A program made the position numbers and the translations under genes. Below, in pieces: positions 1 to 64,000 of a DNA stretch of 64,000 nt. The notes below the pieces were generated by a model. That model was given only the letters and a program-made list of their open reading frames with translations, had not been told where the DNA came from and did not search any database. Each line of letters opens with the position of its first letter. Position 1 is the first letter of the stretch. The stretch is from positions 2,329,126 through 2,393,125 of the forward strand of contig NZ_CP012410.1 of assembly GCF_001274535.1 (NCBI RefSeq), read 5' to 3'. This stretch comes from Leptotrichia sp. oral taxon 212. Its GTDB lineage: Bacteria > Fusobacteriota > Fusobacteriia > Fusobacteriales > Leptotrichiaceae.

Positions 1-62
1 TGCAAATTTTAATTTCCATGTGTCTTATGTTCTGTGCATCTTTTATATTCTAATTACAGCTA

Positions 63-590
63 TTATTCTGGATTATTTCCATTTCCATAATAATTTTCAA
101 ATTCTGACTTCCTTATTATCCGCTGGTTACTGCTCCCCCTGAATTTAAGTGCAGGAGAATAGAGTTCCTTTATGAAAAGGCCGTCCACCAGAACATCTAT
201 GTACTTCAGGCAGGCTTTCCTTTCCCTGTTTTCCAATATATCTTCTATCGTATACCCTGTATAGACCCATATATTTTTCCCTGTCTTTTTCTTTAAAAAT
301 TTTAGCACTTCAAACATTTCGACGGGATTAAATAAGGGATCTCCTCCGCTTACTGTAATCCCGTCGAGCAGCTCATTACTGTTTATTTCTTCCGCAATTT
401 CCTCAAGTTTCCCATATGTAAGTTTTTCTCCATTACATGGATTCCAGGACTCCTCATTATGACATCCGGGGCAGGCATGCGGACATCCTGAAAAATATAT
501 GGAATATCTCAGTCCCTCCCCATCAACTATTGTTTCCCTGTATATTCCGAGTATCCTTAATGTAAATTCTTTTTTCTTCACAGTTTCCAT
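63..590 (-). CDS. nrdG: Anaerobic ribonucleoside-triphosphate reductase activating protein
   Basis: This radical-SAM enzyme installs the glycyl radical on NrdD using S-adenosylmethionine and a 4Fe-4S cluster. The cluster motif CX3CX2C is visible as CPHACPGC near residue 36, followed by the family's glycine-rich SVSGGDP-type segment (VSGGDPLF) near residue 80. The 175-residue length is normal for NrdG. The ATG lies four bases beyond the nrdD stop on the same strand, so the two are one operon with NrdG made from the distal cistron. Assignment is firm from motif, length and neighbour. Confidence 0.96.
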   Translation of the reverse strand: METVKKKEFTLRILGIYRETIVDGEGLRYSIYFSGCPHACPGCHNEESWNPCNGEKLTYGKLEEIAEEINSNELLDGITVSGGDPLFNPVEMFEVLKFLKKKTGKNIWVYTGYTIEDILENRERKACLKYIDVLVDGLFIKELYSPALKFRGSSNQRIIRKSEFENYYGNGNNPE

Positions 591-594
591 GGCA

Positions 595-2787
595 TCACTT
601 CATTCCATGTTTCACTCTGTCTTTTTCTTCAGCTTTCTTTGCACTGTTCCAGCTGTCGAGATCTCCGGTCAGATACCCTGTTATTCTTCTTATTTTGGAT
701 ATGTTATGACTTCCGCATACAGGACATTCGTTTCCTATTATTGTTTCCGTACCGCAGTCCCTGCATTTATCAACCGGGTGGTTTATTGAACCGTATCCGA
801 TACCTGTATCTTTCATCACTTTCACAATTTTCAGTATTACACTTACATTTTTTCTTGCTTCCCCGTCAAGTTCCACATATGTAATGTGTCCTCCTGTAGT
901 CAGCTTATGAAACGGTGCCTCTTTTCTTATTTTATCAAATATTCCTATATTTTCCTTCACATCAATATGAAAGGAGTTTACATAATAATCCCTGTCTGTA
1001 ACGTCTGCTATTTCTCCGAATTTTTCCCTGTCAAGTCTTAGAAATCTTCCTGCCAGACTTTCTGCAGGAGTTGCCAGGATAGAATAGTTCAGTCCATATT
1101 TCTGTTTCAGTTCATCAGCAATCCCATTCATCATTTTTACAGTATCATAAAGAGTGCTGTACGCCAGATCACTGCTTCCATGATCCACATCAAAAAGAGC
1201 ATACATTGCATTTGAACCTCCCACAAATCCTATTCCAAGCGTACCTGAAAGCAGGACATCCCCAAGTTCACTGTTTGAATCTGTATCAACCATTCCTTTC
1301 CATAAATTATTTGCCCTCATGAAAGGGAACTGTTTTGCCAGTGCAGTTCTTTGAAAACTGTATCTCTCATACAGCTGTTCTGCAGTAAAATATGTCATTT
1401 CCTTAACTTTTTCCTGAAAACCTTTTACAAGAAGTTCACATTTTTTATTTATTTCTTCCTGCTCATCAGAAAACTTTCCTTCCTGTTTCATTTCTTCTAT
1501 TTCTTTTTCAACTTTTCTTCTTACTTCAATGGCAATTCTTGGGAAGTTGATGCTTGTAAAGGAAAGGTTTCCTCTTCCAAGACTTGTCTTTTCCCCATGC
1601 AGATTTTCAAAAACCCTTGTTCTGCATCCCATTGTTGCCACTTCATATCTGTATTTTAAAGGATCATTTATATCCCATTTTTCATGTCTGTTAAACTCCG
1701 TATCAAGGAATACAAAGTTCGGAAAAAGCCGTCTGCTCGTTGTATGGCATGAAAGCAGAAGCAGGTCAAAATTAGGTGCCTTAAATTTTTTCCCGTTTTC
1801 TTTTTTTCCAAAATCAGCCGCAAGACTTTCAATATCCCCGTTCAGTTCTTCAGCCGTCTGATTCATCACTTCGTCAAAATTTTCCATTGCATATCTGTAA
1901 TCTTCTTCTGTATAGTTAACTCCTTCCTTAACTTTGAAAATCTGAATAGGAAATATAGGAGTTTCCCTCTTTCCAAGTCCATCCTCAGTAGCCTTCAGGA
2001 GTTCCCTTATCACCATTCTTCCTTCCTCGGAAGTGTCTGTTCCGTAGTTTATTGAAGAAAATACAACCTGATTTCCTCCACGTGAGTGCATTGTGTTAAG
2101 ATTGTGCAGAAACCCTTCCATTGCCTGATATGTTTCAAGCCTTGTATCATCGTAGGCAATCTCCATCAGTCTTTTTATCTGATCCTCAGGTATTTTAAAA
2201 TGTTCAGCTGTTTCCGTAATCATTCTGTCATCAGGTAATATTGTATGTATGTTCTCATTTATGAAAGATTTTACTTCCCTGTTTGTTTCATCAACATAAT
2301 CCAATGAGAGAAAACTCAATATTCTATATCTGAAATGTCTACGGAATGATTTCAGAACACCTTTTGCCATGTAAAAATCAAACGCCGGAATTGACTGTCC
2401 GCCGTGCTGTTCATTCTGGTTTGTCTGAAATATTATAGTGGCCAGTGTGGCATAAGTTGTTATACTTTTAGCTTCCCTTATGAAGCCATGTTTTGTCTGG
2501 AATCCATGCTCAAACATGTCTGCCAGGTCATACTGAAGGCATGTTGTTGTCTTGCTTGGATAATAATCCAGGTCATGAATATGTATTTCACCATTGTTGT
2601 GCGCTTCCTTGAATTCAGGAGAAACAAGATTTTCCAAGGTATACATCTTCGACACTTCACTTGCAAACCTCATCATCTGACCTGCCGGAGTCATCGAAGA
2701 CATATTGGCATTTTCATTATTTACGTCGTTCTTCTCGACTGTAACTATTCCGTCAATTATATTTTTCAGAGTTTCAGATATTTGCAT
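595..2787 (-). CDS. nrdD: Anaerobic (class III) ribonucleoside-triphosphate reductase
   Basis: This enzyme reduces ribonucleoside triphosphates to deoxy forms under anaerobic conditions. Seen in the 730-residue product: the finger-loop cysteine region TTTCLQYDL near residue 83, a second conserved cysteine in MGCRTRV near 388, a zinc site made of two CX2C pairs around 673-690, and the glycyl-radical segment RITGYL near 704. The N terminus reaches the catalytic core after only about 30 residues. The usual N-terminal ATP-cone of about 100 residues, which mediates dATP inhibition, is therefore absent. Control probably lies at transcription: two NrdR-like boxes sit at its promoter. Confidence 0.97.
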   Translation of the reverse strand: MQISETLKNIIDGIVTVEKNDVNNENANMSSMTPAGQMMRFASEVSKMYTLENLVSPEFKEAHNNGEIHIHDLDYYPSKTTTCLQYDLADMFEHGFQTKHGFIREAKSITTYATLATIIFQTNQNEQHGGQSIPAFDFYMAKGVLKSFRRHFRYRILSFLSLDYVDETNREVKSFINENIHTILPDDRMITETAEHFKIPEDQIKRLMEIAYDDTRLETYQAMEGFLHNLNTMHSRGGNQVVFSSINYGTDTSEEGRMVIRELLKATEDGLGKRETPIFPIQIFKVKEGVNYTEEDYRYAMENFDEVMNQTAEELNGDIESLAADFGKKENGKKFKAPNFDLLLLSCHTTSRRLFPNFVFLDTEFNRHEKWDINDPLKYRYEVATMGCRTRVFENLHGEKTSLGRGNLSFTSINFPRIAIEVRRKVEKEIEEMKQEGKFSDEQEEINKKCELLVKGFQEKVKEMTYFTAEQLYERYSFQRTALAKQFPFMRANNLWKGMVDTDSNSELGDVLLSGTLGIGFVGGSNAMYALFDVDHGSSDLAYSTLYDTVKMMNGIADELKQKYGLNYSILATPAESLAGRFLRLDREKFGEIADVTDRDYYVNSFHIDVKENIGIFDKIRKEAPFHKLTTGGHITYVELDGEARKNVSVILKIVKVMKDTGIGYGSINHPVDKCRDCGTETIIGNECPVCGSHNISKIRRITGYLTGDLDSWNSAKKAEEKDRVKHGMK

Positions 2788-2874
2788 TGTTATTTCCTCC
2801 CAATATTACCTAATCTATTTAATCCATTATTTCAATTTTTTCTGTTTTTTTAGTATTCCAAGCTTTTCTTAGAA

Positions 2875-2921
2875 ATACCATATGTAGTCTCTTTTATAAA
2901 ATATAACACAATATTTAGTAT
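2875..2921. promoter_or_regulatory. Tandem NrdR boxes
   Basis: Two 16-base sites match the NrdR box consensus ACACWATATATWGTGT. The site at 2906-2921 (ACACAATATTTAGTAT) matches 14 of 16 positions, and the site at 2875-2890 (ATACCATATGTAGTCT) matches 12 of 16. Their starts are 31 bp apart, about three helical turns, which is the spacing expected for cooperative NrdR binding. One site fills the promoter spacer and the other lies just downstream of the -10, so binding should repress nrdDG. Confidence 0.75.
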
Positions 2922-2928
2922 TTTTCAA
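2900..2928 (-). promoter_or_regulatory. Promoter of nrdDG
   Basis: Read on the minus strand, TTGAAA (2928-2923) is followed after exactly 17 bases by TATATT (2905-2900). This is a good sigma-70-type promoter about 115 bases upstream of the nrdD ATG. The 17-base spacer is almost wholly occupied by an NrdR-like box. The promoter is read from sequence only. Confidence 0.65.
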
Positions 2929-3073
2929 GTTTTAAATACTTAAATTTTTCAGGTTAGAAACCATCTAAAATTGACCTTATTTCTAACAAAAAATAAAGAC
3001 TAAAAAATAATAGTCTGTTTACTAATATTTAATAATCTTTAATTTTATATTTTATAATAATTTTTTTATAACA

Positions 3074-3565
3074 CTACTTTCCTGAAAGGAAAAATCCTAT
3101 CTGAGCCAGTATTGCAGAGCCAAGATATGTTCCCAGAAATACAAATATTCCAACAATTGCTATTTTCCACGATACCTTTCTAAGATCACCCAGCCTGTCA
3201 GCTACGGACATTCCCGCATAAGTCAGAATCGGTGTTGTAATTGACAGAAAATCTACAGAATTTATGGCTTCAATAACCTGAGGGGAAACTACACATACAG
3301 CAAGTGAAACCATTGAAACCCATCCTAAAATAGGAAAATCCTTTATTATTTTTATTGGCAACTTCTGTACAAGTCCATGAATAAATATTCCTAAAATCGA
3401 GAATACCCCTAAAATTACAAGTCCAAATATAGTCTCTTTTGTAATTGGTGTTGATTTGGGATTTTTAAATAGCTTTACCCACTGGGTAAATAAAATAAGT
3501 GAAAGGCTCATTACCAGTGTCAGTACTATTTTTACATATTCCTGTCTGTTATTATTTTCTGCCAT
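3074..3565 (-). CDS. Small multi-pass membrane protein, partner of DUF3100 protein
   Basis: This 163-residue protein has about four hydrophobic segments (roughly residues 10-28, 45-64, 78-98 and 130-158) and no catalytic motif I recognise. Its start overlaps the end of the DUF3100 gene, so the two are translationally coupled and probably form one membrane complex. It is the last gene of the M20 peptidase operon. A role as the small subunit of a transporter for the peptidase substrate is inference from context. Confidence 0.6.
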   Translation of the reverse strand: MAENNNRQEYVKIVLTLVMSLSLILFTQWVKLFKNPKSTPITKETIFGLVILGVFSILGIFIHGLVQKLPIKIIKDFPILGWVSMVSLAVCVVSPQVIEAINSVDFLSITTPILTYAGMSVADRLGDLRKVSWKIAIVGIFVFLGTYLGSAILAQIGFFLSGK

Positions 3566-4358
3566 CTTTCTTCCCCTCCTTAGTCAATTTTGAATACATG
3601 AATCTCTGCAGCGGAACTGCCAGAAATACCATTGTAAAAGTGCCTATAAAACTTGTAAGCAGCTGACTTGCCGCAGCGTAGGCCCTTATAGTCTCCTTCA
3701 GTTGAGGATATACTGCCGCAAGACTTGAGCTGGCTCCTGTCATCATACTTGCAGAACCCATTCCTGACGCTATGGCAAGTGCTTCGGGACTTAGTCCCAT
3801 AAATGTAAACAGAGGCGCCACTATACTGAAAAATAGCGCTCCAAAAAGAGTTCCGAATATGTACATTGCAAGAACTCCTTCACCTTCAGGTGAATTCAGC
3901 GTGTATTTTTCCGAAATATATGCCAGCTCCCCTTCCCTTCCAAGTCCAAGAGTCGAACCTATCGCTTCTCTTCTCAGACCTATAAGTACAGCTACAGGGA
4001 GACCTAAAACTATTGTTCCGAGATTCCCTATTTCCTGTATAAGAAATATCCATCCTATTGACAGGATATCCTTAAGTTTCGGTGCCACATCAGCTCCATA
4101 TTTGGCCATAAGCGGAAGCATTATTATTATCAGATATTTCCCTGAAAATTTAACATTCTCTTCCGAATATATTTTCTTTATAATGCCTTTTCTCAGACCT
4201 TTCATTGCAAACAGCATTGTAATGGCAAGGGCAAACACAAGAGGAAGGAATCCTATTCTGACTTTTCCTACCATTATCGCCCTTATTCCAATCATTTCAG
4301 CAATAAGTATTACAACTACTGAAAATACAAGCAAATAAATAAAATTCTTATTTTTCAT
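3552..4358 (-). CDS. DUF3100-type integral membrane protein
   Basis: This 268-residue, strongly hydrophobic protein has about eight membrane segments and resembles the DUF3100 family, whose function is not established. The start is placed at 4358 because an AAGGAG ribosome site lies just upstream. A farther ATG at 4379 lies inside the upstream gene and has no such site. It overlaps the end of the M20 gene and is followed by an overlapping small membrane gene. A conserved-looking GSASMMTGASSS segment near residue 205 resembles a transporter re-entrant loop. Transport of a peptide-like or amidated substrate is inferred. Confidence 0.7.
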   Translation of the reverse strand: MKNKNFIYLLVFSVVVILIAEMIGIRAIMVGKVRIGFLPLVFALAITMLFAMKGLRKGIIKKIYSEENVKFSGKYLIIIMLPLMAKYGADVAPKLKDILSIGWIFLIQEIGNLGTIVLGLPVAVLIGLRREAIGSTLGLGREGELAYISEKYTLNSPEGEGVLAMYIFGTLFGALFFSIVAPLFTFMGLSPEALAIASGMGSASMMTGASSSLAAVYPQLKETIRAYAAASQLLTSFIGTFTMVFLAVPLQRFMYSKLTKEGKKDGRK

Positions 4359-5625
4359 TTCCTTCTCCTTCCAGTTCATTTATTACTTTTTCATATTCTT
4401 CAAAACTTTTTCTGTACAGCTTGTTTTTATCAACTTTTCCTGACATCCTCTTCATTACCTTGAAAACAAATTCAGGAAATATGGAAAATATATATTCAGG
4501 ATCTTCATCTATAAAATCATCCCCATGTATTGTTCCTTTGAATCCGCTATATCCTATCTGAATACATGGAAACATGTACGAAAGGTCTCCGATATCCCCT
4601 GCCGCACTTATTGCCCTGCCGGTTATTATATCTTCAATTTCAGGAGATTCCCCGAATTCATTCATCACAAACTCTGAAAGGTATCTGTCCTGTTTAAAAG
4701 GAAGATATCCCATCTGTGTCTCTGCAGTCACTTTTCCTGATAAGGACAGTGCCGCTCCTTTTGCAGCATTATCAAGTTTTTTTGCTCCTTCAAGCATATA
4801 CTCCACAGATTGTGCACGAAAATCTGTTCCCACTTTTATTGACTGAGGAATAACATTGACACCCATCTTATGTTCTAAAATCACAGGATTCATCCTTACC
4901 ATTTCCTTTTCCTCAAAATGCTGTCTCAAAAGACCTACAGCCACGTTAAAGACAGTGGACATGCTATAGGCATTAATTCCCTGCTGAGGGGCAAAACCTG
5001 CGTGGGCCGCCTTCCCTTCAAAAGTATAATTTTTATACATGAAGCCTGCCAAATCTGAATTTATTTCCACCGTTCTTTTTTCATATTTTCCACCCATTGA
5101 ATGCACTGCTATTCCAAAGTCGAACTCATCAAAAATACCTAGCCTCATTGCTTCGGGTTTCCCGCCAAAATATTTTATTTTCCCTTCCTGTTTCAGTTTT
5201 TTCCTGTATTCAAGATCTAAAAATTCTTCTGCAGGAACGAAAATAAAACTTATATTATAACCGATATTCCTGTACTCTTCCCTCAATACCAGTTCCTTAA
5301 ACAGTGTCAGGGCAATCGCAACCTGGGAATAATGTCCGCAGTTGTGTGCCGCGCCGGTTTCACTGTCAGCGTGAAAATGAGTAGGAGTATACACTGCATC
5401 AAGTTCCACAATAAATGCCATATTCAGTTGGTTTTCCGATTTTTTTGGCAAATTTACTTTAAGTCCCGTTCCTGAAAATTTTTCAATTTTCATGTCAGGA
5501 CAGTATTTTAATATAAATTCCTCAACTATTCTTGAAGTCCTGAATTCCTTATACCCCAGTTCAGGATGCAAATAAATATCCTTTGCAATGGAATAGATCT
5601 CTTCATAATTTGTCTTAAAACTCAT
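4348..5625 (-). CDS. M20-family amidohydrolase/peptidase
   Basis: This is a cytoplasmic metal-dependent hydrolase of the M20D type (aminoacylase/amidohydrolase-like), 425 residues. Visible metal-site elements are NCGHY near residue 96, PAEEF near 134, the VHSMGG histidine near 162 and a late histidine in GTIHGDDF near 380. No signal peptide is seen. It heads an operon with a DUF3100 membrane protein and a small membrane partner, suggesting import and then hydrolysis of an N-acyl or dipeptide substrate. The ATG lacks a clear ribosome site and instead follows a structured leader (5634-5690), so translation may be regulated. Confidence 0.82.
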   Translation of the reverse strand: MSFKTNYEEIYSIAKDIYLHPELGYKEFRTSRIVEEFILKYCPDMKIEKFSGTGLKVNLPKKSENQLNMAFIVELDAVYTPTHFHADSETGAAHNCGHYSQVAIALTLFKELVLREEYRNIGYNISFIFVPAEEFLDLEYRKKLKQEGKIKYFGGKPEAMRLGIFDEFDFGIAVHSMGGKYEKRTVEINSDLAGFMYKNYTFEGKAAHAGFAPQQGINAYSMSTVFNVAVGLLRQHFEEKEMVRMNPVILEHKMGVNVIPQSIKVGTDFRAQSVEYMLEGAKKLDNAAKGAALSLSGKVTAETQMGYLPFKQDRYLSEFVMNEFGESPEIEDIITGRAISAAGDIGDLSYMFPCIQIGYSGFKGTIHGDDFIDEDPEYIFSIFPEFVFKVMKRMSGKVDKNKLYRKSFEEYEKVINELEGEGNEK

Positions 5626-5633
5626 CTGCTGCC

Positions 5634-5690
5634 ATAATCCGATTAAAAGTAATATGACGAAAGCCGTCCTGTTTAACTTTATCGGATTAT
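5634..5690 (-). promoter_or_regulatory. Structured leader of the M20 peptidase operon
   Basis: A perfect 10-bp inverted repeat (ATAATCCGAT at 5634-5643 and ATCGGATTAT at 5681-5690) encloses a second small hairpin, GACG..CGTC at 5658-5670. It ends only about 9 bases from the start codon of the peptidase gene. In the mRNA this would form a long stem with an inner hairpin directly at the ribosome-loading region. I do not recognise it as a known riboswitch class. Confidence 0.5.
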
Positions 5691-5819
5691 TTTCCTCCCT
5701 TCCTTTGAATTATATGTGTAATTTATCCTAGCACATTTCAAAGTTCTTATCAAGAAACTTCATAAAATATTTTTATCATTATTTTTTTATTAATTGAAGT
5801 CTCTTCATATAATAAAATC

Positions 5820-5847
5820 TTGACTTTTAAAATTATCAAGGTAAAAT
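5820..5847 (+). promoter_or_regulatory. Promoter of the iron-type ABC importer
   Basis: TTGACT (5820-5825), a 16-base spacer and TAAAAT (5842-5847) form a sigma-70-type promoter 36 bases before the substrate-binding-protein gene. A short palindrome (CTTGA...TCAAG, arms 5819-5823 and 5836-5840) covers the spacer and may be an operator. An AAGGAG-type ribosome site at 5871-5877 follows. Confidence 0.6.
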
Positions 5848-5882
5848 AATACTGACAAATTTTTTAGAGAGAAGGAGAGAAT

Positions 5883-6935
5883 ATGAAAAAAAGAATTCTG
5901 TTACTATTAGTAACTTTAGTACTTTTAACTTTGACAGCTTGCGGAAAAAAAGGGGAATCAGGTTCTTCTGATGAAAAAAATGCTGAAATCAAAGGAAAAA
6001 TTGTTATCTACACTTCAATGTATGAAGATATTATTGACAATGTAAAGGAAAAACTTAAAAAAGATTTTCCTAATCTGGAAGTTGAGTTCTTCCAAGGTGG
6101 AACAGGAACACTTCAATCAAAAATCGTTGCAGAAATGCAGGCAAATAAATTAGGCGCAGACATGCTTATGGTTGCTGAGCCTTCATACTCACTGGAATTA
6201 AAGGAAAAAGGTGTGTTACACGCCTATGTTTCAAAAAATGCTGAAAATCTTGCACTTGACTATGACAAGGAAGGATACTGGTATCCTGTACGTATTTTAA
6301 ATATGGTTTTAGCATATAACCCTGACAAATTCAAAAAGGAAGACCTTGCACAATCTTTCGATGAATTTGCAAAAAAACCGAATTTAGCAGGAAAAGTTTC
6401 TATTCCTGATCCATTAAAATCAGGAACAGCTTTAGCCGCAGTATCAGCATTGACTGATAAATATGGGGAAGGGTACTTTGAAAGTCTTTCAAAACAGAAA
6501 GCAGTTGTAGAATCAGGTTCTGTTGCAGTTACAAAGCTTGAAACAGGTGAAGCTGCGCAAATTATGATACTGGAAGAATCAATTCTTAAAAAGAGACAGG
6601 AAGAAAACTCAAAACTTGAAGTAATCTACCCTACTGACGGAATTATCGCAATTCCAAGTACAATAATGACTGTAAAGGAAGAAATGTCACCTAATAAAAA
6701 CATAAAAGCGGCAGAAGCTTTAACTGACTGGTTCTTATCTCCTGCAGGACAGGAAGCTATCGTAGAAGGATGGATGCACTCAGTGCTTAAAAATCCTGCA
6801 AAATCTCCTTTTGATGCGAAAGCCACTGCAGAAATACTTGCAGCTGCAATGCCTATCAACTGGGATAAAACTTACCATGACAGAGATAAATTACGTGCAA
6901 TTTTCGAAAAATATATAACAAAAGCGGCAAAATAA
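5883..6935 (+). CDS. Iron(III)-type ABC transporter substrate-binding lipoprotein
   Basis: This is the solute-binding lipoprotein of an ABC importer of the ferric-iron (AfuA/FbpA-like) class. The first 20 residues are a lipoprotein signal ending in lipobox LTAC, with cysteine 20 as the lipid anchor. After a Gly/Ser-rich linker, the mature domain begins with the family-typical GKIVIYTSMYED and continues with the GGTGTLQSKI segment. The 350-residue length fits. It leads a three-gene operon with a fused double permease and an ATPase. The family also includes phosphonate and polyamine binders, so iron is likely but not proven. Confidence 0.85.
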   Translation: MKKRILLLLVTLVLLTLTACGKKGESGSSDEKNAEIKGKIVIYTSMYEDIIDNVKEKLKKDFPNLEVEFFQGGTGTLQSKIVAEMQANKLGADMLMVAEPSYSLELKEKGVLHAYVSKNAENLALDYDKEGYWYPVRILNMVLAYNPDKFKKEDLAQSFDEFAKKPNLAGKVSIPDPLKSGTALAAVSALTDKYGEGYFESLSKQKAVVESGSVAVTKLETGEAAQIMILEESILKKRQEENSKLEVIYPTDGIIAIPSTIMTVKEEMSPNKNIKAAEALTDWFLSPAGQEAIVEGWMHSVLKNPAKSPFDAKATAEILAAAMPINWDKTYHDRDKLRAIFEKYITKAAK

Positions 6936-6967
6936 TTTGTAAATTTTAATTTTGAAAAGAGGAAAAA

Positions 6968-8644
6968 ATGGCAAAAAAATATAACATAGATATAAAGTGG
7001 ATAGTCATACTTGTTGTTGTAGCTTTTCTTGTAATATTTGAAGTTATCCCTTTATCATATTTATTAATCCGTTCACTGTTCCCAAAGGGAAGTTTTTCCC
7101 TGGACTCCTTTAAAAGAGTCTATACTTACGATCTGAACTGGACAGCATTAATAAATACAATAGTAATTTCAGGATTAACAACATTATTTGGAGTTATACT
7201 GGCCTTCCCGCTGGCATTTCTAGTAGGAAGAACAGATATGTACGGTAAGAAGTTCTTCAGAACACTGTTTGTCACAACATATATGGTACCTCCATATGTT
7301 GGTGCGATGGCATGGCTGAGACTTCTGAATCCAAATGCAGGAGTTTTAAATAAGTTTCTTATGCAGGTTTTTAATCTGTCAAAGGCTCCCTTCAATATAT
7401 ATACAATTGGAGGAATAGTATGGGTACTTACGTGTTTCTACTATCCTTATGCATTTATAACAATATCAAGAGCAATGGAAAAAATGGATCCGTCATTGGA
7501 GGAGGCTTCAAAAATATCAGGAGCTTCACCTATTAAGACCCTGATGACCATTACCATTCCAATGATGACTCCGAGCATAATAGCAGCAGGACTTCTTGTA
7601 TTCGTCGCTTCTGCATCGGCATTCGGTATACCTTCGATTATCGGGGCACCAGGACAGATATATACTGTAACTACGCGTATCATCGACTTCGTTCACATAG
7701 GTTCCGAGGAAGGACTTAATGATGCGATGGTGCTGGCAGTATTCCTTATGGCAATAGCAAACATTGTCTTATACGTTACAACTTTTGTAATTGGAAAAAG
7801 ACAGTACATAACAATGAGCGGAAAATCTACAAGACCGAACATAGTGGAACTTGGAAAATGGAGACTGCCGATAACAGTCATTATTTCAATTTTCTCATTC
7901 TTTGTAGTAATTTTGCCTTTTGTTACAGTGGCACTTACTTCCTTCACTGTAAACATGGGAAAACCTATAGGTCTTTCCAATATGTCAATGAGTGCATGGA
8001 ACAAAGTATTTTCAAGAGCTTCCATACTTAGTTCAACTAAAAACAGTATAATTGCCGGACTTGCGGCGGCATTCTTTGGAATTGTGATTTCATGTATAAT
8101 GGCATACCTGTTACAGAGAACTAACGTAAAAGGGAAAAGAATTCCTGACTTCCTTATAACTTTAGGTTCAGGAACTCCAAGTGTTACAATCGCTCTGGCA
8201 TTGATAATATCCATGAGCGGAAAATTCAAGATTAATATTTATAATACACTTACAATAATGATTATAGCTTACATGATAAAATACATGCTTATGGGAATGA
8301 GAACAGTCGTTTCCGCAATGAGCCAGGTTCACCCTTCACTGGAGGAAGCGGCACAGATTTCAGGTGCCAACTGGCTGCGTATGCTGAAGGATGTAACTGT
8401 TCCGTTAATTGGAGCAAGTATCGTTGCAGGATTCTTCCTGATATTTATGCCGTCATTCTATGAACTGACAATGTCAACGTTACTTTATTCATCCAATACA
8501 AAGACAATAGGGTATGAACTGTACATCTACCAGACTTACCATAGTCAGCAGGTGGCAAGCGCCCTTGCAACGGCTATCTTATTATTTGTAATTATAATAA
8601 ACTATCTTTTAAATAAATTGACAAAAGGGCAATTTTCAATATAG
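6968..8644 (+). CDS. Iron(III)-type ABC transporter fused permease
   Basis: This 558-residue inner-membrane permease contains two binding-protein-dependent transport domains in tandem, as in FbpB-like proteins. Each half carries the EAA loop that contacts the ATPase: EEASKISGASP near residue 178 and EEAAQISGANW near 458. About twelve membrane segments are evident. It lies between the binding protein and the ATPase genes with short gaps, so the importer is complete in one operon. Confidence 0.9.
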   Translation: MAKKYNIDIKWIVILVVVAFLVIFEVIPLSYLLIRSLFPKGSFSLDSFKRVYTYDLNWTALINTIVISGLTTLFGVILAFPLAFLVGRTDMYGKKFFRTLFVTTYMVPPYVGAMAWLRLLNPNAGVLNKFLMQVFNLSKAPFNIYTIGGIVWVLTCFYYPYAFITISRAMEKMDPSLEEASKISGASPIKTLMTITIPMMTPSIIAAGLLVFVASASAFGIPSIIGAPGQIYTVTTRIIDFVHIGSEEGLNDAMVLAVFLMAIANIVLYVTTFVIGKRQYITMSGKSTRPNIVELGKWRLPITVIISIFSFFVVILPFVTVALTSFTVNMGKPIGLSNMSMSAWNKVFSRASILSSTKNSIIAGLAAAFFGIVISCIMAYLLQRTNVKGKRIPDFLITLGSGTPSVTIALALIISMSGKFKINIYNTLTIMIIAYMIKYMLMGMRTVVSAMSQVHPSLEEAAQISGANWLRMLKDVTVPLIGASIVAGFFLIFMPSFYELTMSTLLYSSNTKTIGYELYIYQTYHSQQVASALATAILLFVIIINYLLNKLTKGQFSI

Positions 8645-8659
8645 AGCAGGAGGAAAAAT

Positions 8660-9730
8660 ATGGCTTCGGTAACAATAACAGGAGTAACAAAATCATTTGG
8701 AGACGTACAGGTTTTACAGGAATTTAACCAGAAATTTGAAGATGGGGAATTTATAACTCTTCTGGGTCCGTCAGGTTGCGGAAAAACCACTATGCTAAGA
8801 CTGATAGCAGGTTTTGAAAAGCCTACAAGCGGAGAGATTTACATAGGGGACAGACCCGTTTCAGGAAAAGATAATTTCGTATCTCCTGAAAAAAGGGAAA
8901 TTGGAATGGTATTCCAGTCATATGCAGTATGGCCTCACATGAATGTTTATGACAACATTGCGTATCCTTTAAAAATTAAGAAAACTGATAAAAAAGAAAT
9001 AGAAGAAAGAGTCAATCAGGCTCTTAAAACTGTCCATCTGGAACAGTACAAGGACAGATTCCCTTCAGAACTGTCAGGAGGACAGCAGCAGAGGGTAGCT
9101 TTAGGAAGGGCTCTTGTAGCACATCCTGAAATACTTCTTCTGGATGAACCTCTATCAAACCTTGATGCAAAACTTAGGGAAGAAATGAGATATGAAATCA
9201 AGGAAATAACTAAAAAACTGAAAATTACCGTTATTTACGTAACTCACGATCAGATAGAGGCAATGACAATGAGTGACAGAATAGTGCTCATTAACAAAGG
9301 TGAAGTTCAGCAGGTAGGAACTCCACAGGAAATTTACTCACGTCCTGCAAATGTGTTTGTTGCAAACTTTGTAGGAAAAGTGGATTTCATGAAAGGGAAA
9401 GTTGAAAACGGAAACATTCTCCTGAATAACAGTAACGGTCAGACTCTTCCTAATACAAGCTCTCACACAAAGGATGTCATAGTGGCAATAAGACCTGAAA
9501 ATGTAATACTTGCAGAAGACGGAGAACTGACAGGAAAAGTATTTTCAAAATTCTACCTTGGAGACTGCAATGACCTGAGGGTTGAAGTTGGAAACGGAAA
9601 CATTTTAAGAGTTACTGCAAGGGCTTCAACTTACGATACCTTGAAGGTAGGAGAAGAAGTAAGACTGAAAGTTCTTGAATATTTTGTGTTTGAAGATGAT
9701 GGAAAAGATCAGACTAAGATAATGACATAA
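8660..9730 (+). CDS. Iron(III)-type ABC transporter ATP-binding protein
   Basis: This 356-residue ATPase energises the adjacent permease. It shows Walker A GPSGCGKTT near residue 35, Q-loop FQSYAVWPHM, signature LSGGQQQR near 134, Walker B LLLDEPLSNLD near 154 and H-loop VTHDQ near 190. A C-terminal regulatory TOBE-like domain follows from about residue 235. A GAGCAGGAGG ribosome site precedes the ATG. It is the last gene of the operon; the fold-back element begins at its stop codon. Confidence 0.92.
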   Translation: MASVTITGVTKSFGDVQVLQEFNQKFEDGEFITLLGPSGCGKTTMLRLIAGFEKPTSGEIYIGDRPVSGKDNFVSPEKREIGMVFQSYAVWPHMNVYDNIAYPLKIKKTDKKEIEERVNQALKTVHLEQYKDRFPSELSGGQQQRVALGRALVAHPEILLLDEPLSNLDAKLREEMRYEIKEITKKLKITVIYVTHDQIEAMTMSDRIVLINKGEVQQVGTPQEIYSRPANVFVANFVGKVDFMKGKVENGNILLNNSNGQTLPNTSSHTKDVIVAIRPENVILAEDGELTGKVFSKFYLGDCNDLRVEVGNGNILRVTARASTYDTLKVGEEVRLKVLEYFVFEDDGKDQTKIMT

Positions 9731-9905
9731 TCAATGATAATAAAAGAAAACAGGCTGTCATAAAAATAGAAGATAAACAGAAAATATAGCAAAAATGTAT
9801 TTATTCATTTACAAAAATTTTAAAGAATTCATAAATATCATTTTTTGCACATATTTCTCAGAAATTTTCTATTTTTAGGGCAGTCCTTTCTTTTATTATT
9901 ATTGA
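9731..9905. repeat. 175-bp fold-back (MITE-like) element
   Basis: The whole interval is one imperfect inverted repeat. The left arm from 9731 (TCAATGATAATAAAAGAAA) pairs with the right arm ending at 9905, whose complement reads TCAATAATAATAAAAGAAA. The pairing continues inward through TAAAAATAGAA on both sides and through a GCAAAAA..TG..TATTTAT segment, to near a central loop around 9815. There is no open reading frame. The size, terminal symmetry and position abutting a stop codon fit a miniature transposable element. A very long terminator or processing hairpin for the importer operon is the alternative. Confidence 0.7.
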
Positions 9906-9930
9906 TTTATCACATGAAATGATATATAAT
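9902..9930 (+). promoter_or_regulatory. Promoter of guaA
   Basis: TTGATT (9902-9907), a 17-base spacer and a perfect TATAAT (9925-9930) precede guaA by about 40 bases. The -35 hexamer overlaps the outer tip of the fold-back element, so the element may have supplied it. No purine riboswitch fits in the short leader. The ribosome site is GAGGTGA at 9961-9967. Confidence 0.6.
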
Positions 9931-9971
9931 TTGTTAGTAATTAATAAAAAATTATAGATAGAGGTGAAGTT

Positions 9972-11516
9972 GTGAAAGAGAAAATCATAATTGTCGACTT
10001 CGGTTCGCAGTACAGTCAGCTTATTGCCAGAAGAATAAGGGAAATGGAAGTTTACTGTGAAATCGTGCCTATGGTTGACATTAAACAGATTAAGAATGGA
10101 GAAGATAAAATCAGAGGGATAATCTTTTCAGGAGGTCCTGCCTCAGTTTACGAAAAGGATTCACCTACTGCAGACAAAGCAGTTTTTGATTTAGGAATTC
10201 CTATACTGGGAATATGTTACGGAATGCAGCTTATCACACATCTTAATGGTGGAAAAGTTGAAAAGGCTGAATCAAGGGAATTTGGAAAGGCAATTCTGGA
10301 AGTAATCGACAGTCAGAATCCGCTTCTTTCAGATATTCCAAAAACTTCAAGCATATGGATGAGCCATAATGACCATATTACAGTACTGCCTGACGGTTTT
10401 GAGATAATTGCCAGAACAGATTCATCAATCGCGGCCATTACAAACCATAATGGCATTTATGCACTGCAATTTCACCCGGAAGTAGTTCATTCCGAATGCG
10501 GAACTGAAATAATTTCAAACTTTGTATTTAATATATGTAAATGTGAGAAAAACTGGAAAATAAAAAACTTTATACAGGAAAAAACAAAGACAATAAAGGA
10601 AACTGTAGGAGACGAGCATGTTCTTCTTGCCCTTTCAGGAGGGGTAGATTCTTCTGTGGCTGCAGTTCTGATTAACAATGCAATAGGAAAGCAGCTTACA
10701 TGCATGTTTGTCGATACAGGGCTTCTGAGAAAGGATGAAGGAAAAAAAGTCCTCGAATATTATAAGGAGCATTTTGACCTTAATATTGTATTCGTTGACG
10801 CAAAGGACAGATTCCTGAATAAGCTTAAAGGTGTGGATGAGCCTGAAGCCAAGAGAAAGATTATTGGAAATGAGTTTATTGAAGTATTCAATGAGGAAAT
10901 CAGAAAGCTCAAAGGACAGGAAGGTGCAAAATTCCTTGCACAAGGTACAATCTACCCTGATGTTATTGAATCACAGTCTATAAAAGGTCCTTCCCATACT
11001 ATAAAATCTCACCATAATGTAGGCGGACTGCCTGAAGACCTTAAATTTGAACTTCTTGAGCCTTTAAAGGAGCTGTTTAAGGATGAAGTAAGAAAAGTTG
11101 GGCATGAATTAGGACTGCCTGATACAATTATAAGCAGACATCCATTCCCGGGACCGGGGCTTGGAATAAGAGTTATCGGAGAAGTTACGCCTGACAAGGT
11201 AAAAATACTTCAGGAAGCTGATGATATCTTTATTAACGAGCTTATGGCCAAAGGACTTTATGGAAAGGTAGATCAGGCATTTGTAGCATTGCTTCCCGTG
11301 AAAACTGTAGGGGTGATGGGCGACCAGAGAACATACGAATATGTGGCTGCAATCCGTTCAGTAAATACAATCGACTTTATGACTGCCACATGGTCAAAAC
11401 TGCCTTACGAATTCCTTGAGGAAGTGTCAAACAAGATTATAAACAAAGTAAACGGAATAAACAGAATTGTGTATGATATTTCTTCTAAGCCACCGGGAAC
11501 AATTGAGTGGGAATAA
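9972..11516 (+). CDS. guaA: GMP synthase (glutamine-hydrolysing)
   Basis: This enzyme converts XMP to GMP with glutamine and ATP. The N-terminal class I amidotransferase shows the nucleophile in GICYGMQ near residue 80 and the HPE triad segment near 167. The ATP-pyrophosphatase domain carries the P-loop LSGGVDSS near 222, and the dimerisation domain ends in the canonical PPGTIEWE. Length 514 is standard. The start is GTG at 9972 with a GAGGTGA ribosome site. The last five codons (ATT GAG TGG GAA TAA) form the attachment core used by the islands downstream, so the gene end was rebuilt by integration without loss of sequence. Confidence 0.97.
11502..11516 (+). other. attL: guaA-end attachment core
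   Basis: ATTGAGTGGGAATAA codes for Ile-Glu-Trp-Glu-stop, the conserved C terminus of GuaA. The first 11 bases recur exactly at 31842-31852. A 20-base window here (ATTGAGTGGGAATAACAGAA) matches 17 of 20 at 38281-38300. The 3' end of guaA is a well-known integration hot spot. The exact crossover point cannot be read. Confidence 0.75.
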
Positions 11517-11595
11517 CAGAATCAAATATGTTACTGTTATAAAAGGCTTAAAAATACAGGAGTTGAGCGGTTTTTATGTAGTAAAATTCTCTAAA

Positions 11596-11617
11596 TGATA
11601 CTGTTTTGATACTAAAA
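11596..11617 (+). repeat. End-proximal repeat of island A, left copy
   Basis: This 22-base sequence contains two TGATACT half-units and differs at one position from the copy at 31722-31743. Both copies have the same orientation and lie 80-100 bp inside the island ends. That placement fits integrase arm-type sites. The function is inferred from position only. Confidence 0.6.
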
Positions 11618-11704
11618 GTAAGAAAAAGCAGGTCTGATTGGTGGGAGGCTTTTGTTGAAAATAGAGATAGGTAAAATGGAATTTACAAAGGAGATGGGAT
11701 TATA

Positions 11705-11803
11705 TTGTCAAAGCCAAAATATGGGTGGACAGAACTTAAGCTTGATGGAACAAGCCAATATAGCCTTAGTTATATTATGGTAAATCAGAATTTATATATG
11801 TAA
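11705..11803 (+). other. Small ORF or gene remnant in the island A left end
   Basis: A TTG-initiated frame of 32 codons follows an AAGGAG at 11688-11693 and begins SKPKYGWTELKLDG before an early stop. It could be the N-terminal stub of a larger gene. I do not recognise a family with certainty. The rest of the gap between guaA and the P-loop ATPase gene (11517-11934) holds the 22-bp repeat and no other gene that I can see. Confidence 0.3.
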
Positions 11804-11934
11804 TAGAAATTGAATTTTCCTAAATAATGAAAAATGGCTATTTGCAAACAGGAAAAATATGGACTTTTATATGGCTAAAAATAAGTTCCTTTGATACCTA
11901 CAGTCGAGAGTATAATATATTGAGGAGGTTTTAA

Positions 11935-13455
11935 ATGCAAAAGAAAAAATGTAAATTATGTTCAAATGAATTTTTTGGGGGACATCCATATTGTTCCAAG
12001 TGTTATAACATACTTAGAAAAAACCAAAATTATTATAATACTATTCAAAAAGATTGGAAATTGGAAGCGAAACAAGAAGATACAAAATATTTCTATTTTG
12101 TAAATGAAGCAGAAGAAATTATATCTGGGCAAAAGAATATAGTTATTGGTAGAAAAGGTGAAGGGAAAACAGCCATAGCACAGTATATTTATAATCAGAA
12201 TAATTATAATATATACACGGAAAAAATGACTTTTAAGAATTTCCCGTTTAATATTATTTACAAATTGTCAGACAGTAATTTTACAAAACCGAATCAATAT
12301 ATTTCTATCTGGAAGTATTTAATATACACTACTATTTGTAAAAAGATGATTGCAAATGAAAATATCAGTAGTAATATTAGAAATCAACTGTTAAAAGTAT
12401 TTCCTACTGAAGATAAGGAAAGTAAACTGTCGAAATTGATTGAGAAGTATACTGTAAAAGATTTTGGATTTCAGATTTTAAGTAGTGGTATTAATGCTAG
12501 CGTAGATAAGAAAAAGGAAGAAATAAGCTGGATTGAAATTGTTGATATTTTAGAATATACAATTTTAGAACATATTGATGATGCGAAATATTATGTTATA
12601 TTTGATGAGCTTGATGAGGATTATAAGAATTTTAGAGATGAACAAGAAAGAATTAATTATTTTGATATGATTACAGGTTTATTTAAGGCTGTACAAGATA
12701 TTAGAACCTTGTTTGATGGTAAAAAAATAAATATTTTTCCATTCATTTTTTTAAGAACAGATATTTATAACTTGATCACATACTCTGATAAAAATAAATG
12801 GTCAGATTCTATCATAAATATAGTATGGACTCCTAATAAGTTGAAGGAGTTAATAAAATATCGATTTAATGTTTTATTTGAAACCGAGGAAACCGAGTCT
12901 CTTTCGTTCAATGAATGTTGGATACGAATGTTTGGAACTCGTGAAGTAGGTTATGGATCACGTAAAATGAAAAAAATGAGTTCATTCGACTATATTCTAC
13001 GTAGTACTCAAAACAGACCTCGGGATTTTATAAAATATTTCCAAGAGTGTGCAAAACAAGCTTTGAATAGAAATAGTTTTTTGGTTGATCCTAAGATAGT
13101 GAGAGAAGTGGATAATGAATTTTCGGAATATATGAAGAATGAGATAATTGATGAGATATATGCGGTACTACCAGAATATGAGGAAATATTTTCAATTTTA
13201 TCTCTGATTAGAAAACAGACATTTAATCCATCTGAATTTGTGGAAAGGTATGATCAAAAGGTTAAAGATGGAGTAATTGTAGATAGAGGTGCAGAAAAGG
13301 TTCTAAAATTATTATTTGATTATAGTGTTATTGGAAACGATCCATCTATTAAGCATCAAATAATATTTAAGTATGAAAAGGAATCTGCAAAATTTAATTT
13401 TAAAGAGAATATTATTGTGCATAGAGGCTTATATAAGGCTTTGCAAATTTTTTAG
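11935..13455 (+). CDS. Zinc-ribbon P-loop ATPase (candidate defence protein)
   Basis: This 506-residue protein begins with a treble-CXXC zinc ribbon (CKLCSNEF...YCSKCY, residues 6-24). An NTPase domain follows, with Walker A GRKGEGKTA near residue 77 and a Walker B-like VIFDELDED near 220. The remainder is predicted alpha-helical. It resembles the Sll1717-type P-loop ATPases, cytoplasmic proteins of unproven function that are frequent in mobile elements. It stands alone at the left end of island A with its own AGGAGG ribosome site and very AT-rich sequence. A defence role is inference from location and architecture. Confidence 0.6.
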   Translation: MQKKKCKLCSNEFFGGHPYCSKCYNILRKNQNYYNTIQKDWKLEAKQEDTKYFYFVNEAEEIISGQKNIVIGRKGEGKTAIAQYIYNQNNYNIYTEKMTFKNFPFNIIYKLSDSNFTKPNQYISIWKYLIYTTICKKMIANENISSNIRNQLLKVFPTEDKESKLSKLIEKYTVKDFGFQILSSGINASVDKKKEEISWIEIVDILEYTILEHIDDAKYYVIFDELDEDYKNFRDEQERINYFDMITGLFKAVQDIRTLFDGKKINIFPFIFLRTDIYNLITYSDKNKWSDSIINIVWTPNKLKELIKYRFNVLFETEETESLSFNECWIRMFGTREVGYGSRKMKKMSSFDYILRSTQNRPRDFIKYFQECAKQALNRNSFLVDPKIVREVDNEFSEYMKNEIIDEIYAVLPEYEEIFSILSLIRKQTFNPSEFVERYDQKVKDGVIVDRGAEKVLKLLFDYSVIGNDPSIKHQIIFKYEKESAKFNFKENIIVHRGLYKALQIF

Positions 13456-13652
13456 GCTGAGTGTTAATGGATATTAAGATTATATAAAAATGTTAGCATG
13501 TACGAATAGTGTTAAAACTTTTTTTTGCTCAAGTTTATATAATAGGTAGGTAGTCCTTTGATATTAAACTTCTTTAGATGAATCAATCTTCGATACCTAT
13601 ATTAGATCAATAAATCACGATTTGTCGGGCTAATTCAGTAAATTATATAGTG

Positions 13653-13699
13653 AAAGCACATGACTTTAAGACCAAAAATCTTTCAGTTATGTGCTTTTT
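13653..13699. terminator. Terminator between ATPase and repressor genes
   Basis: Arms AAAGCACAT (13653-13661) and ATGTGCTTT (13689-13697) flank a 27-base loop and run into a T stretch on the plus strand. The complementary side gives a short T run for the minus strand. It separates two convergent genes. Apart from it, 13456-13705 shows no gene. Confidence 0.6.
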
Positions 13700-13705
13700 C
13701 TGTGC

Positions 13706-14251
13706 CTATTTTATTTCCGGTGGGACTTTGACTGACATAGAGTTATGAAAGCGTTTGAGATTACTTTCTTCAAAAGGAACATAATCTTTTTTTAGACTGT
13801 CGGGGTAGTTTGCCTTCCAATCCTCATATGCTTCTCTTGTGATCTCATTATTTTCGTATTTTTCCTTCATTCTTTGCCATTGTTCAAGCATACCTCTAAT
13901 TCTAAGAATGGCTTCACTACCAAAATAAATACCTGTGGTAGTATATTCAGGATCTTCATCATTGAGGGTAACAGGTCTTATATTGACTTCGATGCTGTCG
14001 TCCAGCTTAAACAAAAATCTCATCAAATCATGTTCCGTGTAGGGATAATCAGGTTCTTTTAAATACTCTTTATTTACATGGAGTGCAGTAGATATATTTT
14101 CCAAAACATCCTCTTTGGGAGTGCGAATATCAAGCTCATATTGTCTGATTCTAACATCATCTAAATGCGTTCTGTCTCCTAATGCTTTTTGAGTGATTCT
14201 CCGTAGTTCACGGAATTTCTTTATCAATTTACCCAAACTCAATTTTATCAC
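13706..14251 (-). CDS. XRE-family repressor of the mobile element
   Basis: This 181-residue regulator has an N-terminal Cro/CI-type helix-turn-helix (residues 5-62; LGKLIKKFRELRRITQKALG opens it) and a longer C-terminal domain typical of element repressors. It is transcribed divergently from the excisionase-like and integrase genes. The gap between them (14252-14412) holds a promoter for each direction and a palindrome. It probably keeps the integration genes silent. Confidence 0.8.
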   Translation of the reverse strand: MIKLSLGKLIKKFRELRRITQKALGDRTHLDDVRIRQYELDIRTPKEDVLENISTALHVNKEYLKEPDYPYTEHDLMRFLFKLDDSIEVNIRPVTLNDEDPEYTTTGIYFGSEAILRIRGMLEQWQRMKEKYENNEITREAYEDWKANYPDSLKKDYVPFEESNLKRFHNSMSVKVPPEIK

Positions 14252-14281
14252 CTCCTTAGGAGCAAATTTGTTTCTCTTATT

Positions 14282-14390
14282 ACTATAATCGAAAACAAGA
14301 AAAAATTCAATAGAAAAATAAAAAATAAAAAAGGACTTGACAGAAATAAAAATGATACTTATAATCTAAAACAGAAACAAATAAGTTTCT
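14282..14390. promoter_or_regulatory. Divergent promoters and operator of the integration module
   Basis: Plus strand: TTGACA (14337-14342), 17 bases, TATAAT (14360-14365), a perfect consensus promoter for the excisionase-like gene. Minus strand: TTGAAT (14310-14305), 17 bases, TATAGT (14287-14282) for the repressor. A palindrome with 7-bp arms CAGAAAC and GTTTCTG (14371-14390) lies just after the plus promoter. Its half-site GAAACAAAT recurs inverted near 14268-14276, beside the repressor start. This looks like a two-sided repressor switch. Confidence 0.7.
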
Positions 14391-14412
14391 GAAAAGAAAG
14401 GAGGAAAGTACG

Positions 14413-14598
14413 ATGGAAAAATTATTTCTTACTTCAAAAGAGGTTGCCGATTTACTAAATATTTCGCAGCAACAGGCTTATAAGATCATCCGAGATATGA
14501 ATAAGCAGCTTGCTGAACACGGCTTTCTTATCCTTAGAGGAAAAATCAATAAGAAATACTTTATGGAACAAATCTACAAAGCAAAGGAGGAAAAATAG
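14413..14598 (+). CDS. Excisionase-like small HTH protein
   Basis: This 61-residue protein consists of a MerR/excisionase-type helix-turn-helix (LTSKEVADLLNISQQQAYKI, residues 6-25) and a basic tail. Its stop codon overlaps the integrase start, so the two are coupled. Small HTH genes in this position commonly act as excisionases or integrase activators. An AAGGAGG ribosome site precedes the ATG. Confidence 0.7.
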   Translation: MEKLFLTSKEVADLLNISQQQAYKIIRDMNKQLAEHGFLILRGKINKKYFMEQIYKAKEEK

Positions 14599-15703
14599 TG
14601 CCGGCATATAAGGATGAAAAAAGCGGAAAATGGTTCGTTTCATTCTATTACAAAGATTGGGACGGAGAAAGCAAAAAAAAGCTGAAGAGAGGGTTTGAAA
14701 CAAAGAAGGATGCAATAGCTTATGAGAGGAATTTCACGGTTAAAATGTCGGGTTCTCTCAATATGTTATTTGAAGATTATTTTGAACTGTATAAATCCGA
14801 TGTGATTGGAACTGTAAGGCTTAATACTTGGATGACAAAGGAGCATATGATAAGAACGAAAATACTCCCGTTTTTCACCGGAATGAAAGTCAGCGAGATA
14901 AAGCCTGTAGTCGTTAAGAAATGACATAATGTACTTTTGAATATTGAAAATGCGGAAGGAGAAGTGTACAAGCCAACTTACCTGAAATCGATCCATGCAC
15001 AACTTAGCTGTATGTTCAACCATGCCGTTAAGTATTACGGACTAAGACAAAATCCTTGTAAGGTTACAGGCAGAATCGGAAAGCAAAAGAGTGATGAGGA
15101 AGTGGAATTCTGGACTAAAGATGAATATCTGCAATTTATTGAAGCTGTTAAAGATAAGGATATTTCATTTTATGCTTTTGAAATTCTTTATTGGACAGGG
15201 ATTCGTTTAGGAGAACTCAGAGCATTGACAAAAGGGGATTTTGACTTTGATAAAAAGACAATGCGAATCTGTAAATCAGCACAGAGAATTAACGGAGAAG
15301 AAGTTATAACAGACCCGAAAACCCCTAAAAGCAAGAGAACAATAATGCTTCCTGATTTCTTAATCAGAGAGCTTCAGGATTACTTCCTTAAAATCGAATA
15401 CTTTTCAGAGAATGAGCAGATTTTCCCTAAATGTAAAACCTATTTCAATAAGGAAATGGAAAGAGGAATAAAAAAGTCGGGAGTTAAAAAAAAATCAAGC
15501 TTCATGCACTAAGACACAGTCATATATCGCTGCTTATAGAAATGGGATTCACACCTGTAGATATTGCGGCGAGAACAGGTCATGAAAGTATTAAGGTTTT
15601 GATGGATTACAGTCATATGTTCCCGAATAAACAGTTGGATATGGCAGATAAGCTTAATAAGGAGGGAGAGTACAGTGAAAGCACCGAAATTTCCAAGCTA
15701 TGA
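14598..15703 (+). pseudogene. Tyrosine integrase, interrupted
   Basis: The joined reading is a tyrosine recombinase of about 368 residues. It has an N-terminal arm-binding domain (MPAYKDEKSGKWFVSFYY), a SAM-like core-binding domain, and a catalytic domain with TGIRLGELR, HALRHSH, TGHES and a late tyrosine in MDYSHM. Two lesions break it. One is an in-frame TGA at 14922-14924, where relatives probably have tryptophan. The other is a missing base in the A9 run at 15486-15494, which throws the HxxR/Tyr end out of frame. Start is GTG, overlapping the excisionase stop. The TGA is not a homopolymer effect, so loss of function is probably real. Confidence 0.85.
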
Positions 15704-16124
15704 TGAAGCTGTCAATCGTAAAAAGAAAAAGACTCAAAATTTGCTGAGTAAAGAAGAATGGCAAGCGTTGGAAGAAGAGAGAAAACAAAAGGAAAGGGAT
15801 AAAGGCAAGCGATTTGTAAATCACAGAAAAAAAGATGTAACCATAGCATTTAGAACAAATCGAAAAGACAGGGAGCTTATTTTCAATAAGATTGCTATGT
15901 CAGGACTGAGCAGACAGGATTATATGATAAATGCAATCCTTAATGCTCCTATAAAGGTATTTGCTACAAGAAATGTCATAGACAGTTGTAAAAGTGAGCT
16001 ACAGGAAATTTTATCAGAACTGAAACGAGTGAAGGAATATGGAGAACTGGACGCTGATTATAGACATGAACTTAGAATGATTGTTGAAATAATAGAAGCG
16101 GCGATGCAAGAAAAAAGCCTTTAG
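15675..16124 (+). CDS. Accessory mobilisation-type protein (MobC/ribbon-helix-helix-like)
   Basis: This 149-residue, highly charged protein starts at GTG 15675 after AAGGAGGGAG and overlaps the end of the integrase reading frame. After a basic N terminus it has a segment beginning DVTIAFRTNRKDRELIFNKI near residue 54, which resembles the ribbon-helix-helix DNA-binding region of mobilisation accessory proteins. A helical tail follows. A role in element DNA processing is inferred from neighbours. Confidence 0.5.
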   Translation: MKAPKFPSYDEAVNRKKKKTQNLLSKEEWQALEEERKQKERDKGKRFVNHRKKDVTIAFRTNRKDRELIFNKIAMSGLSRQDYMINAILNAPIKVFATRNVIDSCKSELQEILSELKRVKEYGELDADYRHELRMIVEIIEAAMQEKSL

Positions 16125-16230
16125 CCATAAGACCAAAGGCAAGATGAAAGTACAACTTGGTATTTCATCCCTGACAAGATCATTTTATCAGGCTGTACTT
16201 CCATCAGTAATAAAAAGAAAGGAGGTTACG

Positions 16231-17163
16231 ATGATAAACAGTGAGAAATATATTGAAAATATTCCGCAAGACTTAAAAGACCGTAGTCAATGGTTATGGT
16301 TTAAAAGGATGGTAAATGTGGATAAGCACGGAATGGAAAAAGTCATAAAGATACCTGTAAGCCCGATAACATTGAAATCGAATTTTTGGAATCAAAAAGA
16401 AAATTGGGCAGATTTTGAAACGGCAGTTAATAATATGAAAAGTAGTGGCTGTGACGGATTGTCTTTTGTACTGAGTAAAGACGATCCGTTTGTTTGTATC
16501 GACTTGGACAATGTGGATAATAAAAAACTTGAGATGTTTATAAAGGACTTTAACGATACTTATATCGAAATATCACAATCCAGAAGAGGGTTACACATTT
16601 TTGTAAAGGGGAAAATAGAAAAGAATTTTAATAACCAACTTGAGAAAGTGGAGATGTATCAAGAAAACAGATGTATTGCTATGACAGGTAATATCTACAA
16701 ATTTAATGATTTTGTTGCAAACAAAGTTCTCTTGAAACAAAAGGAGTTGGATAAATATTACAAGTTATTTTCCCCAAAAAGAAGTGTCAGAGAAGTTATT
16801 AGAAAATATCAGGAAGCGGCTGAATGTGTTCCAGACAGTGATACGGTTATAGAAACGATGTGCAGATATAACGTAAGGGCAAGAGCGTTATTTGAAGGTA
16901 CAAATACAAGCGGAGACGCCAGTAAAGATGACTTTTCATTGCTTCTTTTTCTAAACAGTTTTACTCACGGAAATGCAGAAATGATGAAAGACATATTTTT
17001 GAAATCTGCACTTAATCGCATGGGAGATCGAAGTAAAAGAAGAACGGAAAAAGGATATATGAAATATTTAGAGGATAGCATTTCAAAAGCGATACAGGGA
17101 GGAAATAAGAGATATTGGGATTATAACTATCACAGAAGTAAAGGAGGATACTCGCTTGAATAA
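16231..17163 (+). CDS. Primase-polymerase of the mobile element
   Basis: The product (310 residues) has a primase-polymerase-type N-terminal domain. The catalytic acidic pair is visible in FVCIDLDNVD near residue 90, and the nucleotide-binding histidine motif in SRRGLHIFVKG near 120. The start is set at ATG 16231 because GAAAGGAGG immediately precedes it; the open frame extends upstream without a ribosome site. It would prime replication of the excised element together with the following helicase gene, whose start it overlaps. Confidence 0.8.
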   Translation: MINSEKYIENIPQDLKDRSQWLWFKRMVNVDKHGMEKVIKIPVSPITLKSNFWNQKENWADFETAVNNMKSSGCDGLSFVLSKDDPFVCIDLDNVDNKKLEMFIKDFNDTYIEISQSRRGLHIFVKGKIEKNFNNQLEKVEMYQENRCIAMTGNIYKFNDFVANKVLLKQKELDKYYKLFSPKRSVREVIRKYQEAAECVPDSDTVIETMCRYNVRARALFEGTNTSGDASKDDFSLLLFLNSFTHGNAEMMKDIFLKSALNRMGDRSKRRTEKGYMKYLEDSISKAIQGGNKRYWDYNYHRSKGGYSLE

Positions 17164-18548
17164 TTGGCTTAAATTTGATGATTTGGAGCTAATCGATTAT
17201 GTAGATCGGGAACTTGAAATCACAGATAAGGAACAAGTCAAAAATACAACAACCAATCTCATAACTGTGTTAGTGAATCCCTGTTTTTGTAAAGAACAAG
17301 ATATTTTATCAGGATATGTTTTCTTTGACACTTGCAGCAGAACAATTCGTTTTTACGGAAAGTTAAAGGGAGAAAAAACACTGATTTAGAAATACGAAAA
17401 TGGAATGACCATATGACAAATATCCTCGGTGTTGAAATCGAAAGAGAATTTGGAATTAAGTATTCTAAAAATCGTATGGAAGATGCCGTTCTTTTTGTTG
17501 CTCATAAGAGGGCAATCAATTTACCAGCGATGTATATGGAATCGCTACCATATGACGGGCAAGAATATATTTCAAAATTACTACCCAAATATCTTGGAGT
17601 AGAGGATACAAAATTAAATTCTTGGATTATGAAACATATCTTGGTCGGTATGGTAAAAAGAGCGTTTAATCCCGGATGTAAGTTTGATGAATTGATGGTT
17701 CTTACAGGTGTGCAGGGCGTTGGAAAAACTTCATTTATTGAAAAACTGGCACTGTTTCCTGAATGGTATTGCTCATTAAACAATATAAAAGGGAAAGATG
17801 CCGTCAGTAATTTGGTAGGTAAGATTGTTGTTGAGCTTGAAGAATTTGTTGCTCTTAGAAATGCGAAAAGTGCTGATGAAGCTAAACTTTTTATTTCGGC
17901 AAGAACAAGTACGGTAAGACTTCCATATGAACGCTTTTCAACAGATGTTAAACGAAGTTGTATTTTGATTGCGACAACAAACGACGCTACATTCTTGGGC
18001 GATTTCTCAGGGGAAAGAGAAGGTACTTACCTGTAAAAGTGAACAGTGAAAAGATCCAAATTCCGCTGATGTATGATCCGGAAAAATTTCCTGTATTGGA
18101 AACTATCACAAGAAAAGAACATGCAGAAATGCTGAAAAATGATTTTGAAGGAGCTATTGCGGAAGCGGTATATCTTTATAAAAATAAGCTGCATGATTTC
18201 TATTTGCCGAAGGAATTAAGGGGCGATTTGGACTATGTCATTCAAACACACAAGAGCGAAAACAGACATGTGCAAAATTTCTTAGACTTTATGGAATGGA
18301 AGATAACGAAGTCTGATACTCCTAATTTATTATGTTCCGCAGAATTTACAAGCAAGTATCCTGAAACAAATGAAAAAGTATTTTCAGAGCTGATGGCAAA
18401 TGAGATGGCTGATGAATGGATTTTAGAGCCTAATGTAAAAAGTAAGAAAGTAAGGATTGACGGAACCGTTAGAGTAAGCAAAAAGTTCTATAAGAGAAAT
18501 GCAACAGCAGATTTTGTGGAAGTAAAAGATATCGAAATTCCGTTTTAA
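17156..18548 (+). pseudogene. VapE-like replicative helicase, frameshifted twice
   Basis: The joined reading (about 465 residues) is a virulence-associated-E/D5-type helicase. Walker A is GVQGVGKTS, Walker B is IVVELEEF, and a TTNDATFLGDFSG sensor-like segment follows. Frame is lost at the A6 run at 17373-17378 and again near 18010-18016 (G4 then A3). Each fits loss of one base and nothing else is missing. Start is TTG 17156 with AAGGAGG upstream, overlapping the primase end. If the lesions are sequencing errors the gene is intact. Confidence 0.8.
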
Positions 18549-18550
18549 GA

Positions 18551-18629
18551 GTTTTAAAAAAGTCCACTACCGCTACTTTGCTACCAGGCATAAAAGGTAG
18601 CGGGGTAGTGGTAGCGAAAACTTTTAAAC
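18551..18629. terminator. Long hairpin after the helicase gene
   Basis: CCACTACCGCTAC (18564-18576) pairs with GTAGCGGGGTAGTGG (18597-18611), leaving a two-base bulge. Flanking GTTTTAAAA-type and CTTTTAAAC-type arms extend the stem. It sits directly after the helicase stop codon and is likely a terminator or structural replication signal. Confidence 0.5.
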
Positions 18630-18764
18630 TTTTGTAGAAAAGAAAAAATGCAGAAATTCTTAGCCAAATTGCTTGTGGCGATTCATATGCATTTTCTGTG
18701 ATAGTTATAAAAGGATAAGTATATTTTTAGTATAAGCAGCATATAGAGTGAGATAGCAAGCATA

Positions 18765-18823
18765 TACTTTTTGACCACAGTCCAAAAAGTAGGCTTGTAA
18801 GCTGTACACTGCTAATTCAGCTT
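18765..18823. other. Candidate origin of transfer (oriT)
   Basis: Two inverted repeats lie just upstream of mobC. Perfect 9-bp arms TACTTTTTG (18765-18773) and CAAAAAGTA (18783-18791) flank a 9-base loop, followed by 6-bp arms AAGCTG (18799-18804) and CAGCTT (18818-18823). Mobilisable elements usually carry the relaxase nick site next to such repeats upstream of mobC. The nick site itself cannot be identified by eye. Confidence 0.5.
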
Positions 18824-18876
18824 AATCAATTTTAGGGAGAACCCTAAGACCCCGAATGAGAAAGGAGTGATAAAAA

Positions 18877-19257
18877 ATGTCAAAGACAGTTAGTCGTAAA
18901 AATAATTGTACCATTTACTTTATGGTTAACGAAGAAGATATGAAAGAATTAAATCGAAGATTTGCATTGACCAATTTTAAGAACAAGAGAGAATTTTATA
19001 GGGACAGTATTTTTAAGAACAGAATTATCAGCATTGATATTTCCGGAGCCTTCAGAAAAGAACTGAGGGAATTATCTTCTCTTGTAAGTCGTAACTCAGC
19101 AAACCTTAATCAAATTGCAAAAGCAGTAAACAGCACAGGAATTATTTATAAAGATGATATTGAAAGCACTAAGAAAGCTTTGCAAGGCGAACTACTTTTT
19201 TTGTCAGAATTTAGAGAAAAAGTTTCGGACTATATTATCAATGAGGTTGTAGGTTAA
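18877..19257 (+). CDS. mobC: MobC-type relaxosome accessory protein
   Basis: This 126-residue protein has an N-terminal ribbon-helix-helix-like region and the MobC C-terminal pattern SRNSANLNQIAKAVNSTG (residues 72-89). It would bind oriT and help the relaxase. Its TAA overlaps the relaxase ATG (TAATG), a typical mobC-relaxase coupling. The gene is intact, unlike the relaxase. Confidence 0.85.
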   Translation: MSKTVSRKNNCTIYFMVNEEDMKELNRRFALTNFKNKREFYRDSIFKNRIISIDISGAFRKELRELSSLVSRNSANLNQIAKAVNSTGIIYKDDIESTKKALQGELLFLSEFREKVSDYIINEVVG

Positions 19258-20714
19258 TGGTTGTTACAAAGATACATCCGATTAAAACAACGCTGAAAAA
19301 AGCAATAGACTATATCTGTAACGGAGACAAAACGGACAATGAAATCTATGTTACAACTCACCTATGCAGTAGAGAAAATGCTCATAAAGAGTTTGAACTT
19401 ACCAAGAAACAATTTAGCTCAAGAACAAATACATTAGCACACCATTTGATTCAATCTTTTGTTCCGGAAGAAGTAAGCTTTGAAGAAGCACATCAAGTAG
19501 GAATTGAACTTTGTGAAAAGATTTTAGAGGGAAAATATGAATATGTCTTAGCAACGCATATCGACAAAGACCATATCCACAATCACATCATTTTTAATTC
19601 CATTGATGTCGAAGAAGGTAAGATATATCATTCCTATTACGGTTCCTATATGAACATCAGAAATCAAAGCGATAGACTTTGCAAGGAACATAATTTGTCT
19701 GTAATTGACCAAGAAACACAAAGAGAAATCAATGAAATTAAGCGAAGAAAATTTGTGAATTGGTATGACTGGAATGAGGATAAAAAAGGCAGTAGCTATA
19801 AGTCAAGACTTCAATTTGATATTGATAGAACTATAAAGCAGTCAATCAACTGGCAGGGATTTTTATCTAAGATGGAAAGCTATGGCTATGAAATAAAATA
19901 TGGGAAGCATATAGCTTTTAGAAGTAAAAATCAGCAGAGATTTACCAGAGCAAAGACCATTGGAGCTAACTACACTGAAGAAAGAATTAAGGATAGAATC
20001 CTGAATAAAGATAAAGAACTTGGAAATATCATTGATATTAAAAATAGTCAAAAAGTAAAGTCAAGCAAAGGCTATGAACATTGGGTAACAAAACATAATC
20101 TTAAAACAGCAGCGTCTACGCTTGTTGAAATCAGGAATAAAGGTTTTAATTCAATTGAAGAATTAGAGCGTGGTATCAGCTGGATCTCCATTGAAAAGAA
20201 CGAGTTGAAACGAGAATTTGATAAGCTGTCATTGGAGCAAAAGAGGATAAAGGAAGTCGTTAAACATATTCAAATTTGTATTAGTAAGAGAGAACATTAC
20301 GAAGGTTATCGTAAAAATCCAAATGACAGAATTTATATGATGATGAACCGAAAAGATGTGTAAGCCTATCAGAAAGCTTATGAGGGAATAGATATTTTTC
20401 TTAAGCAATTCCCACACTTGAGACATATGGTATTGGGAGAGTTGAAGACAAAATCAGGTAAAAATCTTTTTAGAAAATTAAATGAGCATTCAAAAAAATT
20501 GCAGGCTAAACAAGAGGAAATTGCAAAGAAATATAATGCGTTATCAGTAAAATATGAGGAGTTGGAACATCTGAAAGTTAATATGAATGAGTATCTTGGT
20601 AGAGATAAGAGGGAGAAAAAAGAGTCAGTTATAGAAAAAATTAGTAGACATAAGGAACAAGATAAGAAAATTTCTAAAGAGAAAAAAGAAAAGATGAAAG
20701 AAGTAGAAAGATGA
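19257..20714 (+). pseudogene. Relaxase/mobilisation nuclease with internal stop
   Basis: The VirD2-like relaxase nicks oriT and leads the transferred strand. The metal-binding histidine cluster THIDKDHIHNH is near residue 100, and the domain starts with IHPIKTTLKKAIDYI. The frame is closed by TAA at 20361-20363. The same frame then continues without further stops for about 117 codons of lysine/glutamate-rich coiled-coil to 20714. The break is therefore a single nonsense change (possibly GAA to TAA) near residue 369. The nuclease domain is complete, so a shortened product could retain nicking activity. Confidence 0.8.
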
Positions 20715-20757
20715 ATTTATATTGCGGTAGACTATGTTTTCTTGAAAATAAAGAATC

Positions 20758-20805
20758 TTGACAAATATTGAATTTTGATTTAATATTAAATATAAATTCA
20801 GTATT
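20758..20805 (+). promoter_or_regulatory. tetR promoter with palindromic operator
   Basis: TTGACA (20758-20763), 17 bases, TAATAT (20781-20786) is a strong promoter. It is overlapped by an inverted repeat whose arms AATATTGAATTT (20764-20775) and AAATTCAGTATT (20794-20805) match at 11 of 12 positions. The half-site TGAATT recurs in the second operator at 21451-21476, so TetR probably represses itself and the transport operon. Confidence 0.65.
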
Positions 20806-20825
20806 GGAATAGAAAGAGGTGTGCT

Positions 20826-21398
20826 ATGGCACAAGTATTAAAAGAAGAAGTTAGAAATAGAATACTCGAAGCAGCAGAAAAAGTATTTTATAAAAAGGAT
20901 TATAGAGGTGCCAAATTAACAGAAATTGCAAAAGAAGCAGATATTCCTGTGGCACTCATTTATACCTATTTCAAAAATAAGGAAGTTTTGTTTGATGCAG
21001 TAGTAAGTTCTGTTTATATAAATTTCGAGTCAGCCTTTGATGAGGAAGAGTCTTTGGAAAAAGGTTCTGCTTCTGAAAGGTTTGATGAAGTTGGAGAAAA
21101 CTATATTCATGAACTTTTAAAAGAGCGTAAGAAGTTAATTATTTTGATGGATAAAAGCTCAGGAACGAAACATACAGAAGCAAAACACAAACTCATATCA
21201 CAAATGCAGGTTCATATTGAAGTAAGTTTAAAAAGACAATCAAAAGAGGAATATGATCCAATGCTTGCCCATATTTTAGCCAGTAACTTTACAGAGGGGC
21301 TTCTTGAAATAGCAAGGCACTATCAAAGTGAAAAGTGGGCAAAAGATATGCTAAAACTTATTGCAAGGTGTTATTATAAGGGAGTGGAATCCCTATAA
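20826..21398 (+). CDS. TetR-family transcriptional regulator
   Basis: This 190-residue repressor has the N-terminal TetR helix-turn-helix (residues 10-52; LTEIAKEADIPVALIYTYFK) and a variable ligand domain. It lies directly before an ABC-ABC-ECF transport operon on the same strand. Near-identical palindromes occur at its own promoter and in front of the operon. It is therefore probably the local substrate-responsive repressor. The ligand is unknown. Confidence 0.88.
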   Translation: MAQVLKEEVRNRILEAAEKVFYKKDYRGAKLTEIAKEADIPVALIYTYFKNKEVLFDAVVSSVYINFESAFDEEESLEKGSASERFDEVGENYIHELLKERKKLIILMDKSSGTKHTEAKHKLISQMQVHIEVSLKRQSKEEYDPMLAHILASNFTEGLLEIARHYQSEKWAKDMLKLIARCYYKGVESL

Positions 21399-21450
21399 TT
21401 AGCACTAAAAAATAGACTTTGCTGATTATGCAAAGTCTTACTTTAAACCC

Positions 21451-21476
21451 TAATACTGAATTAAAATTCAATATTA
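21451..21476. promoter_or_regulatory. Operator in front of the ABC/ECF operon
   Basis: A near-perfect palindrome has arms TAATACTGAATT (21451-21462) and AATTCAATATTA (21465-21476) with a two-base centre. It shares the TGAATT half-site and A/T frame with the operator inside the tetR promoter. It lies between tetR and the first transporter gene, 26 bases before its ATG. Confidence 0.65.
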
Positions 21477-21501
21477 TTCAATTTTGAAAGGAGAGTTGTT
21501 C

Positions 21502-23241
21502 ATGCCAGAAAAAGAATTAAGAAAAAAAGTGATTGGAAAAAATGGTTTATCCAATTCACTTCTTGCTTTAAAAATAGTATTTGATTTGATACCACAAATC
21601 TTACTTGTATATTTGATTAGTTCTTTAATCACAAACAATATTAACGAAGGTAATTTAAAGTATATATTCTTAGGAATCTTTATATCGTTTGTATTAAAAG
21701 ACGTGTTTTACTATTTTGCAACAAAGGTTGCTCATGAGAAAGCATACGAAAAATTGACAGAACTTAGGTTAGATATTATCGGTCATCTGAAAAAACTAAG
21801 TTTGGGATTCTTTAAAGAACATAATACAGGAGAGCTTACCAACATTGTTCAACATGATGTAGAACAAGTGGAAGTATACCTTGCTCATGGTCTTCCTGAA
21901 ATAATGTCAGTTACACTTCTGCCTACCATTATTTTTGTAGCTATGATTTTTGTAGACTGGCGTCTTGCTCTTGGAATGATTTCCGGAGTTCCACTCATGT
22001 ATTTGGTAAAAGTTCTTTCACAGAAAACAATGGATAAGAACTTTGCTATTTACTTTAACCATGAAAACAAGATGAGAGAAGAGCTAATGGAATATGTAAA
22101 AAATATTTCTGTTATTAAGGCTTTTGCTAAAGAAGAGGAGATTAGCGAAAGAACATTAAAAACAGCAAGAGAATATATTTACTGGGTTAAAAAGAGCATG
22201 GGAGCAATTACAATTCCAATGGGACTCATTGACATATTTATGGAAATTGGAGTAGTTATTGTCATGATTTTAGGAAGCATATTTCTTTACTATGGAAATA
22301 TTACAACACCTAATTTTATACTTGCCATTATTTTATCGTCTGCCTTTACTGCATCTATAAGTAAAACAGCTACATTGCAACATTTTTCTATTGTGTTTAG
22401 GGAGGCATTAAAGGCGATTGAAAAAGTTTTAACAGTTCCACTTTCAAACAAAAAGACAGAACAAGGTTTAGAATTTGGAAACATAGAATTTAAAGATGTG
22501 AATTTTGCATACGGAAAAGATGGCTTTGAGCTTAAAAATATCAATTTGACTTTTAAGAAAAATAGTTTGAATGCCTTTGTAGGAGCAAGTGGTTGCGGGA
22601 AAAGTACTGTATCTAATTTGCTTATGGGATTTTGGGATGCAGACGAAGGACAAATACTGATAAATGGAAAAGACATAAAAGAATATAGTCAAGAAAATAT
22701 ATCAATGCTGATTGGTAGTGTGCAACAAGAAGTTATCCTTTTTGATTTAAGTATTTTTGAAAATATATCAATCGGAAAACTAAATGCAACAAAAGAAGAA
22801 GTTATAGAGGCAGCTAAAAAAGCAAGATGCCATGATTTTATTTCTGCTTTACCAAATGGATATGAAACACGAGTAGGTGAAATGGGAGTTAAGTTATCCG
22901 GTGGAGAAAAACAAAGAATCTCCATAGCAAGAATGATACTTAAAAATGCACCGATTTTGATATTAGATGAAGCAATGGCAGCTGTTGATAGTGAAAATGA
23001 AAGACTAATCGGTGAAGCAATTGACGATTTAAGCATGGATAAAACCATCATTACAATTGCTCATCATCTAAATACGATTAGAGATTCAGACCAAATTATT
23101 GTTATGGATAAGGGTGTTGTTCTTGATGCAGGAAGCCATGAAGAGCTGATGAAAAGATGTGAGTTCTATAAGGATATGGTTGAAGCACAGAACAAGGTAG
23201 ATAGATGGAATTTGAAAGAGGTGGTAACAGAAAATGTTTAG
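21502..23241 (+). CDS. ABC half-transporter (membrane domain plus ATPase), first of pair
   Basis: This 579-residue exporter-fold protein has six membrane segments (about residues 15-300) and a C-terminal ATPase. Walker A is GASGCGKST, signature LSGGEKQR, Walker B ILILDEAMAAVD and H-loop AHH. The start is ATG 21502, preceded by AAAGGAGAG; an upstream TTG in frame would include that ribosome site. It overlaps the next half-transporter gene, so the two form a heterodimer. The pair is followed by an ECF module, an arrangement known from siderophore-import loci such as equibactin. Import of a metal chelate is thus possible, drug export the alternative. Confidence 0.85.
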   Translation: MPEKELRKKVIGKNGLSNSLLALKIVFDLIPQILLVYLISSLITNNINEGNLKYIFLGIFISFVLKDVFYYFATKVAHEKAYEKLTELRLDIIGHLKKLSLGFFKEHNTGELTNIVQHDVEQVEVYLAHGLPEIMSVTLLPTIIFVAMIFVDWRLALGMISGVPLMYLVKVLSQKTMDKNFAIYFNHENKMREELMEYVKNISVIKAFAKEEEISERTLKTAREYIYWVKKSMGAITIPMGLIDIFMEIGVVIVMILGSIFLYYGNITTPNFILAIILSSAFTASISKTATLQHFSIVFREALKAIEKVLTVPLSNKKTEQGLEFGNIEFKDVNFAYGKDGFELKNINLTFKKNSLNAFVGASGCGKSTVSNLLMGFWDADEGQILINGKDIKEYSQENISMLIGSVQQEVILFDLSIFENISIGKLNATKEEVIEAAKKARCHDFISALPNGYETRVGEMGVKLSGGEKQRISIARMILKNAPILILDEAMAAVDSENERLIGEAIDDLSMDKTIITIAHHLNTIRDSDQIIVMDKGVVLDAGSHEELMKRCEFYKDMVEAQNKVDRWNLKEVVTENV

Positions 23242-24943
23242 AGAAATGTTAAAACTACTTACAAAAACCGGCAAGAGAGATTTGATTATATCAAGTGTAT
23301 TCTTTGCTCTTTATGGACTAAGCTCCATAGCCATGATTGTTATCGTATTTTCTATACTGTTCCAAATCTTTGATGGAACGAGCTTAGCAAGCCTATATAA
23401 ATATTTTATTGCGATTGGATTACTTGTAGTCTTTAAAGGTATTTGTAATATGGTCGCAGATATGAAAAAGCATAGTGCAGGTTTTGATATTGTTCAGCAA
23501 ATCAGAGAACGCATGATTATCAAATTAAAAAAATTCAGCTTAGGATTTTATACCAACGAAAGACTGGGAGAGATCAATACAATTTTACACAAAGATGTTG
23601 ATAATATGTCCCTTGTTGTAGGACACATGTGGTCGAGAATGTTTGGTGATTTTTTGATAGGTGCAGTCGTATTTGTTGGTCTTGCAAGTATTGATTTCAA
23701 ACTTTCTATTATTATGGCTGTATCTGTTCCGATTGCACTTATCTTTCTATATCTGACAATTAAGCAATCTGAAAAAATAGAAAATCAGAACAACTCAGCA
23801 CTTCTTGATATGGTTAGCTTATTTGTTGAATATGTTAGAGGAATACCTGTATTAAAGAGTTTTTCAAACAATAAGAGCTTGGATAATGAGCTTATGAATA
23901 AGACAAAAAAGTTTGGAGAAACAAGCAAAGCAGCTTCAAGATTCAAGGCAAAACAGCTATCTATATTTGGGTTTTTACTGGATATTGGATATTTAGTTCT
24001 TTTAATTGCAGGAGCAATACTTGTTACAAAGGAAAGTCTTGATGTACTTCATTTTATTATTTTTGCAGTAATTTCAAAAGAATTTTATAAGCCGTTCGCT
24101 TCTATGGAACAACACTATATGTACTATGTTTCGGCGATAGATAGTTACGAAAGACTTTCAGGAATTTTATATGCAGATGTAATCCCGGATAAAGTGAATG
24201 GAATTGTTCCGAAAGATAATGATATAGCTTTTGAAAACATAGATTTTTCTTATGAAAAAGATGAATTTAAAATGGAAAAATTGAGCTTTTCTATTGCTGA
24301 AAAAACAATGACAGCCTTAGTTGGAGAATCAGGTAGTGGAAAGACTACTATAACCAACTTGCTTCTAAGATTTTATGATGTGCATAAAGGGAAAATTACA
24401 CTTGGAGGAACTGATATAAGGGATATTCCTTATGATGAGCTTTTAGATCATATCAGCATTGTCATGCAGAATGTTCAACTGTTTGATAACACGATTGAAG
24501 AAAATATCAGAGTAGGTAAAAAAGGAGCTACAAAAGAGGAAATCATTAAAGCTGCAAAGAAGGCAAGGATACATGATTTCATTATGAGTTTACCAAAAGG
24601 TTATAAAACTGATATTGGAGAAAATGGTGGGATTCTTTCAGGTGGACAGAGACAAAGAATATCTATTGCAAGAGCCTTTCTGAAAGATGCACCGATTTTA
24701 ATTCTTGATGAAATGACAAGTAATGTTGATCCTGTAAATGAATCTTTGATACAAGATGCTATTACAGAACTTGCAAAGAATAGAACTGTACTTGTAGTGG
24801 CTCATCATTTAAAAACAATTCAAAAAGCTGACCAAATTCTCGTATTTCAAAAAGGAAATTTACTTGAAAAAGGAAAGCATGGGGAACTTCTTGAGAAAGA
24901 TGGTTACTACACAAAATTATGGAAAGCTCAATATGAGGTGTAA
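23234..24943 (+). CDS. ABC half-transporter, second of pair
   Basis: This 569-residue protein has six membrane segments and an ATPase with Walker A GESGSGKTT, signature LSGGQRQR and Walker B ILILDEMTSNVD. The residue after the Walker B aspartate is glutamate, so this site should hydrolyse ATP, as should that of its partner. It overlaps the preceding gene by 8 bases and ends two bases before the ECF ATPase gene. The whole set is one transcription unit. Confidence 0.85.
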   Translation: MFREMLKLLTKTGKRDLIISSVFFALYGLSSIAMIVIVFSILFQIFDGTSLASLYKYFIAIGLLVVFKGICNMVADMKKHSAGFDIVQQIRERMIIKLKKFSLGFYTNERLGEINTILHKDVDNMSLVVGHMWSRMFGDFLIGAVVFVGLASIDFKLSIIMAVSVPIALIFLYLTIKQSEKIENQNNSALLDMVSLFVEYVRGIPVLKSFSNNKSLDNELMNKTKKFGETSKAASRFKAKQLSIFGFLLDIGYLVLLIAGAILVTKESLDVLHFIIFAVISKEFYKPFASMEQHYMYYVSAIDSYERLSGILYADVIPDKVNGIVPKDNDIAFENIDFSYEKDEFKMEKLSFSIAEKTMTALVGESGSGKTTITNLLLRFYDVHKGKITLGGTDIRDIPYDELLDHISIVMQNVQLFDNTIEENIRVGKKGATKEEIIKAAKKARIHDFIMSLPKGYKTDIGENGGILSGGQRQRISIARAFLKDAPILILDEMTSNVDPVNESLIQDAITELAKNRTVLVVAHHLKTIQKADQILVFQKGNLLEKGKHGELLEKDGYYTKLWKAQYEV

Positions 24944-24945
24944 CC

Positions 24946-26463
24946 ATGATTTTGTTAAAAGATGTTTCTTATGAATGGGAAGATGGGCGAACCGCTTTAA
25001 AAAATATCAATCTTGAAATTAAAAAAGGTGAATTTGTTTTAATTTCAGGGAAAAGTGGAAGTGGTAAAAGCACTCTTGGAAGTGTAATGAATGGTCTTAT
25101 TCCACATTATTACAAAGGCAAAATGAAAGGAGAAGCCTTTGCGTCCGGAAAAGATATAAGCAAATTATTACTTCATGAAGTAGGGCATATTGTAGGGACT
25201 GTATTTCAAGATCCAAGAAGTCAGTTTTTCACGACAACGACAGATGAAGAAATAGCTTTTGGGCTTCAAACTATCTGCAAATCAAGAGATGAAATCAAAC
25301 AGAGAGTAGAAGAAGTATATGCAGAGTTGGATATTGAGGAACTTAAAGGAAAATCTGTTTTTGAATTATCAAGCGGACAGAAACAAAAGATAGCTATTGC
25401 AAGCATCTATGCGATGAATCCGAAAGTTTTAATTTTAGATGAACCTTCAGCAAATTTGGATATGAAAGCAACATTTGACCTGTTTTTAATTTTGGAGAAA
25501 TTAAAGAAAAAAGGAACAACGGTTGTTCTAATTGAACATCGTTTGTACTATGTAAAGTCTTTATTTGACCGTTTTCTTTTGATGAAAGACGGAGAAATTA
25601 CGAAAGACTTGAGTCGGGAAGAAGTTATCTATCTTGAAAGGGCGTTTTGGGATGAAAATGGACTAAGAACTCTTGAATTAGAAGAATACAGGATAAGTGA
25701 GAAGAAAGATTCATATCAATTAAATGATGAAAGTATCATCGGAAAAGGCTTGAAATTTTGTTATCCGAATGTAGCTAAGGATGGAAAGAAGAAAAAACAG
25801 TACATTTTAAATCATCTTGATTTCAACATGGAGTACGGAAAAGCCATTGGTCTTATCGGCTTAAATGGTACCGGGAAAACCACCTTTGCAAGAGTGCTTT
25901 CAGGACTTGAGAAGATAGAAGAGGGAAAAATATGGGCGAGGAAAGATAAGTCGCTTAATCATAAAGATTTAATGGATATGTCATATTTTGTCTTTCAAGA
26001 TTCAGACTATCAGTTGTTTTCGGAAAGTGTACTTGATGAAATGCTACTTGGTATTTCAAGTAAAGATAAAAAAGAAAATACTCAAAAGGCAAAGTTTATT
26101 TTGAATGTACTTGGCTTAGACAAATACATTGATAAGCATCCGTTTGCTTTATCAAGAGGAGAAAAACAAAGACTGACAATAGCTTGTGGAATGATGAAAC
26201 AGGCAAAGATTTTCATCTATGATGAACCAACATCAGGTTGTGATAAAGACTCAATGCTTTCCGTCGCAAAACTGATTGAAGAACAATTGAAAATTGGGAC
26301 AACAGTTTTGGTAATAAGTCATGATTTTGAGTTTTTAGCAAACACAGTGAGCAAGCTATGGGTAATGGGAGATGGAAAAATAGAAATTGTTTTAGATATG
26401 AGTGAAAGTAATAAATTTCTCATATTAGACAAGATGAGAGGAGGTAAAGAGCTTGTCAGATAG
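24946..26463 (+). CDS. ECF transporter double ATPase (A and A' domains fused)
   Basis: This 505-residue protein contains two ABC ATPase domains. The first has Walker A GKSGSGKST near residue 34 and signature LSSGQKQK. The second has GLNGTGKTT near 306 and LSRGEKQR. Both Walker B segments end in DEPS/DEPT. In ECF transporters these energise the T and S membrane components, encoded next. Its end overlaps the T-component gene by 11 bases. Confidence 0.88.
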   Translation: MILLKDVSYEWEDGRTALKNINLEIKKGEFVLISGKSGSGKSTLGSVMNGLIPHYYKGKMKGEAFASGKDISKLLLHEVGHIVGTVFQDPRSQFFTTTTDEEIAFGLQTICKSRDEIKQRVEEVYAELDIEELKGKSVFELSSGQKQKIAIASIYAMNPKVLILDEPSANLDMKATFDLFLILEKLKKKGTTVVLIEHRLYYVKSLFDRFLLMKDGEITKDLSREEVIYLERAFWDENGLRTLELEEYRISEKKDSYQLNDESIIGKGLKFCYPNVAKDGKKKKQYILNHLDFNMEYGKAIGLIGLNGTGKTTFARVLSGLEKIEEGKIWARKDKSLNHKDLMDMSYFVFQDSDYQLFSESVLDEMLLGISSKDKKENTQKAKFILNVLGLDKYIDKHPFALSRGEKQRLTIACGMMKQAKIFIYDEPTSGCDKDSMLSVAKLIEEQLKIGTTVLVISHDFEFLANTVSKLWVMGDGKIEIVLDMSESNKFLILDKMRGGKELVR

Positions 26464-27157
26464 AAAAACTATAGATCCGAGAATAAAACTTACTCTACTT
26501 CCAATTGTTGGATTTACGAGCTTTTTTATAAGCGATACAATTCTACTTTTTGTACTAATTGTTTTTGCCTTTTTTCTATATTTATATAGCGGGATGTGGA
26601 AAAGAGCGTTATGCTTTATCTTGTTTTTTGTGCTTTTATACTGCATAGAGTTAGGGCTTGGAAAATTTTGTGAAGCAAGTATTGTATTTGCAATATATAT
26701 GTTTATTTACTTTGCATCAAGAATGACCTTAATCGCTATGTTTGGTGGATATATAACAAAGACTACAAGTGTAAGTGAAATGCTGGAAGCGTTAAATAGA
26801 ATGAAAGTACCAAGAAGCATTGGTATACCTTTTAGTGTTTTGCTTAGGTTTGTACCAACTATAAAAATAGAACTCAAGGCATTAAAAGAGAATATGAAGA
26901 TTCGAGGAATTGTAACAAGCAGATTTTTCCCATTGCTACATCCAATTAAATATATTGAATATACGCTTGTTCCACTTTTAATGAGAATGATTAAGATTTC
27001 AGATGAACTGTCAGCTTCAGCACTTATTAGAGGACTTGATAGTGATGAGAAGAGGGTAACATTAACAGAATTGCGGTTTAGAAAAACAGACTTAATGATT
27101 GGACTATTAGGAGCTTTGATGATTGCTCTTGTGATAGTAATACAGAAAATTTATTAG
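26453..27157 (+). CDS. ECF transporter transmembrane (T) component
   Basis: This 234-residue CbiQ/EcfT-like membrane protein has about five or six helices. It carries an Ala-Arg-Gly-like coupling motif seen as ALIRGLD near residue 197. It links the double ATPase to the S component. It overlaps the ATPase gene and is followed after 10 bases by the S-component gene. Confidence 0.85.
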   Translation: MSDRKTIDPRIKLTLLPIVGFTSFFISDTILLFVLIVFAFFLYLYSGMWKRALCFILFFVLLYCIELGLGKFCEASIVFAIYMFIYFASRMTLIAMFGGYITKTTSVSEMLEALNRMKVPRSIGIPFSVLLRFVPTIKIELKALKENMKIRGIVTSRFFPLLHPIKYIEYTLVPLLMRMIKISDELSASALIRGLDSDEKRVTLTELRFRKTDLMIGLLGALMIALVIVIQKIY

Positions 27158-27167
27158 GAGGACTTTT

Positions 27168-27752
27168 ATGAAAAACAAATTGAATGGTCGTGATTTTATT
27201 ACAATCGGAATCTTTAATGCAATTGGAATTGTCATATACATGGCGGTTGCATTTGCTATGGCAACAACAGTTATTGGAGGATTTATTGCTTCAGGAGTTA
27301 GCTTTATGGTAGCTGCTACCGTTTATATCCTTATGGCTTTGAAAGTTAAAAAGAATGGCGTATTTACAATATCAGGAACGCTTCTTGCTTTAATTGCATT
27401 GTCAGGAGGACATTTGCCTCATGCAGTCTTTGCTGTAATCGGTGGAATTATATGTGATTTGATTATAGGAAATTATGAGAGTAAGGGACGAATGGTTCTT
27501 GGATATGGGATATTTGCATTAGCAGATTTTTTAGGGTCAGTAATTCCTGTGATTTTATTTGGGACAGCTTCTTTTGTGGAAAGAGCGTCAAAATGGAAAA
27601 TGAACGAAATACAAATAAATGAAGCATTATCTTATTTCAAAGTTTCGTGGGCAGTAGGCTTTGGTTTGATAACTTTTGTTCTTGCTTGCATAGGAGCATT
27701 CGCTGCAACAAAGATACTCAAAAAGCATTTTGAAAAAGCAGGAGTGATTTAA
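27168..27752 (+). CDS. ECF transporter substrate-binding (S) component, MptD-like
   Basis: This 194-residue protein with about six hydrophobic segments resembles the MptD/Trep_Strep family of S components, which decide substrate specificity. The substrate of the family is not established. It is the last gene of the TetR-controlled operon. After it (27753-28018) only small unassigned frames, among them a 32-codon ATG frame from 27794, and a terminator are seen. Confidence 0.8.
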   Translation: MKNKLNGRDFITIGIFNAIGIVIYMAVAFAMATTVIGGFIASGVSFMVAATVYILMALKVKKNGVFTISGTLLALIALSGGHLPHAVFAVIGGIICDLIIGNYESKGRMVLGYGIFALADFLGSVIPVILFGTASFVERASKWKMNEIQINEALSYFKVSWAVGFGLITFVLACIGAFAATKILKKHFEKAGVI

Positions 27753-27933
27753 TAATAGATTTACTTAGGAGGAAAAGTAATGGAGGGATAATCATGTCAA
27801 AACTTATAGTTTCAGTTTTCACAGAACGATATAATTATCCTTTTTTATGCTTGGACTTACTTTTGTATAGCAATATATCGCCATTACAAACATAAAAATA
27901 GTCAATATAACAAATCAGTAGTTTTCAAGTTAA

Positions 27934-27975
27934 GAGGACTTTTTACGCCAAAGTGTAGAAGTCCTCCTTTTTTAT
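27934..27975 (+). terminator. Terminator of the ABC/ECF operon
   Basis: Arms GAGGACTT (27934-27941) and AAGTCCTC (27959-27966) with a 17-base loop are followed by a run of seven T. It lies between the S-component gene and the sigma-like gene. Confidence 0.75.
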
Positions 27976-28018
27976 TCTCAAAAAGCAAACCACAGAACAG
28001 GAAAAGGAGGATAACTAA

Positions 28019-28432
28019 GTGGCTAAAGAATATTACCTTTATGTGAAAGGAAAAGCCGTACCTGTAAGCGAAGAAGTCTACAAAGCCTACTGGAAGATAA
28101 CAGAGCATGAAAAATATCTCCAAAGAAAAGATTGGAAGCATAATGTTATATCATTTTCAGCACTGGATCATGATGGACATTTTGTAGATAGCATCATAGA
28201 TGAAAAAATAGACTTAGAAAAAATTGTAGAAGTAAGAATGCAAATTGAAGAACTTCATAGAGCATTAAATACTCTCACAAAAGAAGAACGAGAGTTAATG
28301 GAAGCCATCTTCTACAAAGAAGAAAGTCTAAGGTCAATAGGTAAAAAAGAAAAAGTAAGTTATCAAGCAATCAGCAAAAGGAGGGATAAGATTTTAGAAA
28401 AACTAAGAAAGATATTAAAAGATAAAATCTAA
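28019..28432 (+). CDS. Sigma-70-like regulator (region 4) of the mobile element
   Basis: This 137-residue protein starts at GTG 28019 after AAAAGGAGG. The C-terminal half is sigma region 4-like (LTKEERELMEAIFYKEESL... then SIGKKEKVSYQAISKRRDKI near residue 105). The N-terminal half is specific to small regulators carried by conjugative elements of Firmicutes. It stands near the right end of the original element backbone and probably activates element genes. It suggests that the backbone came from a Gram-positive donor. Confidence 0.75.
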   Translation: MAKEYYLYVKGKAVPVSEEVYKAYWKITEHEKYLQRKDWKHNVISFSALDHDGHFVDSIIDEKIDLEKIVEVRMQIEELHRALNTLTKEERELMEAIFYKEESLRSIGKKEKVSYQAISKRRDKILEKLRKILKDKI

Positions 28433-28440
28433 AAACTAGG

Positions 28441-28475
28441 AAAGGTTAAGTGTCAAAAAAGGCGCTTAACCTTTT
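28441..28475 (+). terminator. Terminator after the sigma-like gene
   Basis: Arms AAAGGTTAAG (28441-28450) and CTTAACCTTT (28465-28474) are perfect complements with a 14-base loop and a short T run. It shows that the helicase gene downstream is a separate transcription unit. Confidence 0.7.
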
Positions 28476-28513
28476 AAATATATACATGAGTTCGAAAAAA
28501 GAGAATATCTTAT

Positions 28514-28542
28514 TTGAAAAAGAGTATTTAGTATTGTATAAT
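28514..28542 (+). promoter_or_regulatory. Promoter of the helicase-nuclease gene
   Basis: TTGAAA (28514-28519), 17 bases and a perfect TATAAT (28537-28542) predict transcription from about 28549. A GGAGGTGAT ribosome site is at 28557-28565. This excludes the farther upstream in-frame starts at 28450 and 28486, which lie before the transcription start. Confidence 0.7.
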
Positions 28543-28560
28543 AAAATAAAATGTTTGGAG

Positions 28561-31437
28561 GTGATTATAATCAGTTATTTTAGCGATTTATATGAAAATT
28601 TAAGATTTCCAATTGCAGAAGGGAAAGAGGCGGGACTTCGAAATGCTCAAATAGGAGCAATACATGCGGTTGCTTCTTATGCAACACTTAATTCAAAAGA
28701 TTCCGCTGTTATTGTTATGCCCACAGGCTCTGGGAAAACGACAGTTGTTATGATGGCACCATATATTTTAAAAAAAGCAAAGGTCTTAATTGTTACTCCT
28801 AGTGCTATGGTTAGGGGGCAAATTGCAAACGACTATGCAAGTTTAAGAACGTTAAAATATGTGGGAGTATTTTCAAAAGATACTAATGCTCCAAACATAT
28901 ATGAAGCTAAGCATCTATATCATATAGAAGTAGATGATGAAATTTTAAATGCTGATGTAGTGGTAGCTACCCATCAGGTGGCTGCATCAATTTCTGATGC
29001 ACAGATAAAAAATGTTTTTGACTATATTATTATTGATGAAGCACACCATGTTCCCGCTCCAACATGGCAACGAATATTAAAAAATATGATAAATGTTCCA
29101 TCTTTACTTGTTACAGCCACTCCTTTTAGATTGGATAAAAAAGAAATAAAAGGGAAGACAGTTTATAATTATCCACTATCTAGAGCATATAAAGACGGAG
29201 TATTTGGCGAAATAATGTTTAATCCAATAGAGGAAGGGACTGAAAAGGATAAAAGAATTGCTTTAAAGGCAGAAAGAATTCTACTGAATGATAGAGAAAG
29301 TGGATATGATCATTTTTTGATGGTAAGAACTGACACTAAAGATAAAGCAAAAGAATTAGAAAATTTATATGAAAATATTACGAAATTAAAACTGAAACGA
29401 ATTGATAGTGCAATGTCTACAAGAACTGTTGAAAAAACCATAATGCTACTTAAGAAAAAAGAACTTGATGGTGTGATTTGTGTAGATATGTTGGGCGAAG
29501 GGTTTGATTTTCCTAATTTAAAAATTGCAGCAATACATGAACCGCATAAATCTCTTGCTAGTACTCTCCAATTCATTGGTCGTTTTGCAAGAACTAATGC
29601 TGAAAAAATAGGTACTGCAAAGTTTATTGCTATGAATGATGATAATCTTAAAATTGAAAATCACAAATTATATTCAAGTGATGTTGCATGGCAAGATATG
29701 ATAATAAGCATGTCAGAGGAAAAAATAGAGAGTGATCTGGAAGCTAATGAAATTTTGAACAATTTCACAAAACCTGAAGATCAGGATGAGTCGATATCTT
29801 TGAATAATATTCGACCTAATTGCCATGCAAAAGTATATAAAGTTTCAAACTTTGATATATATGGAAAATTCCCAGAAGAATTAAAAGTTGGGGAAAATAT
29901 ATATAGAAGTGAAGAAACTAATTCTATCGTAGGAATATCCAAGATAAGTAGTACACCATTATGGTTAGCTGGAGATAGTGTATTAAATAATGAATTTGGA
30001 TTATATATTGTACATTACCAATCAAGCACCAAGTTGCTGTTTATATATTCACAAAATAAAACTGAAGCGGTGTATGAATCAATAGTAGAATCTTTTGTAG
30101 AAAATTACGATAAGATTCCAAGAGATGAAATGAATAGAGTGCTGGCAGAGTTTTCTGAGTATGAATTTTTCAACACTGGAATGCAGAATAGGTATTCAGA
30201 AAGTGGAGAATCTTATAGGATTTATGCTGGATCAAATACAGCTGCATCAATTGATGAAACAACAGGAAAAATGGTTTCTGCAGGGCATGCATTTTGTAAG
30301 GTTAAAAAAGATGGTTACGAAAGTACAATTGGTTATAGTAGTGGATCAAAATTTTGGAGTAGCTCTTACTTTACTATTCCTGAATATATTAAGTGGTGTG
30401 ATTTATTCGGAGAAAAAATTTCTAACGATAAATTAAAAGTAAAAACAAATACAAATTATGATAAGTTACCAATCCCCGTTAGGATTGTAGAATATGAAAG
30501 TGATATATTGTTTTGCTTCTTGGATAAGAAATCGTATATATCTCCTTGTACTATAGCATATAGAGGCAATCTGGATGAAAAAGCATTGATTACAGATGTT
30601 ATATTTAAAATTATAGAGGTAAATAATAATATCATCAAATTTAAAGTTGAGCTATTTGATAAATGTGAAGTTATAAACTGTGATCTAATGGGAAACTATA
30701 GCTCAGAAAAGAAAGAGTTTATTTGTAAAAATGGAAAAGAAGAATATTCTTTGGCAGAATATTTTTCTAATAATCCTCTCTCTTTTAAGACGGCGAATGA
30801 TACTGTTTATTGTGGACAAGAAGTCTTAAAAGGGAATTTAGAATTGGAAAAATATGATTCAAAACGAATTTGTGCGTTGAAATGGGATGATATGAAGGTC
30901 GATACAAGTTTAGAATGTGGAACTGGAACTGGTGGAATGATTTCTATTCAAGATGGACTTAGAAATTACTTAGAAAAAGAATCCAAGTTTTCACATATCA
31001 TATTTGATCATGGAACAGGTGAAATTGCGGACTTTATTACTATTGAAGAAAATGGAGATTTCATTTATGTGGAAATGTACCATTGTAAAGCAAAGAAAGG
31101 AAGAGAATATAATTCGTCAGTAGGGGATGTGTATGAAGTAACTCAGCAGGCGATAAAAAGTACTATTTGGGTTTCCTCTAAGGCGATGCTTCTTAAGAAA
31201 ATTAATGATAGGGTATCAAGAGCAAGTAGTGAGAAATTTATTAGGGGAGAATTTAAAACCTTAAAAAAAATATTGCAAGGACCGAAAGTATTGCAAGTAA
31301 AAGTATATGTTGTACAACCTGCAATCAGTAAGTCTCTTCAAATTCCGGATAAAATTGGAACTATACTTTCTGCTGCAACAGCATTTATAAAAAATACGGG
31401 TAAAGTCCAAGAATTATTGGTAATTGGAAGCGAGTAA
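28561..31437 (+). CDS. Large DEAH helicase with C-terminal nuclease-like domain
   Basis: A superfamily 2 helicase occupies the first half: Walker A MPTGSGKTT near residue 53, IIDEAHHV near 157, ATPFR motif III near 185 and QFIGRFART motif VI near 337. The long C-terminal part includes GEIADFITIEE..IYVEMYHCKAK near residues 820-840, an acidic-x-lysine pattern like PD-(D/E)xK nucleases. Start choice is uncertain. GTG 28561 lies inside the ribosome site, while ATA 28567 is ideally spaced but non-standard and would give MISYFSDLYENLRF. It is followed after about 10 bases by a small XRE gene. An anti-phage or restriction-like role is inferred. Confidence 0.75.
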   Translation: MIIISYFSDLYENLRFPIAEGKEAGLRNAQIGAIHAVASYATLNSKDSAVIVMPTGSGKTTVVMMAPYILKKAKVLIVTPSAMVRGQIANDYASLRTLKYVGVFSKDTNAPNIYEAKHLYHIEVDDEILNADVVVATHQVAASISDAQIKNVFDYIIIDEAHHVPAPTWQRILKNMINVPSLLVTATPFRLDKKEIKGKTVYNYPLSRAYKDGVFGEIMFNPIEEGTEKDKRIALKAERILLNDRESGYDHFLMVRTDTKDKAKELENLYENITKLKLKRIDSAMSTRTVEKTIMLLKKKELDGVICVDMLGEGFDFPNLKIAAIHEPHKSLASTLQFIGRFARTNAEKIGTAKFIAMNDDNLKIENHKLYSSDVAWQDMIISMSEEKIESDLEANEILNNFTKPEDQDESISLNNIRPNCHAKVYKVSNFDIYGKFPEELKVGENIYRSEETNSIVGISKISSTPLWLAGDSVLNNEFGLYIVHYQSSTKLLFIYSQNKTEAVYESIVESFVENYDKIPRDEMNRVLAEFSEYEFFNTGMQNRYSESGESYRIYAGSNTAASIDETTGKMVSAGHAFCKVKKDGYESTIGYSSGSKFWSSSYFTIPEYIKWCDLFGEKISNDKLKVKTNTNYDKLPIPVRIVEYESDILFCFLDKKSYISPCTIAYRGNLDEKALITDVIFKIIEVNNNIIKFKVELFDKCEVINCDLMGNYSSEKKEFICKNGKEEYSLAEYFSNNPLSFKTANDTVYCGQEVLKGNLELEKYDSKRICALKWDDMKVDTSLECGTGTGGMISIQDGLRNYLEKESKFSHIIFDHGTGEIADFITIEENGDFIYVEMYHCKAKKGREYNSSVGDVYEVTQQAIKSTIWVSSKAMLLKKINDRVSRASSEKFIRGEFKTLKKILQGPKVLQVKVYVVQPAISKSLQIPDKIGTILSAATAFIKNTGKVQELLVIGSE

Positions 31438-31448
31438 AGGAGATGAAA

Positions 31449-31658
31449 ATGAGAAAGTTTTCATATAAAAATTTGTTTAAAAAACTAATAGATTTAGATA
31501 TGACAAACAATGAACTTATGGAAAAGGCAAATGTGAGTAAAAGTACATTCTACAAAATAAAGAATGGGCAAAATGTAACTACAGATGTTTTGCTTAGGAT
31601 TTGTAACACATTAGACTGTGATATTTCAGAGATTGTAGAATGTGAAAAAGTTATATGA
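31449..31658 (+). CDS. Small XRE-type helix-turn-helix regulator
   Basis: This protein of about 69 residues is made up almost entirely of a Cro/CI-type helix-turn-helix (DMTNNELMEKANVSKSTFYK, residues 17-36). ATG 31449 is chosen because AAAGGAG is correctly spaced; the ATG at 31443 abuts it. The gene lies 11 bases after the helicase-nuclease and probably regulates it. Such small partners are common beside toxic or defence nucleases. Confidence 0.7.
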   Translation: MRKFSYKNLFKKLIDLDMTNNELMEKANVSKSTFYKIKNGQNVTTDVLLRICNTLDCDISEIVECEKVI

Positions 31659-31721
31659 TATACAGAGTATATGTATTATAAATAAATTATTAGTTTTGCT
31701 GTAAAATAACAGTATCACTGT

Positions 31722-31743
31722 TGATACTATTTTGATACTAAAA
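31722..31743 (+). repeat. End-proximal repeat of island A, right copy
   Basis: This 22-base sequence has two TGATACT units and 21 of 22 positions identical to 11596-11617, in the same orientation. It lies about 100 bp inside the middle guaA-end core, mirroring the left copy. Confidence 0.6.
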
Positions 31744-31841
31744 AACTCAAAAACTATAAAAAATAGGTATAAAACACTCAAGAATAGAAACTAAATAGAT
31801 GCTGTTTTATGAAAATAAGAAACAAATATAATGTGGTAATT

Positions 31842-31856
31842 ATTGAGTGGGAGTAG
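31842..31856 (+). other. Middle attachment core (displaced guaA end)
   Basis: ATTGAGTGGGAGTAG encodes Ile-Glu-Trp-Glu-stop, the GuaA C terminus, with no guaA gene in front of it. Thirteen of 15 bases match 11502-11516, including the first 11 exactly. It marks the boundary between islands A and B. Confidence 0.75.
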
Positions 31857-31904
31857 TTAAAGACAAGCTATAAAGTTTTATACATACACATTTTGTAAGC
31901 GTTG

Positions 31905-31925
31905 TGCTTGCAAAATGCTTGCAAA
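31905..31925 (+). repeat. End-proximal repeat of island B, left copy
   Basis: Two TGCTTGCAAA units in tandem, 21 bases in all, match 20 of 21 positions with 38163-38183. The copy lies about 50 bp inside the middle core. It differs in sequence from the island A repeat, suggesting recognition by a different integrase. Confidence 0.6.
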
Positions 31926-31979
31926 GTTTAGAAATACATCACCTGAAGGATAATTCTTTGAGTGATTTTTTATATTTTA

Positions 31980-32013
31980 AAATGCTACGGGTCGTTCCCA
32001 TAGCATTTCTTTT
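31980..32013 (+). terminator. Stem-loop terminator in the A/B junction region
   Basis: Arms AAATGCTACGGG (31980-31991) and CCCATAGCATTT (31997-32008) pair at 11 of 12 positions with a five-base loop and a T-rich tail. It lies in the gene-free stretch after the middle attachment core. Confidence 0.6.
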
Positions 32014-32107
32014 TATAGTAGATTGTTTTCTTTCAAGTATTCAATTCTTTTTTTAGAATCTCATCTCTTGACAGTTCTTCAGATTTTTTCTGTGTTAGGT
32101 GTTTCAT
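32013..32107 (-). pseudogene. Relic of an IS3-family OrfA
   Basis: Minus-strand translation reads MKHLTQKKSEELSRDEIL and, after a one-base shift in an A run, KKRIEYLKENNLL. This resembles the C-terminal coiled-coil end of IS150/IS3-type OrfA proteins. The N-terminal HTH and all of OrfB are missing. Only about 30 residues remain, so the family call is tentative. Confidence 0.4.
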
Positions 32108-32170
32108 TTTACATAAAATTGAATATCAATTAAAATTATTGATTAGTTTTTAGTACATAGAAAAGTTTTA

Positions 32171-32210
32171 TTTGTCTTAAGTCATATTCTTTTTATTGAC
32201 ATAAGACAAA
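32171..32210. promoter_or_regulatory. Palindrome upstream of the restriction-modification genes
   Basis: Arms TTTGTCTTAAGTCA (32171-32184) and TGACATAAGACAAA (32197-32210) pair at 13 of 14 positions with a 12-base loop. It lies about 145 bases upstream of the -10 of the methyltransferase gene. It may be an operator, possibly for the helix-turn-helix at the methyltransferase N terminus, or a relic insertion-sequence end. Confidence 0.4.
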
Positions 32211-32351
32211 AAACAATTGAACAGAGCCATGGTATAAATAATGATGTGAAGTTATATCAATGAATGGAGTGTACTATAAATGATACTCTTTATTTTTTGA
32301 TGCAATTAGCATCCATTTTTTGCTAAAAATATAGAAAAAATGAGTGAAATA

Positions 32352-32360
32352 TGCTATAAT
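32352..32360 (+). promoter_or_regulatory. Extended -10 promoter of the restriction-modification operon
   Basis: TGCTATAAT (32352-32360) is a perfect extended -10 with no recognisable -35. An AAGGAGG ribosome site (32387-32393) and ATG at 32401 follow. Promoters lacking a -35 are often activator-dependent or weak. Confidence 0.55.
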
Positions 32361-32400
32361 GTCTACTAAATAAATTAAAATATGGCAAGGAGGAATAAAG

Positions 32401-34569
32401 ATGGCAGGTCTCAATGTCGCTGATGTAATAAAAGAATTAGATATTTCTAAGTCATATTTATATAAATTAATAGATAAAGAAAATATTTTAATTCCGAAAA
32501 GTGACACAGGAAGATACTTTTGGAATGAAAATACAGTTGAAATTATAAAAAGATTTTTGCATATAGATGCTTTACAGCAAAAGGATGATACAGATTCTTT
32601 AATATCCAAATTAGAATTAAAACAATCTTTTATAAATAACAGAAGATATTTAGGAAATAAATATTCCCTTTCTAACTTTATAAGAAAAACAGTTGATAAA
32701 AATTGTAAAGGTATAAATATTGTTATTGACATATTTAGTGGAACCGGTGCAGTTGCGAATACTTTTAAGGATAAAATGCTTATCACAAATGATTTGCTGT
32801 ATAGTAATTATATTTCCAATTATGCATGGTTTGGATATGAAAGATATTCAAGTAAAAAGATAATTAAGCTTATATACGACTATAATCAAATTAAAACAAA
32901 AGAAAATAATTATATGCGAGAAAATTTCGCAAATACATTCTTTTCTGCTGATGATTGTAGCAAGATAGGATATATAAGAGAAGATATAGAAGCAAAGTAT
33001 AAAAACAAAGAAATAAATTTTAAGGAATATGCAATATTAATCACATCACTTCTATATGCAATGGATAAGATTGCAAACACGGTTGGACACTATGATGCGT
33101 ATAGAAAAAATATAGACTTTGAAAAAACTTTAGTATTGAATGTTTTATTACCTGAAGAAACGATAAATTCTAATAATATTTGTTATAACTTAGATGCAAA
33201 TGAACTTATTAAAAGTATTAAGGGGGATTTGTTGTATTTGGATCCTCCATATAATTCAAGACAGTATTGCGATGCATATCATTTACTTGAAAATGTTGCA
33301 AGATGGGAAAAACCTAAAGTTTATGGGGTTGCAAGAAAGATGGATAGGACTTCGCTTAAAAGTGACTACTGTCTGATTACAGCTACAAAAGCATTTGAGG
33401 AACTTATTGAAAAGGCTGATACAAAGTATATCTTGCTTTCATATAACAATATGTCTAATAAGGGGAATGATAGGTCAAATGCTAAAATACCGGATGAAGA
33501 TATTATGAGAATTCTTAGCAAAAAAGGAAAAGTTACTATATTTGAATTAGACTACAAGAGTTTTTCGACTGGAAAATCAGATATAAAAGACAACAAAGAA
33601 AGACTATTTTTATGCGAAGTATTTAGCGAAGAAAAAAAGAAAATGAATATATCTTGTCCATTTAATTATACAGGCGGAAAATTTAAGTTGCTAAAACAGT
33701 TGCAGCCTTTATTTGATGAAAAGGAAGTATTTTTAGATTTGTTTGCCGGAGGAGGAAATGTTGGAATAAATTCATCTTCTTCAAAAGTTATCTTTAATGA
33801 TTCAAATGAAAAACTAATAGATTTAATTAAATTTATCAAAGAAACTGATACTGACGTTTTATTAAAACAAATAGACAATATTATTGATGAATATGATTTA
33901 TCCAATACATCGTTATATGGATATTCTTATTATGATTGTAATAGTAGTAGAGGCTTAGCCCAATATAATAAAGAAAGATTTTTCAAGTTAAGAGAGGATT
34001 TTAACGCTAAAGTCCTTGCTGGAAAAACAGATTACTTGATGTTATATGTATTGATGATTTTCTCTTTTAACAATCAAATTCGTTTTAATCGAAAAGAGTT
34101 GTTTAATCTTCCTGTAGGGAAGAGGGATTTTAACTCTAAAATGAGAAGTAAGCTTGTGTTATTTTCTGAAGAATTAAAAAGCAAAGATGTTCAGTTTATG
34201 AAAAAGGATTTTAGAGAAATTTCGTTAGATGATTTTTCTCAGGAGACTTTTATTTATTGTGATCCACCTTATTTGATTACAAATGCAACATATAATGAAA
34301 ATGGAATGTGGACTGAAATAGAAGAAAAAGCTTTACTTAAGTTTTTGGATGAAGCCAATGAAAAAGGTTTTAGTTTTGCTTTGTCTAATGTTTTGGAAAG
34401 TAAAAATAAAAAAAATGATATTTTATATAATTGGATTGAAAATAAGGGATATTACTGCAATCATCTAAATAAAAGTTATTCAAATAGCAATTATCACAGA
34501 AAAAATAAAAATAGTATATCTGAAGAAGTTCTGATTACTAATTATCCTTTGAATTGGAGGAATAAGTAA
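32401..34569 (+). CDS. Two-domain N6-adenine DNA methyltransferase with N-terminal HTH
   Basis: The 722-residue protein has three parts. Residues 1-55 form a MerR/excisionase-like helix-turn-helix (LNVADVIKELDISKSYLYKL). The first D12-type methyltransferase has FSGTGAVAN near 115 and catalytic DPPYNS near 282. The second has FAGGGNVGIN near 450 and DPPYLI near 622. Two domains in one chain fit an asymmetric target whose strands are methylated separately, as for FokI- and AlwI-type systems. The next gene is an AlwI-like endonuclease starting directly after the stop. The target is probably GGATC-like, by family analogy only. The HTH may autoregulate the operon. Confidence 0.85.
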   Translation: MAGLNVADVIKELDISKSYLYKLIDKENILIPKSDTGRYFWNENTVEIIKRFLHIDALQQKDDTDSLISKLELKQSFINNRRYLGNKYSLSNFIRKTVDKNCKGINIVIDIFSGTGAVANTFKDKMLITNDLLYSNYISNYAWFGYERYSSKKIIKLIYDYNQIKTKENNYMRENFANTFFSADDCSKIGYIREDIEAKYKNKEINFKEYAILITSLLYAMDKIANTVGHYDAYRKNIDFEKTLVLNVLLPEETINSNNICYNLDANELIKSIKGDLLYLDPPYNSRQYCDAYHLLENVARWEKPKVYGVARKMDRTSLKSDYCLITATKAFEELIEKADTKYILLSYNNMSNKGNDRSNAKIPDEDIMRILSKKGKVTIFELDYKSFSTGKSDIKDNKERLFLCEVFSEEKKKMNISCPFNYTGGKFKLLKQLQPLFDEKEVFLDLFAGGGNVGINSSSSKVIFNDSNEKLIDLIKFIKETDTDVLLKQIDNIIDEYDLSNTSLYGYSYYDCNSSRGLAQYNKERFFKLREDFNAKVLAGKTDYLMLYVLMIFSFNNQIRFNRKELFNLPVGKRDFNSKMRSKLVLFSEELKSKDVQFMKKDFREISLDDFSQETFIYCDPPYLITNATYNENGMWTEIEEKALLKFLDEANEKGFSFALSNVLESKNKKNDILYNWIENKGYYCNHLNKSYSNSNYHRKNKNSISEEVLITNYPLNWRNK

Positions 34570-36552
34570 ATGGCGAATAAAAGTATTCCATACCAAAGTT
34601 TTTGTTGGGTCATAGGAACTACAAGTTTTAGAACGGCAAAACTAAATTTAAAAATCGAGGCACAATTGTTACTTCTTGATGAGTTTTATAATGAGGTCAT
34701 AAAGGAATCAAGTTGGAACTGGAACAATGAATTGCAAGAAAAATATTATGATTTTATGAAAGATAGAGCTTTCCTAACAGGAGAAGCAAAAAGAAAAGAC
34801 AAAGATGCTAGAGAAAAAACATCAGGGTTGGTTGATATTGGTTTAATTACAGAAGATAGATTGATTACGGATGCAGGAAGAGAACTCCTTAAAATAACAA
34901 GTAGCGGGGATTTTGAAACCAATAATGTGTTTAATATTAATAGAGATAGCTTTATCTATCTAAAACAGCTTCTTAAAACAAGTATAGACGTAAGTGGTAG
35001 TATTGTTAGACCGTTTATTGCGGTTATAAAGTGCCTGACGGAACTTGAGTTTTTAAGTTATGACGAGTTTACTTATTTTGTTCCGCTAATTAGAGATGAC
35101 GAAAGTGCAAAACAAATTATATCGGATATTAAATTATATCGAGAAGGTAAAATTTTGCTGGAAGAAATAATTTATAAGAGGCTTATGCAAATGGATAACT
35201 ATAAACTTGCACAAGAAGAATTTATAACCTCTTATGTTGATGAAAATTTAATATGTTTAGTGGGAATGAATCGTAAAAGCAGAAGCTATGACAAGCCGTA
35301 CTATAAATTATATGAGAATTTAAAGAAGGTATTTCTTGATGGCGAAAACATTTATGAATCACTATTAAATTCTGCAAAGAATATAAATCAAAAACCTGGA
35401 ACATTGTGGAGAAGTTTACTATTTAAAACAACCAATATTGGTGTTGTAAGAAAAAATGGGAAGTCTTCAATTCACAAACAATGCCCATTTATAAACTGTA
35501 AAAATGAAACAGAACTAAAAGAAGTGTTTTTTAAATATTTACATATTTTTAAAGCCATGGCGACTTTATCTGATTATTTTGATTTAAATAGAAGATATTT
35601 TAATATTACAGATACTCTAATTTTTGAAGATCGTATGATTAAGTTGGATATGATTCCAAAATATTATTTTAAAGAAATTATTGATGTTCTGTATACAAAA
35701 ACTTTTAGTAGAGATAATAATCTCAGAGCTGATGCCTCGCTTGAAACTATATCAGAAGCATTCAAGTTAGATATTAGCAAAGTATATGTAGCTTTAAGTA
35801 AACATTTAGGAATTACAATTAAGAGTCCGGAACAAGCTGCAACTTATGTAAATGATGAACGATACAGAAGATTTAACACTTTGATTGATAAGAAATTTAA
35901 CGATTCTGTGCTTATAGAGTTACTAAATTGTTTTGAGAAACGTGATGATAAAAGGATTGAAGAACTTGTTACAGATGAGGCTGCAATACCAACTATCTTT
36001 GAATATATTTTGGGAATTATATGGTATAAAGTAAGTGAAAGACAAGGAAATATTTTGGGCTTCATGAAGTTATCATTAGAAGCTAATTTATTGCCTAAAA
36101 CACATGCAACTGGAGGTTATGCAGACATTATATATGAATATGAAGCATGCACTTCTTATCCTAAACATTCGCTATTACTTGAAGCAACTCTTGCAGACGG
36201 AAACAATCAAAGAAGAATGGAAATGGAGCCTGTTTCAAGACATTTAGGAGATTATAGGATTAGATTTAATAATCCGTTTGATTACAGTTTGTTTGTAAGT
36301 ACTTATTTGGATAAGAATGTCGTTTCTGATTTCAGATATAGAAAAATAATTCCCTATACAAGAGAGGAAGAGACTATTACAGGAATGAAGATTATTTCAA
36401 TGGATACAGATTCTCTTAAGAAAATAATTGAAAATAAGGTTAAGTACAAGTATCTGTATGAAGTATTTGATAAATACCATGAAATGCCATTAGAGACTGT
36501 AGATTGGCATGATGGGATGATAAAAGAGGCCACAGGAGAGTATAAAGTTTAA
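34570..36552 (+). CDS. AlwI-family type II restriction endonuclease
   Basis: The 660-residue protein opens with YQSFCWVIGTTSFRTAKLN, the hallmark N terminus of AlwI-family restriction enzymes. AlwI itself recognises GGATC and cuts outside it. A PD-(D/E)xK-like acidic site may lie in the ILLEATLADGNNQ-type region near residue 540 (LLLEATLADG). Its ATG directly follows the methyltransferase TAA, so the pair is an operon with methylase first, the safe order. Exact specificity is not readable. Confidence 0.85.
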   Translation: MANKSIPYQSFCWVIGTTSFRTAKLNLKIEAQLLLLDEFYNEVIKESSWNWNNELQEKYYDFMKDRAFLTGEAKRKDKDAREKTSGLVDIGLITEDRLITDAGRELLKITSSGDFETNNVFNINRDSFIYLKQLLKTSIDVSGSIVRPFIAVIKCLTELEFLSYDEFTYFVPLIRDDESAKQIISDIKLYREGKILLEEIIYKRLMQMDNYKLAQEEFITSYVDENLICLVGMNRKSRSYDKPYYKLYENLKKVFLDGENIYESLLNSAKNINQKPGTLWRSLLFKTTNIGVVRKNGKSSIHKQCPFINCKNETELKEVFFKYLHIFKAMATLSDYFDLNRRYFNITDTLIFEDRMIKLDMIPKYYFKEIIDVLYTKTFSRDNNLRADASLETISEAFKLDISKVYVALSKHLGITIKSPEQAATYVNDERYRRFNTLIDKKFNDSVLIELLNCFEKRDDKRIEELVTDEAAIPTIFEYILGIIWYKVSERQGNILGFMKLSLEANLLPKTHATGGYADIIYEYEACTSYPKHSLLLEATLADGNNQRRMEMEPVSRHLGDYRIRFNNPFDYSLFVSTYLDKNVVSDFRYRKIIPYTREEETITGMKIISMDTDSLKKIIENKVKYKYLYEVFDKYHEMPLETVDWHDGMIKEATGEYKV

Positions 36553-36577
36553 TTATGATGTGGAGACAGGAGATAAT

Positions 36578-38119
36578 ATGAAAATAAAATCGATGAAAGT
36601 TAAAAACTTTAGAGGTTACTCGGACGAAACAATAGTAAATTTTGATGATTTAACTGTTATAGTAGGAAAAAACGATGTTGGTAAATCAACAATTTTAGAG
36701 GCATTGGATATCTTTTTCAATGATGGTAAAGGCGTTGTGAAAATTGATAAAACAGATGTAAATATAGCTAAATCAAAAAATGGTGAACATGAAACAGTAA
36801 TAAGCATATGCTTTTGCGATCTACCAGACAAGGTGATAATAGATTCATCTGTTGAAACATCGCTTGCAGACGAATATCTTTTGAATAAAAATAAAGAATT
36901 AGAGATAGTAAAAAAATTTCAAAATGGTGGAGCAGCAAAAGTATATATAAAAGCGAGCCATCCAACAAATAAAAGTTGTGAAGATTTATTATTAAAGAAG
37001 AACTCAGATTTAAAAAAATTAATTAAAGAAGAAAATATAGAATGTAGTGACTTGAGTGTCAACTCAATAATGAGAAAAGGAATATGGGAAAAATATTCAA
37101 ATAATCTACAATTGGATGAAATTGAACTTGATGTCACAAAAGAAGATGCAAAAAAAATTTGGGAAAAAATATCTTTATATTTACCAGTATATTCACTTTT
37201 CCAATCAGATAGAAAAAATAGTGACTCAGATAACGAAATACAAGATCCATTAAAGGAAGCAGTAAAACAAATTATTAGTGAAGAAAGTTTACAAAATAGT
37301 CTTGTGGAGATTGCAGATATAGTTAGAAAAAAAATAGAAGAAGTATCTAATAGAACCTTAGAAAAAATAAGAGAAATGGATCCAGAAATTGCAAGCACTT
37401 TAAATCCAGTTATTCCTGCAGCAAAGAACTTAAAGTGGCAAGATGTTTTCAAGAACGTTTCTATATCTGGAGATGAGAACATTCCAATAAATAAAAGAGG
37501 AAGTGGAGTAAGACGTTTGATATTGTTGAATTTTTTTAGAGCAGAGGCTGAAAGAAGAGCAGAAAATAGCGAAAATGCAAATGTTATATATGCAATAGAG
37601 GAGCCAGAAACATCTCAACACACAAATAATCAGTATAAGTTAATTGAATCTTTAAAAGAATTAGCAAGATTGCCAAAAACTCAGATATTGTTAACGACAC
37701 ATAGTCCTAATATTGTAAAAAGACTGGATTTTTCAAATTTAAGATTGCTTAAAGACGGAGAACAAAAAAAAGAAGTACAAAATGTTGCACCGGGTCAATT
37801 ACATTATCCATCGCTAAACGAAGTAAATTACATGGCTTTTGGTGAGATAACAGAAGAGTATCATAATGAATTATATGGTTTTATTGAGTTGCAAGGTTGG
37901 CTTAACGATTATAAATCTAGTAAACAGGTGATCGATTATAAAAAGTTGAAACAAGATGGGTCGATAGTTACTCAAAAGCTAACTTTAACAGAATATATAA
38001 GGCATCAAATACATCATCCAGAAAATGTAAATAACAGAAGATTTAATCTTTCAGAGTTAAAGGATTCGATAGAAATGATGAGAAACTTTATTTCGATGAA
38101 TGATAAAAGAGCAGAATAG
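36578..38119 (+). CDS. SMC/RecF-like ATPase with HEPN-like C terminus
   Basis: This 513-residue protein has the ABC-type ATPase N terminus MKIKSMKVKNFRGYSDETI, Walker A GKNDVGKST near residue 30 and Walker B VIYAIEEPETSQH near 340. An LLTTHSPN switch follows near 370. OLD-family nucleases would carry a Toprim domain here. Instead the C terminus reads EYIRHQIHHPEN near 470, which matches the R-X4-H pattern of HEPN ribonucleases. ATG 36578 is chosen for its AGGAGA site; a GTG lies 18 bases upstream. It follows the restriction gene closely, suggesting a guard or abortive-infection module tied to the R-M system. That link is inference. Confidence 0.7.
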   Translation: MKIKSMKVKNFRGYSDETIVNFDDLTVIVGKNDVGKSTILEALDIFFNDGKGVVKIDKTDVNIAKSKNGEHETVISICFCDLPDKVIIDSSVETSLADEYLLNKNKELEIVKKFQNGGAAKVYIKASHPTNKSCEDLLLKKNSDLKKLIKEENIECSDLSVNSIMRKGIWEKYSNNLQLDEIELDVTKEDAKKIWEKISLYLPVYSLFQSDRKNSDSDNEIQDPLKEAVKQIISEESLQNSLVEIADIVRKKIEEVSNRTLEKIREMDPEIASTLNPVIPAAKNLKWQDVFKNVSISGDENIPINKRGSGVRRLILLNFFRAEAERRAENSENANVIYAIEEPETSQHTNNQYKLIESLKELARLPKTQILLTTHSPNIVKRLDFSNLRLLKDGEQKKEVQNVAPGQLHYPSLNEVNYMAFGEITEEYHNELYGFIELQGWLNDYKSSKQVIDYKKLKQDGSIVTQKLTLTEYIRHQIHHPENVNNRRFNLSELKDSIEMMRNFISMNDKRAE

Positions 38120-38162
38120 CTTTTCACCAGAATATAACGTATTTGTTTTTTAATCTGTTTCA

Positions 38163-38183
38163 TGCTTGCAATATGCTTGCAAA
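38163..38183 (+). repeat. End-proximal repeat of island B, right copy
   Basis: Two TGCTTGCAA-type units in tandem, 20 of 21 bases identical to 31905-31925, same orientation. It lies about 100 bp inside the right attachment core. Confidence 0.6.
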
Positions 38184-38205
38184 AAATCAGATAAACAGAA
38201 ATAAA

Positions 38206-38622
38206 CTAGATAATAAGGCTAAATCTGATAATAAAAACCTTGATTTTATGCCATTTATACAAAATAATATTAATGGACATATCGAGTGAGAATAATAGAA
38301 AACAGTACAATGTAGCCCATTTTCTAAAAGCAATACCTCTTGGAGATTTTACTCTATATCCAACAGAGATAATCATATCAAGATTGTAGTAATCTACCTT
38401 ATATGTTTTTCCATCAGAAGCAGTTGTCGCAAATTTTGCGACAACTGAAGAATCAAGTTCTTCTTTAAGTGCATTGTTTATGTGTTTACCTATTGTTTTT
38501 ACATCCCTGTCAAATAAAACCACCAACTGATTTCTATTTAACCACACAGTTTCCCTGTCAGGAGCTACTTCCACCGGAAGTTCCAGTTCACCATCTTTAT
38601 AAAGAATAACTTCATTATTCAT
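38206..38622 (-). pseudogene. Truncated RhuM-family protein
   Basis: The first about 103 residues match the RhuM (virulence RhuM/Fic-associated) family, including VWLNRNQLVVLF and SPRGIAFRKWAT. The remaining 35 residues are unrelated hydrophobic sequence read out of island B. The normal protein is about 300 residues, so the C-terminal two-thirds are gone. Loss occurs close to the right attachment core at 38281, implicating integration or excision events. Confidence 0.75.
38281..38300 (+). other. Right attachment core (diverged guaA end)
   Basis: ATCGAGTGAGAATAATAGAA matches the guaA end and its flank (11502-11521) at 17 of 20 positions. It lies within 20 bp of the point where the RhuM-like frame loses homology, so it marks a recombination junction. 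It is the most diverged core and therefore probably the oldest. Confidence 0.55.
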
Positions 38623-38798
38623 AAAATCTTTCCCCCACTAATTCTATAATTTATATTCTTCTCATATATACGAATTATAAAAATTTAATTTATTTCCTAT
38701 TATAAATAAAGATTAACATAAAGTATAAAAAAATGCAATGAACAAAACAATGATAGCTATTCTCTTTAAAGTTATCATAAATCTCTAGCGATTTAAAA

Positions 38799-38827
38799 TT
38801 GAAAAAAGTCTCTTTTTCTGATAAAAT
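38799..38827 (+). promoter_or_regulatory. Promoter of pyrD
   Basis: TTGAAA (38799-38804), 17 bases, TAAAAT (38822-38827). An AGGAGG site at 38861-38866 precedes ATG 38874. An in-frame TTG at 38799 is part of the -35 and cannot be the start. A hairpin (ATGATAGCT at 38749-38757 against AGTTATCAT at 38770-38778) lies just upstream. Confidence 0.65.
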
Positions 38828-38873
38828 TAAAATATATTCTAATAACACCAACAAAAACCCAGGAGGTTCCCAA

Positions 38874-39806
38874 ATGTCATCAACAAAAACACATGTAGGA
38901 AAGTATGAATTTGAAAATTGTCTTATGAATGCCGCAGGAGTGTGCTGCTACGACCGTCATGAGCTGGATAAAATGATTCACTCTGAATCGGGAACTTTTG
39001 TAACGAAAAGTGCCACATTAAATCCTAGAGAAGGTAATCCGCAGCCACGTTATTATGACACTGAGCTTGGATGCATAAACTCTATGGGACTGCCAAATCT
39101 AGGAATTGACTATTATCTCGAATATCTTCTGGAACTTCAGGAATCGCTCCCTGACCGTACATTCTTTCTGTCCATGACAGGACTGTCTTCCGAAGAAATT
39201 CATATACTAATGAAAAAAGTCCTTGATAGCGGATTTAAAGGCCCGACAGAACTGAACCTGTCCTGTCCTAATGTGCCTGGAAAGCCCCAGCTGGCATATG
39301 ATCTGCAGGCTACTGAGCAGATTCTGTCAGAAGTGTTTGAATATTTTGACAGACCTCTGGGAATAAAGCTGCCACCATATTTTGACATTGTGCATTTTGA
39401 TCAGGCGGCCGCAGTTTTCAATAAATTTCCTCTTACATTTGTAAACTGTGTAAATAGCATCGGAAATGGACTTGTAATTAACGATGAGAGTGTCGTAATT
39501 AAGCCTAAAAACGGTTTTGGAGGAATCGGAGGGCAATATATAAAGCCTACTGCACTGGCAAACGTACACGCCTTCTATCAGCGTTTAAATCCATCTATAC
39601 AAATTATCGGTACAGGAGGAGTTCTTACAGGCCGTGATGCTTTTGAACATATCCTGTGCGGAGCGAGCATGATTCAGATTGGAACTTCGCTTGAAAAGGA
39701 AGGTACTGAAGTATTTTCCAGAGTTACCCGTGAACTGAAGGAAATAATGGATGAAAAAGGTTACAGAACATTGGAAGATTTTAAAGGAAAACTGAAATAT
39801 CTGTAG
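38874..39806 (+). CDS. pyrD: Dihydroorotate dehydrogenase, class 1A
   Basis: This enzyme oxidises dihydroorotate to orotate in pyrimidine synthesis. It is a soluble FMN enzyme that passes electrons to fumarate, fitting an anaerobe. The 310-residue product shows the active-site cysteine segment [12 protein letters not shown] near residue 130, substrate asparagines in SMGLPN near 68, and the FMN-phosphate GTGGV near 247. Length and motifs match class 1A rather than the class 1B or class 2 enzymes. It begins the conserved flank to the right of the islands. Confidence 0.92.
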
Positions 39807-39924
39807 TTAAATACATGTAATTACAGAGCAGATTATTGAATATTTATAGCTTGTGCAATATCTCTAATCAGTTTTATCTGCTGTGTGCCTTTTTACAAAA
39901 CCACAGCTTATATGAGGAGAAAAT

Positions 39925-40653
39925 ATGAATGAAATAGAGAAACTTCAGGAAATAATTGACAACAGCAATAAAATTGTATTTTTCGGCGGCGCAGGAGTAT
40001 CTACAGAATCTGGAATTCCTGACTTCAGAAGTGCTGATGGGCTGTACAGCATTAAACTTGACAGGCATTTCTCGCCTGAACAGCTTGTTTCCCACACAAT
40101 GTATCTGAAATATCCTGAAGAATTTTACGATTTTTACAAAACTAACCTGATTTATCCTGATGCAGAGCCGAATCCTGCCCACTACTATCTGGCAGAACTT
40201 GAAAAGAAGGGCAAACTGACTGCTGTAATTACTCAGAATATTGACAGCCTTCATGAAATGGCCGGAAGCAGGAAGGTGCTTAAATTACATGGTTCCGTTG
40301 ATAAGAATACATGTATGTCATGTGGGAAAAAATATAATCTTGAAGAGTTTTTAAAACTTTGCAATCCTGTTCCCCACTGTCCTAAATGCGATGGAATTAT
40401 TAAACCTGATGTTACGCTGTATGAAGAAAGCCTTGATATGACTATTTTCGAGGAAGCCATTTATCATCTGTCACAGGCAGATACCCTTATTATTGGCGGA
40501 ACTTCCCTAGTTGTCTATCCTGCGGCTTCACTGATTCAGTACTTCAGGGGTAAAAACCTTGTTCTTGTAAATAAATCAGTTACATCTCAGGACAATTATG
40601 CAAACCTTGTCATTCATGACAGTATTGGAAAAGTATTCGGTCAGCTGAAATAA
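39925..40653 (+). CDS. cobB: NAD-dependent protein deacylase (sirtuin)
   Basis: This 242-residue Sir2 protein removes acyl groups from lysines using NAD. It has GAGVSTESGIPDFRS near residue 21, TQNIDSLHE near 104, a catalytic histidine in LKLHGS near 122, and a four-cysteine zinc site (CMSC...CPKC, about 130-155). An AGGAG ribosome site precedes the ATG. Its promoter is not obvious in the 118-base gap behind pyrD. Confidence 0.92.
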   Translation: MNEIEKLQEIIDNSNKIVFFGGAGVSTESGIPDFRSADGLYSIKLDRHFSPEQLVSHTMYLKYPEEFYDFYKTNLIYPDAEPNPAHYYLAELEKKGKLTAVITQNIDSLHEMAGSRKVLKLHGSVDKNTCMSCGKKYNLEEFLKLCNPVPHCPKCDGIIKPDVTLYEESLDMTIFEEAIYHLSQADTLIIGGTSLVVYPAASLIQYFRGKNLVLVNKSVTSQDNYANLVIHDSIGKVFGQLK

Positions 40654-40744
40654 GTGTTTGTGGGAAAAAATTACAAAATAGCAATTAGAAGTAATAAAAA
40701 TAAATAATATAATAAAATTTTCCAGAAATGAAAGGAGTTGAATA

Positions 40745-41209
40745 ATGGTACAGGTACTATTTGTCTGTCTTGGAAATATATGCCGTTCTCCAATGGCTGA
40801 AGCTGTTTTCAGAAAGATGGTCGATACTGAAGGATTAAATCAGCAGATTTATATTGATTCAGCCGCCACAAGTTCCTGGGAACATGGAAATCCTGTCCAC
40901 AGAGGCACAAGGGAACGTCTTGCAAAGGAAGGGATAAGCACTGTCGGAATGTATTCCCGTATTTTAAATGATGATGACCTGTCGGCAGACTATATTATAG
41001 GAATGGATGAAAGCAATATTATGAATATTGAGAAATTTCTGCGTAACCGATATTCAGGAAGGGTAAACCGACTTCTTGAATATGCTGGAGAGGAAAGGGA
41101 TATTCTTGACCCATGGTATACTGATGATTTTGATACGACTTACAATGATGTGGTTAAAGGCTGTAAAGCCCTGCTGGAATTCATAAAGAAATATGATTTT
41201 AATATGTAG
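40745..41209 (+). CDS. Low-molecular-weight protein tyrosine phosphatase
   Basis: The 154-residue enzyme has the P-loop CLGNICRS (CX5R, cysteine 8) and the general-acid loop DPWYTDDF near residue 119. Members near polysaccharide loci often dephosphorylate tyrosine kinases that control chain export. Here it is separated from the polysaccharide genes by a bidirectional terminator, so a link is only suggestive. An AAAGGAG ribosome site precedes the ATG. Confidence 0.9.
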   Translation: MVQVLFVCLGNICRSPMAEAVFRKMVDTEGLNQQIYIDSAATSSWEHGNPVHRGTRERLAKEGISTVGMYSRILNDDDLSADYIIGMDESNIMNIEKFLRNRYSGRVNRLLEYAGEERDILDPWYTDDFDTTYNDVVKGCKALLEFIKKYDFNM

Positions 41210-41212
41210 TAA

Positions 41213-41267
41213 AAATACTACCTTCAGGCAAAATCACTAAAGCTTGCAGAAAGGTAGTATTTTTTTA
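41213..41267. terminator. Bidirectional terminator between convergent genes
   Basis: Arms AAATACTACCTT (41213-41224) and AAGGTAGTATTT (41251-41262) are perfect complements, with an inner GCAA/TTGC stem. A T run follows on the plus strand and A's precede it for the minus strand. It ends the phosphatase gene and the long minus-strand polysaccharide unit. Confidence 0.8.
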
Positions 41268-41333
41268 TTGATACTCTATTCTAATTCTCTATTTTCCTTT
41301 TTCAGAGAAATTTTTAATTTCTTTATCTCAGAT

Positions 41334-43052
41334 TTACAAATTTAATATTTCTAGAAACTCTTTCATTGTTTTATCAAGTTTTTCCTTAACATTTTCATTT
41401 GAATCCGAATTCACGCTGAAATAGAACTTAATCTTAGGTTCTGTTCCTGATGGCCTTGCCGTTATATATGTATCATCTTCAAGAACAAACTGAAGAACAT
41501 TTTCCTTTGGAAGATGTATTTCCTTCACTTCCCCTGTTTCAAGATTGTATTCCTTATGTGAATCAAAATCCCTCTTTATCTTTATTTTCTTACCTATTAC
41601 TGTATCCTTTACATTTTCCCTCAGACCTGCCATCAGTTCCGCCATCTTTTCTATTCCGTCTTTCCCTTTTAATGTGACTGATTTTATCCCTTCAAGATAG
41701 AATCCGAATTCTCTGTAAAGTTTCTGCAGTTCCTTGTAGATTGAACTTCCGATAGAATTATAATATGCCGCCATTTCTGCTATTATCATTGATGTTACAA
41801 GGGCATCCTTGTCTCTTGCATGAGTTCCTATCAGATATCCGTAACTTTCCTCAAATCCAAACAGATAGCTTCCATCAAGCTCCTTATTTTCAAACTGTCT
41901 TATCTTTTCCCCTATATACTTAAATCCTGTAAGCGTCTTCATAACTCCCACATTCTTTGCAGGTGCTATTACATCTATCATAGGTGTTGAAACTATTGTA
42001 GTTATCACCTTCGCATTTGCAGGGATATCCTTTTTGTTGTTCAGAAGATACTGAAGCAGTAGCAGTCCTACCTGATTTCCATTTGGATAGTACCATTCAT
42101 CATTATCATCCTTTACGGCTATTCCTATCCTGTCTGCATCTGGATCATTTGCCATGACAATTTTTGCTCCAGTTTTATCAGCTAAAGCTGTTCCCAGCTT
42201 AAATGCCGCAACTTCTTCAGGATTTGCATAGACTACCGTAGGGAAGTTTCCATCAGGTTCTATCTGCTCCTTTACAACCTCAAAGCTGTATCCAAAGTCA
42301 GACAGTATTCTCTTCATTGGTCTTCCACCTGTTCCATGAAGTGGAGTATATACTATCTTGAAATCTTCCTTTCCAGGAATATCAGTCTTCAATGTCTGTT
42401 TCTTTATTTCTGAAATGTAGTCATCATCAATCTTGTTGTCAAGTTCAATTATAAGTCCCTGTTTTCTTCCTTCTTCTTCAGATATGACTTTTATTTCTTC
42501 AAGAGTTGCTATCTTATTTACTTCAGCCACTATTTCTGTAGATTCAGGAGGAACTATCTGTCCACCATCACTCCAGTACACTTTATAACCATTATATTCA
42601 GGAGGATTATGGCTTGCAGTTACAACTATTCCTGCAAGGCATCCTTTATATCTTACACCAAACGATAATTCCGGAGTAGATCTCAAATCAGGATAAATAT
42701 ATGCCTTTATTCCGTTTGCCGCCATTACTCCTGCTGTATTAAGTGCATATTCCCTTGAACCTATTCTGGAATCATGAGCAATTATTACTCCCTTTTCTTT
42801 TGCTTCCTTTTCATTGTATTTAATCATATAGTTAGCAAGTCCCTGTGTTGCTTTTCTTATCATATATTTATTTATTCTGTTTGTTCCTATTCCTCTTACC
42901 CCTCTCATTCCCCCTGTACCAAAGCTCAGATCCTTAAAAAATCTGTCTTCGATTTCTTTCTGATTATCTTTTAGACTTCTCAGCTCTTCCTTATCTTTCT
43001 CATCAATAGAATCAGAATTTAGCCAGTACTCATATTTTTTTAAAAAATTCAT
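41334..43052 (-). CDS. Phosphoglucomutase/phosphomannomutase
   Basis: This 572-residue alpha-D-phosphohexomutase interconverts hexose-1- and hexose-6-phosphates. The catalytic serine is in VTASHNPPEYNG near residue 148, the metal loop is NDPDADR near 306, and the sugar loop GFEESYGYL near 400. A phosphate-binding loop, RPSGTEPK, is near 535. It supplies glucose-1-phosphate and/or mannose-1-phosphate for the dTDP- and GDP-sugars of the adjacent locus, and is the last gene of that strand. Confidence 0.9.
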   Translation of the reverse strand: MNFLKKYEYWLNSDSIDEKDKEELRSLKDNQKEIEDRFFKDLSFGTGGMRGVRGIGTNRINKYMIRKATQGLANYMIKYNEKEAKEKGVIIAHDSRIGSREYALNTAGVMAANGIKAYIYPDLRSTPELSFGVRYKGCLAGIVVTASHNPPEYNGYKVYWSDGGQIVPPESTEIVAEVNKIATLEEIKVISEEEGRKQGLIIELDNKIDDDYISEIKKQTLKTDIPGKEDFKIVYTPLHGTGGRPMKRILSDFGYSFEVVKEQIEPDGNFPTVVYANPEEVAAFKLGTALADKTGAKIVMANDPDADRIGIAVKDDNDEWYYPNGNQVGLLLLQYLLNNKKDIPANAKVITTIVSTPMIDVIAPAKNVGVMKTLTGFKYIGEKIRQFENKELDGSYLFGFEESYGYLIGTHARDKDALVTSMIIAEMAAYYNSIGSSIYKELQKLYREFGFYLEGIKSVTLKGKDGIEKMAELMAGLRENVKDTVIGKKIKIKRDFDSHKEYNLETGEVKEIHLPKENVLQFVLEDDTYITARPSGTEPKIKFYFSVNSDSNENVKEKLDKTMKEFLEILNL

Positions 43053-43084
43053 TTTTCCTCCTTAAAAAATTATATTATTTGTTA

Positions 43085-43666
43085 TTATTTTTTTTCCCAT
43101 TTTTTATTGTCAAAATTATATTTTTTTATTATTCTGGCAGGATTACCTGCTACAATACAATTCTCAGGAACATTCTTCGTAACAACTGATCCCGCTCCAA
43201 TTACAGAATTTTTTCCTATCTCTATTCCTGGCAGAATAATAGCATTTTCTCCAATCCAGACATTTTCACATATTTTTACTGGTTTTGAAAATATCTCTCT
43301 ATTCTTAGCTTTTTCTTCAGGAAAAGAATGGTTTTCTCTGGAATAATTCCCATGATTAATATCTGATATATATACTTTACTCGCTATAAGTACATCATCT
43401 TCTATAATCAATGATTTCCCGCATGCCAGATGCACATAATCATTAATCTGGACATTATTTCCTATAATCATTTCAGGAGAATCACTGAAAAACTTATATG
43501 CTTCTATTCGGCAGCCTGTTCCTGTAGTAAAATTTTTGCCATATTTTATATATTTTTTTCCTCTTATATCAAAAGGAAAACGTATAAGTCTTGCTTTCGG
43601 AAAAAATAATTTAGTTTTTAAAAGATTAATAGACAATTTTATTAATTCGTAAAAAGATCTTTCCAT
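43085..43666 (-). CDS. Hexapeptide-repeat O-acetyltransferase
   Basis: This 193-residue protein has left-handed beta-helix hexapeptide repeats from about residue 50 (e.g. [14 protein letters not shown] and later [20 protein letters not shown]). It is typical of acetyltransferases of the WcaF/NodL group acting on surface sugars. Its ATG overlaps the rfbD stop by one base. The acceptor sugar is unknown. Confidence 0.8.
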
Positions 43667-44526
43667 TAAATTTCTCCTTTTTCTCTCATTTCCTCTAAAA
43701 ATCTGTCAATTCCACTTTTCCAGTCAGGTATTTTTTCATTTAACAGTTTTTCCACCTTTCCAGATGACAGATATGAATATTCCGGTCTTTTCGCAGGCAA
43801 ATTAAAGTCTTCTATCCTTGCTTTTTTAATAATTCCTTTCCAGCCTATTTTTCCTAATATATATTTAGCCTGATCATACTTGCTTGCTTCTCCATTATTG
43901 GAAATATGATATACACCATATTTTCTGGTCTGTATCAGTTTCCATGAAAATATGGCAAGATCCTTTGAATAAGTTGGTGAAGCAGTCTCATTGTCAACTA
44001 CATTCAGTTCTTCCTTTACTTTACTCCATTCCAGTATCTTTTTACTAAAATTAACATTTCCTATGCCAAATAACCATGAAGTTCTTATTACAAAAGATTT
44101 TGAATAAGTTTTTAAAACTGCTTTTTCTCCTTCTCTTTTGGATTTTCCATATTTTGACAAAGGAGCAGCCGCATCTTCTTCACTGTAGGGACTATTTTTT
44201 TTCCCATCGAATACAAAATCTGTTGAATAAGTTACATAATCTGCATTTATTTTTTTTGCAAATTCTGCGAGTATTGCAGGAGCTTCTGTATTTACTAGGA
44301 ATACATTTTCATCAGTTTCTGCTTTATCAACATCATTGTACGCCGCACAGTTTATTATATGTGTAAATTTATCATTTTTACTGAAAAAGGATTCCATTTG
44401 AACCGTATCTGTTATATCAAGATCATTATAATCTGTTGCTGTATAACTTATTCCTTTCTCTTCAAAAAGTTTTTTAAAATCGCTGCCCAGCTGTCCATCA
44501 GCTCCAGTTAAAAGCACATTTATCAT
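43666..44526 (-). CDS. rfbD: dTDP-4-dehydrorhamnose reductase
   Basis: This enzyme performs the last step of dTDP-L-rhamnose synthesis. The 286-residue SDR-type protein has [13 protein letters not shown] at its N terminus, the D-K-A-E region YNDVDKAE, a YSTDFVFDG segment and a YGKSKREGE catalytic YxxxK. Start is ATG 44526, with GGTGA upstream. The other rfb genes (A, B, C) are not in this window. It overlaps the acetyltransferase gene. Confidence 0.9.
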
Positions 44527-44543
44527 TTTATTCACCATATTAA

Positions 44544-45659
44544 TTAGATTTTATCATATATTTCCTCAAGTTTTTTTGCAGAGTATTTCCACTGATATTT
44601 TTTAGCCTGTTCATATCCTTTTAGTATCATTTCTTCTCTGTAATTACTGTCATTCCGTATTTTTTTATATGCTTCAAAAATTTCATCTTCATTTAAAGGA
44701 TCAACTAAAATTGCGGCATCTCCTGCAACTTCAGGTAAAGACGACACATTTGAAGTAACCACAGGCACTCCTGCCGCCATAGCTTCCAGAACCGGCATTC
44801 CAAAACCTTCATACAATGATGGAAATGTAAAAAACTGTGCAAGTTTATAAATAGGTATTTTATCCTCTTCATCAATATAACCTGTTATTATAATGTCTGT
44901 TCCCATTGACTCTATTAATTTCATAATATTCTCATATTTCCATCCTTTTTTCCCTACAATTACAAACTTTAAATCATCATCGACCTTCTCTTTATATTTT
45001 ATAAAGGCTTTTATTATTCTTTCTATATTTTTTCTTGGTTCTATTGTTCCTAAATACAATATATATTCTGAAGGCAAATTATATTTTTTTCTTATTCTTT
45101 CAAGCTCTTCTTTTTCATATTTTTGGGAATAGTTTTCTAAATCTATACCTGGATGCACTATCTCTATCTTATCTTCAGTAACACCAAGATTTTTTATAAT
45201 ATCATTTTTTGCACTTTCAGATATTGTAATTATCAAATCTGATTTTTGAGCTCCGTATTTATACTCTTCAAGTTCTTTTCTATCCCCCATTGTTTCAGGA
45301 GCAGAAATAAAAACTGTATCATAAATGGTATTAATCACTTTACCTTTTATATTTTTCGGAATAGTAAAATTAAAAAAATGATATATATCTGACTTTGTTC
45401 CGAAAATAAGATTATGCCTTATATTCAGTTTTTTTGTTAAAAAATTATACATTGTATAAGTAAGCATTTTATTCTGCTTTATTTTTATATCGTAATCTAT
45501 CTGACTTTTTACATCATGCCTTCCCATAAAATTTATAAATTCAGCTATATAATCATTTCTATCTGATTTGCTCAGTTCCTTAACTATATTATAGATGTAC
45601 CATCCTACTCCTGTTTTTTTCCCGACAGCCCATTGTAATTCTAACGATATTTTTTTCAT
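44544..45659 (-). CDS. GT4-family glycosyltransferase (mannosyl-like)
   Basis: This 371-residue GT-B enzyme has the N-terminal KKTGVGWYIYNIV acceptor-domain pattern and YLGTIEPRKNIERII near residue 195. The donor-site motif PSLYEGFGMPVLEAMAAG is near 275, followed by SNVSSLPEVAGDAA. It transfers a nucleotide-activated sugar to the growing glycan on the cytoplasmic side. ATG 45659 is preferred; an upstream TTG in frame overlaps the next gene. Confidence 0.85.
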   Translation of the reverse strand: MKKISLELQWAVGKKTGVGWYIYNIVKELSKSDRNDYIAEFINFMGRHDVKSQIDYDIKIKQNKMLTYTMYNFLTKKLNIRHNLIFGTKSDIYHFFNFTIPKNIKGKVINTIYDTVFISAPETMGDRKELEEYKYGAQKSDLIITISESAKNDIIKNLGVTEDKIEIVHPGIDLENYSQKYEKEELERIRKKYNLPSEYILYLGTIEPRKNIERIIKAFIKYKEKVDDDLKFVIVGKKGWKYENIMKLIESMGTDIIITGYIDEEDKIPIYKLAQFFTFPSLYEGFGMPVLEAMAAGVPVVTSNVSSLPEVAGDAAILVDPLNEDEIFEAYKKIRNDSNYREEMILKGYEQAKKYQWKYSAKKLEEIYDKI

Positions 45660-45685
45660 TTTATTCCCAACTTTCTTTTTAAATT

Positions 45686-46735
45686 TTAACAAAATTTATC
45701 ATACATTTGTCTATATTTTTTTAATATTTTATCATAAGAAAAGTTTTCTTCATAATATTTTTTAAAATTATAACCTGGAGCTTCTTTATAATATTTTTCT
45801 ATTTTACTTTCTAAATCTTCAACATTATTTTTTACTAAAAAATCCTTATCTATTATAATTTCCGGAATAGCACAGACATCTGAAGCAAAAACCGGTTTAT
45901 TATAAAGATATCCTTCTATTATCGGTAATCCAAACCCTTCACCATATTTTGCTAAAACGGTTACTAAATCAGAGCTTTTATAAAATGTTCCAACTTCTTC
46001 ATCTGGAACATATCCCAGCAATTCGATATTTTCTAACTGATTCTTTTGTATTTCTTCCCTGTATTTTTCTAATAACGGCCCTTTACCAGCTACTTTAATA
46101 TCATAATCTCTTTTTATTTTTGCTAATTCTATTAATAAATCGATATCTGCTCTCTCTTCAATGCTCCGGACAGTAAAAATTTTTCTTTTACCTTTTTTCC
46201 AGTTATCTTCCGGTATATTTTTTTTAATAACCTGTTCAAAAGGAGTCGTATTATATATAATTTTAAAATTTTTTCCTTCATATAAAGATTTTTCTTTTGA
46301 AAATTTTGAAATAAAATGTACTAGTTTCGATTTTTTATAAACTTTCTTCTCGATATATTTAAATAAATTTTGTAATTTATGATTTACTGCATTAGATTGG
46401 TAATAAAGTCCATCATGTACTGTAAAAATATCTGTTTTTTTTAAAAGAAAAAAGCTCATAAGATAATTATGAGAATGTATAATATATTTTTTATTTTTAA
46501 ACTTTTTATTTATTAATTTATTCAAACTGATAAACCTGAATTTATTTTTCCTTATTCCAATACAGTTTATTCCATTCCAGTTAAATTCAACATTTTCATC
46601 ATCAAAAAAAATATAATATTTTTCTATATTTTCTCCTAAGGATTGAGCCTGAAATAAAATCACATTTTCGACTCCTCTTTTAAATTTCAAAGGATTATTA
46701 AATCCGAAATATATCACACATTTCCTCATCTCCAT
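45686..46735 (-). CDS. GT4-family glycosyltransferase
   Basis: This is a 349-residue GT-B enzyme. The C-terminal donor domain shows VAGKGPLLEKY, a GYVPDEEVGTFY segment, and the motif YGEGFGLPIIEGY near 263 followed by SDVCAIPEI. The N-terminal domain contains an IIHSHNY/VHDGLYY acceptor region. AAAGGA precedes the ATG. It is part of the polysaccharide operon; substrate is unknown. Confidence 0.8.
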   Translation of the reverse strand: MEMRKCVIYFGFNNPLKFKRGVENVILFQAQSLGENIEKYYIFFDDENVEFNWNGINCIGIRKNKFRFISLNKLINKKFKNKKYIIHSHNYLMSFFLLKKTDIFTVHDGLYYQSNAVNHKLQNLFKYIEKKVYKKSKLVHFISKFSKEKSLYEGKNFKIIYNTTPFEQVIKKNIPEDNWKKGKRKIFTVRSIEERADIDLLIELAKIKRDYDIKVAGKGPLLEKYREEIQKNQLENIELLGYVPDEEVGTFYKSSDLVTVLAKYGEGFGLPIIEGYLYNKPVFASDVCAIPEIIIDKDFLVKNNVEDLESKIEKYYKEAPGYNFKKYYEENFSYDKILKKYRQMYDKFC

Positions 46736-46773
46736 TTTTTATCCTTTCAAAAATTATTTATATTTTTTCTGTA

Positions 46774-47876
46774 TTACTTTTTTAAAACTATCTCAAAAAG
46801 TTCTTTCCAGTTATTACAGTAAGGCTGTTCTATATTTTTGCAGATATTCCCATCAAAATTAATATTTTTTTCTGTAATAACTGATTCCATTTTTACAGCC
46901 AGTTCTTCAGCTGAATCAGGATTAAAGAAAAATACATTTTGATAATTTCCCAATGTTTCATGTGCATAGGGCAAATCAGCTAAAATCAGCTTTTTCTTGA
47001 ACTCTTTTGCCTCAGTAACCGGTAATCCCCATGTTTCAATTTTAGAAGGAAATATAACTGTTTCTGTCTTATTGTAATACTTCATTAAATTTTCTCTTAA
47101 CTGCAGCCCAATAAATTTGACACATTCAAGTTTATTATATTTTTCAGCTATTTCTTTTGAATAAATATTTTCACTGCCATCTATTGTCAAATAAACCTTG
47201 AAATTTTTAATATTTTTATTTTCAAGGATTTCAGACGCCTTACAAATTACCTCAAAATTTTTAAAGACTCTTGGAAAGCTGGGATAAATGAAACTATTTT
47301 TCTCAACTTCCATATCTGTGTCTATCTTTAAATCTTCCAGATTAACTTCAGGATGTGCAACAATAACATTTTTTATTCCAAAAGCTTTCTTAAATTCTTT
47401 TCTTATCCAGTCCTGCTGAACAATAACATAATTATTTTTCTTTATATTTATTTTATAAATGTATTTATAAAATTTTGAAAAAAGAAATAATTTAAATGAT
47501 TTTTTCTTTCTTCTTTTGCCATTTTATAAAACATCATCGGATTGTGGCAATACACAACTCTTTTATCAGCTATTACATTCGGTGTCATATCATGTAATGA
47601 AAGCCATAAATAAGGCTTCAATTTTTCTGACAGTTTCTTAAAATAAATATATTCATAATATAATCTTTTTAAGTAACTTTTTTTAGAATCCTTAAATTCC
47701 ATAAATTCTATTTTTCCTTCATATTCTGAAAATAAGCTTTTATCATGAACTAAAGCTACTACTTTGTAATCTTCCAGAAAATTTTCCTCAAGACATCTTA
47801 AACATTCCTTGTAGATTGTTAAAGGTCCGCCTTCACTGAAATTGATAGCAGATATTATTATTATTTTTTTATTCAT
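46774..47876 (-). pseudogene. Glycosyltransferase, frameshifted
   Basis: Two frames join into one glycosyltransferase of about 368 residues. The N-terminal part starts NKKIIIISAINFSEGGPLTI, and the C-terminal part carries FIYPSFPRVFKNFEVICKA and the donor motif SKIETWGLPVTEA. Frame is lost at the T6 run 47500-47505 (A6 in the gene). Restoring one base gives a continuous reading through KSFKLFLFSKFYKYIYKIN to QQDWIRKEF. The interval between the two open parts (47314-47447) is coding in the restored frame. Confidence 0.8.
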
Positions 47877-47916
47877 ATTTTTCCTCTAGTGTTATTTTTT
47901 AGAAAAATTTTAATAT

Positions 47917-48485
47917 TTAAAATTTTTCTATTTTCATTATATTAGCTCCGCTTCTTTGTGCAGCTTTTATTCCTATATCAGAGTCTTCAAAAATCAAAGT
48001 ATTTTCAGGACTAATATTAAAATATTCCATTGCTTTAATAAATCCTTCGGGATCAGGTTTTTTTTTCTCAACATTTTCTGCAAAAATAAATAATTCAAAA
48101 ACTTCTTTTTTATTAAAAAATTCTAATATCTCTTCACTATTTTGTTTAGAAGCAGTTGTAACTAATGCTATATAATAATTATTTTTTAAAGATTCGATAA
48201 TATCAAACAGATAATTATTTATTTTAGCGTATTTTAAATTATCTCTATAAATATTTTTTTTATTATATGAACTTTTTCTATTTCTTCTTCTTTTAAGTTT
48301 AGTTTTGAAAGAAATTCTTTATAATGTTTTCCGTAACATTCTTTTATAAAAAAACTGTAGTTCAACTCATATCCCATTTCATTTAATGATTTTTTATATG
48401 CTTGATAATTTACTTCCGATGTATCAAATAAAGTACCATCTAAATCACAAATAATCATTTTAGTTTTTTTCATTTTCATCACCAT
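47917..48485 (-). pseudogene. HAD-superfamily phosphatase/mutase, frameshifted
   Basis: The joined reading is a HAD hydrolase of about 190 residues, beta-phosphoglucomutase-like. Nucleophile motif is MIICDLDGTLFDTS near the N terminus, with motif III lysine in KKKPDPEGF and motif IV IFEDSDIGIKAA near the end. The frame breaks at the T8 run 48254-48261 (A8 in the gene), again one base short. In the gene the run reads A-AAA-AAA in the zero frame, so ribosomal slippage is conceivable. It overlaps the kinase-fusion gene and probably acts on the sugar or polyol phosphate of that module. Confidence 0.75.
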
Positions 48486-50379
48486 ACATTTCTATAACAT
48501 CGTGCAATATCATTAAAAGTCCCGAATAAAACATCAGTACTCTCTCTTTATCTATTTTAATTTTATAAGGAAGTAATCTTAACCAGTGTATTATTTCATG
48601 AAAATAAATGCTCCTTACTGTTTCCTTATCAAATTTTAAATTCATATACTCATTTAATTTTTCAAAAAAATAAACATATGTATGGGATTTAGTAAAAAGA
48701 AAATTGATTTTATTCTCCTCTACATTTATTTCATAAGTTTTCATCATAAATTCATATCCACCATGTATTGATTGTAATAATTTCCCATAATCTAAGTTAG
48801 GTGAATCATGTATATTTCCTGTATTAGGATCTATTATATAAAAACTGTCTTCTCCATCTTCGTCTCTTGTACAAACAATATTTTCAATTGTTAAATCTCC
48901 ATGTAATTCAGAATATATATCGTTTTTAAATATTTCGTAAAGATATTCTTTTGACAGATATCCTAAGTAATATTTTAAATTTTTATACGCTCTTCCATTT
49001 ATAATTATTTCATCATATCCTGATAATTTTTTTATTGTATTTGCTTCAAGTATTTTTTTTAGATTTATAGTAACTTTTGAGTCTATATATTTTTCTATTG
49101 TTTCTTTATCAGCTTTTCGGACATTTTCAATATAAACAAATTCATTTAACGCTTCTAATGCTTTTTTTGTTATATTCCAACCTTTCTCATAAGGCATTGA
49201 ATGAACATATTCAAATAAAACTACAGCATTGGAATCATATTCCATGTCATAATAACAATATTCTTTTGTTTTCTCCTGTTCAATGATTTTAGGTAAAGGC
49301 AAGCCTTTTTTTTGTATTTTTTCAATCCATCTTATCTGATCATATAATTTTTCCCTATCTTCAAATGCATATTTTCTATAAAATATTTTATCCCCCTTCA
49401 TACATAACATTGTTGTTGCATTTGATCCTGCAGAAAAATCTCTTATAATATTAATATTCTGATTTATTTTTAAATAATTATTGATGTATGTCTTATCTTT
49501 ATCCATAAAGTATTTTTCCAGAAACTGTAATCTTTCTTTACTATTTAAATTTGGTAATAGATTCAAATATTTTTCATTTGAATATTTTGTAAAGGAATCT
49601 GACTTACTTCTTATAAATTTCGAATAAATTAATAATAAGAATATAGGAACACCTAAAAAAATATAGGAATAATACAAAATTGGTTTCATACTTTGAGAAA
49701 TTAGACCAAATACATCATTTGAAAACATCAAGGTAAAAACACCAATTAAAGTAAAATTATATCCTTTTTCAATCAAAAATAACGAAAAAGAATAATATGA
49801 AAAAATATATAAAATCCACATAGATATAGTTGTTGTAACCATTTTTACTTTGTTTATTTTTAAAAATATATCTTTAAAATTCCAAATTAAAGACCACATA
49901 AATTTCAGTAAATTAAGCTCTATACTTTGATTAAACAAAGAAGCTAATTTTAAAGAAAATATTTTTACATATTTTTTCAATCCATAAACAACTATTACTG
50001 TTAAAAATATTAAGAATGATAAAAACATATAAAAAATCAGATTTTTTTTTACCGCTTCATGTGAATCATTAAATAAAAAAAATATTAAAAATATTATTCC
50101 TACCACTATAACATCCAATATTCGATCAACTATTACCGTTGAAAATGAAAAAGAATACTTATTTTTCATTTTTTTACCTGAATAAATGGCTCTAAAAATA
50201 TCTCCAACTACTCTAAATGGTATGAATAAATTTATAAAATGTCCAACTGATAATGCTTGTATCAAATTTTTGGTTTTTGGTTCTTCATAAATATTTATAA
50301 ATAACTTCCATCTTTGAATTCTTGCAATATGAGCTAAAAATAAAAATATTATAGCTCCAACCAAAAAAATTATATTCAT
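48460..50379 (-). CDS. Fusion: flippase-like membrane domain plus small-molecule kinase
   Basis: This 639-residue protein has two parts. Residues 1-265 form about seven or eight membrane helices resembling the UPF0104/AglD/LPG-synthase-like flippase family (FINLFIPFRVVGDIFRA, STVIVDRILDVIVVG). From about 300 to the end is an aminoglycoside-phosphotransferase-like kinase with catalytic SELHGDLTIENIV near 520 and metal motif IIDPNTG near 544. It lies between a HAD phosphatase and a sugar nucleotidyltransferase, consistent with making and activating an unusual phosphorylated glycan substituent. The membrane-kinase fusion is unusual. Confidence 0.75.
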   Translation of the reverse strand: MNIIFLVGAIIFLFLAHIARIQRWKLFINIYEEPKTKNLIQALSVGHFINLFIPFRVVGDIFRAIYSGKKMKNKYSFSFSTVIVDRILDVIVVGIIFLIFFLFNDSHEAVKKNLIFYMFLSFLIFLTVIVVYGLKKYVKIFSLKLASLFNQSIELNLLKFMWSLIWNFKDIFLKINKVKMVTTTISMWILYIFSYYSFSLFLIEKGYNFTLIGVFTLMFSNDVFGLISQSMKPILYYSYIFLGVPIFLLLIYSKFIRSKSDSFTKYSNEKYLNLLPNLNSKERLQFLEKYFMDKDKTYINNYLKINQNINIIRDFSAGSNATTMLCMKGDKIFYRKYAFEDREKLYDQIRWIEKIQKKGLPLPKIIEQEKTKEYCYYDMEYDSNAVVLFEYVHSMPYEKGWNITKKALEALNEFVYIENVRKADKETIEKYIDSKVTINLKKILEANTIKKLSGYDEIIINGRAYKNLKYYLGYLSKEYLYEIFKNDIYSELHGDLTIENIVCTRDEDGEDSFYIIDPNTGNIHDSPNLDYGKLLQSIHGGYEFMMKTYEINVEENKINFLFTKSHTYVYFFEKLNEYMNLKFDKETVRSIYFHEIIHWLRLLPYKIKIDKERVLMFYSGLLMILHDVIEMYGDENEKN

Positions 50380-50398
50380 TTTAAAAAATTCCTTTCTT

Positions 50399-51136
50399 TT
50401 ATAAGAATTGTTTCAAATCATATTTTTTTGATTCTTCATACTCAACAGGTGTCCCAAAAGATATATGTAAATCTGTTGAAAAAAACTTTATTTGCATTTT
50501 ATTTTTAATCATAATATTATAAATTCCGCTCATAAAATACTCATCATAGCTACAATTATCCAAATATTCATTTGCAGAAATTTTAAAAATATCTTTATTT
50601 TTAAAATAATATGCTCCACAAATTGCCTGATTACTTATAACTTTTTTCTCCATTGTCTGAATTACATTATCATTTTCATCAAGAGCAACATAACTGTACC
50701 TTGAGTCATTGGATTTAAATGTTAATAAACCACCATCAACTTCATTAAAATTATTAATTTTGCAAAATTCATAGAAAAAGTTACATAAAAAAGCATGATC
50801 GCAATCATTAAACAGAATAGGATTATCATTATCTATCAATTCTACGCCTTCCAGACACGTCAAAACGGCTCCATTTAATACTTTATCAATAACCTTTAAT
50901 TGAGCTTCAGGATAATATTCTAAAATTTTTTTATCAATTTCATATTTTTCAACATGCTCTTTCAATACAATAAATATTAATTTTTCCACTTTCAAAAATT
51001 TTACAATTGATTGTGTTGCCCAAAAGAAAAAAGGTTTCCCATTCAAATTAATCAAGGGTTTAGGCATTTCAATCCCTTCTTTTTTAAACCTTGTTCCTCC
51101 GCCAGCCATAGGTATTATTAAATTTATATTTTCCAT
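50399..51136 (-). CDS. Sugar or polyol-phosphate nucleotidyltransferase
   Basis: This 245-residue NTP-transferase-fold enzyme has the signature IPMAGGGTRFKKEG then MPKPLINLNGKP in its first 35 residues and a metal aspartate in FNDCDHAF near 115. It makes an NDP- or CDP-activated compound for the surface glycan. ATG 51136 is chosen because AGGGAG is properly spaced; the TTG two codons upstream is too close. Neighbours are a kinase fusion on one side and an epimerase on the other. Confidence 0.8.
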   Translation of the reverse strand: MENINLIIPMAGGGTRFKKEGIEMPKPLINLNGKPFFFWATQSIVKFLKVEKLIFIVLKEHVEKYEIDKKILEYYPEAQLKVIDKVLNGAVLTCLEGVELIDNDNPILFNDCDHAFLCNFFYEFCKINNFNEVDGGLLTFKSNDSRYSYVALDENDNVIQTMEKKVISNQAICGAYYFKNKDIFKISANEYLDNCSYDEYFMSGIYNIMIKNKMQIKFFSTDLHISFGTPVEYEESKKYDLKQFL

Positions 51137-51161
51137 AGTCAAACTCCCTAATAATAGTATT

Positions 51162-52181
51162 TTATACTTTTAGCTTGCTCAATAAATTACATTGATATTC
51201 AATAACCTTTCTAAGACCTTTTTCAATATTTATCTTAGGAGACCAGTTATACTTATTTTTTGCATATGTATTATCGCAAAGGGAATATTTATTAATTTCT
51301 TCTTTTAAGATAGAGTCTTTTATTTTATAAAAACCTTCATAAAGTTCAGGGTATTTTTCCCAATAATGAGCATCATTAGCATATTCTGGTTTAATATCCT
51401 TTTGCATTATTTTTGATGCAATTTCATACATCTCATTTACAGAATAATTTGTCAATGAAGAGCAGTTAACACAATCAAAACCTTCTCCTTTTTGAACTGC
51501 AATTGCTAAATCTATAAGATCGTCTACATATACATAGTCTCTTCTTTGATTTCCATCCGAATGAAAAATTGGAATTCTATTATAATAGAGTTCTCTAATC
51601 ATATAAGCAACAAAAGGAGGCTGTTTTCTTAAACAATCTATATGAGGTCCGTAAACATTTGCAAAACGGATACAAGTAACACTCATTCCATAAGTATCAC
51701 AAAAAGATTGAGCAAATCTTTCTGCAACATATTTGGTATTTGGATAAATCAATGTAGGAAGCTCAAATTTATCTTCTTTAGTCGGAAAATTCTTATCATT
51801 CTCATAAATCGCATTTGTACTTGCTTGAATTATTTTTTTTACCCCGAACTTTCTGCTGTTTTCCAGTATATTTACAAAACCTGTTGTATTAACATCTATT
51901 GCTTCCTGTGGATTAGACTGGCAATCTGGAAGTGGAGCAATTCCTGCAATATTATAAACATAATCTACATCTCCATTTTTTAGTAATGAACCTATACCCT
52001 CTCTATCTCGAATATCCATTCTAATTATCTCATCTCTAAAATCATAATCTGGAAAAATAAGATTATCTTCTTTTCCATAAGAAAAATTATCAACAAGAAT
52101 TAATTCATTTTTGTCTTTCCATAAACGATATGCAAGTTGAGAGCCGATAAATCCGGCAGCTCCTGTTATTAATATTTTCAT
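51162..52181 (-). CDS. NAD-dependent sugar epimerase/dehydratase
   Basis: This 339-residue extended SDR has nucleotide-binding TGAAGFIGSQLA at residues 6-17, NIAGIAPLPDCQ and ASTNAIY segments and the catalytic YPNTK near 150. RRDYVYVDDLIDLA is near 220. It modifies a nucleotide sugar in the glycan pathway, UDP-glucose-4-epimerase-like by fold; the substrate is not readable. Its start overlaps the end of the GT2 reading frame. Confidence 0.82.
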   Translation of the reverse strand: MKILITGAAGFIGSQLAYRLWKDKNELILVDNFSYGKEDNLIFPDYDFRDEIIRMDIRDREGIGSLLKNGDVDYVYNIAGIAPLPDCQSNPQEAIDVNTTGFVNILENSRKFGVKKIIQASTNAIYENDKNFPTKEDKFELPTLIYPNTKYVAERFAQSFCDTYGMSVTCIRFANVYGPHIDCLRKQPPFVAYMIRELYYNRIPIFHSDGNQRRDYVYVDDLIDLAIAVQKGEGFDCVNCSSLTNYSVNEMYEIASKIMQKDIKPEYANDAHYWEKYPELYEGFYKIKDSILKEEINKYSLCDNTYAKNKYNWSPKINIEKGLRKVIEYQCNLLSKLKV

Positions 52182-52896
52182 AATTTTTTACCTCTTCTTT
52201 TGAATTGCTTTTTTAAATTATATGTGGATATAACCATTCGTTTTGTAGCTTTAAATACTGCTGGAAGCCCTGTTCCGAAAAAAGCTCTTCCATTAATTCT
52301 TTCTGAAAACATAATATCATAACGTATTATTTTCATTTTGTTTTTTTTAGCCATATAAAAAGCATATGTATCAAATGCAAAATCTACAGGTGGATTAATC
52401 CAGCTGTTAAAAAACTCTTTAGAAAAAAGTTAGGTTGCGCTCCAATATCATGTAAAATTTCTCCAAATAATATTGATTCAAATAAAGACATCCCAAAAGT
52501 AACTATTCTTTTAAAAAGAGGACGCTTTCTTCTACGACCTTTTACGAATATATTTTTATTCCATGAATTTTCTTCTAAAATTTTATATGATTTAAGAACA
52601 TCACTTGGAGTTGTCTGCATATCTGCATGCATCCACCCTAAAAAATCTCCTTTTGCTTCTTTTAAACCTTGAAGAATACCATAACCATATCCTTTATTTA
52701 TAGGAACCAGCACCGTTCTCGCAAATAAATATTTAGGAAGCAGTCTCCTTAAAACTTCATCTGAGCTATCAGTAGAACCATTATTAACTAATATTATTTC
52801 TATATCTTCATTAGTCAAAATATTATCAAATTTATCAAGAATTATCGGTATATTCTCTTCTTCATTATAACACGGTATAATTATAGACATTTTCAT
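52178..52896 (-). pseudogene. GT2-family (DPM1-like) glycosyltransferase, frameshifted
   Basis: The joined product of about 239 residues starts MSIIIPCYNEEENIPIILDK with the NNGSTDSS and GWMHADMQT (DxD-like) motifs. It probably transfers a sugar to polyprenyl phosphate. The frame is lost at the A6 run 52423-52428 (T6 in the gene), one base short. In the restored frame it continues EFFNSWINPPVDFAFDTY to a basic tail and stops inside the epimerase start. It pairs functionally with the GtrA-like gene upstream. Confidence 0.8.
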
Positions 52897-52947
52897 TATT
52901 CTTATTCTCCTTTATGGACTTAGTTGAGAAATATAACAGTTTATAGC

Positions 52948-53327
52948 TTATTTTTTAAAAATTAAAAATTTTGAAGTTATATAATTTAATATTATTCCTA
53001 TTACATTGGAAATTATTTTTAACAATTTATCATCCTGTTTAAAAATTTCAACACCTATAACCATAATTCCTACATCTAAAACTCCTGTTATATATCTTGT
53101 AAAAGCAAAAAATAGAAATTCTTTTAATACTTTGTTTTTCAATTTTTCTTTTTTTCAAAAACAAAATTTCTATTTGCAAAGAAAGAAAATATCAAAGCTA
53201 AAATCCATGCAATTATACTAGACAAAATATAATTCAGATTCAAAACACTTCTTAAAATAAAATAAATAAAAATATTCAAAAAAGTAGTTAATGCTCCTAT
53301 TATACCGTATTTAAAAATTTCTATCAT
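52948..53327 (-). pseudogene. GtrA-family membrane protein, split at a slippery run
   Basis: The joined reading of about 126 residues has the four helices of GtrA proteins, thought to help flip polyprenyl-linked sugars. The halves are EIFKYGIIGALTTFLNIF...NRNFVF and KEFLFFAFTRYITGVLDV...NYITSKFLIF. They are in different frames, joined at 53149-53155. There the mRNA reads A-AAA-AAG in the zero frame, a classical -1 slippery heptamer. A -1 shift gives EKKEKLKNKVLKEF, exactly the expected linker. It is either a programmed frameshift or a one-base loss. Confidence 0.75.
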
Positions 53328-53367
53328 TTATTCCTGTATATTTCCTTTCTAAAATTTTATTCTTCTT

Positions 53368-55077
53368 TTACGGTGTTCCTATTACAATTTCAGGAACTAC
53401 GTATGCTTTTTTATTATTTTCATTTACAAATTGAATTTTTGATATTTCTTTATCCGGATTATCATTTTTAAACCCAATATAACTTCTTTCCTTATCATTA
53501 AGCTGCAATAATTCAAATACTTTATTTCCTTGTATATCATATCCTATAAGTTTTACTCTATCAAAATTATAATTCCTTACTCTCTTTGTATATAGATATT
53601 CTAATTTAAGCGGTTTTGGCAGTACCATTTCCGTTATTTCTTCTTTTGAATTTAAATAATCTAAATAGTATTTTTCACCTAAAAAATACGTGTATTCTAT
53701 TTTTCCTGTTTCTTTTCCAATATAATAGCCTTTTTGGTTTTCCATTATAAAAAATGGATAAATTGGAAGAGTCCAGCTTTTGGCTTTATAAAATTTTGAA
53801 TATTTTTTCCAATCCGAATGAACTTCATCATATCTAAAAACATTATTATTTATTAATGGAGAATACCTTAATATGATAAATATTATTAAAATATTATATA
53901 AAATTTTTATATTATTTTTTCTTTCTCCCATATTTCTTTTTACAATAAAAGGAATTAACACCAGTATAAGAAGCATTGGTATCCTTGTTAATAATGCATG
54001 TCTGGTATTTATTGCTCCAAATGCCGTTGACCACAAATTTGAACCACTCCATACCTTAGATATTACATTCAAATATGAATTAATAAAAATCAGGGACAAC
54101 AGACTCAACAGTATAATACTTTCTCTATTCTTATTCTTAATACTGATATATACTAAAACTCCTGCTATTATTATAAAAATTATTAAATATACCATATTTA
54201 AATTAAGAATATTTTGATTTTGGTCTGTCCCAAAGTTAAATATATTTATAAATTGTTGTACAATTTGATGTGTTCCTATATTTATTATTTCCAGAATCTT
54301 TATTTTCCCTATTGGTCTAAACCAAACTGTAGTATGCCTTCCAACTATTCTATATGCCGGTTCATTATCAAATCTTATCCAATTTTTTGTATGTCTATAT
54401 GTATAAACTAACTGAATCATCGTTGATAATGCTATAGAAGCAAGAAAAATTTTATCTCTTACTTTCAATTTTTTCCATAACAATATCAAAATTCCCGTTG
54501 CTACAGGTAACAATGTAATGTAATGTAATTTTGAAATACATAATAATACTGTTAATATCATTAATAATATATAATTTTTTTTCTTTAATTTATTAAAATC
54601 TATCAAACTTATATAAAAAATCATTATTATATTCATATATGCAAATGCTATAAATGTATGAGTTTCTGCATATGGAAATATATTAAAAACCGCAAACAGT
54701 ATACTTACTGTAAATCTAAAAAATATATTCCCATATTTTCTAAATCTATGTAATACAAAAATGGAAGAGCCAAAACTTATAATTAAAATAGCTACATTTG
54801 ACATTAAAAAAATTGTCCATCTGGCATTAAATCCTAATTTTGCTATTAAAATTGCTATTAACCTATGAAATAGAGGAAAATAGCCACCTTCCATTCTAAA
54901 AATATTTCCTGTAATTCCTTTACGGGCATAATAAAAAAAATCATAAAATTCTTCTGCATAAGGTTCTGCTTTAAATGATAGTACCGGAGCTTTTATATTT
55001 ATTAAAAAAAACGCTATTAATCCTGTTACTATGTATATTTTAATATTATTTTTCTTCTGTTTTCTAATCAATTTCAA
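53368..55077 (-). CDS. Polytopic membrane protein, possible GT-C glycosyltransferase
   Basis: This 569-residue protein has about twelve membrane segments over residues 10-420 and a C-terminal soluble domain of about 130 residues. An early extracytoplasmic loop (residues 30-75) contains AEPYAEEFYDF, with acidic residues as in GT-C enzymes. I do not recognise a specific family. It overlaps the following 201-residue membrane protein gene by four bases, so the two are coupled. A role in sugar transfer or polymer modification outside the membrane is inferred from the locus. Confidence 0.5.
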   Translation of the reverse strand: MKLIRKQKKNNIKIYIVTGLIAFFLINIKAPVLSFKAEPYAEEFYDFFYYARKGITGNIFRMEGGYFPLFHRLIAILIAKLGFNARWTIFLMSNVAILIISFGSSIFVLHRFRKYGNIFFRFTVSILFAVFNIFPYAETHTFIAFAYMNIIMIFYISLIDFNKLKKKNYILLMILTVLLCISKLHYITLLPVATGILILLWKKLKVRDKIFLASIALSTMIQLVYTYRHTKNWIRFDNEPAYRIVGRHTTVWFRPIGKIKILEIINIGTHQIVQQFINIFNFGTDQNQNILNLNMVYLIIFIIIAGVLVYISIKNKNRESIILLSLLSLIFINSYLNVISKVWSGSNLWSTAFGAINTRHALLTRIPMLLILVLIPFIVKRNMGERKNNIKILYNILIIFIILRYSPLINNNVFRYDEVHSDWKKYSKFYKAKSWTLPIYPFFIMENQKGYYIGKETGKIEYTYFLGEKYYLDYLNSKEEITEMVLPKPLKLEYLYTKRVRNYNFDRVKLIGYDIQGNKVFELLQLNDKERSYIGFKNDNPDKEISKIQFVNENNKKAYVVPEIVIGTP

Positions 55078-55679
55078 AAATAAAAATAACTTAATATTGC
55101 TAAAAATAAAAATATAATTTGTCCTGTTACTATAGTATTTATCTCATAAAACTCTATTCTCTGAACTAATGATTTTTCTATATTTTCTCCATTTTGAAGT
55201 AATTCTCCATACATAATATCTTCTGTTTTATGCATAGATACTGAATTTCCTGTTTCTCCATCAATTCCTTCTATTTTTAATATAGCCTCTCCCTTTTTAA
55301 ATTGAAAAAACTTAAGATTGAAAAAATGAAAATCATTATCTTTTATTTTAGACATATCTATTATTTCTACTTTTTTCTTACTTCCTTGTGATAATTCAAT
55401 TTTTATTTTTCCTTTATTCGTTCTTCCGTATGTTGTAAATAAGACCCCATATCTTGTTATATACCCTGGAATATAAACTTTTTGTTCAAAAACTGTTCCT
55501 TTTGATAATTCCTTAGACAATTCCCAGTTGTATAATTTAGAAGCTTCTTCTTTTTGTGATTCATTTTTTATTGCCACTATTGATGGAATAACTATCCCAA
55601 CAAGTAAAAAAAACATCCAAATAATTAGAGATTTTGAAAATTTTATTTTTTGTTTTTTTATATTATAAAAATTCTTCAC
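55074..55679 (-). CDS. Bitopic membrane protein of unknown function
   Basis: The 201-residue protein has a membrane helix at about residues 16-37, a predicted periplasmic beta-rich domain of about 140 residues, and a second helix at the C terminus. No known motif is seen. It is coupled by overlap to the polytopic protein gene downstream and lies after the Wzt gene. It may be an assembly partner of the polytopic protein. Confidence 0.5.
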   Translation of the reverse strand: MKNFYNIKKQKIKFSKSLIIWMFFLLVGIVIPSIVAIKNESQKEEASKLYNWELSKELSKGTVFEQKVYIPGYITRYGVLFTTYGRTNKGKIKIELSQGSKKKVEIIDMSKIKDNDFHFFNLKFFQFKKGEAILKIEGIDGETGNSVSMHKTEDIMYGELLQNGENIEKSLVQRIEFYEINTIVTGQIIFLFLAILSYFYF

Positions 55680-55712
55680 TTACTATTCACCCTTCAAATT
55701 AAAATAATTTAT

Positions 55713-56453
55713 TTAGCTTTCTGTAGTATATTCTATATATTCTTTCAATACTTCATTGGGAATTCCGCTTCTTTTTATTTTACCTGATTCTATCCAGATT
55801 ACTTTATTACATAACTTTTCCATTGTATGTAAATCATGGGATACTATAACTATAGTAATTCCGCTGTCCTTTAATTCCTGCATTTTCCTAAAACATTTTG
55901 CCTGAAAATTGGCATCTCCTACTGATAATATCTCATCTATTAAAAGTATCTCCGCTTCTACATTAATTGCAACTGAAAAAGCTAGCCTCATATACATTCC
56001 AGAAGAATATGTCCTAATTGGGCTATCTATAAATTCTTCTAATTCTGAAAATTTAATGATTGTATCCAGCTTAGAATCAATCTCCTTTTTGGTTAATCCA
56101 TATATAGAAGCATTTATATAAATATTTTCTCTACCAGTCATATCTGGATGAAATCCTGCTCCAAGTTCTATTAAACTGGATACTTTTCCATTTATTTTTA
56201 TACTTCCTGAATCTGGATATATAATTTTTGTAATTAATTTTAATAATGTACTTTTTCCAGAACCATTTTTTCCAACTATACCTAAAATATCTCCTTTTTC
56301 TATATCAAAAGATATTCCTCTAAGAATATTATTTTTAACATATGCATTTCTACTCTTAAAAAATAATATTCTTTCTTTTAATGTAAATCCTTTATCCTTA
56401 TAAATCTTAAAACTCTTTTCTACATTCTCTACACTTATAGCTATTTCCTTCAT
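55713..56453 (-). CDS. wzt: Polysaccharide ABC exporter ATPase (Wzt/TagH-like)
   Basis: The 246-residue ATPase shows Walker A GKNGSGKST near residue 57, the subfamily-specific IELGAGFHPDMTGRENI, signature YSSGMYMRLAF near 147 and Walker B ILLIDEILSVGD near 167. Together with the overlapping Wzm gene it exports finished glycan chains across the inner membrane. No C-terminal carbohydrate-binding domain is present, so export needs no terminal modification recognised by Wzt. Confidence 0.92.
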   Translation of the reverse strand: MKEIAISVENVEKSFKIYKDKGFTLKERILFFKSRNAYVKNNILRGISFDIEKGDILGIVGKNGSGKSTLLKLITKIIYPDSGSIKINGKVSSLIELGAGFHPDMTGRENIYINASIYGLTKKEIDSKLDTIIKFSELEEFIDSPIRTYSSGMYMRLAFSVAINVEAEILLIDEILSVGDANFQAKCFRKMQELKDSGITIVIVSHDLHTMEKLCNKVIWIESGKIKRSGIPNEVLKEYIEYTTES

Positions 56454-57226
56454 TATAGTTCCTCCGCAAAGCTTTTTTGCAATTTTTGAAAAACAAGATA
56501 TCCAACAAATATCATAATTATACTGTATAGTACAGCGCTTCCAAAAAATGAAAAATCTGGTAATTTTTTATAATATAATATTTCTCTATAAAATATTATA
56601 ATACTTGTCATAGGATTCATTAAAAATATTCCTTTATATTCTGCAGGAACCATATCTATTGAATAAACAATCGGTGTTGCATAAAACCAGGCCATTATAA
56701 CTATATTCAAAATATACTCCAAGTCTCTAAAGAATACATTTAATGCTGCAAATATAAATGTAATACCTAATACCATTATATACTGTAAAATCATGATAAC
56801 TGGTAACAATAAAACATACCAGCTTAATCCAACTTCACTAAAAGATACTGTTAGGATAACTACTATCATTGTATAAACCATATTCATAAATGCGGCATTT
56901 ACAGTAGCTATAGGTAATACTATTCGAGGAAAATAAATTTTCTTGACTAAATCCTTATTAGCTACTACACTGACAGATCCCGCCTGAATACATGTTGTAA
57001 AAAAAATCCATGGAACAAGTCCTACAAATAAATAAATATGGAAATTTTTTATACTGGATTTTAAAATAACAGAAAATACTATTGTATAAACTATCAATTG
57101 TAATAATGGATTTAAAAATGTCCAGAAAAAACCTAAAATAGATCCTTTATATCTTACTTTGAGCTCTTTATTAACTAAACTATAAATCATCTGCCTATAA
57201 TTGTATATTTCTTTCAATATTTTCAT
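56453..57226 (-). CDS. wzm: Polysaccharide ABC exporter permease (Wzm/TagG-like)
   Basis: This 257-residue membrane protein has six helices and the family N terminus LVNKELKVRYKGSILGFFWT. It pairs with the ATPase encoded immediately after it (one-base overlap). Its presence shows that the main glycan is made by the ABC-transporter-dependent route rather than by Wzx/Wzy. AAGGAG precedes the ATG. Confidence 0.92.
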   Translation of the reverse strand: MKILKEIYNYRQMIYSLVNKELKVRYKGSILGFFWTFLNPLLQLIVYTIVFSVILKSSIKNFHIYLFVGLVPWIFFTTCIQAGSVSVVANKDLVKKIYFPRIVLPIATVNAAFMNMVYTMIVVILTVSFSEVGLSWYVLLLPVIMILQYIMVLGITFIFAALNVFFRDLEYILNIVIMAWFYATPIVYSIDMVPAEYKGIFLMNPMTSIIIFYREILYYKKLPDFSFFGSAVLYSIIMIFVGYLVFQKLQKSFAEEL

Positions 57227-57242
57227 TTTTTCTCCTTAATCA

Positions 57243-58291
57243 TTACTTTATTCTCTTTTTTAATTTTAGAAAAATAGAATCTTTATTAATATATTTATTT
57301 AATAAATATGAAAATAGTACACTTATACACATAGCCATTAATATTATTTTTAATTCAGGGAAAGAACCTATTGAAAAATAAAATCTTTGAACTAAAAAGA
57401 CTAATACTATTTGATGAATTAAATAAAATTCCATACTAATTTTCCCTAATTTTTTAATAAAGAATTATTTAAAATTTTTGAAATAAAACCTTTATCAAAA
57501 CTAAAAACTAAAATTAAAAAGGAAATTGGAAATATATAGTATATATCCCATCTATAAATTAATGGAATTTTACTAATTCCGATATACATAAAAATAAGTA
57601 ACATTAGTATACTAATAAATTCTAAAATAGTTGCTTTTTTTCTTGTTATATATTGTTGTATTCTTAAATAAATTTCATAAAGCAATACACCACTAAAAAA
57701 ATCTATAAAACGAAAAACAGGATTTACATAATAAAACCATGTTCCTAATTCTTCTGTTATGTTAAACTTTATAATTATTGTTATTATAGCTAGCATGAAT
57801 ATTACATAACTCCATAACAATTTTCTTAGAGGAAGTTTTAGAAAATATAGAAATATAATATAGAAAAAAAATAAATTTGAAATACACCATGCCACACCAT
57901 TAAACTTAAAAGCAAAACCATCTAAAGGAACAAAACTCTGTACTAAAAATAGAAATGGAATTACTGATGATAGAACATCTTGTAATGATATTTTATAAAT
58001 AATTATTGATAATAGCATCGTAATCATATATATAGGATAAATTTTTTTTACTCTTTTTATCAAAAACTCTTCCTTTAAAACTTTATTTGTTATTATCTTA
58101 CTTTTATACCCATATGAACAAACAAAGCCAGATAAAATAAAGAAAAATTGAACACCTATAAAAGCTTCAAAAATCCAATTTTCTAAAAAAAGCTTATTAT
58201 TATATAGTTTGAATACATCAAAATGATGAATAAATATCAAAAATATAAATATAAATCTTAAAGAATTTATTGCGTTCAATTCTTTTTTCAA
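57243..58291 (-). pseudogene. Acyltransferase-3 (OafA/YrhL-like), frameshifted
   Basis: The joined reading of about 349 residues is a ten-helix membrane O-acyltransferase. N-terminal INSLRFIFIFLIFIHHF holds the family's R..H motif, FILSGFVCSYGY follows near 52, and the C terminus resumes with EFYLIHQIVL. The frame is lost at the T6 run 57450-57455, one base short, just before the last two helices. If intact it would acetylate the glycan. Confidence 0.8.
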
Positions 58292-58326
58292 AAATTACAC
58301 CTTCCTTCTAAATAATTATTTTTTAA

Positions 58327-61085
58327 TTAATAGAAATTTTTCAATTCCTTTGCTACATTTTTAGCACATTCTTCCCATGTAATGGACTTCCAATTTTCTT
58401 CTATATTTCTATTTTTTTCTTCTAATTTATCTAAATTTCTATAATAATATAATATTTTCTCTGCCCATTCTTTTGCATTATAAGGGTTTGCATAATCAAT
58501 AAAATCTCCACCTATCTCTTTAAGAGGTGCAACATCTGAAGCAATACAAAACTTCCCATAATTTAAACTTTCTGGCAAAGTCAGACTCCATCCTTCATAT
58601 AAACTAGCTAACACTGTAAATAAACTATTTTTATATAAGATTTCTAATTCTGTATCATCTGGAGTTATTATAATTATTTTATTTTTTATTCTTTCGTCTC
58701 TTTCTAATCTCTCTAGCAGTTCTTCAGTTTTCCATCCAGGATATCCGCAGAAAATCATTTGAGGTAAGTCTTCAGCCATTTTCATTAATTCCAGATATGC
58801 CTGGTATAATATATCATGATTTTTTCTAGCTTCTATAGACCCAACTGCCATAATGTAAGATTTATCAATATTATACTTTTCAAATACTTTTTCTCTTAAT
58901 TTTTTATCATCTAAATTCAATTTTACTGTAACATCACTTCCAAATTTTACCGGTATCCCTTCTCTTTCTGGAAGACTGTTGTCCTTAGCATATTTTAATC
59001 CATCTAACATAGCTGTTTTTCCACCATAAAATACTGCATTACTAAGTTTGTAAGTTCTATCTAAAAATACTTTGTAAAATATCTTAGTTTCTTCCTTATG
59101 TGTTTGCGGAACAATAGTTGGAGTAAAATCATAAATCAATTGGAAAAATTTAAATTGATTTTTCTTTTTAGATTCTTCTATTACATCATAAATATGTTCA
59201 TTATATCCTACTCCTACTGAAAAAAATATGTCATTTTTCTTAAATGGAAGTAAATAGTTTGTTTTTTTTATTATTTGTATTCCTTTTTTTCTTTTATTTT
59301 ATCTATATGCTTTACCATCATTTTTTGAATTTTTGAAGGAAATAGACTAACCATCAGCCATATTGCTTCTCCGAATTTTTCGTTTCGTGATAACATTTTT
59401 TTCTTTTCATAAATTGCTGACGATTTTTGAGTTGTTAACCATTTAATTTGATGACTCAACTCCTTAAAACCTTCTTCTATAGATTTACTCGAAAATAATT
59501 GATTTATTGAGTATTTATCTAAAATTATGTACTTATCATCCAATAGTACAATGTACTCTATATTATTTATTTCACTGATTAAATTTTTAGCTAATTGTAA
59601 CTGCGTTCTTAATATCCCGCTTACATTAGATTTTGAAAAAATTGAATGCCATATTAAAGTCAAGTCATAATAAATTTTTCCATTATATTTTAAATTTTCA
59701 TCAGCTATTTGCAATAAATATTCATTTACTTTTTGACCGCAATCTTTCCAAGTTATTGATTTCCAATTTTTTTCTATTTTTTCAGAATAGGATTTTAATA
59801 TCTCATTATTCTCATTATAATACAATATTTTATTCATCCACTCTACTGAATCCATTGTTTCAACATAATCTGACAATTCACCTGCTATTTCTCTTAGAGG
59901 TGCAACATCTGAACATAAACAAAATTTACCATAACTTAAAGACTCAGGTAATGTCAGGCTCCATCCTTCATAAACAGTTGGTAATATAGTAAATTTACAA
60001 TTTCTATAGATAACATCTAATTCTTCATCTGAAGGTGTTATTAATGTTATTTTTTTAGATAGCTCTGTATCATTTTCTATAAACTCTCCTGTCAGTCCAG
60101 TTGGATGACCTCCAACAATTACCAGTTGCGGTATTTTTTCTTCAGGCAATGATTGTAACATTAGTTTGTACGCCCTATATATTGTCATATAATTTTTTTT
60201 CGGATCTATTGAACCTACTGCTAAAATATAATCATTCGATATACTATATTTCTTTAAAACATCTTCTTTTGAACAACTACCAGTACTTCTTATTATGTTA
60301 GAACCAAATTTTACAGGAAAACCTTTTTTTATTGGTAATTTATTTTCCTTAAAAAACTCTTCCGCATCTTTTTTAGCAGTTTCTCCACCATAAAAAATAT
60401 AATCACAGTTTGTGGAAATCCATGTCAGATATTTTGAAAAGATTTTTTGACCATCATAAAGATGTTTTAAGCCTTTTTTTACTAATACTAAATCATAAAC
60501 TAAATAAATTAATTTTATATTCTGCAATGATGATTTTAATCTTGAATATTGATATTCTTTATTACTTGTATACCAGCCACAAGAAAAAATTATATCATTT
60601 TCTTTAAAAGGATGGATAAATTCACAACTTTCTTTTTTATTAGATAAACTATTACGAAATTCATTATTAAATTTTGAAATTATTTTTAATGGTATATAAA
60701 TCGAATTCGTAATAACCATTGCTATCAGTTTTTTTATTCCATGCAACTTAGAATTCACCAGCTTTTTTAAAATTTTTACTCGTTCTATTCTAGCTGGTGA
60801 AGTATTTATTGCTTTTTTTAATCCTTCCGGTATTTTAAATTCATCATTTTTATTATTTCTATTAAAATGCTTAATATATGCATCTGATACACTGTCAGAA
60901 TTCCATAACCATTCTAATTCTTCTGATTTTATTTCAGAAAATCCTATCTCTTCACTTACACAAAAACGAATTTCAGGATTTTTCTTTTTTAAGTTTTTAG
61001 CTATTTCTAATTCAGCTCTTACAATTCCAACGCATCCTCCTTTCCAGGTACGCATTGTATTTGTCAAATCCATCCAAACTGACAC
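58327..61085 (-). pseudogene. Double-domain glycosyltransferase, frameshifted
   Basis: The restored frame gives one protein of about 919 residues with two GT-B glycosyltransferase modules. Each carries a VGSI(D/E)..KN nucleotide-site segment and the donor motif LYEGWSLTLPESL / VYEGWSLTLPESL, at about residues 370 and 820. An N-terminal MSVWMDLTNTMRTWKGGCVG and a middle IYYDLTLIWHSIF segment open the two halves. Frame is lost at the T7 run 59284-59290, one base short; the gap 59140-59270 codes in the restored frame. Tandem GT proteins of this kind polymerise rhamnan or mannan chains, which fits the adjacent GDP-rhamnose genes. Confidence 0.8.
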
Positions 61086-61130
61086 TTTATATACTCCTCC
61101 ATTCCACCTTGATTAATTACCATGAAAAAA

Positions 61131-62168
<1,038 letters not shown>

Positions 62169-62182
62169 TTATCCTCCTAAAT

Positions 62183-63097
62183 TTATTTATTTTTATAATA
62201 ATCTAACATTTTTAATAATATATCTTTTACACTTTGAGATTTTTTACCATTCATGAATTCTGATAATCTCGTTGTATCCCCTATCATTCTCCAAACTTCA
62301 TTTTTTCTAACAAAATTTTTTGATATTTCAATTTCAGGTTTAAATGATGTCATTTCTTGGAGTAATTGCAATATCATTTCACCACTTGTTGGAATCCCTG
62401 AGCAGATATTAAGAATATCAAAATCTATTTTTTCTCTCAATACTAGTTCCATTATAACTTCTGCACAATATTCAACATCTACATAATCTCTAAAAGATGA
62501 TATGTTTCCAACAGAAAGTTTTTCTTTCCTGTTAGCAAAATGTTCTACTAATTTAGGAATTAAAAAATTTTCACTTTGACCAACTCCTATTATATTAAAT
62601 GGTCTTATTGTCACAATTTCTAAGTCATCTTTGTATCTTTTTCCTAGATATTCTGTAATCATTTTACTGTATGAATAATTATTAGCAGGATTATAAGGAA
62701 GATCTTCTTTGTATTTTTCTACTTTTTGATTTCCATAAACCCCTGCTGTACTTGCTAAAATTACTCTAGTTCCCTTGTCACAGTATTCTTGAGTTACTTC
62801 TAATAAATTCTCAGTTCCTTGTACGTTTACATTATAAATTTCCCCTACATTATCGTGAGTAACTAGTGCAATTGCTGCTAAATGTATGATGACATTTGGT
62901 TTATATCTTTTTATAATTTCCATTAATTTCTCTTTATCTAAAAGTGAAATTAATTCCTGTTTTTCTATACTGATATTAGGAATTTTTCTAGTATCAATAG
63001 CAAAAAAATCTATATCTTCATTTTTTAACATTTCTTTCAATACAAACTGTCCTATAAATCCTGATGCACCTGTTATTAAAACTCTTTTTTTTCTCAT
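62183..63097 (-). CDS. rmd: NAD-dependent reductase, probably GDP-4-keto-6-deoxymannose reductase
   Basis: This 304-residue extended SDR has ITGASGFIGQFVLKEM at residues 8-23, a HLAAIALV segment, the STAGVYG serine region near 116, and catalytic YSYSK near 141. Located between gmd and manC, it most likely reduces the Gmd product to GDP-D-rhamnose. The alternative is a fucose-type epimerase-reductase (Fcl), but the sequence lacks the length and pattern I would expect of Fcl. Specificity is inferred from context. Confidence 0.75.
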   Translation of the reverse strand: MRKKRVLITGASGFIGQFVLKEMLKNEDIDFFAIDTRKIPNISIEKQELISLLDKEKLMEIIKRYKPNVIIHLAAIALVTHDNVGEIYNVNVQGTENLLEVTQEYCDKGTRVILASTAGVYGNQKVEKYKEDLPYNPANNYSYSKMITEYLGKRYKDDLEIVTIRPFNIIGVGQSENFLIPKLVEHFANRKEKLSVGNISSFRDYVDVEYCAEVIMELVLREKIDFDILNICSGIPTSGEMILQLLQEMTSFKPEIEISKNFVRKNEVWRMIGDTTRLSEFMNGKKSQSVKDILLKMLDYYKNK

Positions 63098-63128
63098 TTT
63101 CCACCTCTTTTTATCAGAAATTTAAAAT

Positions 63129-64000
63129 CTACAGATACTCTGTTCTATTACATATTTTCAAATTATTAATTACTTCCTTCACTTCCTGCGTATTATCCTT
63201 ATTACAAATTAAAATTGCATCTTCAGTGTCCACTATTATCATATCTTCTAATCCTATTGTAGCTATTAATTTATCTGATCCTTGAACTACAGTATTTTTT
63301 GTTTTTATACTTATAACATTTCCACTTATGACATTTCCATCCTGATTACTTTTCTTAATTCTTTCTAATGACAACCAGCTTCCAACATCATCCCATCCAA
63401 AGTTTCCTGGAACAACATATATATTCTTTGCTTTTTCCATTATTCCGTAATCTATAGATTCTGAAGGTAATTTCACAAACTCTTCCTTCAGTACTTCTTC
63501 ATATTCATCAGTTCCTATTGATTTTTCAATTACTTTTAATCCCTTATAAATCTTGGGTAAATGCTCCTTGAAATTATTTAAAATTGTCGATGTTTTCCAT
63601 ACAAACATTCCACTATTCCATAAATATTGTCCTGAAGCTAAATATTCCTTTGCTTTTTCAATATTTGGCTTCTCTTCAAATTTCAGCACTTCATAGACAT
63701 TTTTTATAGACGGTAGGGAATCTCCCCTTTTAAAATTAATATACCCATATCCTGTTTCAGGATAATTAGGTGTAATTCCTATTGTTGCCAGATTATCTCC
63801 ATTTTCCACTACATCTAAAGCTGTCTTTAAAGTATCTGTAAATATCTCATTAAATTTTATCAAGTGATCCGCTGGTAAAACTATCATCTTTGAATCAGGA
63901 TTTTTTTTAGCAATATGAATTGCTGCCAATCCAATACAAGGAGCTGTGTTTTTAGCTACAGGTTCTACAATTATATTTTCTTTAGGGATACTTGGTATAT
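63129..64000 (-). CDS. manC: Mannose-1-phosphate guanylyltransferase (5' part outside window)
   Basis: This enzyme makes GDP-mannose from mannose-1-phosphate and GTP. Only the C-terminal 290 or so residues are present, because the frame runs off the window end without a start. Visible are EPVAKNTAPCIGLAA, LPADHLIKF with its metal aspartate, KFEEKPNIEKAK, YLWNSGMFVWK, and NFGWDDVGSWLSL. No phosphomannose-isomerase domain follows, so it is the single-function form. It is the promoter-proximal gene visible for the GDP-rhamnose branch. Confidence 0.92.
   Translation of the reverse strand, partial: IPSIPKENIIVEPVAKNTAPCIGLAAIHIAKKNPDSKMIVLPADHLIKFNEIFTDTLKTALDVVENGDNLATIGITPNYPETGYGYINFKRGDSLPSIKNVYEVLKFEEKPNIEKAKEYLASGQYLWNSGMFVWKTSTILNNFKEHLPKIYKGLKVIEKSIGTDEYEEVLKEEFVKLPSESIDYGIMEKAKNIYVVPGNFGWDDVGSWLSLERIKKSNQDGNVISGNVISIKTKNTVVQGSDKLIATIGLEDMIIVDTEDAILICNKDNTQEVKEVINNLKICNRTEYL

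What the first reader, a model, noticed from the sequence alone, without database searches (positions are those of the whole stretch)
11502..38300. Three copies of the guaA 3' end delimit two tandem genomic islands
The core coding I-E-W-E-stop ends guaA, recurs out of context at 31842 (11 exact bases, and again coding I-E-W-E-stop), and recurs in diverged form at 38281 (17 of 20). All genes between are mobile-element or defence genes, and ordinary chromosome resumes at pyrD. This is tandem accretion at the guaA hot spot.
Basis: partly seen in the sequence, partly recalled or inferred. Interest (0 to 1): 0.75.

Follow-up and report, generated by a model that had tools for sequence, protein, structure and literature searches.

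The report
Stacked mobile islands behind guaA
Two pieces of foreign DNA have slotted one behind the other into the end of the guaA gene of a Leptotrichia-family bacterium; both have lost working mobility genes, and the second is a stripped-down defence cassette whose complete parent element is found in unrelated gut bacteria.

Summary
The three 11-bp cores alone are weak evidence (4 hits vs 0.85 expected, one a chance hit). What settles it is homologous islands elsewhere. A single island in a relative (G006) has the same left and right ends as island 1. A single island directly on guaA in another Leptotrichiaceae genome (G009) matches island 2's right end, and the match stops at the core.

Island 1 (11516-31844) is a decayed integrative mobilizable element: integrase, primase-helicase and relaxase genes are broken. 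Its cargo is largely transporters. Island 2 (31856-38283) has no integrase. It maps in three collinear blocks onto an intact element in Suipraeoptans, with ~6.36 kb (repressor to relaxase) deleted: a cis-mobilizable element (CIME). Each island has its own paired arm repeats (TGATACT, TGCTTGCAA), so one core served two integrase types. A truncated rhuM after core 3 is a further relic.

Beyond the window, island 2's right end (137 bp, mostly 86-93% identical) recurs in Fusobacteriota, Bacillota and a Moraxella assembly next to varying defence genes; 11 of 13 readable cases lack an integrase. IME/CIME accretion is known in streptococci; the defence-slot family is the fresher part.

The parts
9972..11516 (+). 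guaA (GMP synthase), target gene; its last codons are the attachment core
   Evidence: ORF; 94% identical guaA in G015
11505..11515 (+). core 1 GAGTGGGAATA (guaA / island 1 junction)
11516..11633 (+). left end of island 1 with paired arm-type repeat TGATACTGTTTTGATACTAA at 11596
   Evidence: 72-74% identical to the left ends in G006 and G019; repeat scan
11516..31844 (+). island 1: decayed integrative mobilizable element
   Evidence: ends matched to G006; gene content
11935..13455 (+). 506-aa protein (Zn-ribbon/P-loop by eye), cargo at the left end; no Pfam hit, weak PADLOC PDC-M28C
13706..14251 (-). HTH repressor; 94% identical in G006
14413..14598 (+). small HTH_17 protein, excisionase-like
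14598..15700 (+). Tn916-type tyrosine integrase, broken (one in-frame stop, one frameshift); intact 367-aa homologue about 94% identical in G006
15675..20714 (+). mobilization/replication module: NikA-like, primase, VapE-like helicase (frameshifted), MobC, MobA relaxase (interrupted)
20826..27752 (+). transport cargo: TetR, two ABC exporters, double EcfA ATPase, EcfT, Trep_Strep S-component
28019..31658 (+). sigma-70 region 4 protein, 995-aa DEAD/ResIII helicase, small HTH protein
31711..31844 (+). right end of island 1, arm repeat TGATACTATTTTGATACTAA at 31722, ending GTAATTATT before the core
   Evidence: 79% over 148 bp to G006's island right end; also G565
31845..31855 (+). core 2 GAGTGGGAGTA (island 1 / island 2 junction)
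   Evidence: same junction type in G565, 81% over 264 bp
31856..38283 (+). island 2: integrase-less defence island (CIME-like)
31856..31971 (+). left end of island 2 with paired arm repeat TGCTTGCAAAATGCTTGCAA at 31905
   Evidence: 81-86% to L085, L086 and G565
32010..32098 (-). relic: 3' end of the parent element's repressor gene
   Evidence: 88% to L085 3362-3451
32210..32262 (+). relic: 3' tail of the parent element's relaxase gene; the deletion scar lies between 32098 and 32210
   Evidence: part of the 32210-32417 match, 87% to L085 9807-10017
32401..34569 (+). 722-aa double D12-class adenine methyltransferase
   Evidence: 85-93% identical in G009, Moraxella, Megasphaera, Suipraeoptans
34570..36552 (+). 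AlwI-family type II restriction endonuclease
   Evidence: PF09491
36560..38119 (+). OLD/AriA-like AAA_15 ATPase in the exchangeable cargo slot
   Evidence: different genes in this place in other islands
38158..38294 (+). conserved right end of island 2: arm repeat TGCTTGCAATATGCTTGCAA at 38163, ACATATC before the core
   Evidence: mostly 86-93% identical in 13 other genomes, 75% in the two most diverged
38284..38294 (+). core 3 GAGTGAGAATA
   Evidence: homology with G009 ends here
38310..38670 (-). relic: 5' part of rhuM and its upstream, cut 16 bp from core 3
   Evidence: PF13310; 83% DNA identity to G565, where a full-length rhuM follows the homologous core

Best explanation
The guaA 3' end is the attachment site for Tn916-type tyrosine integrases that recombine an 11-bp core (GAGTGGGARTA) overlapping the last codons and stop of guaA. 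An integrative mobilizable element (IME) carrying an AlwI-type restriction-modification system plus a swappable defence gene entered here, or was already shortened when it arrived; it lost its integrase-mobilization block by deletion and is now a CIME (island 2) that keeps both ends. A second IME with a related but distinct integrase (island 1) sits between guaA and island 2, giving guaA-core-IME-core-CIME-core. Island 1 has since decayed too, so neither island should excise unaided. Shown by sequence: the cores, the two types of ends, homologous single islands in other genomes, the broken genes, the deletion scar and the intact parent-type element. Inferred: recombination at the core, the order of arrival, and the pairing of each arm repeat with its integrase.
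For: Island 1: G006 has guaA-core-same left end (73%)-HTH-intact integrase-mob genes-same right end (79% over 148 bp) ending GTAATTATT-GAGTGGGAATA. Island 2: G009 has guaA-core-MTase-AlwI-right end; right-end homology (89%, 133 bp) covers 38163-38295, i.e. stops at the core. Parent type: L085 (Suipraeoptans intestinalis) has left arm-HTH-integrase-NikA-primase-MobC-relaxase-MTase-AlwI-HamAB-right arm; window blocks 31845-31955, 32010-32098 and 32210-32417 match it collinearly at 81-88%, a deletion of about 6.36 kb. Distinct arms: the only exact-spacing pairs in the window are TGATACT pairs at 11596 and 31722 and TGCTTGCAA pairs at 31905 and 38163, all with an 11-bp period. Integrase broken, no close intact copy in the genome. 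G565 shows guaA-core-small island with island-1-type right end-core-intact island-2-type IME-core-rhuM. guaA as IME/ICE target and IME-CIME accretion are described in PMC4844618, PMC5357655 and PMC5704250.
Against: No strictly empty guaA-pyrD junction was found in relatives. Core 3 has a mismatch and no longer codes the guaA tail. The order of arrival cannot be read from the sequence. Excision or integration was not tested.
Confidence: 0.9

Rival explanations
1. One composite element: islands 1 and 2 arrived together as a ready-made tandem (perhaps with rhuM), rather than by two separate integrations in this lineage.
For: G565, from a different phylum, has the same order: island-1-type right end, core, island-2-type left end (81% over 264 bp across the junction), right core, then rhuM 83% identical in DNA.
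Against: Because the ends are conserved, separate integrations give the same junction sequence. The island-1 position in G565 holds only a small 286-aa gene that found no match in the set of island proteins it was compared with, and each island type also occurs alone (G006, G009).
Confidence: 0.25
2. Island 2 is not a degraded leftover but a member of a non-autonomous family that is moved in trans (or by homologous recombination between guaA arrays) and exchanges its defence gene.
For: Of 13 readable genomes with this right end, 11 lack an integrase in the island, yet the end is mostly 86-93% identical across Fusobacteriota, Aerococcaceae-group and Negativicutes genomes; the gene block before it differs.
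Against: MTase-AlwI islands have different, nested deletion scars, as expected of progressive or repeated decay. No movement without an integrase was observed.
Confidence: 0.3
3. The repeated cores are chance 11-mers and the region is one ordinary foreign block.
For: The core alone is not far beyond chance, and it occurs three more times elsewhere in the genome.
Against: Conserved ends beside the cores in independent islands, and homology that stops at the core.
Confidence: 0.02

Closest known systems
IME-CIME tandem accretion (streptococcal elements; Pavlovic 2004 and Bellanger 2011 as cited in PMC5704250)
   Same: Site-specific elements stacked at one gene 3' end; one has lost integration and transfer genes but kept both attachment ends; the other sits next to the target gene.
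   Different: Here in Leptotrichiaceae (Fusobacteriota) at guaA; both elements are now defective; island 2 carries restriction-modification and another defence-type gene.
Tn5801-like guaA islands (PMC4844618)
   Same: Integration at the guaA 3' end with 11-bp direct repeats as putative core; Tn916-family integrase.
   Different: No conjugation module and no tet(M) here; mobilizable rather than conjugative.
Streptococcal IMEs with Tyr_3 integrases at guaA/rplL (PMC5357655)
   Same: Tyrosine-integrase IMEs at guaA with mobilization genes; tandem accretion with decayed elements reported for this class of elements.
   Different: Membership in Tyr_3 was not tested by tree; the accretions listed there were at rpsI, rpmG and rplL and one secondary site.
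IME of Suipraeoptans intestinalis 68-1-5 (L085), not described in the papers I found
   Same: Same ends and same MTase-AlwI pair; parent type of island 2.
   Different: Keeps an intact integrase and mobilization genes, carries HamAB instead of the AAA_15 ATPase, and sits at a non-guaA site with core GAGTTTGAATA.

Membership tests
IME (island 1) | own integrase | tested here: met
   Tn916-type integrase present but broken by one stop and one frameshift; so a decayed IME
IME (island 1) | relaxase but no full conjugation apparatus | tested here: met
   MobA/MobC/NikA found, no type IV secretion genes among the proteins scanned
IME (island 1) | flanked by attachment sites at a specific target | tested here: met
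   cores 1 and 2, ends shared with G006
IME (island 1) | excision, and mobilization by a helper | not testable with these tools
   needs experiment; the broken genes predict none
CIME (island 2) | attL- and attR-type ends retained | tested here: met
   arms and cores at both ends, conserved in other genomes
CIME (island 2) | integration and transfer genes lost | tested here: met
   only MTase, REase and ATPase genes; relics of repressor and relaxase with about 6.36 kb deleted relative to L085
CIME (island 2) | mobilized in cis by a neighbouring element | not testable with these tools
   island 1's integrase is broken and its ends have other arm repeats
Tn916/Tn5801-family ICE | guaA 3' end target with 11-bp core repeats | tested here: met
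   PMC4844618
Tn916/Tn5801-family ICE | conjugation module | tested here: not met
   no such genes among the proteins scanned between 11516 and 38283
PARIS defence system (36560-38119) | AriA ATPase together with AriB | tested here: not met
   AriA-like ATPase only; no AriB gene in island 2

The most novel reading that the evidence does not exclude
Island 2 belongs to a cross-phylum family of non-autonomous defence cassettes at guaA that share a roughly 137-bp right end, are moved in trans by a few integrase-bearing relatives, and exchange the defence genes directly upstream of that end.
Probability: 0.3. Interest if true: 0.75.

Novelty: new member of a known kind. Interest (0 to 1): 0.45.

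Why it matters
It extends IME-CIME accretion, known mainly from streptococci, to Fusobacteriota, and gives a set of intermediates for one element type: intact parent type (Suipraeoptans, G565), partly deleted forms (Moraxella assembly, Aerococcaceae MAG) and cargo-only forms (window, G009, Megasphaera). It shows that islands stacked at one core can be told apart by their arm repeats, and that a defence-gene slot beside a conserved element end is filled differently in different bacteria. Whether the integrase-free forms still move is directly testable.

Tried and rejected
Chance repeats: rejected by end homology. Island 1 as a conjugative Tn5801-like ICE: no conjugation genes. Trans-acting integrase in the same genome: the only other Phage_int_SAM_3 integrase found (G000:1498823) has a 332-aa ORF, is 29% identical to the L085 integrase, appears to start without the N-terminal arm domain (by eye), and has no matching arm pair or core nearby, so it is an unlikely helper. 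Plasmid search with the right end, and IMG/VR search with a 27-base exact pattern from it: no match. Plasmid search with island 2 DNA: only distant R-M matches. Phage search with the MTase: below 60% identity only. Lachnospiraceae sample: 1 of 397 genomes with the right end, Suipraeoptans itself (only 2 candidates per genome were scored). Independence of the deletion scars is not claimed because the deletions are nested.
Full report
What was checked. The three cores are present at 11505, 31845 and 38284 as described. The core motif alone is weak evidence: 4 hits at one mismatch or fewer against 0.85 expected, one of them inside a repressor gene. The case was therefore tested through the ends of the islands in other genomes.

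Context. The window lies in a single-contig genome of 2,444,904 bp. Family membership: G009, placed in the same family, is the record titled Leptotrichiaceae bacterium Gw_Inlet_bin_177. In the closest relative by guaA, G015 (94% identical), guaA and pyrD lie about 12 kb apart with an R-M-like cluster including a rhuM gene between them; in several others guaA and pyrD are not neighbours. No empty guaA-pyrD junction was found.

Island 1. G006 carries a single homologous island at guaA: same left end (73% over 113-118 bp), HTH repressor, an intact 367-aa integrase (about 94% identical over the matched parts), NikA, primase, VapE, MobC, relaxase, and a right end 79% identical over 148 bp that closes with GTAATTATTGAGTGGGAATA. 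In the window the integrase has a stop and a frameshift, the VapE gene is frameshifted and the relaxase is interrupted. The cargo is TetR, two ABC exporters, an ECF transporter, a large helicase and small regulators, so the statement that every gene is mobile or defence does not hold.

Island 2. It holds a 722-aa double adenine methyltransferase, an AlwI-family endonuclease and an OLD/AriA-like ATPase, and no integrase. In G009 a homologous island sits directly on guaA; its right end matches 38163-38295 at 89% and the match stops at the core. The protein search found the MTase at 91-93% identity in Suipraeoptans, Megasphaera, an Aerococcaceae MAG, an uncultured Eubacteriales MAG and a Moraxella catarrhalis contig. 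Suipraeoptans (L085) has the complete element with integrase and mobilization genes. The window's island 2 aligns with it in three collinear blocks (left end; 3' end of the repressor gene; relaxase tail plus MTase start), so about 6.36 kb from the repressor through the relaxase is missing. Other islands have different scars in L085 coordinates: L083 5083/9294, L086 3520/9438, window 3451/9807, G009 3419/9888. These are nested, so repeated deletion and progressive erosion cannot be told apart.

Two specificities at one core. Island 1 ends carry TGATACT pairs (11596, 31722), island 2 ends TGCTTGCAA pairs (31905, 38163), all with an 11-bp period. The same pairs flank elements with an intact integrase (TGATACT type in G006; TGCTTGCAA type in L085 and G565); the G006 and L085 integrases are 49% identical. 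That each repeat is the arm site of its integrase is inferred. Megasphaera shows a third kind, TGGTACT, at the left end of an island-2-type cassette and again after the next core, so hybrids exist.

A related array in another phylum. G565 (same family as the Aerococcaceae MAG) reads guaA, core, a small island with an island-1-type right end, core, an island-2-type IME (integrase 93% to L085, relaxase split by a 605-aa ORF), core, then rhuM. The window's truncated rhuM (38310-38670) is 83% identical in DNA to that gene and is cut 16 bp from core 3. It is a further relic; whether it was once a core-flanked island is open. The bases just after core 3 (ATAGAAAACA) equal those after guaA in G021, which would fit native flank there.

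The right end as a marker. A 137-bp query from the right end found it in 4 of 398 Lactobacillales (all four within the 77-genome family of the Aerococcaceae MAG), 5 of 381 genomes of the class of Megasphaera (Megasphaera included), 1 of 397 in the family of Suipraeoptans, plus the Eubacteriales and Moraxella genomes. These are lower bounds, since in the large samples only two candidates per genome were scored. With G009 and the window this gives 14 genomes. G1217 is cut by its contig end; of the other 13 only Suipraeoptans and G565 have an intact integrase inside the island. Eleven of the 14 are seen next to guaA. Genes just before the right end include HamAB (Hachiman), an AAA_13 protein, OLD-like ATPase, a DUF6414 protein, type IIG R-M, SIR2-HerA, Dam-like MTase plus ATPase, and cytosine MTase sets. 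In G1189 an integrase-bearing element lies between guaA and an integrase-free island, the same layout as in the window. Integrase absence was judged from ORF lists and similarity to the known integrases; a very different integrase could be missed.

Interpretation. The layout fits the published scheme for IME-CIME accretion: integration, decay to a CIME, then a new IME integrating beside the target gene (PMC5704250); guaA is a known target (PMC4844618, PMC4701971, PMC5357655). Because both islands are now defective, spontaneous excision circles are not expected. The most novel reading left open is that the integrase-free forms are still moved in trans, which would explain their conserved ends in distant hosts.

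Noticed in passing
window 43000-61000: Minus-strand block of mostly 20-30% GC including a glycosyltransferase (44544-45692); possibly a surface polysaccharide cluster.
   Followed up: no
L121/L122 (G053, uncultured Eubacteriales): Three right ends of the island-2 type in a row downstream of guaA with different R-M cargo: a longer array than in the window.
   Followed up: partly
L118 (G565): Relaxase gene of the IME is split by a 605-aa ORF that looks like a group II intron protein (by eye only).
   Followed up: no
L084 9479-16750 (Megasphaera hutchinsoni): Island with a left end of TGGTACT-arm type and a right end of TGCTTGCAA-arm type, followed by another TGGTACT left end: a hybrid formed within an array.
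   Followed up: partly
L085 2640-2790 (Suipraeoptans): Just left of the IME lies another 11-bp-period pair (TGATAACAAATTGATAACA), suggesting a further stacked element there.
   Followed up: no
L083 (Moraxella catarrhalis contig): Island-2 MTase, AlwI and ATPase at 93-95% identity in a gammaproteobacterial assembly, with integrase and relaxase remnants; guaA not seen on the part read, and contamination was not excluded.
   Followed up: partly
window 11935-13455: 506-aa protein without Pfam hit in the left cargo position of island 1; G006 has other genes in that position.
   Followed up: no
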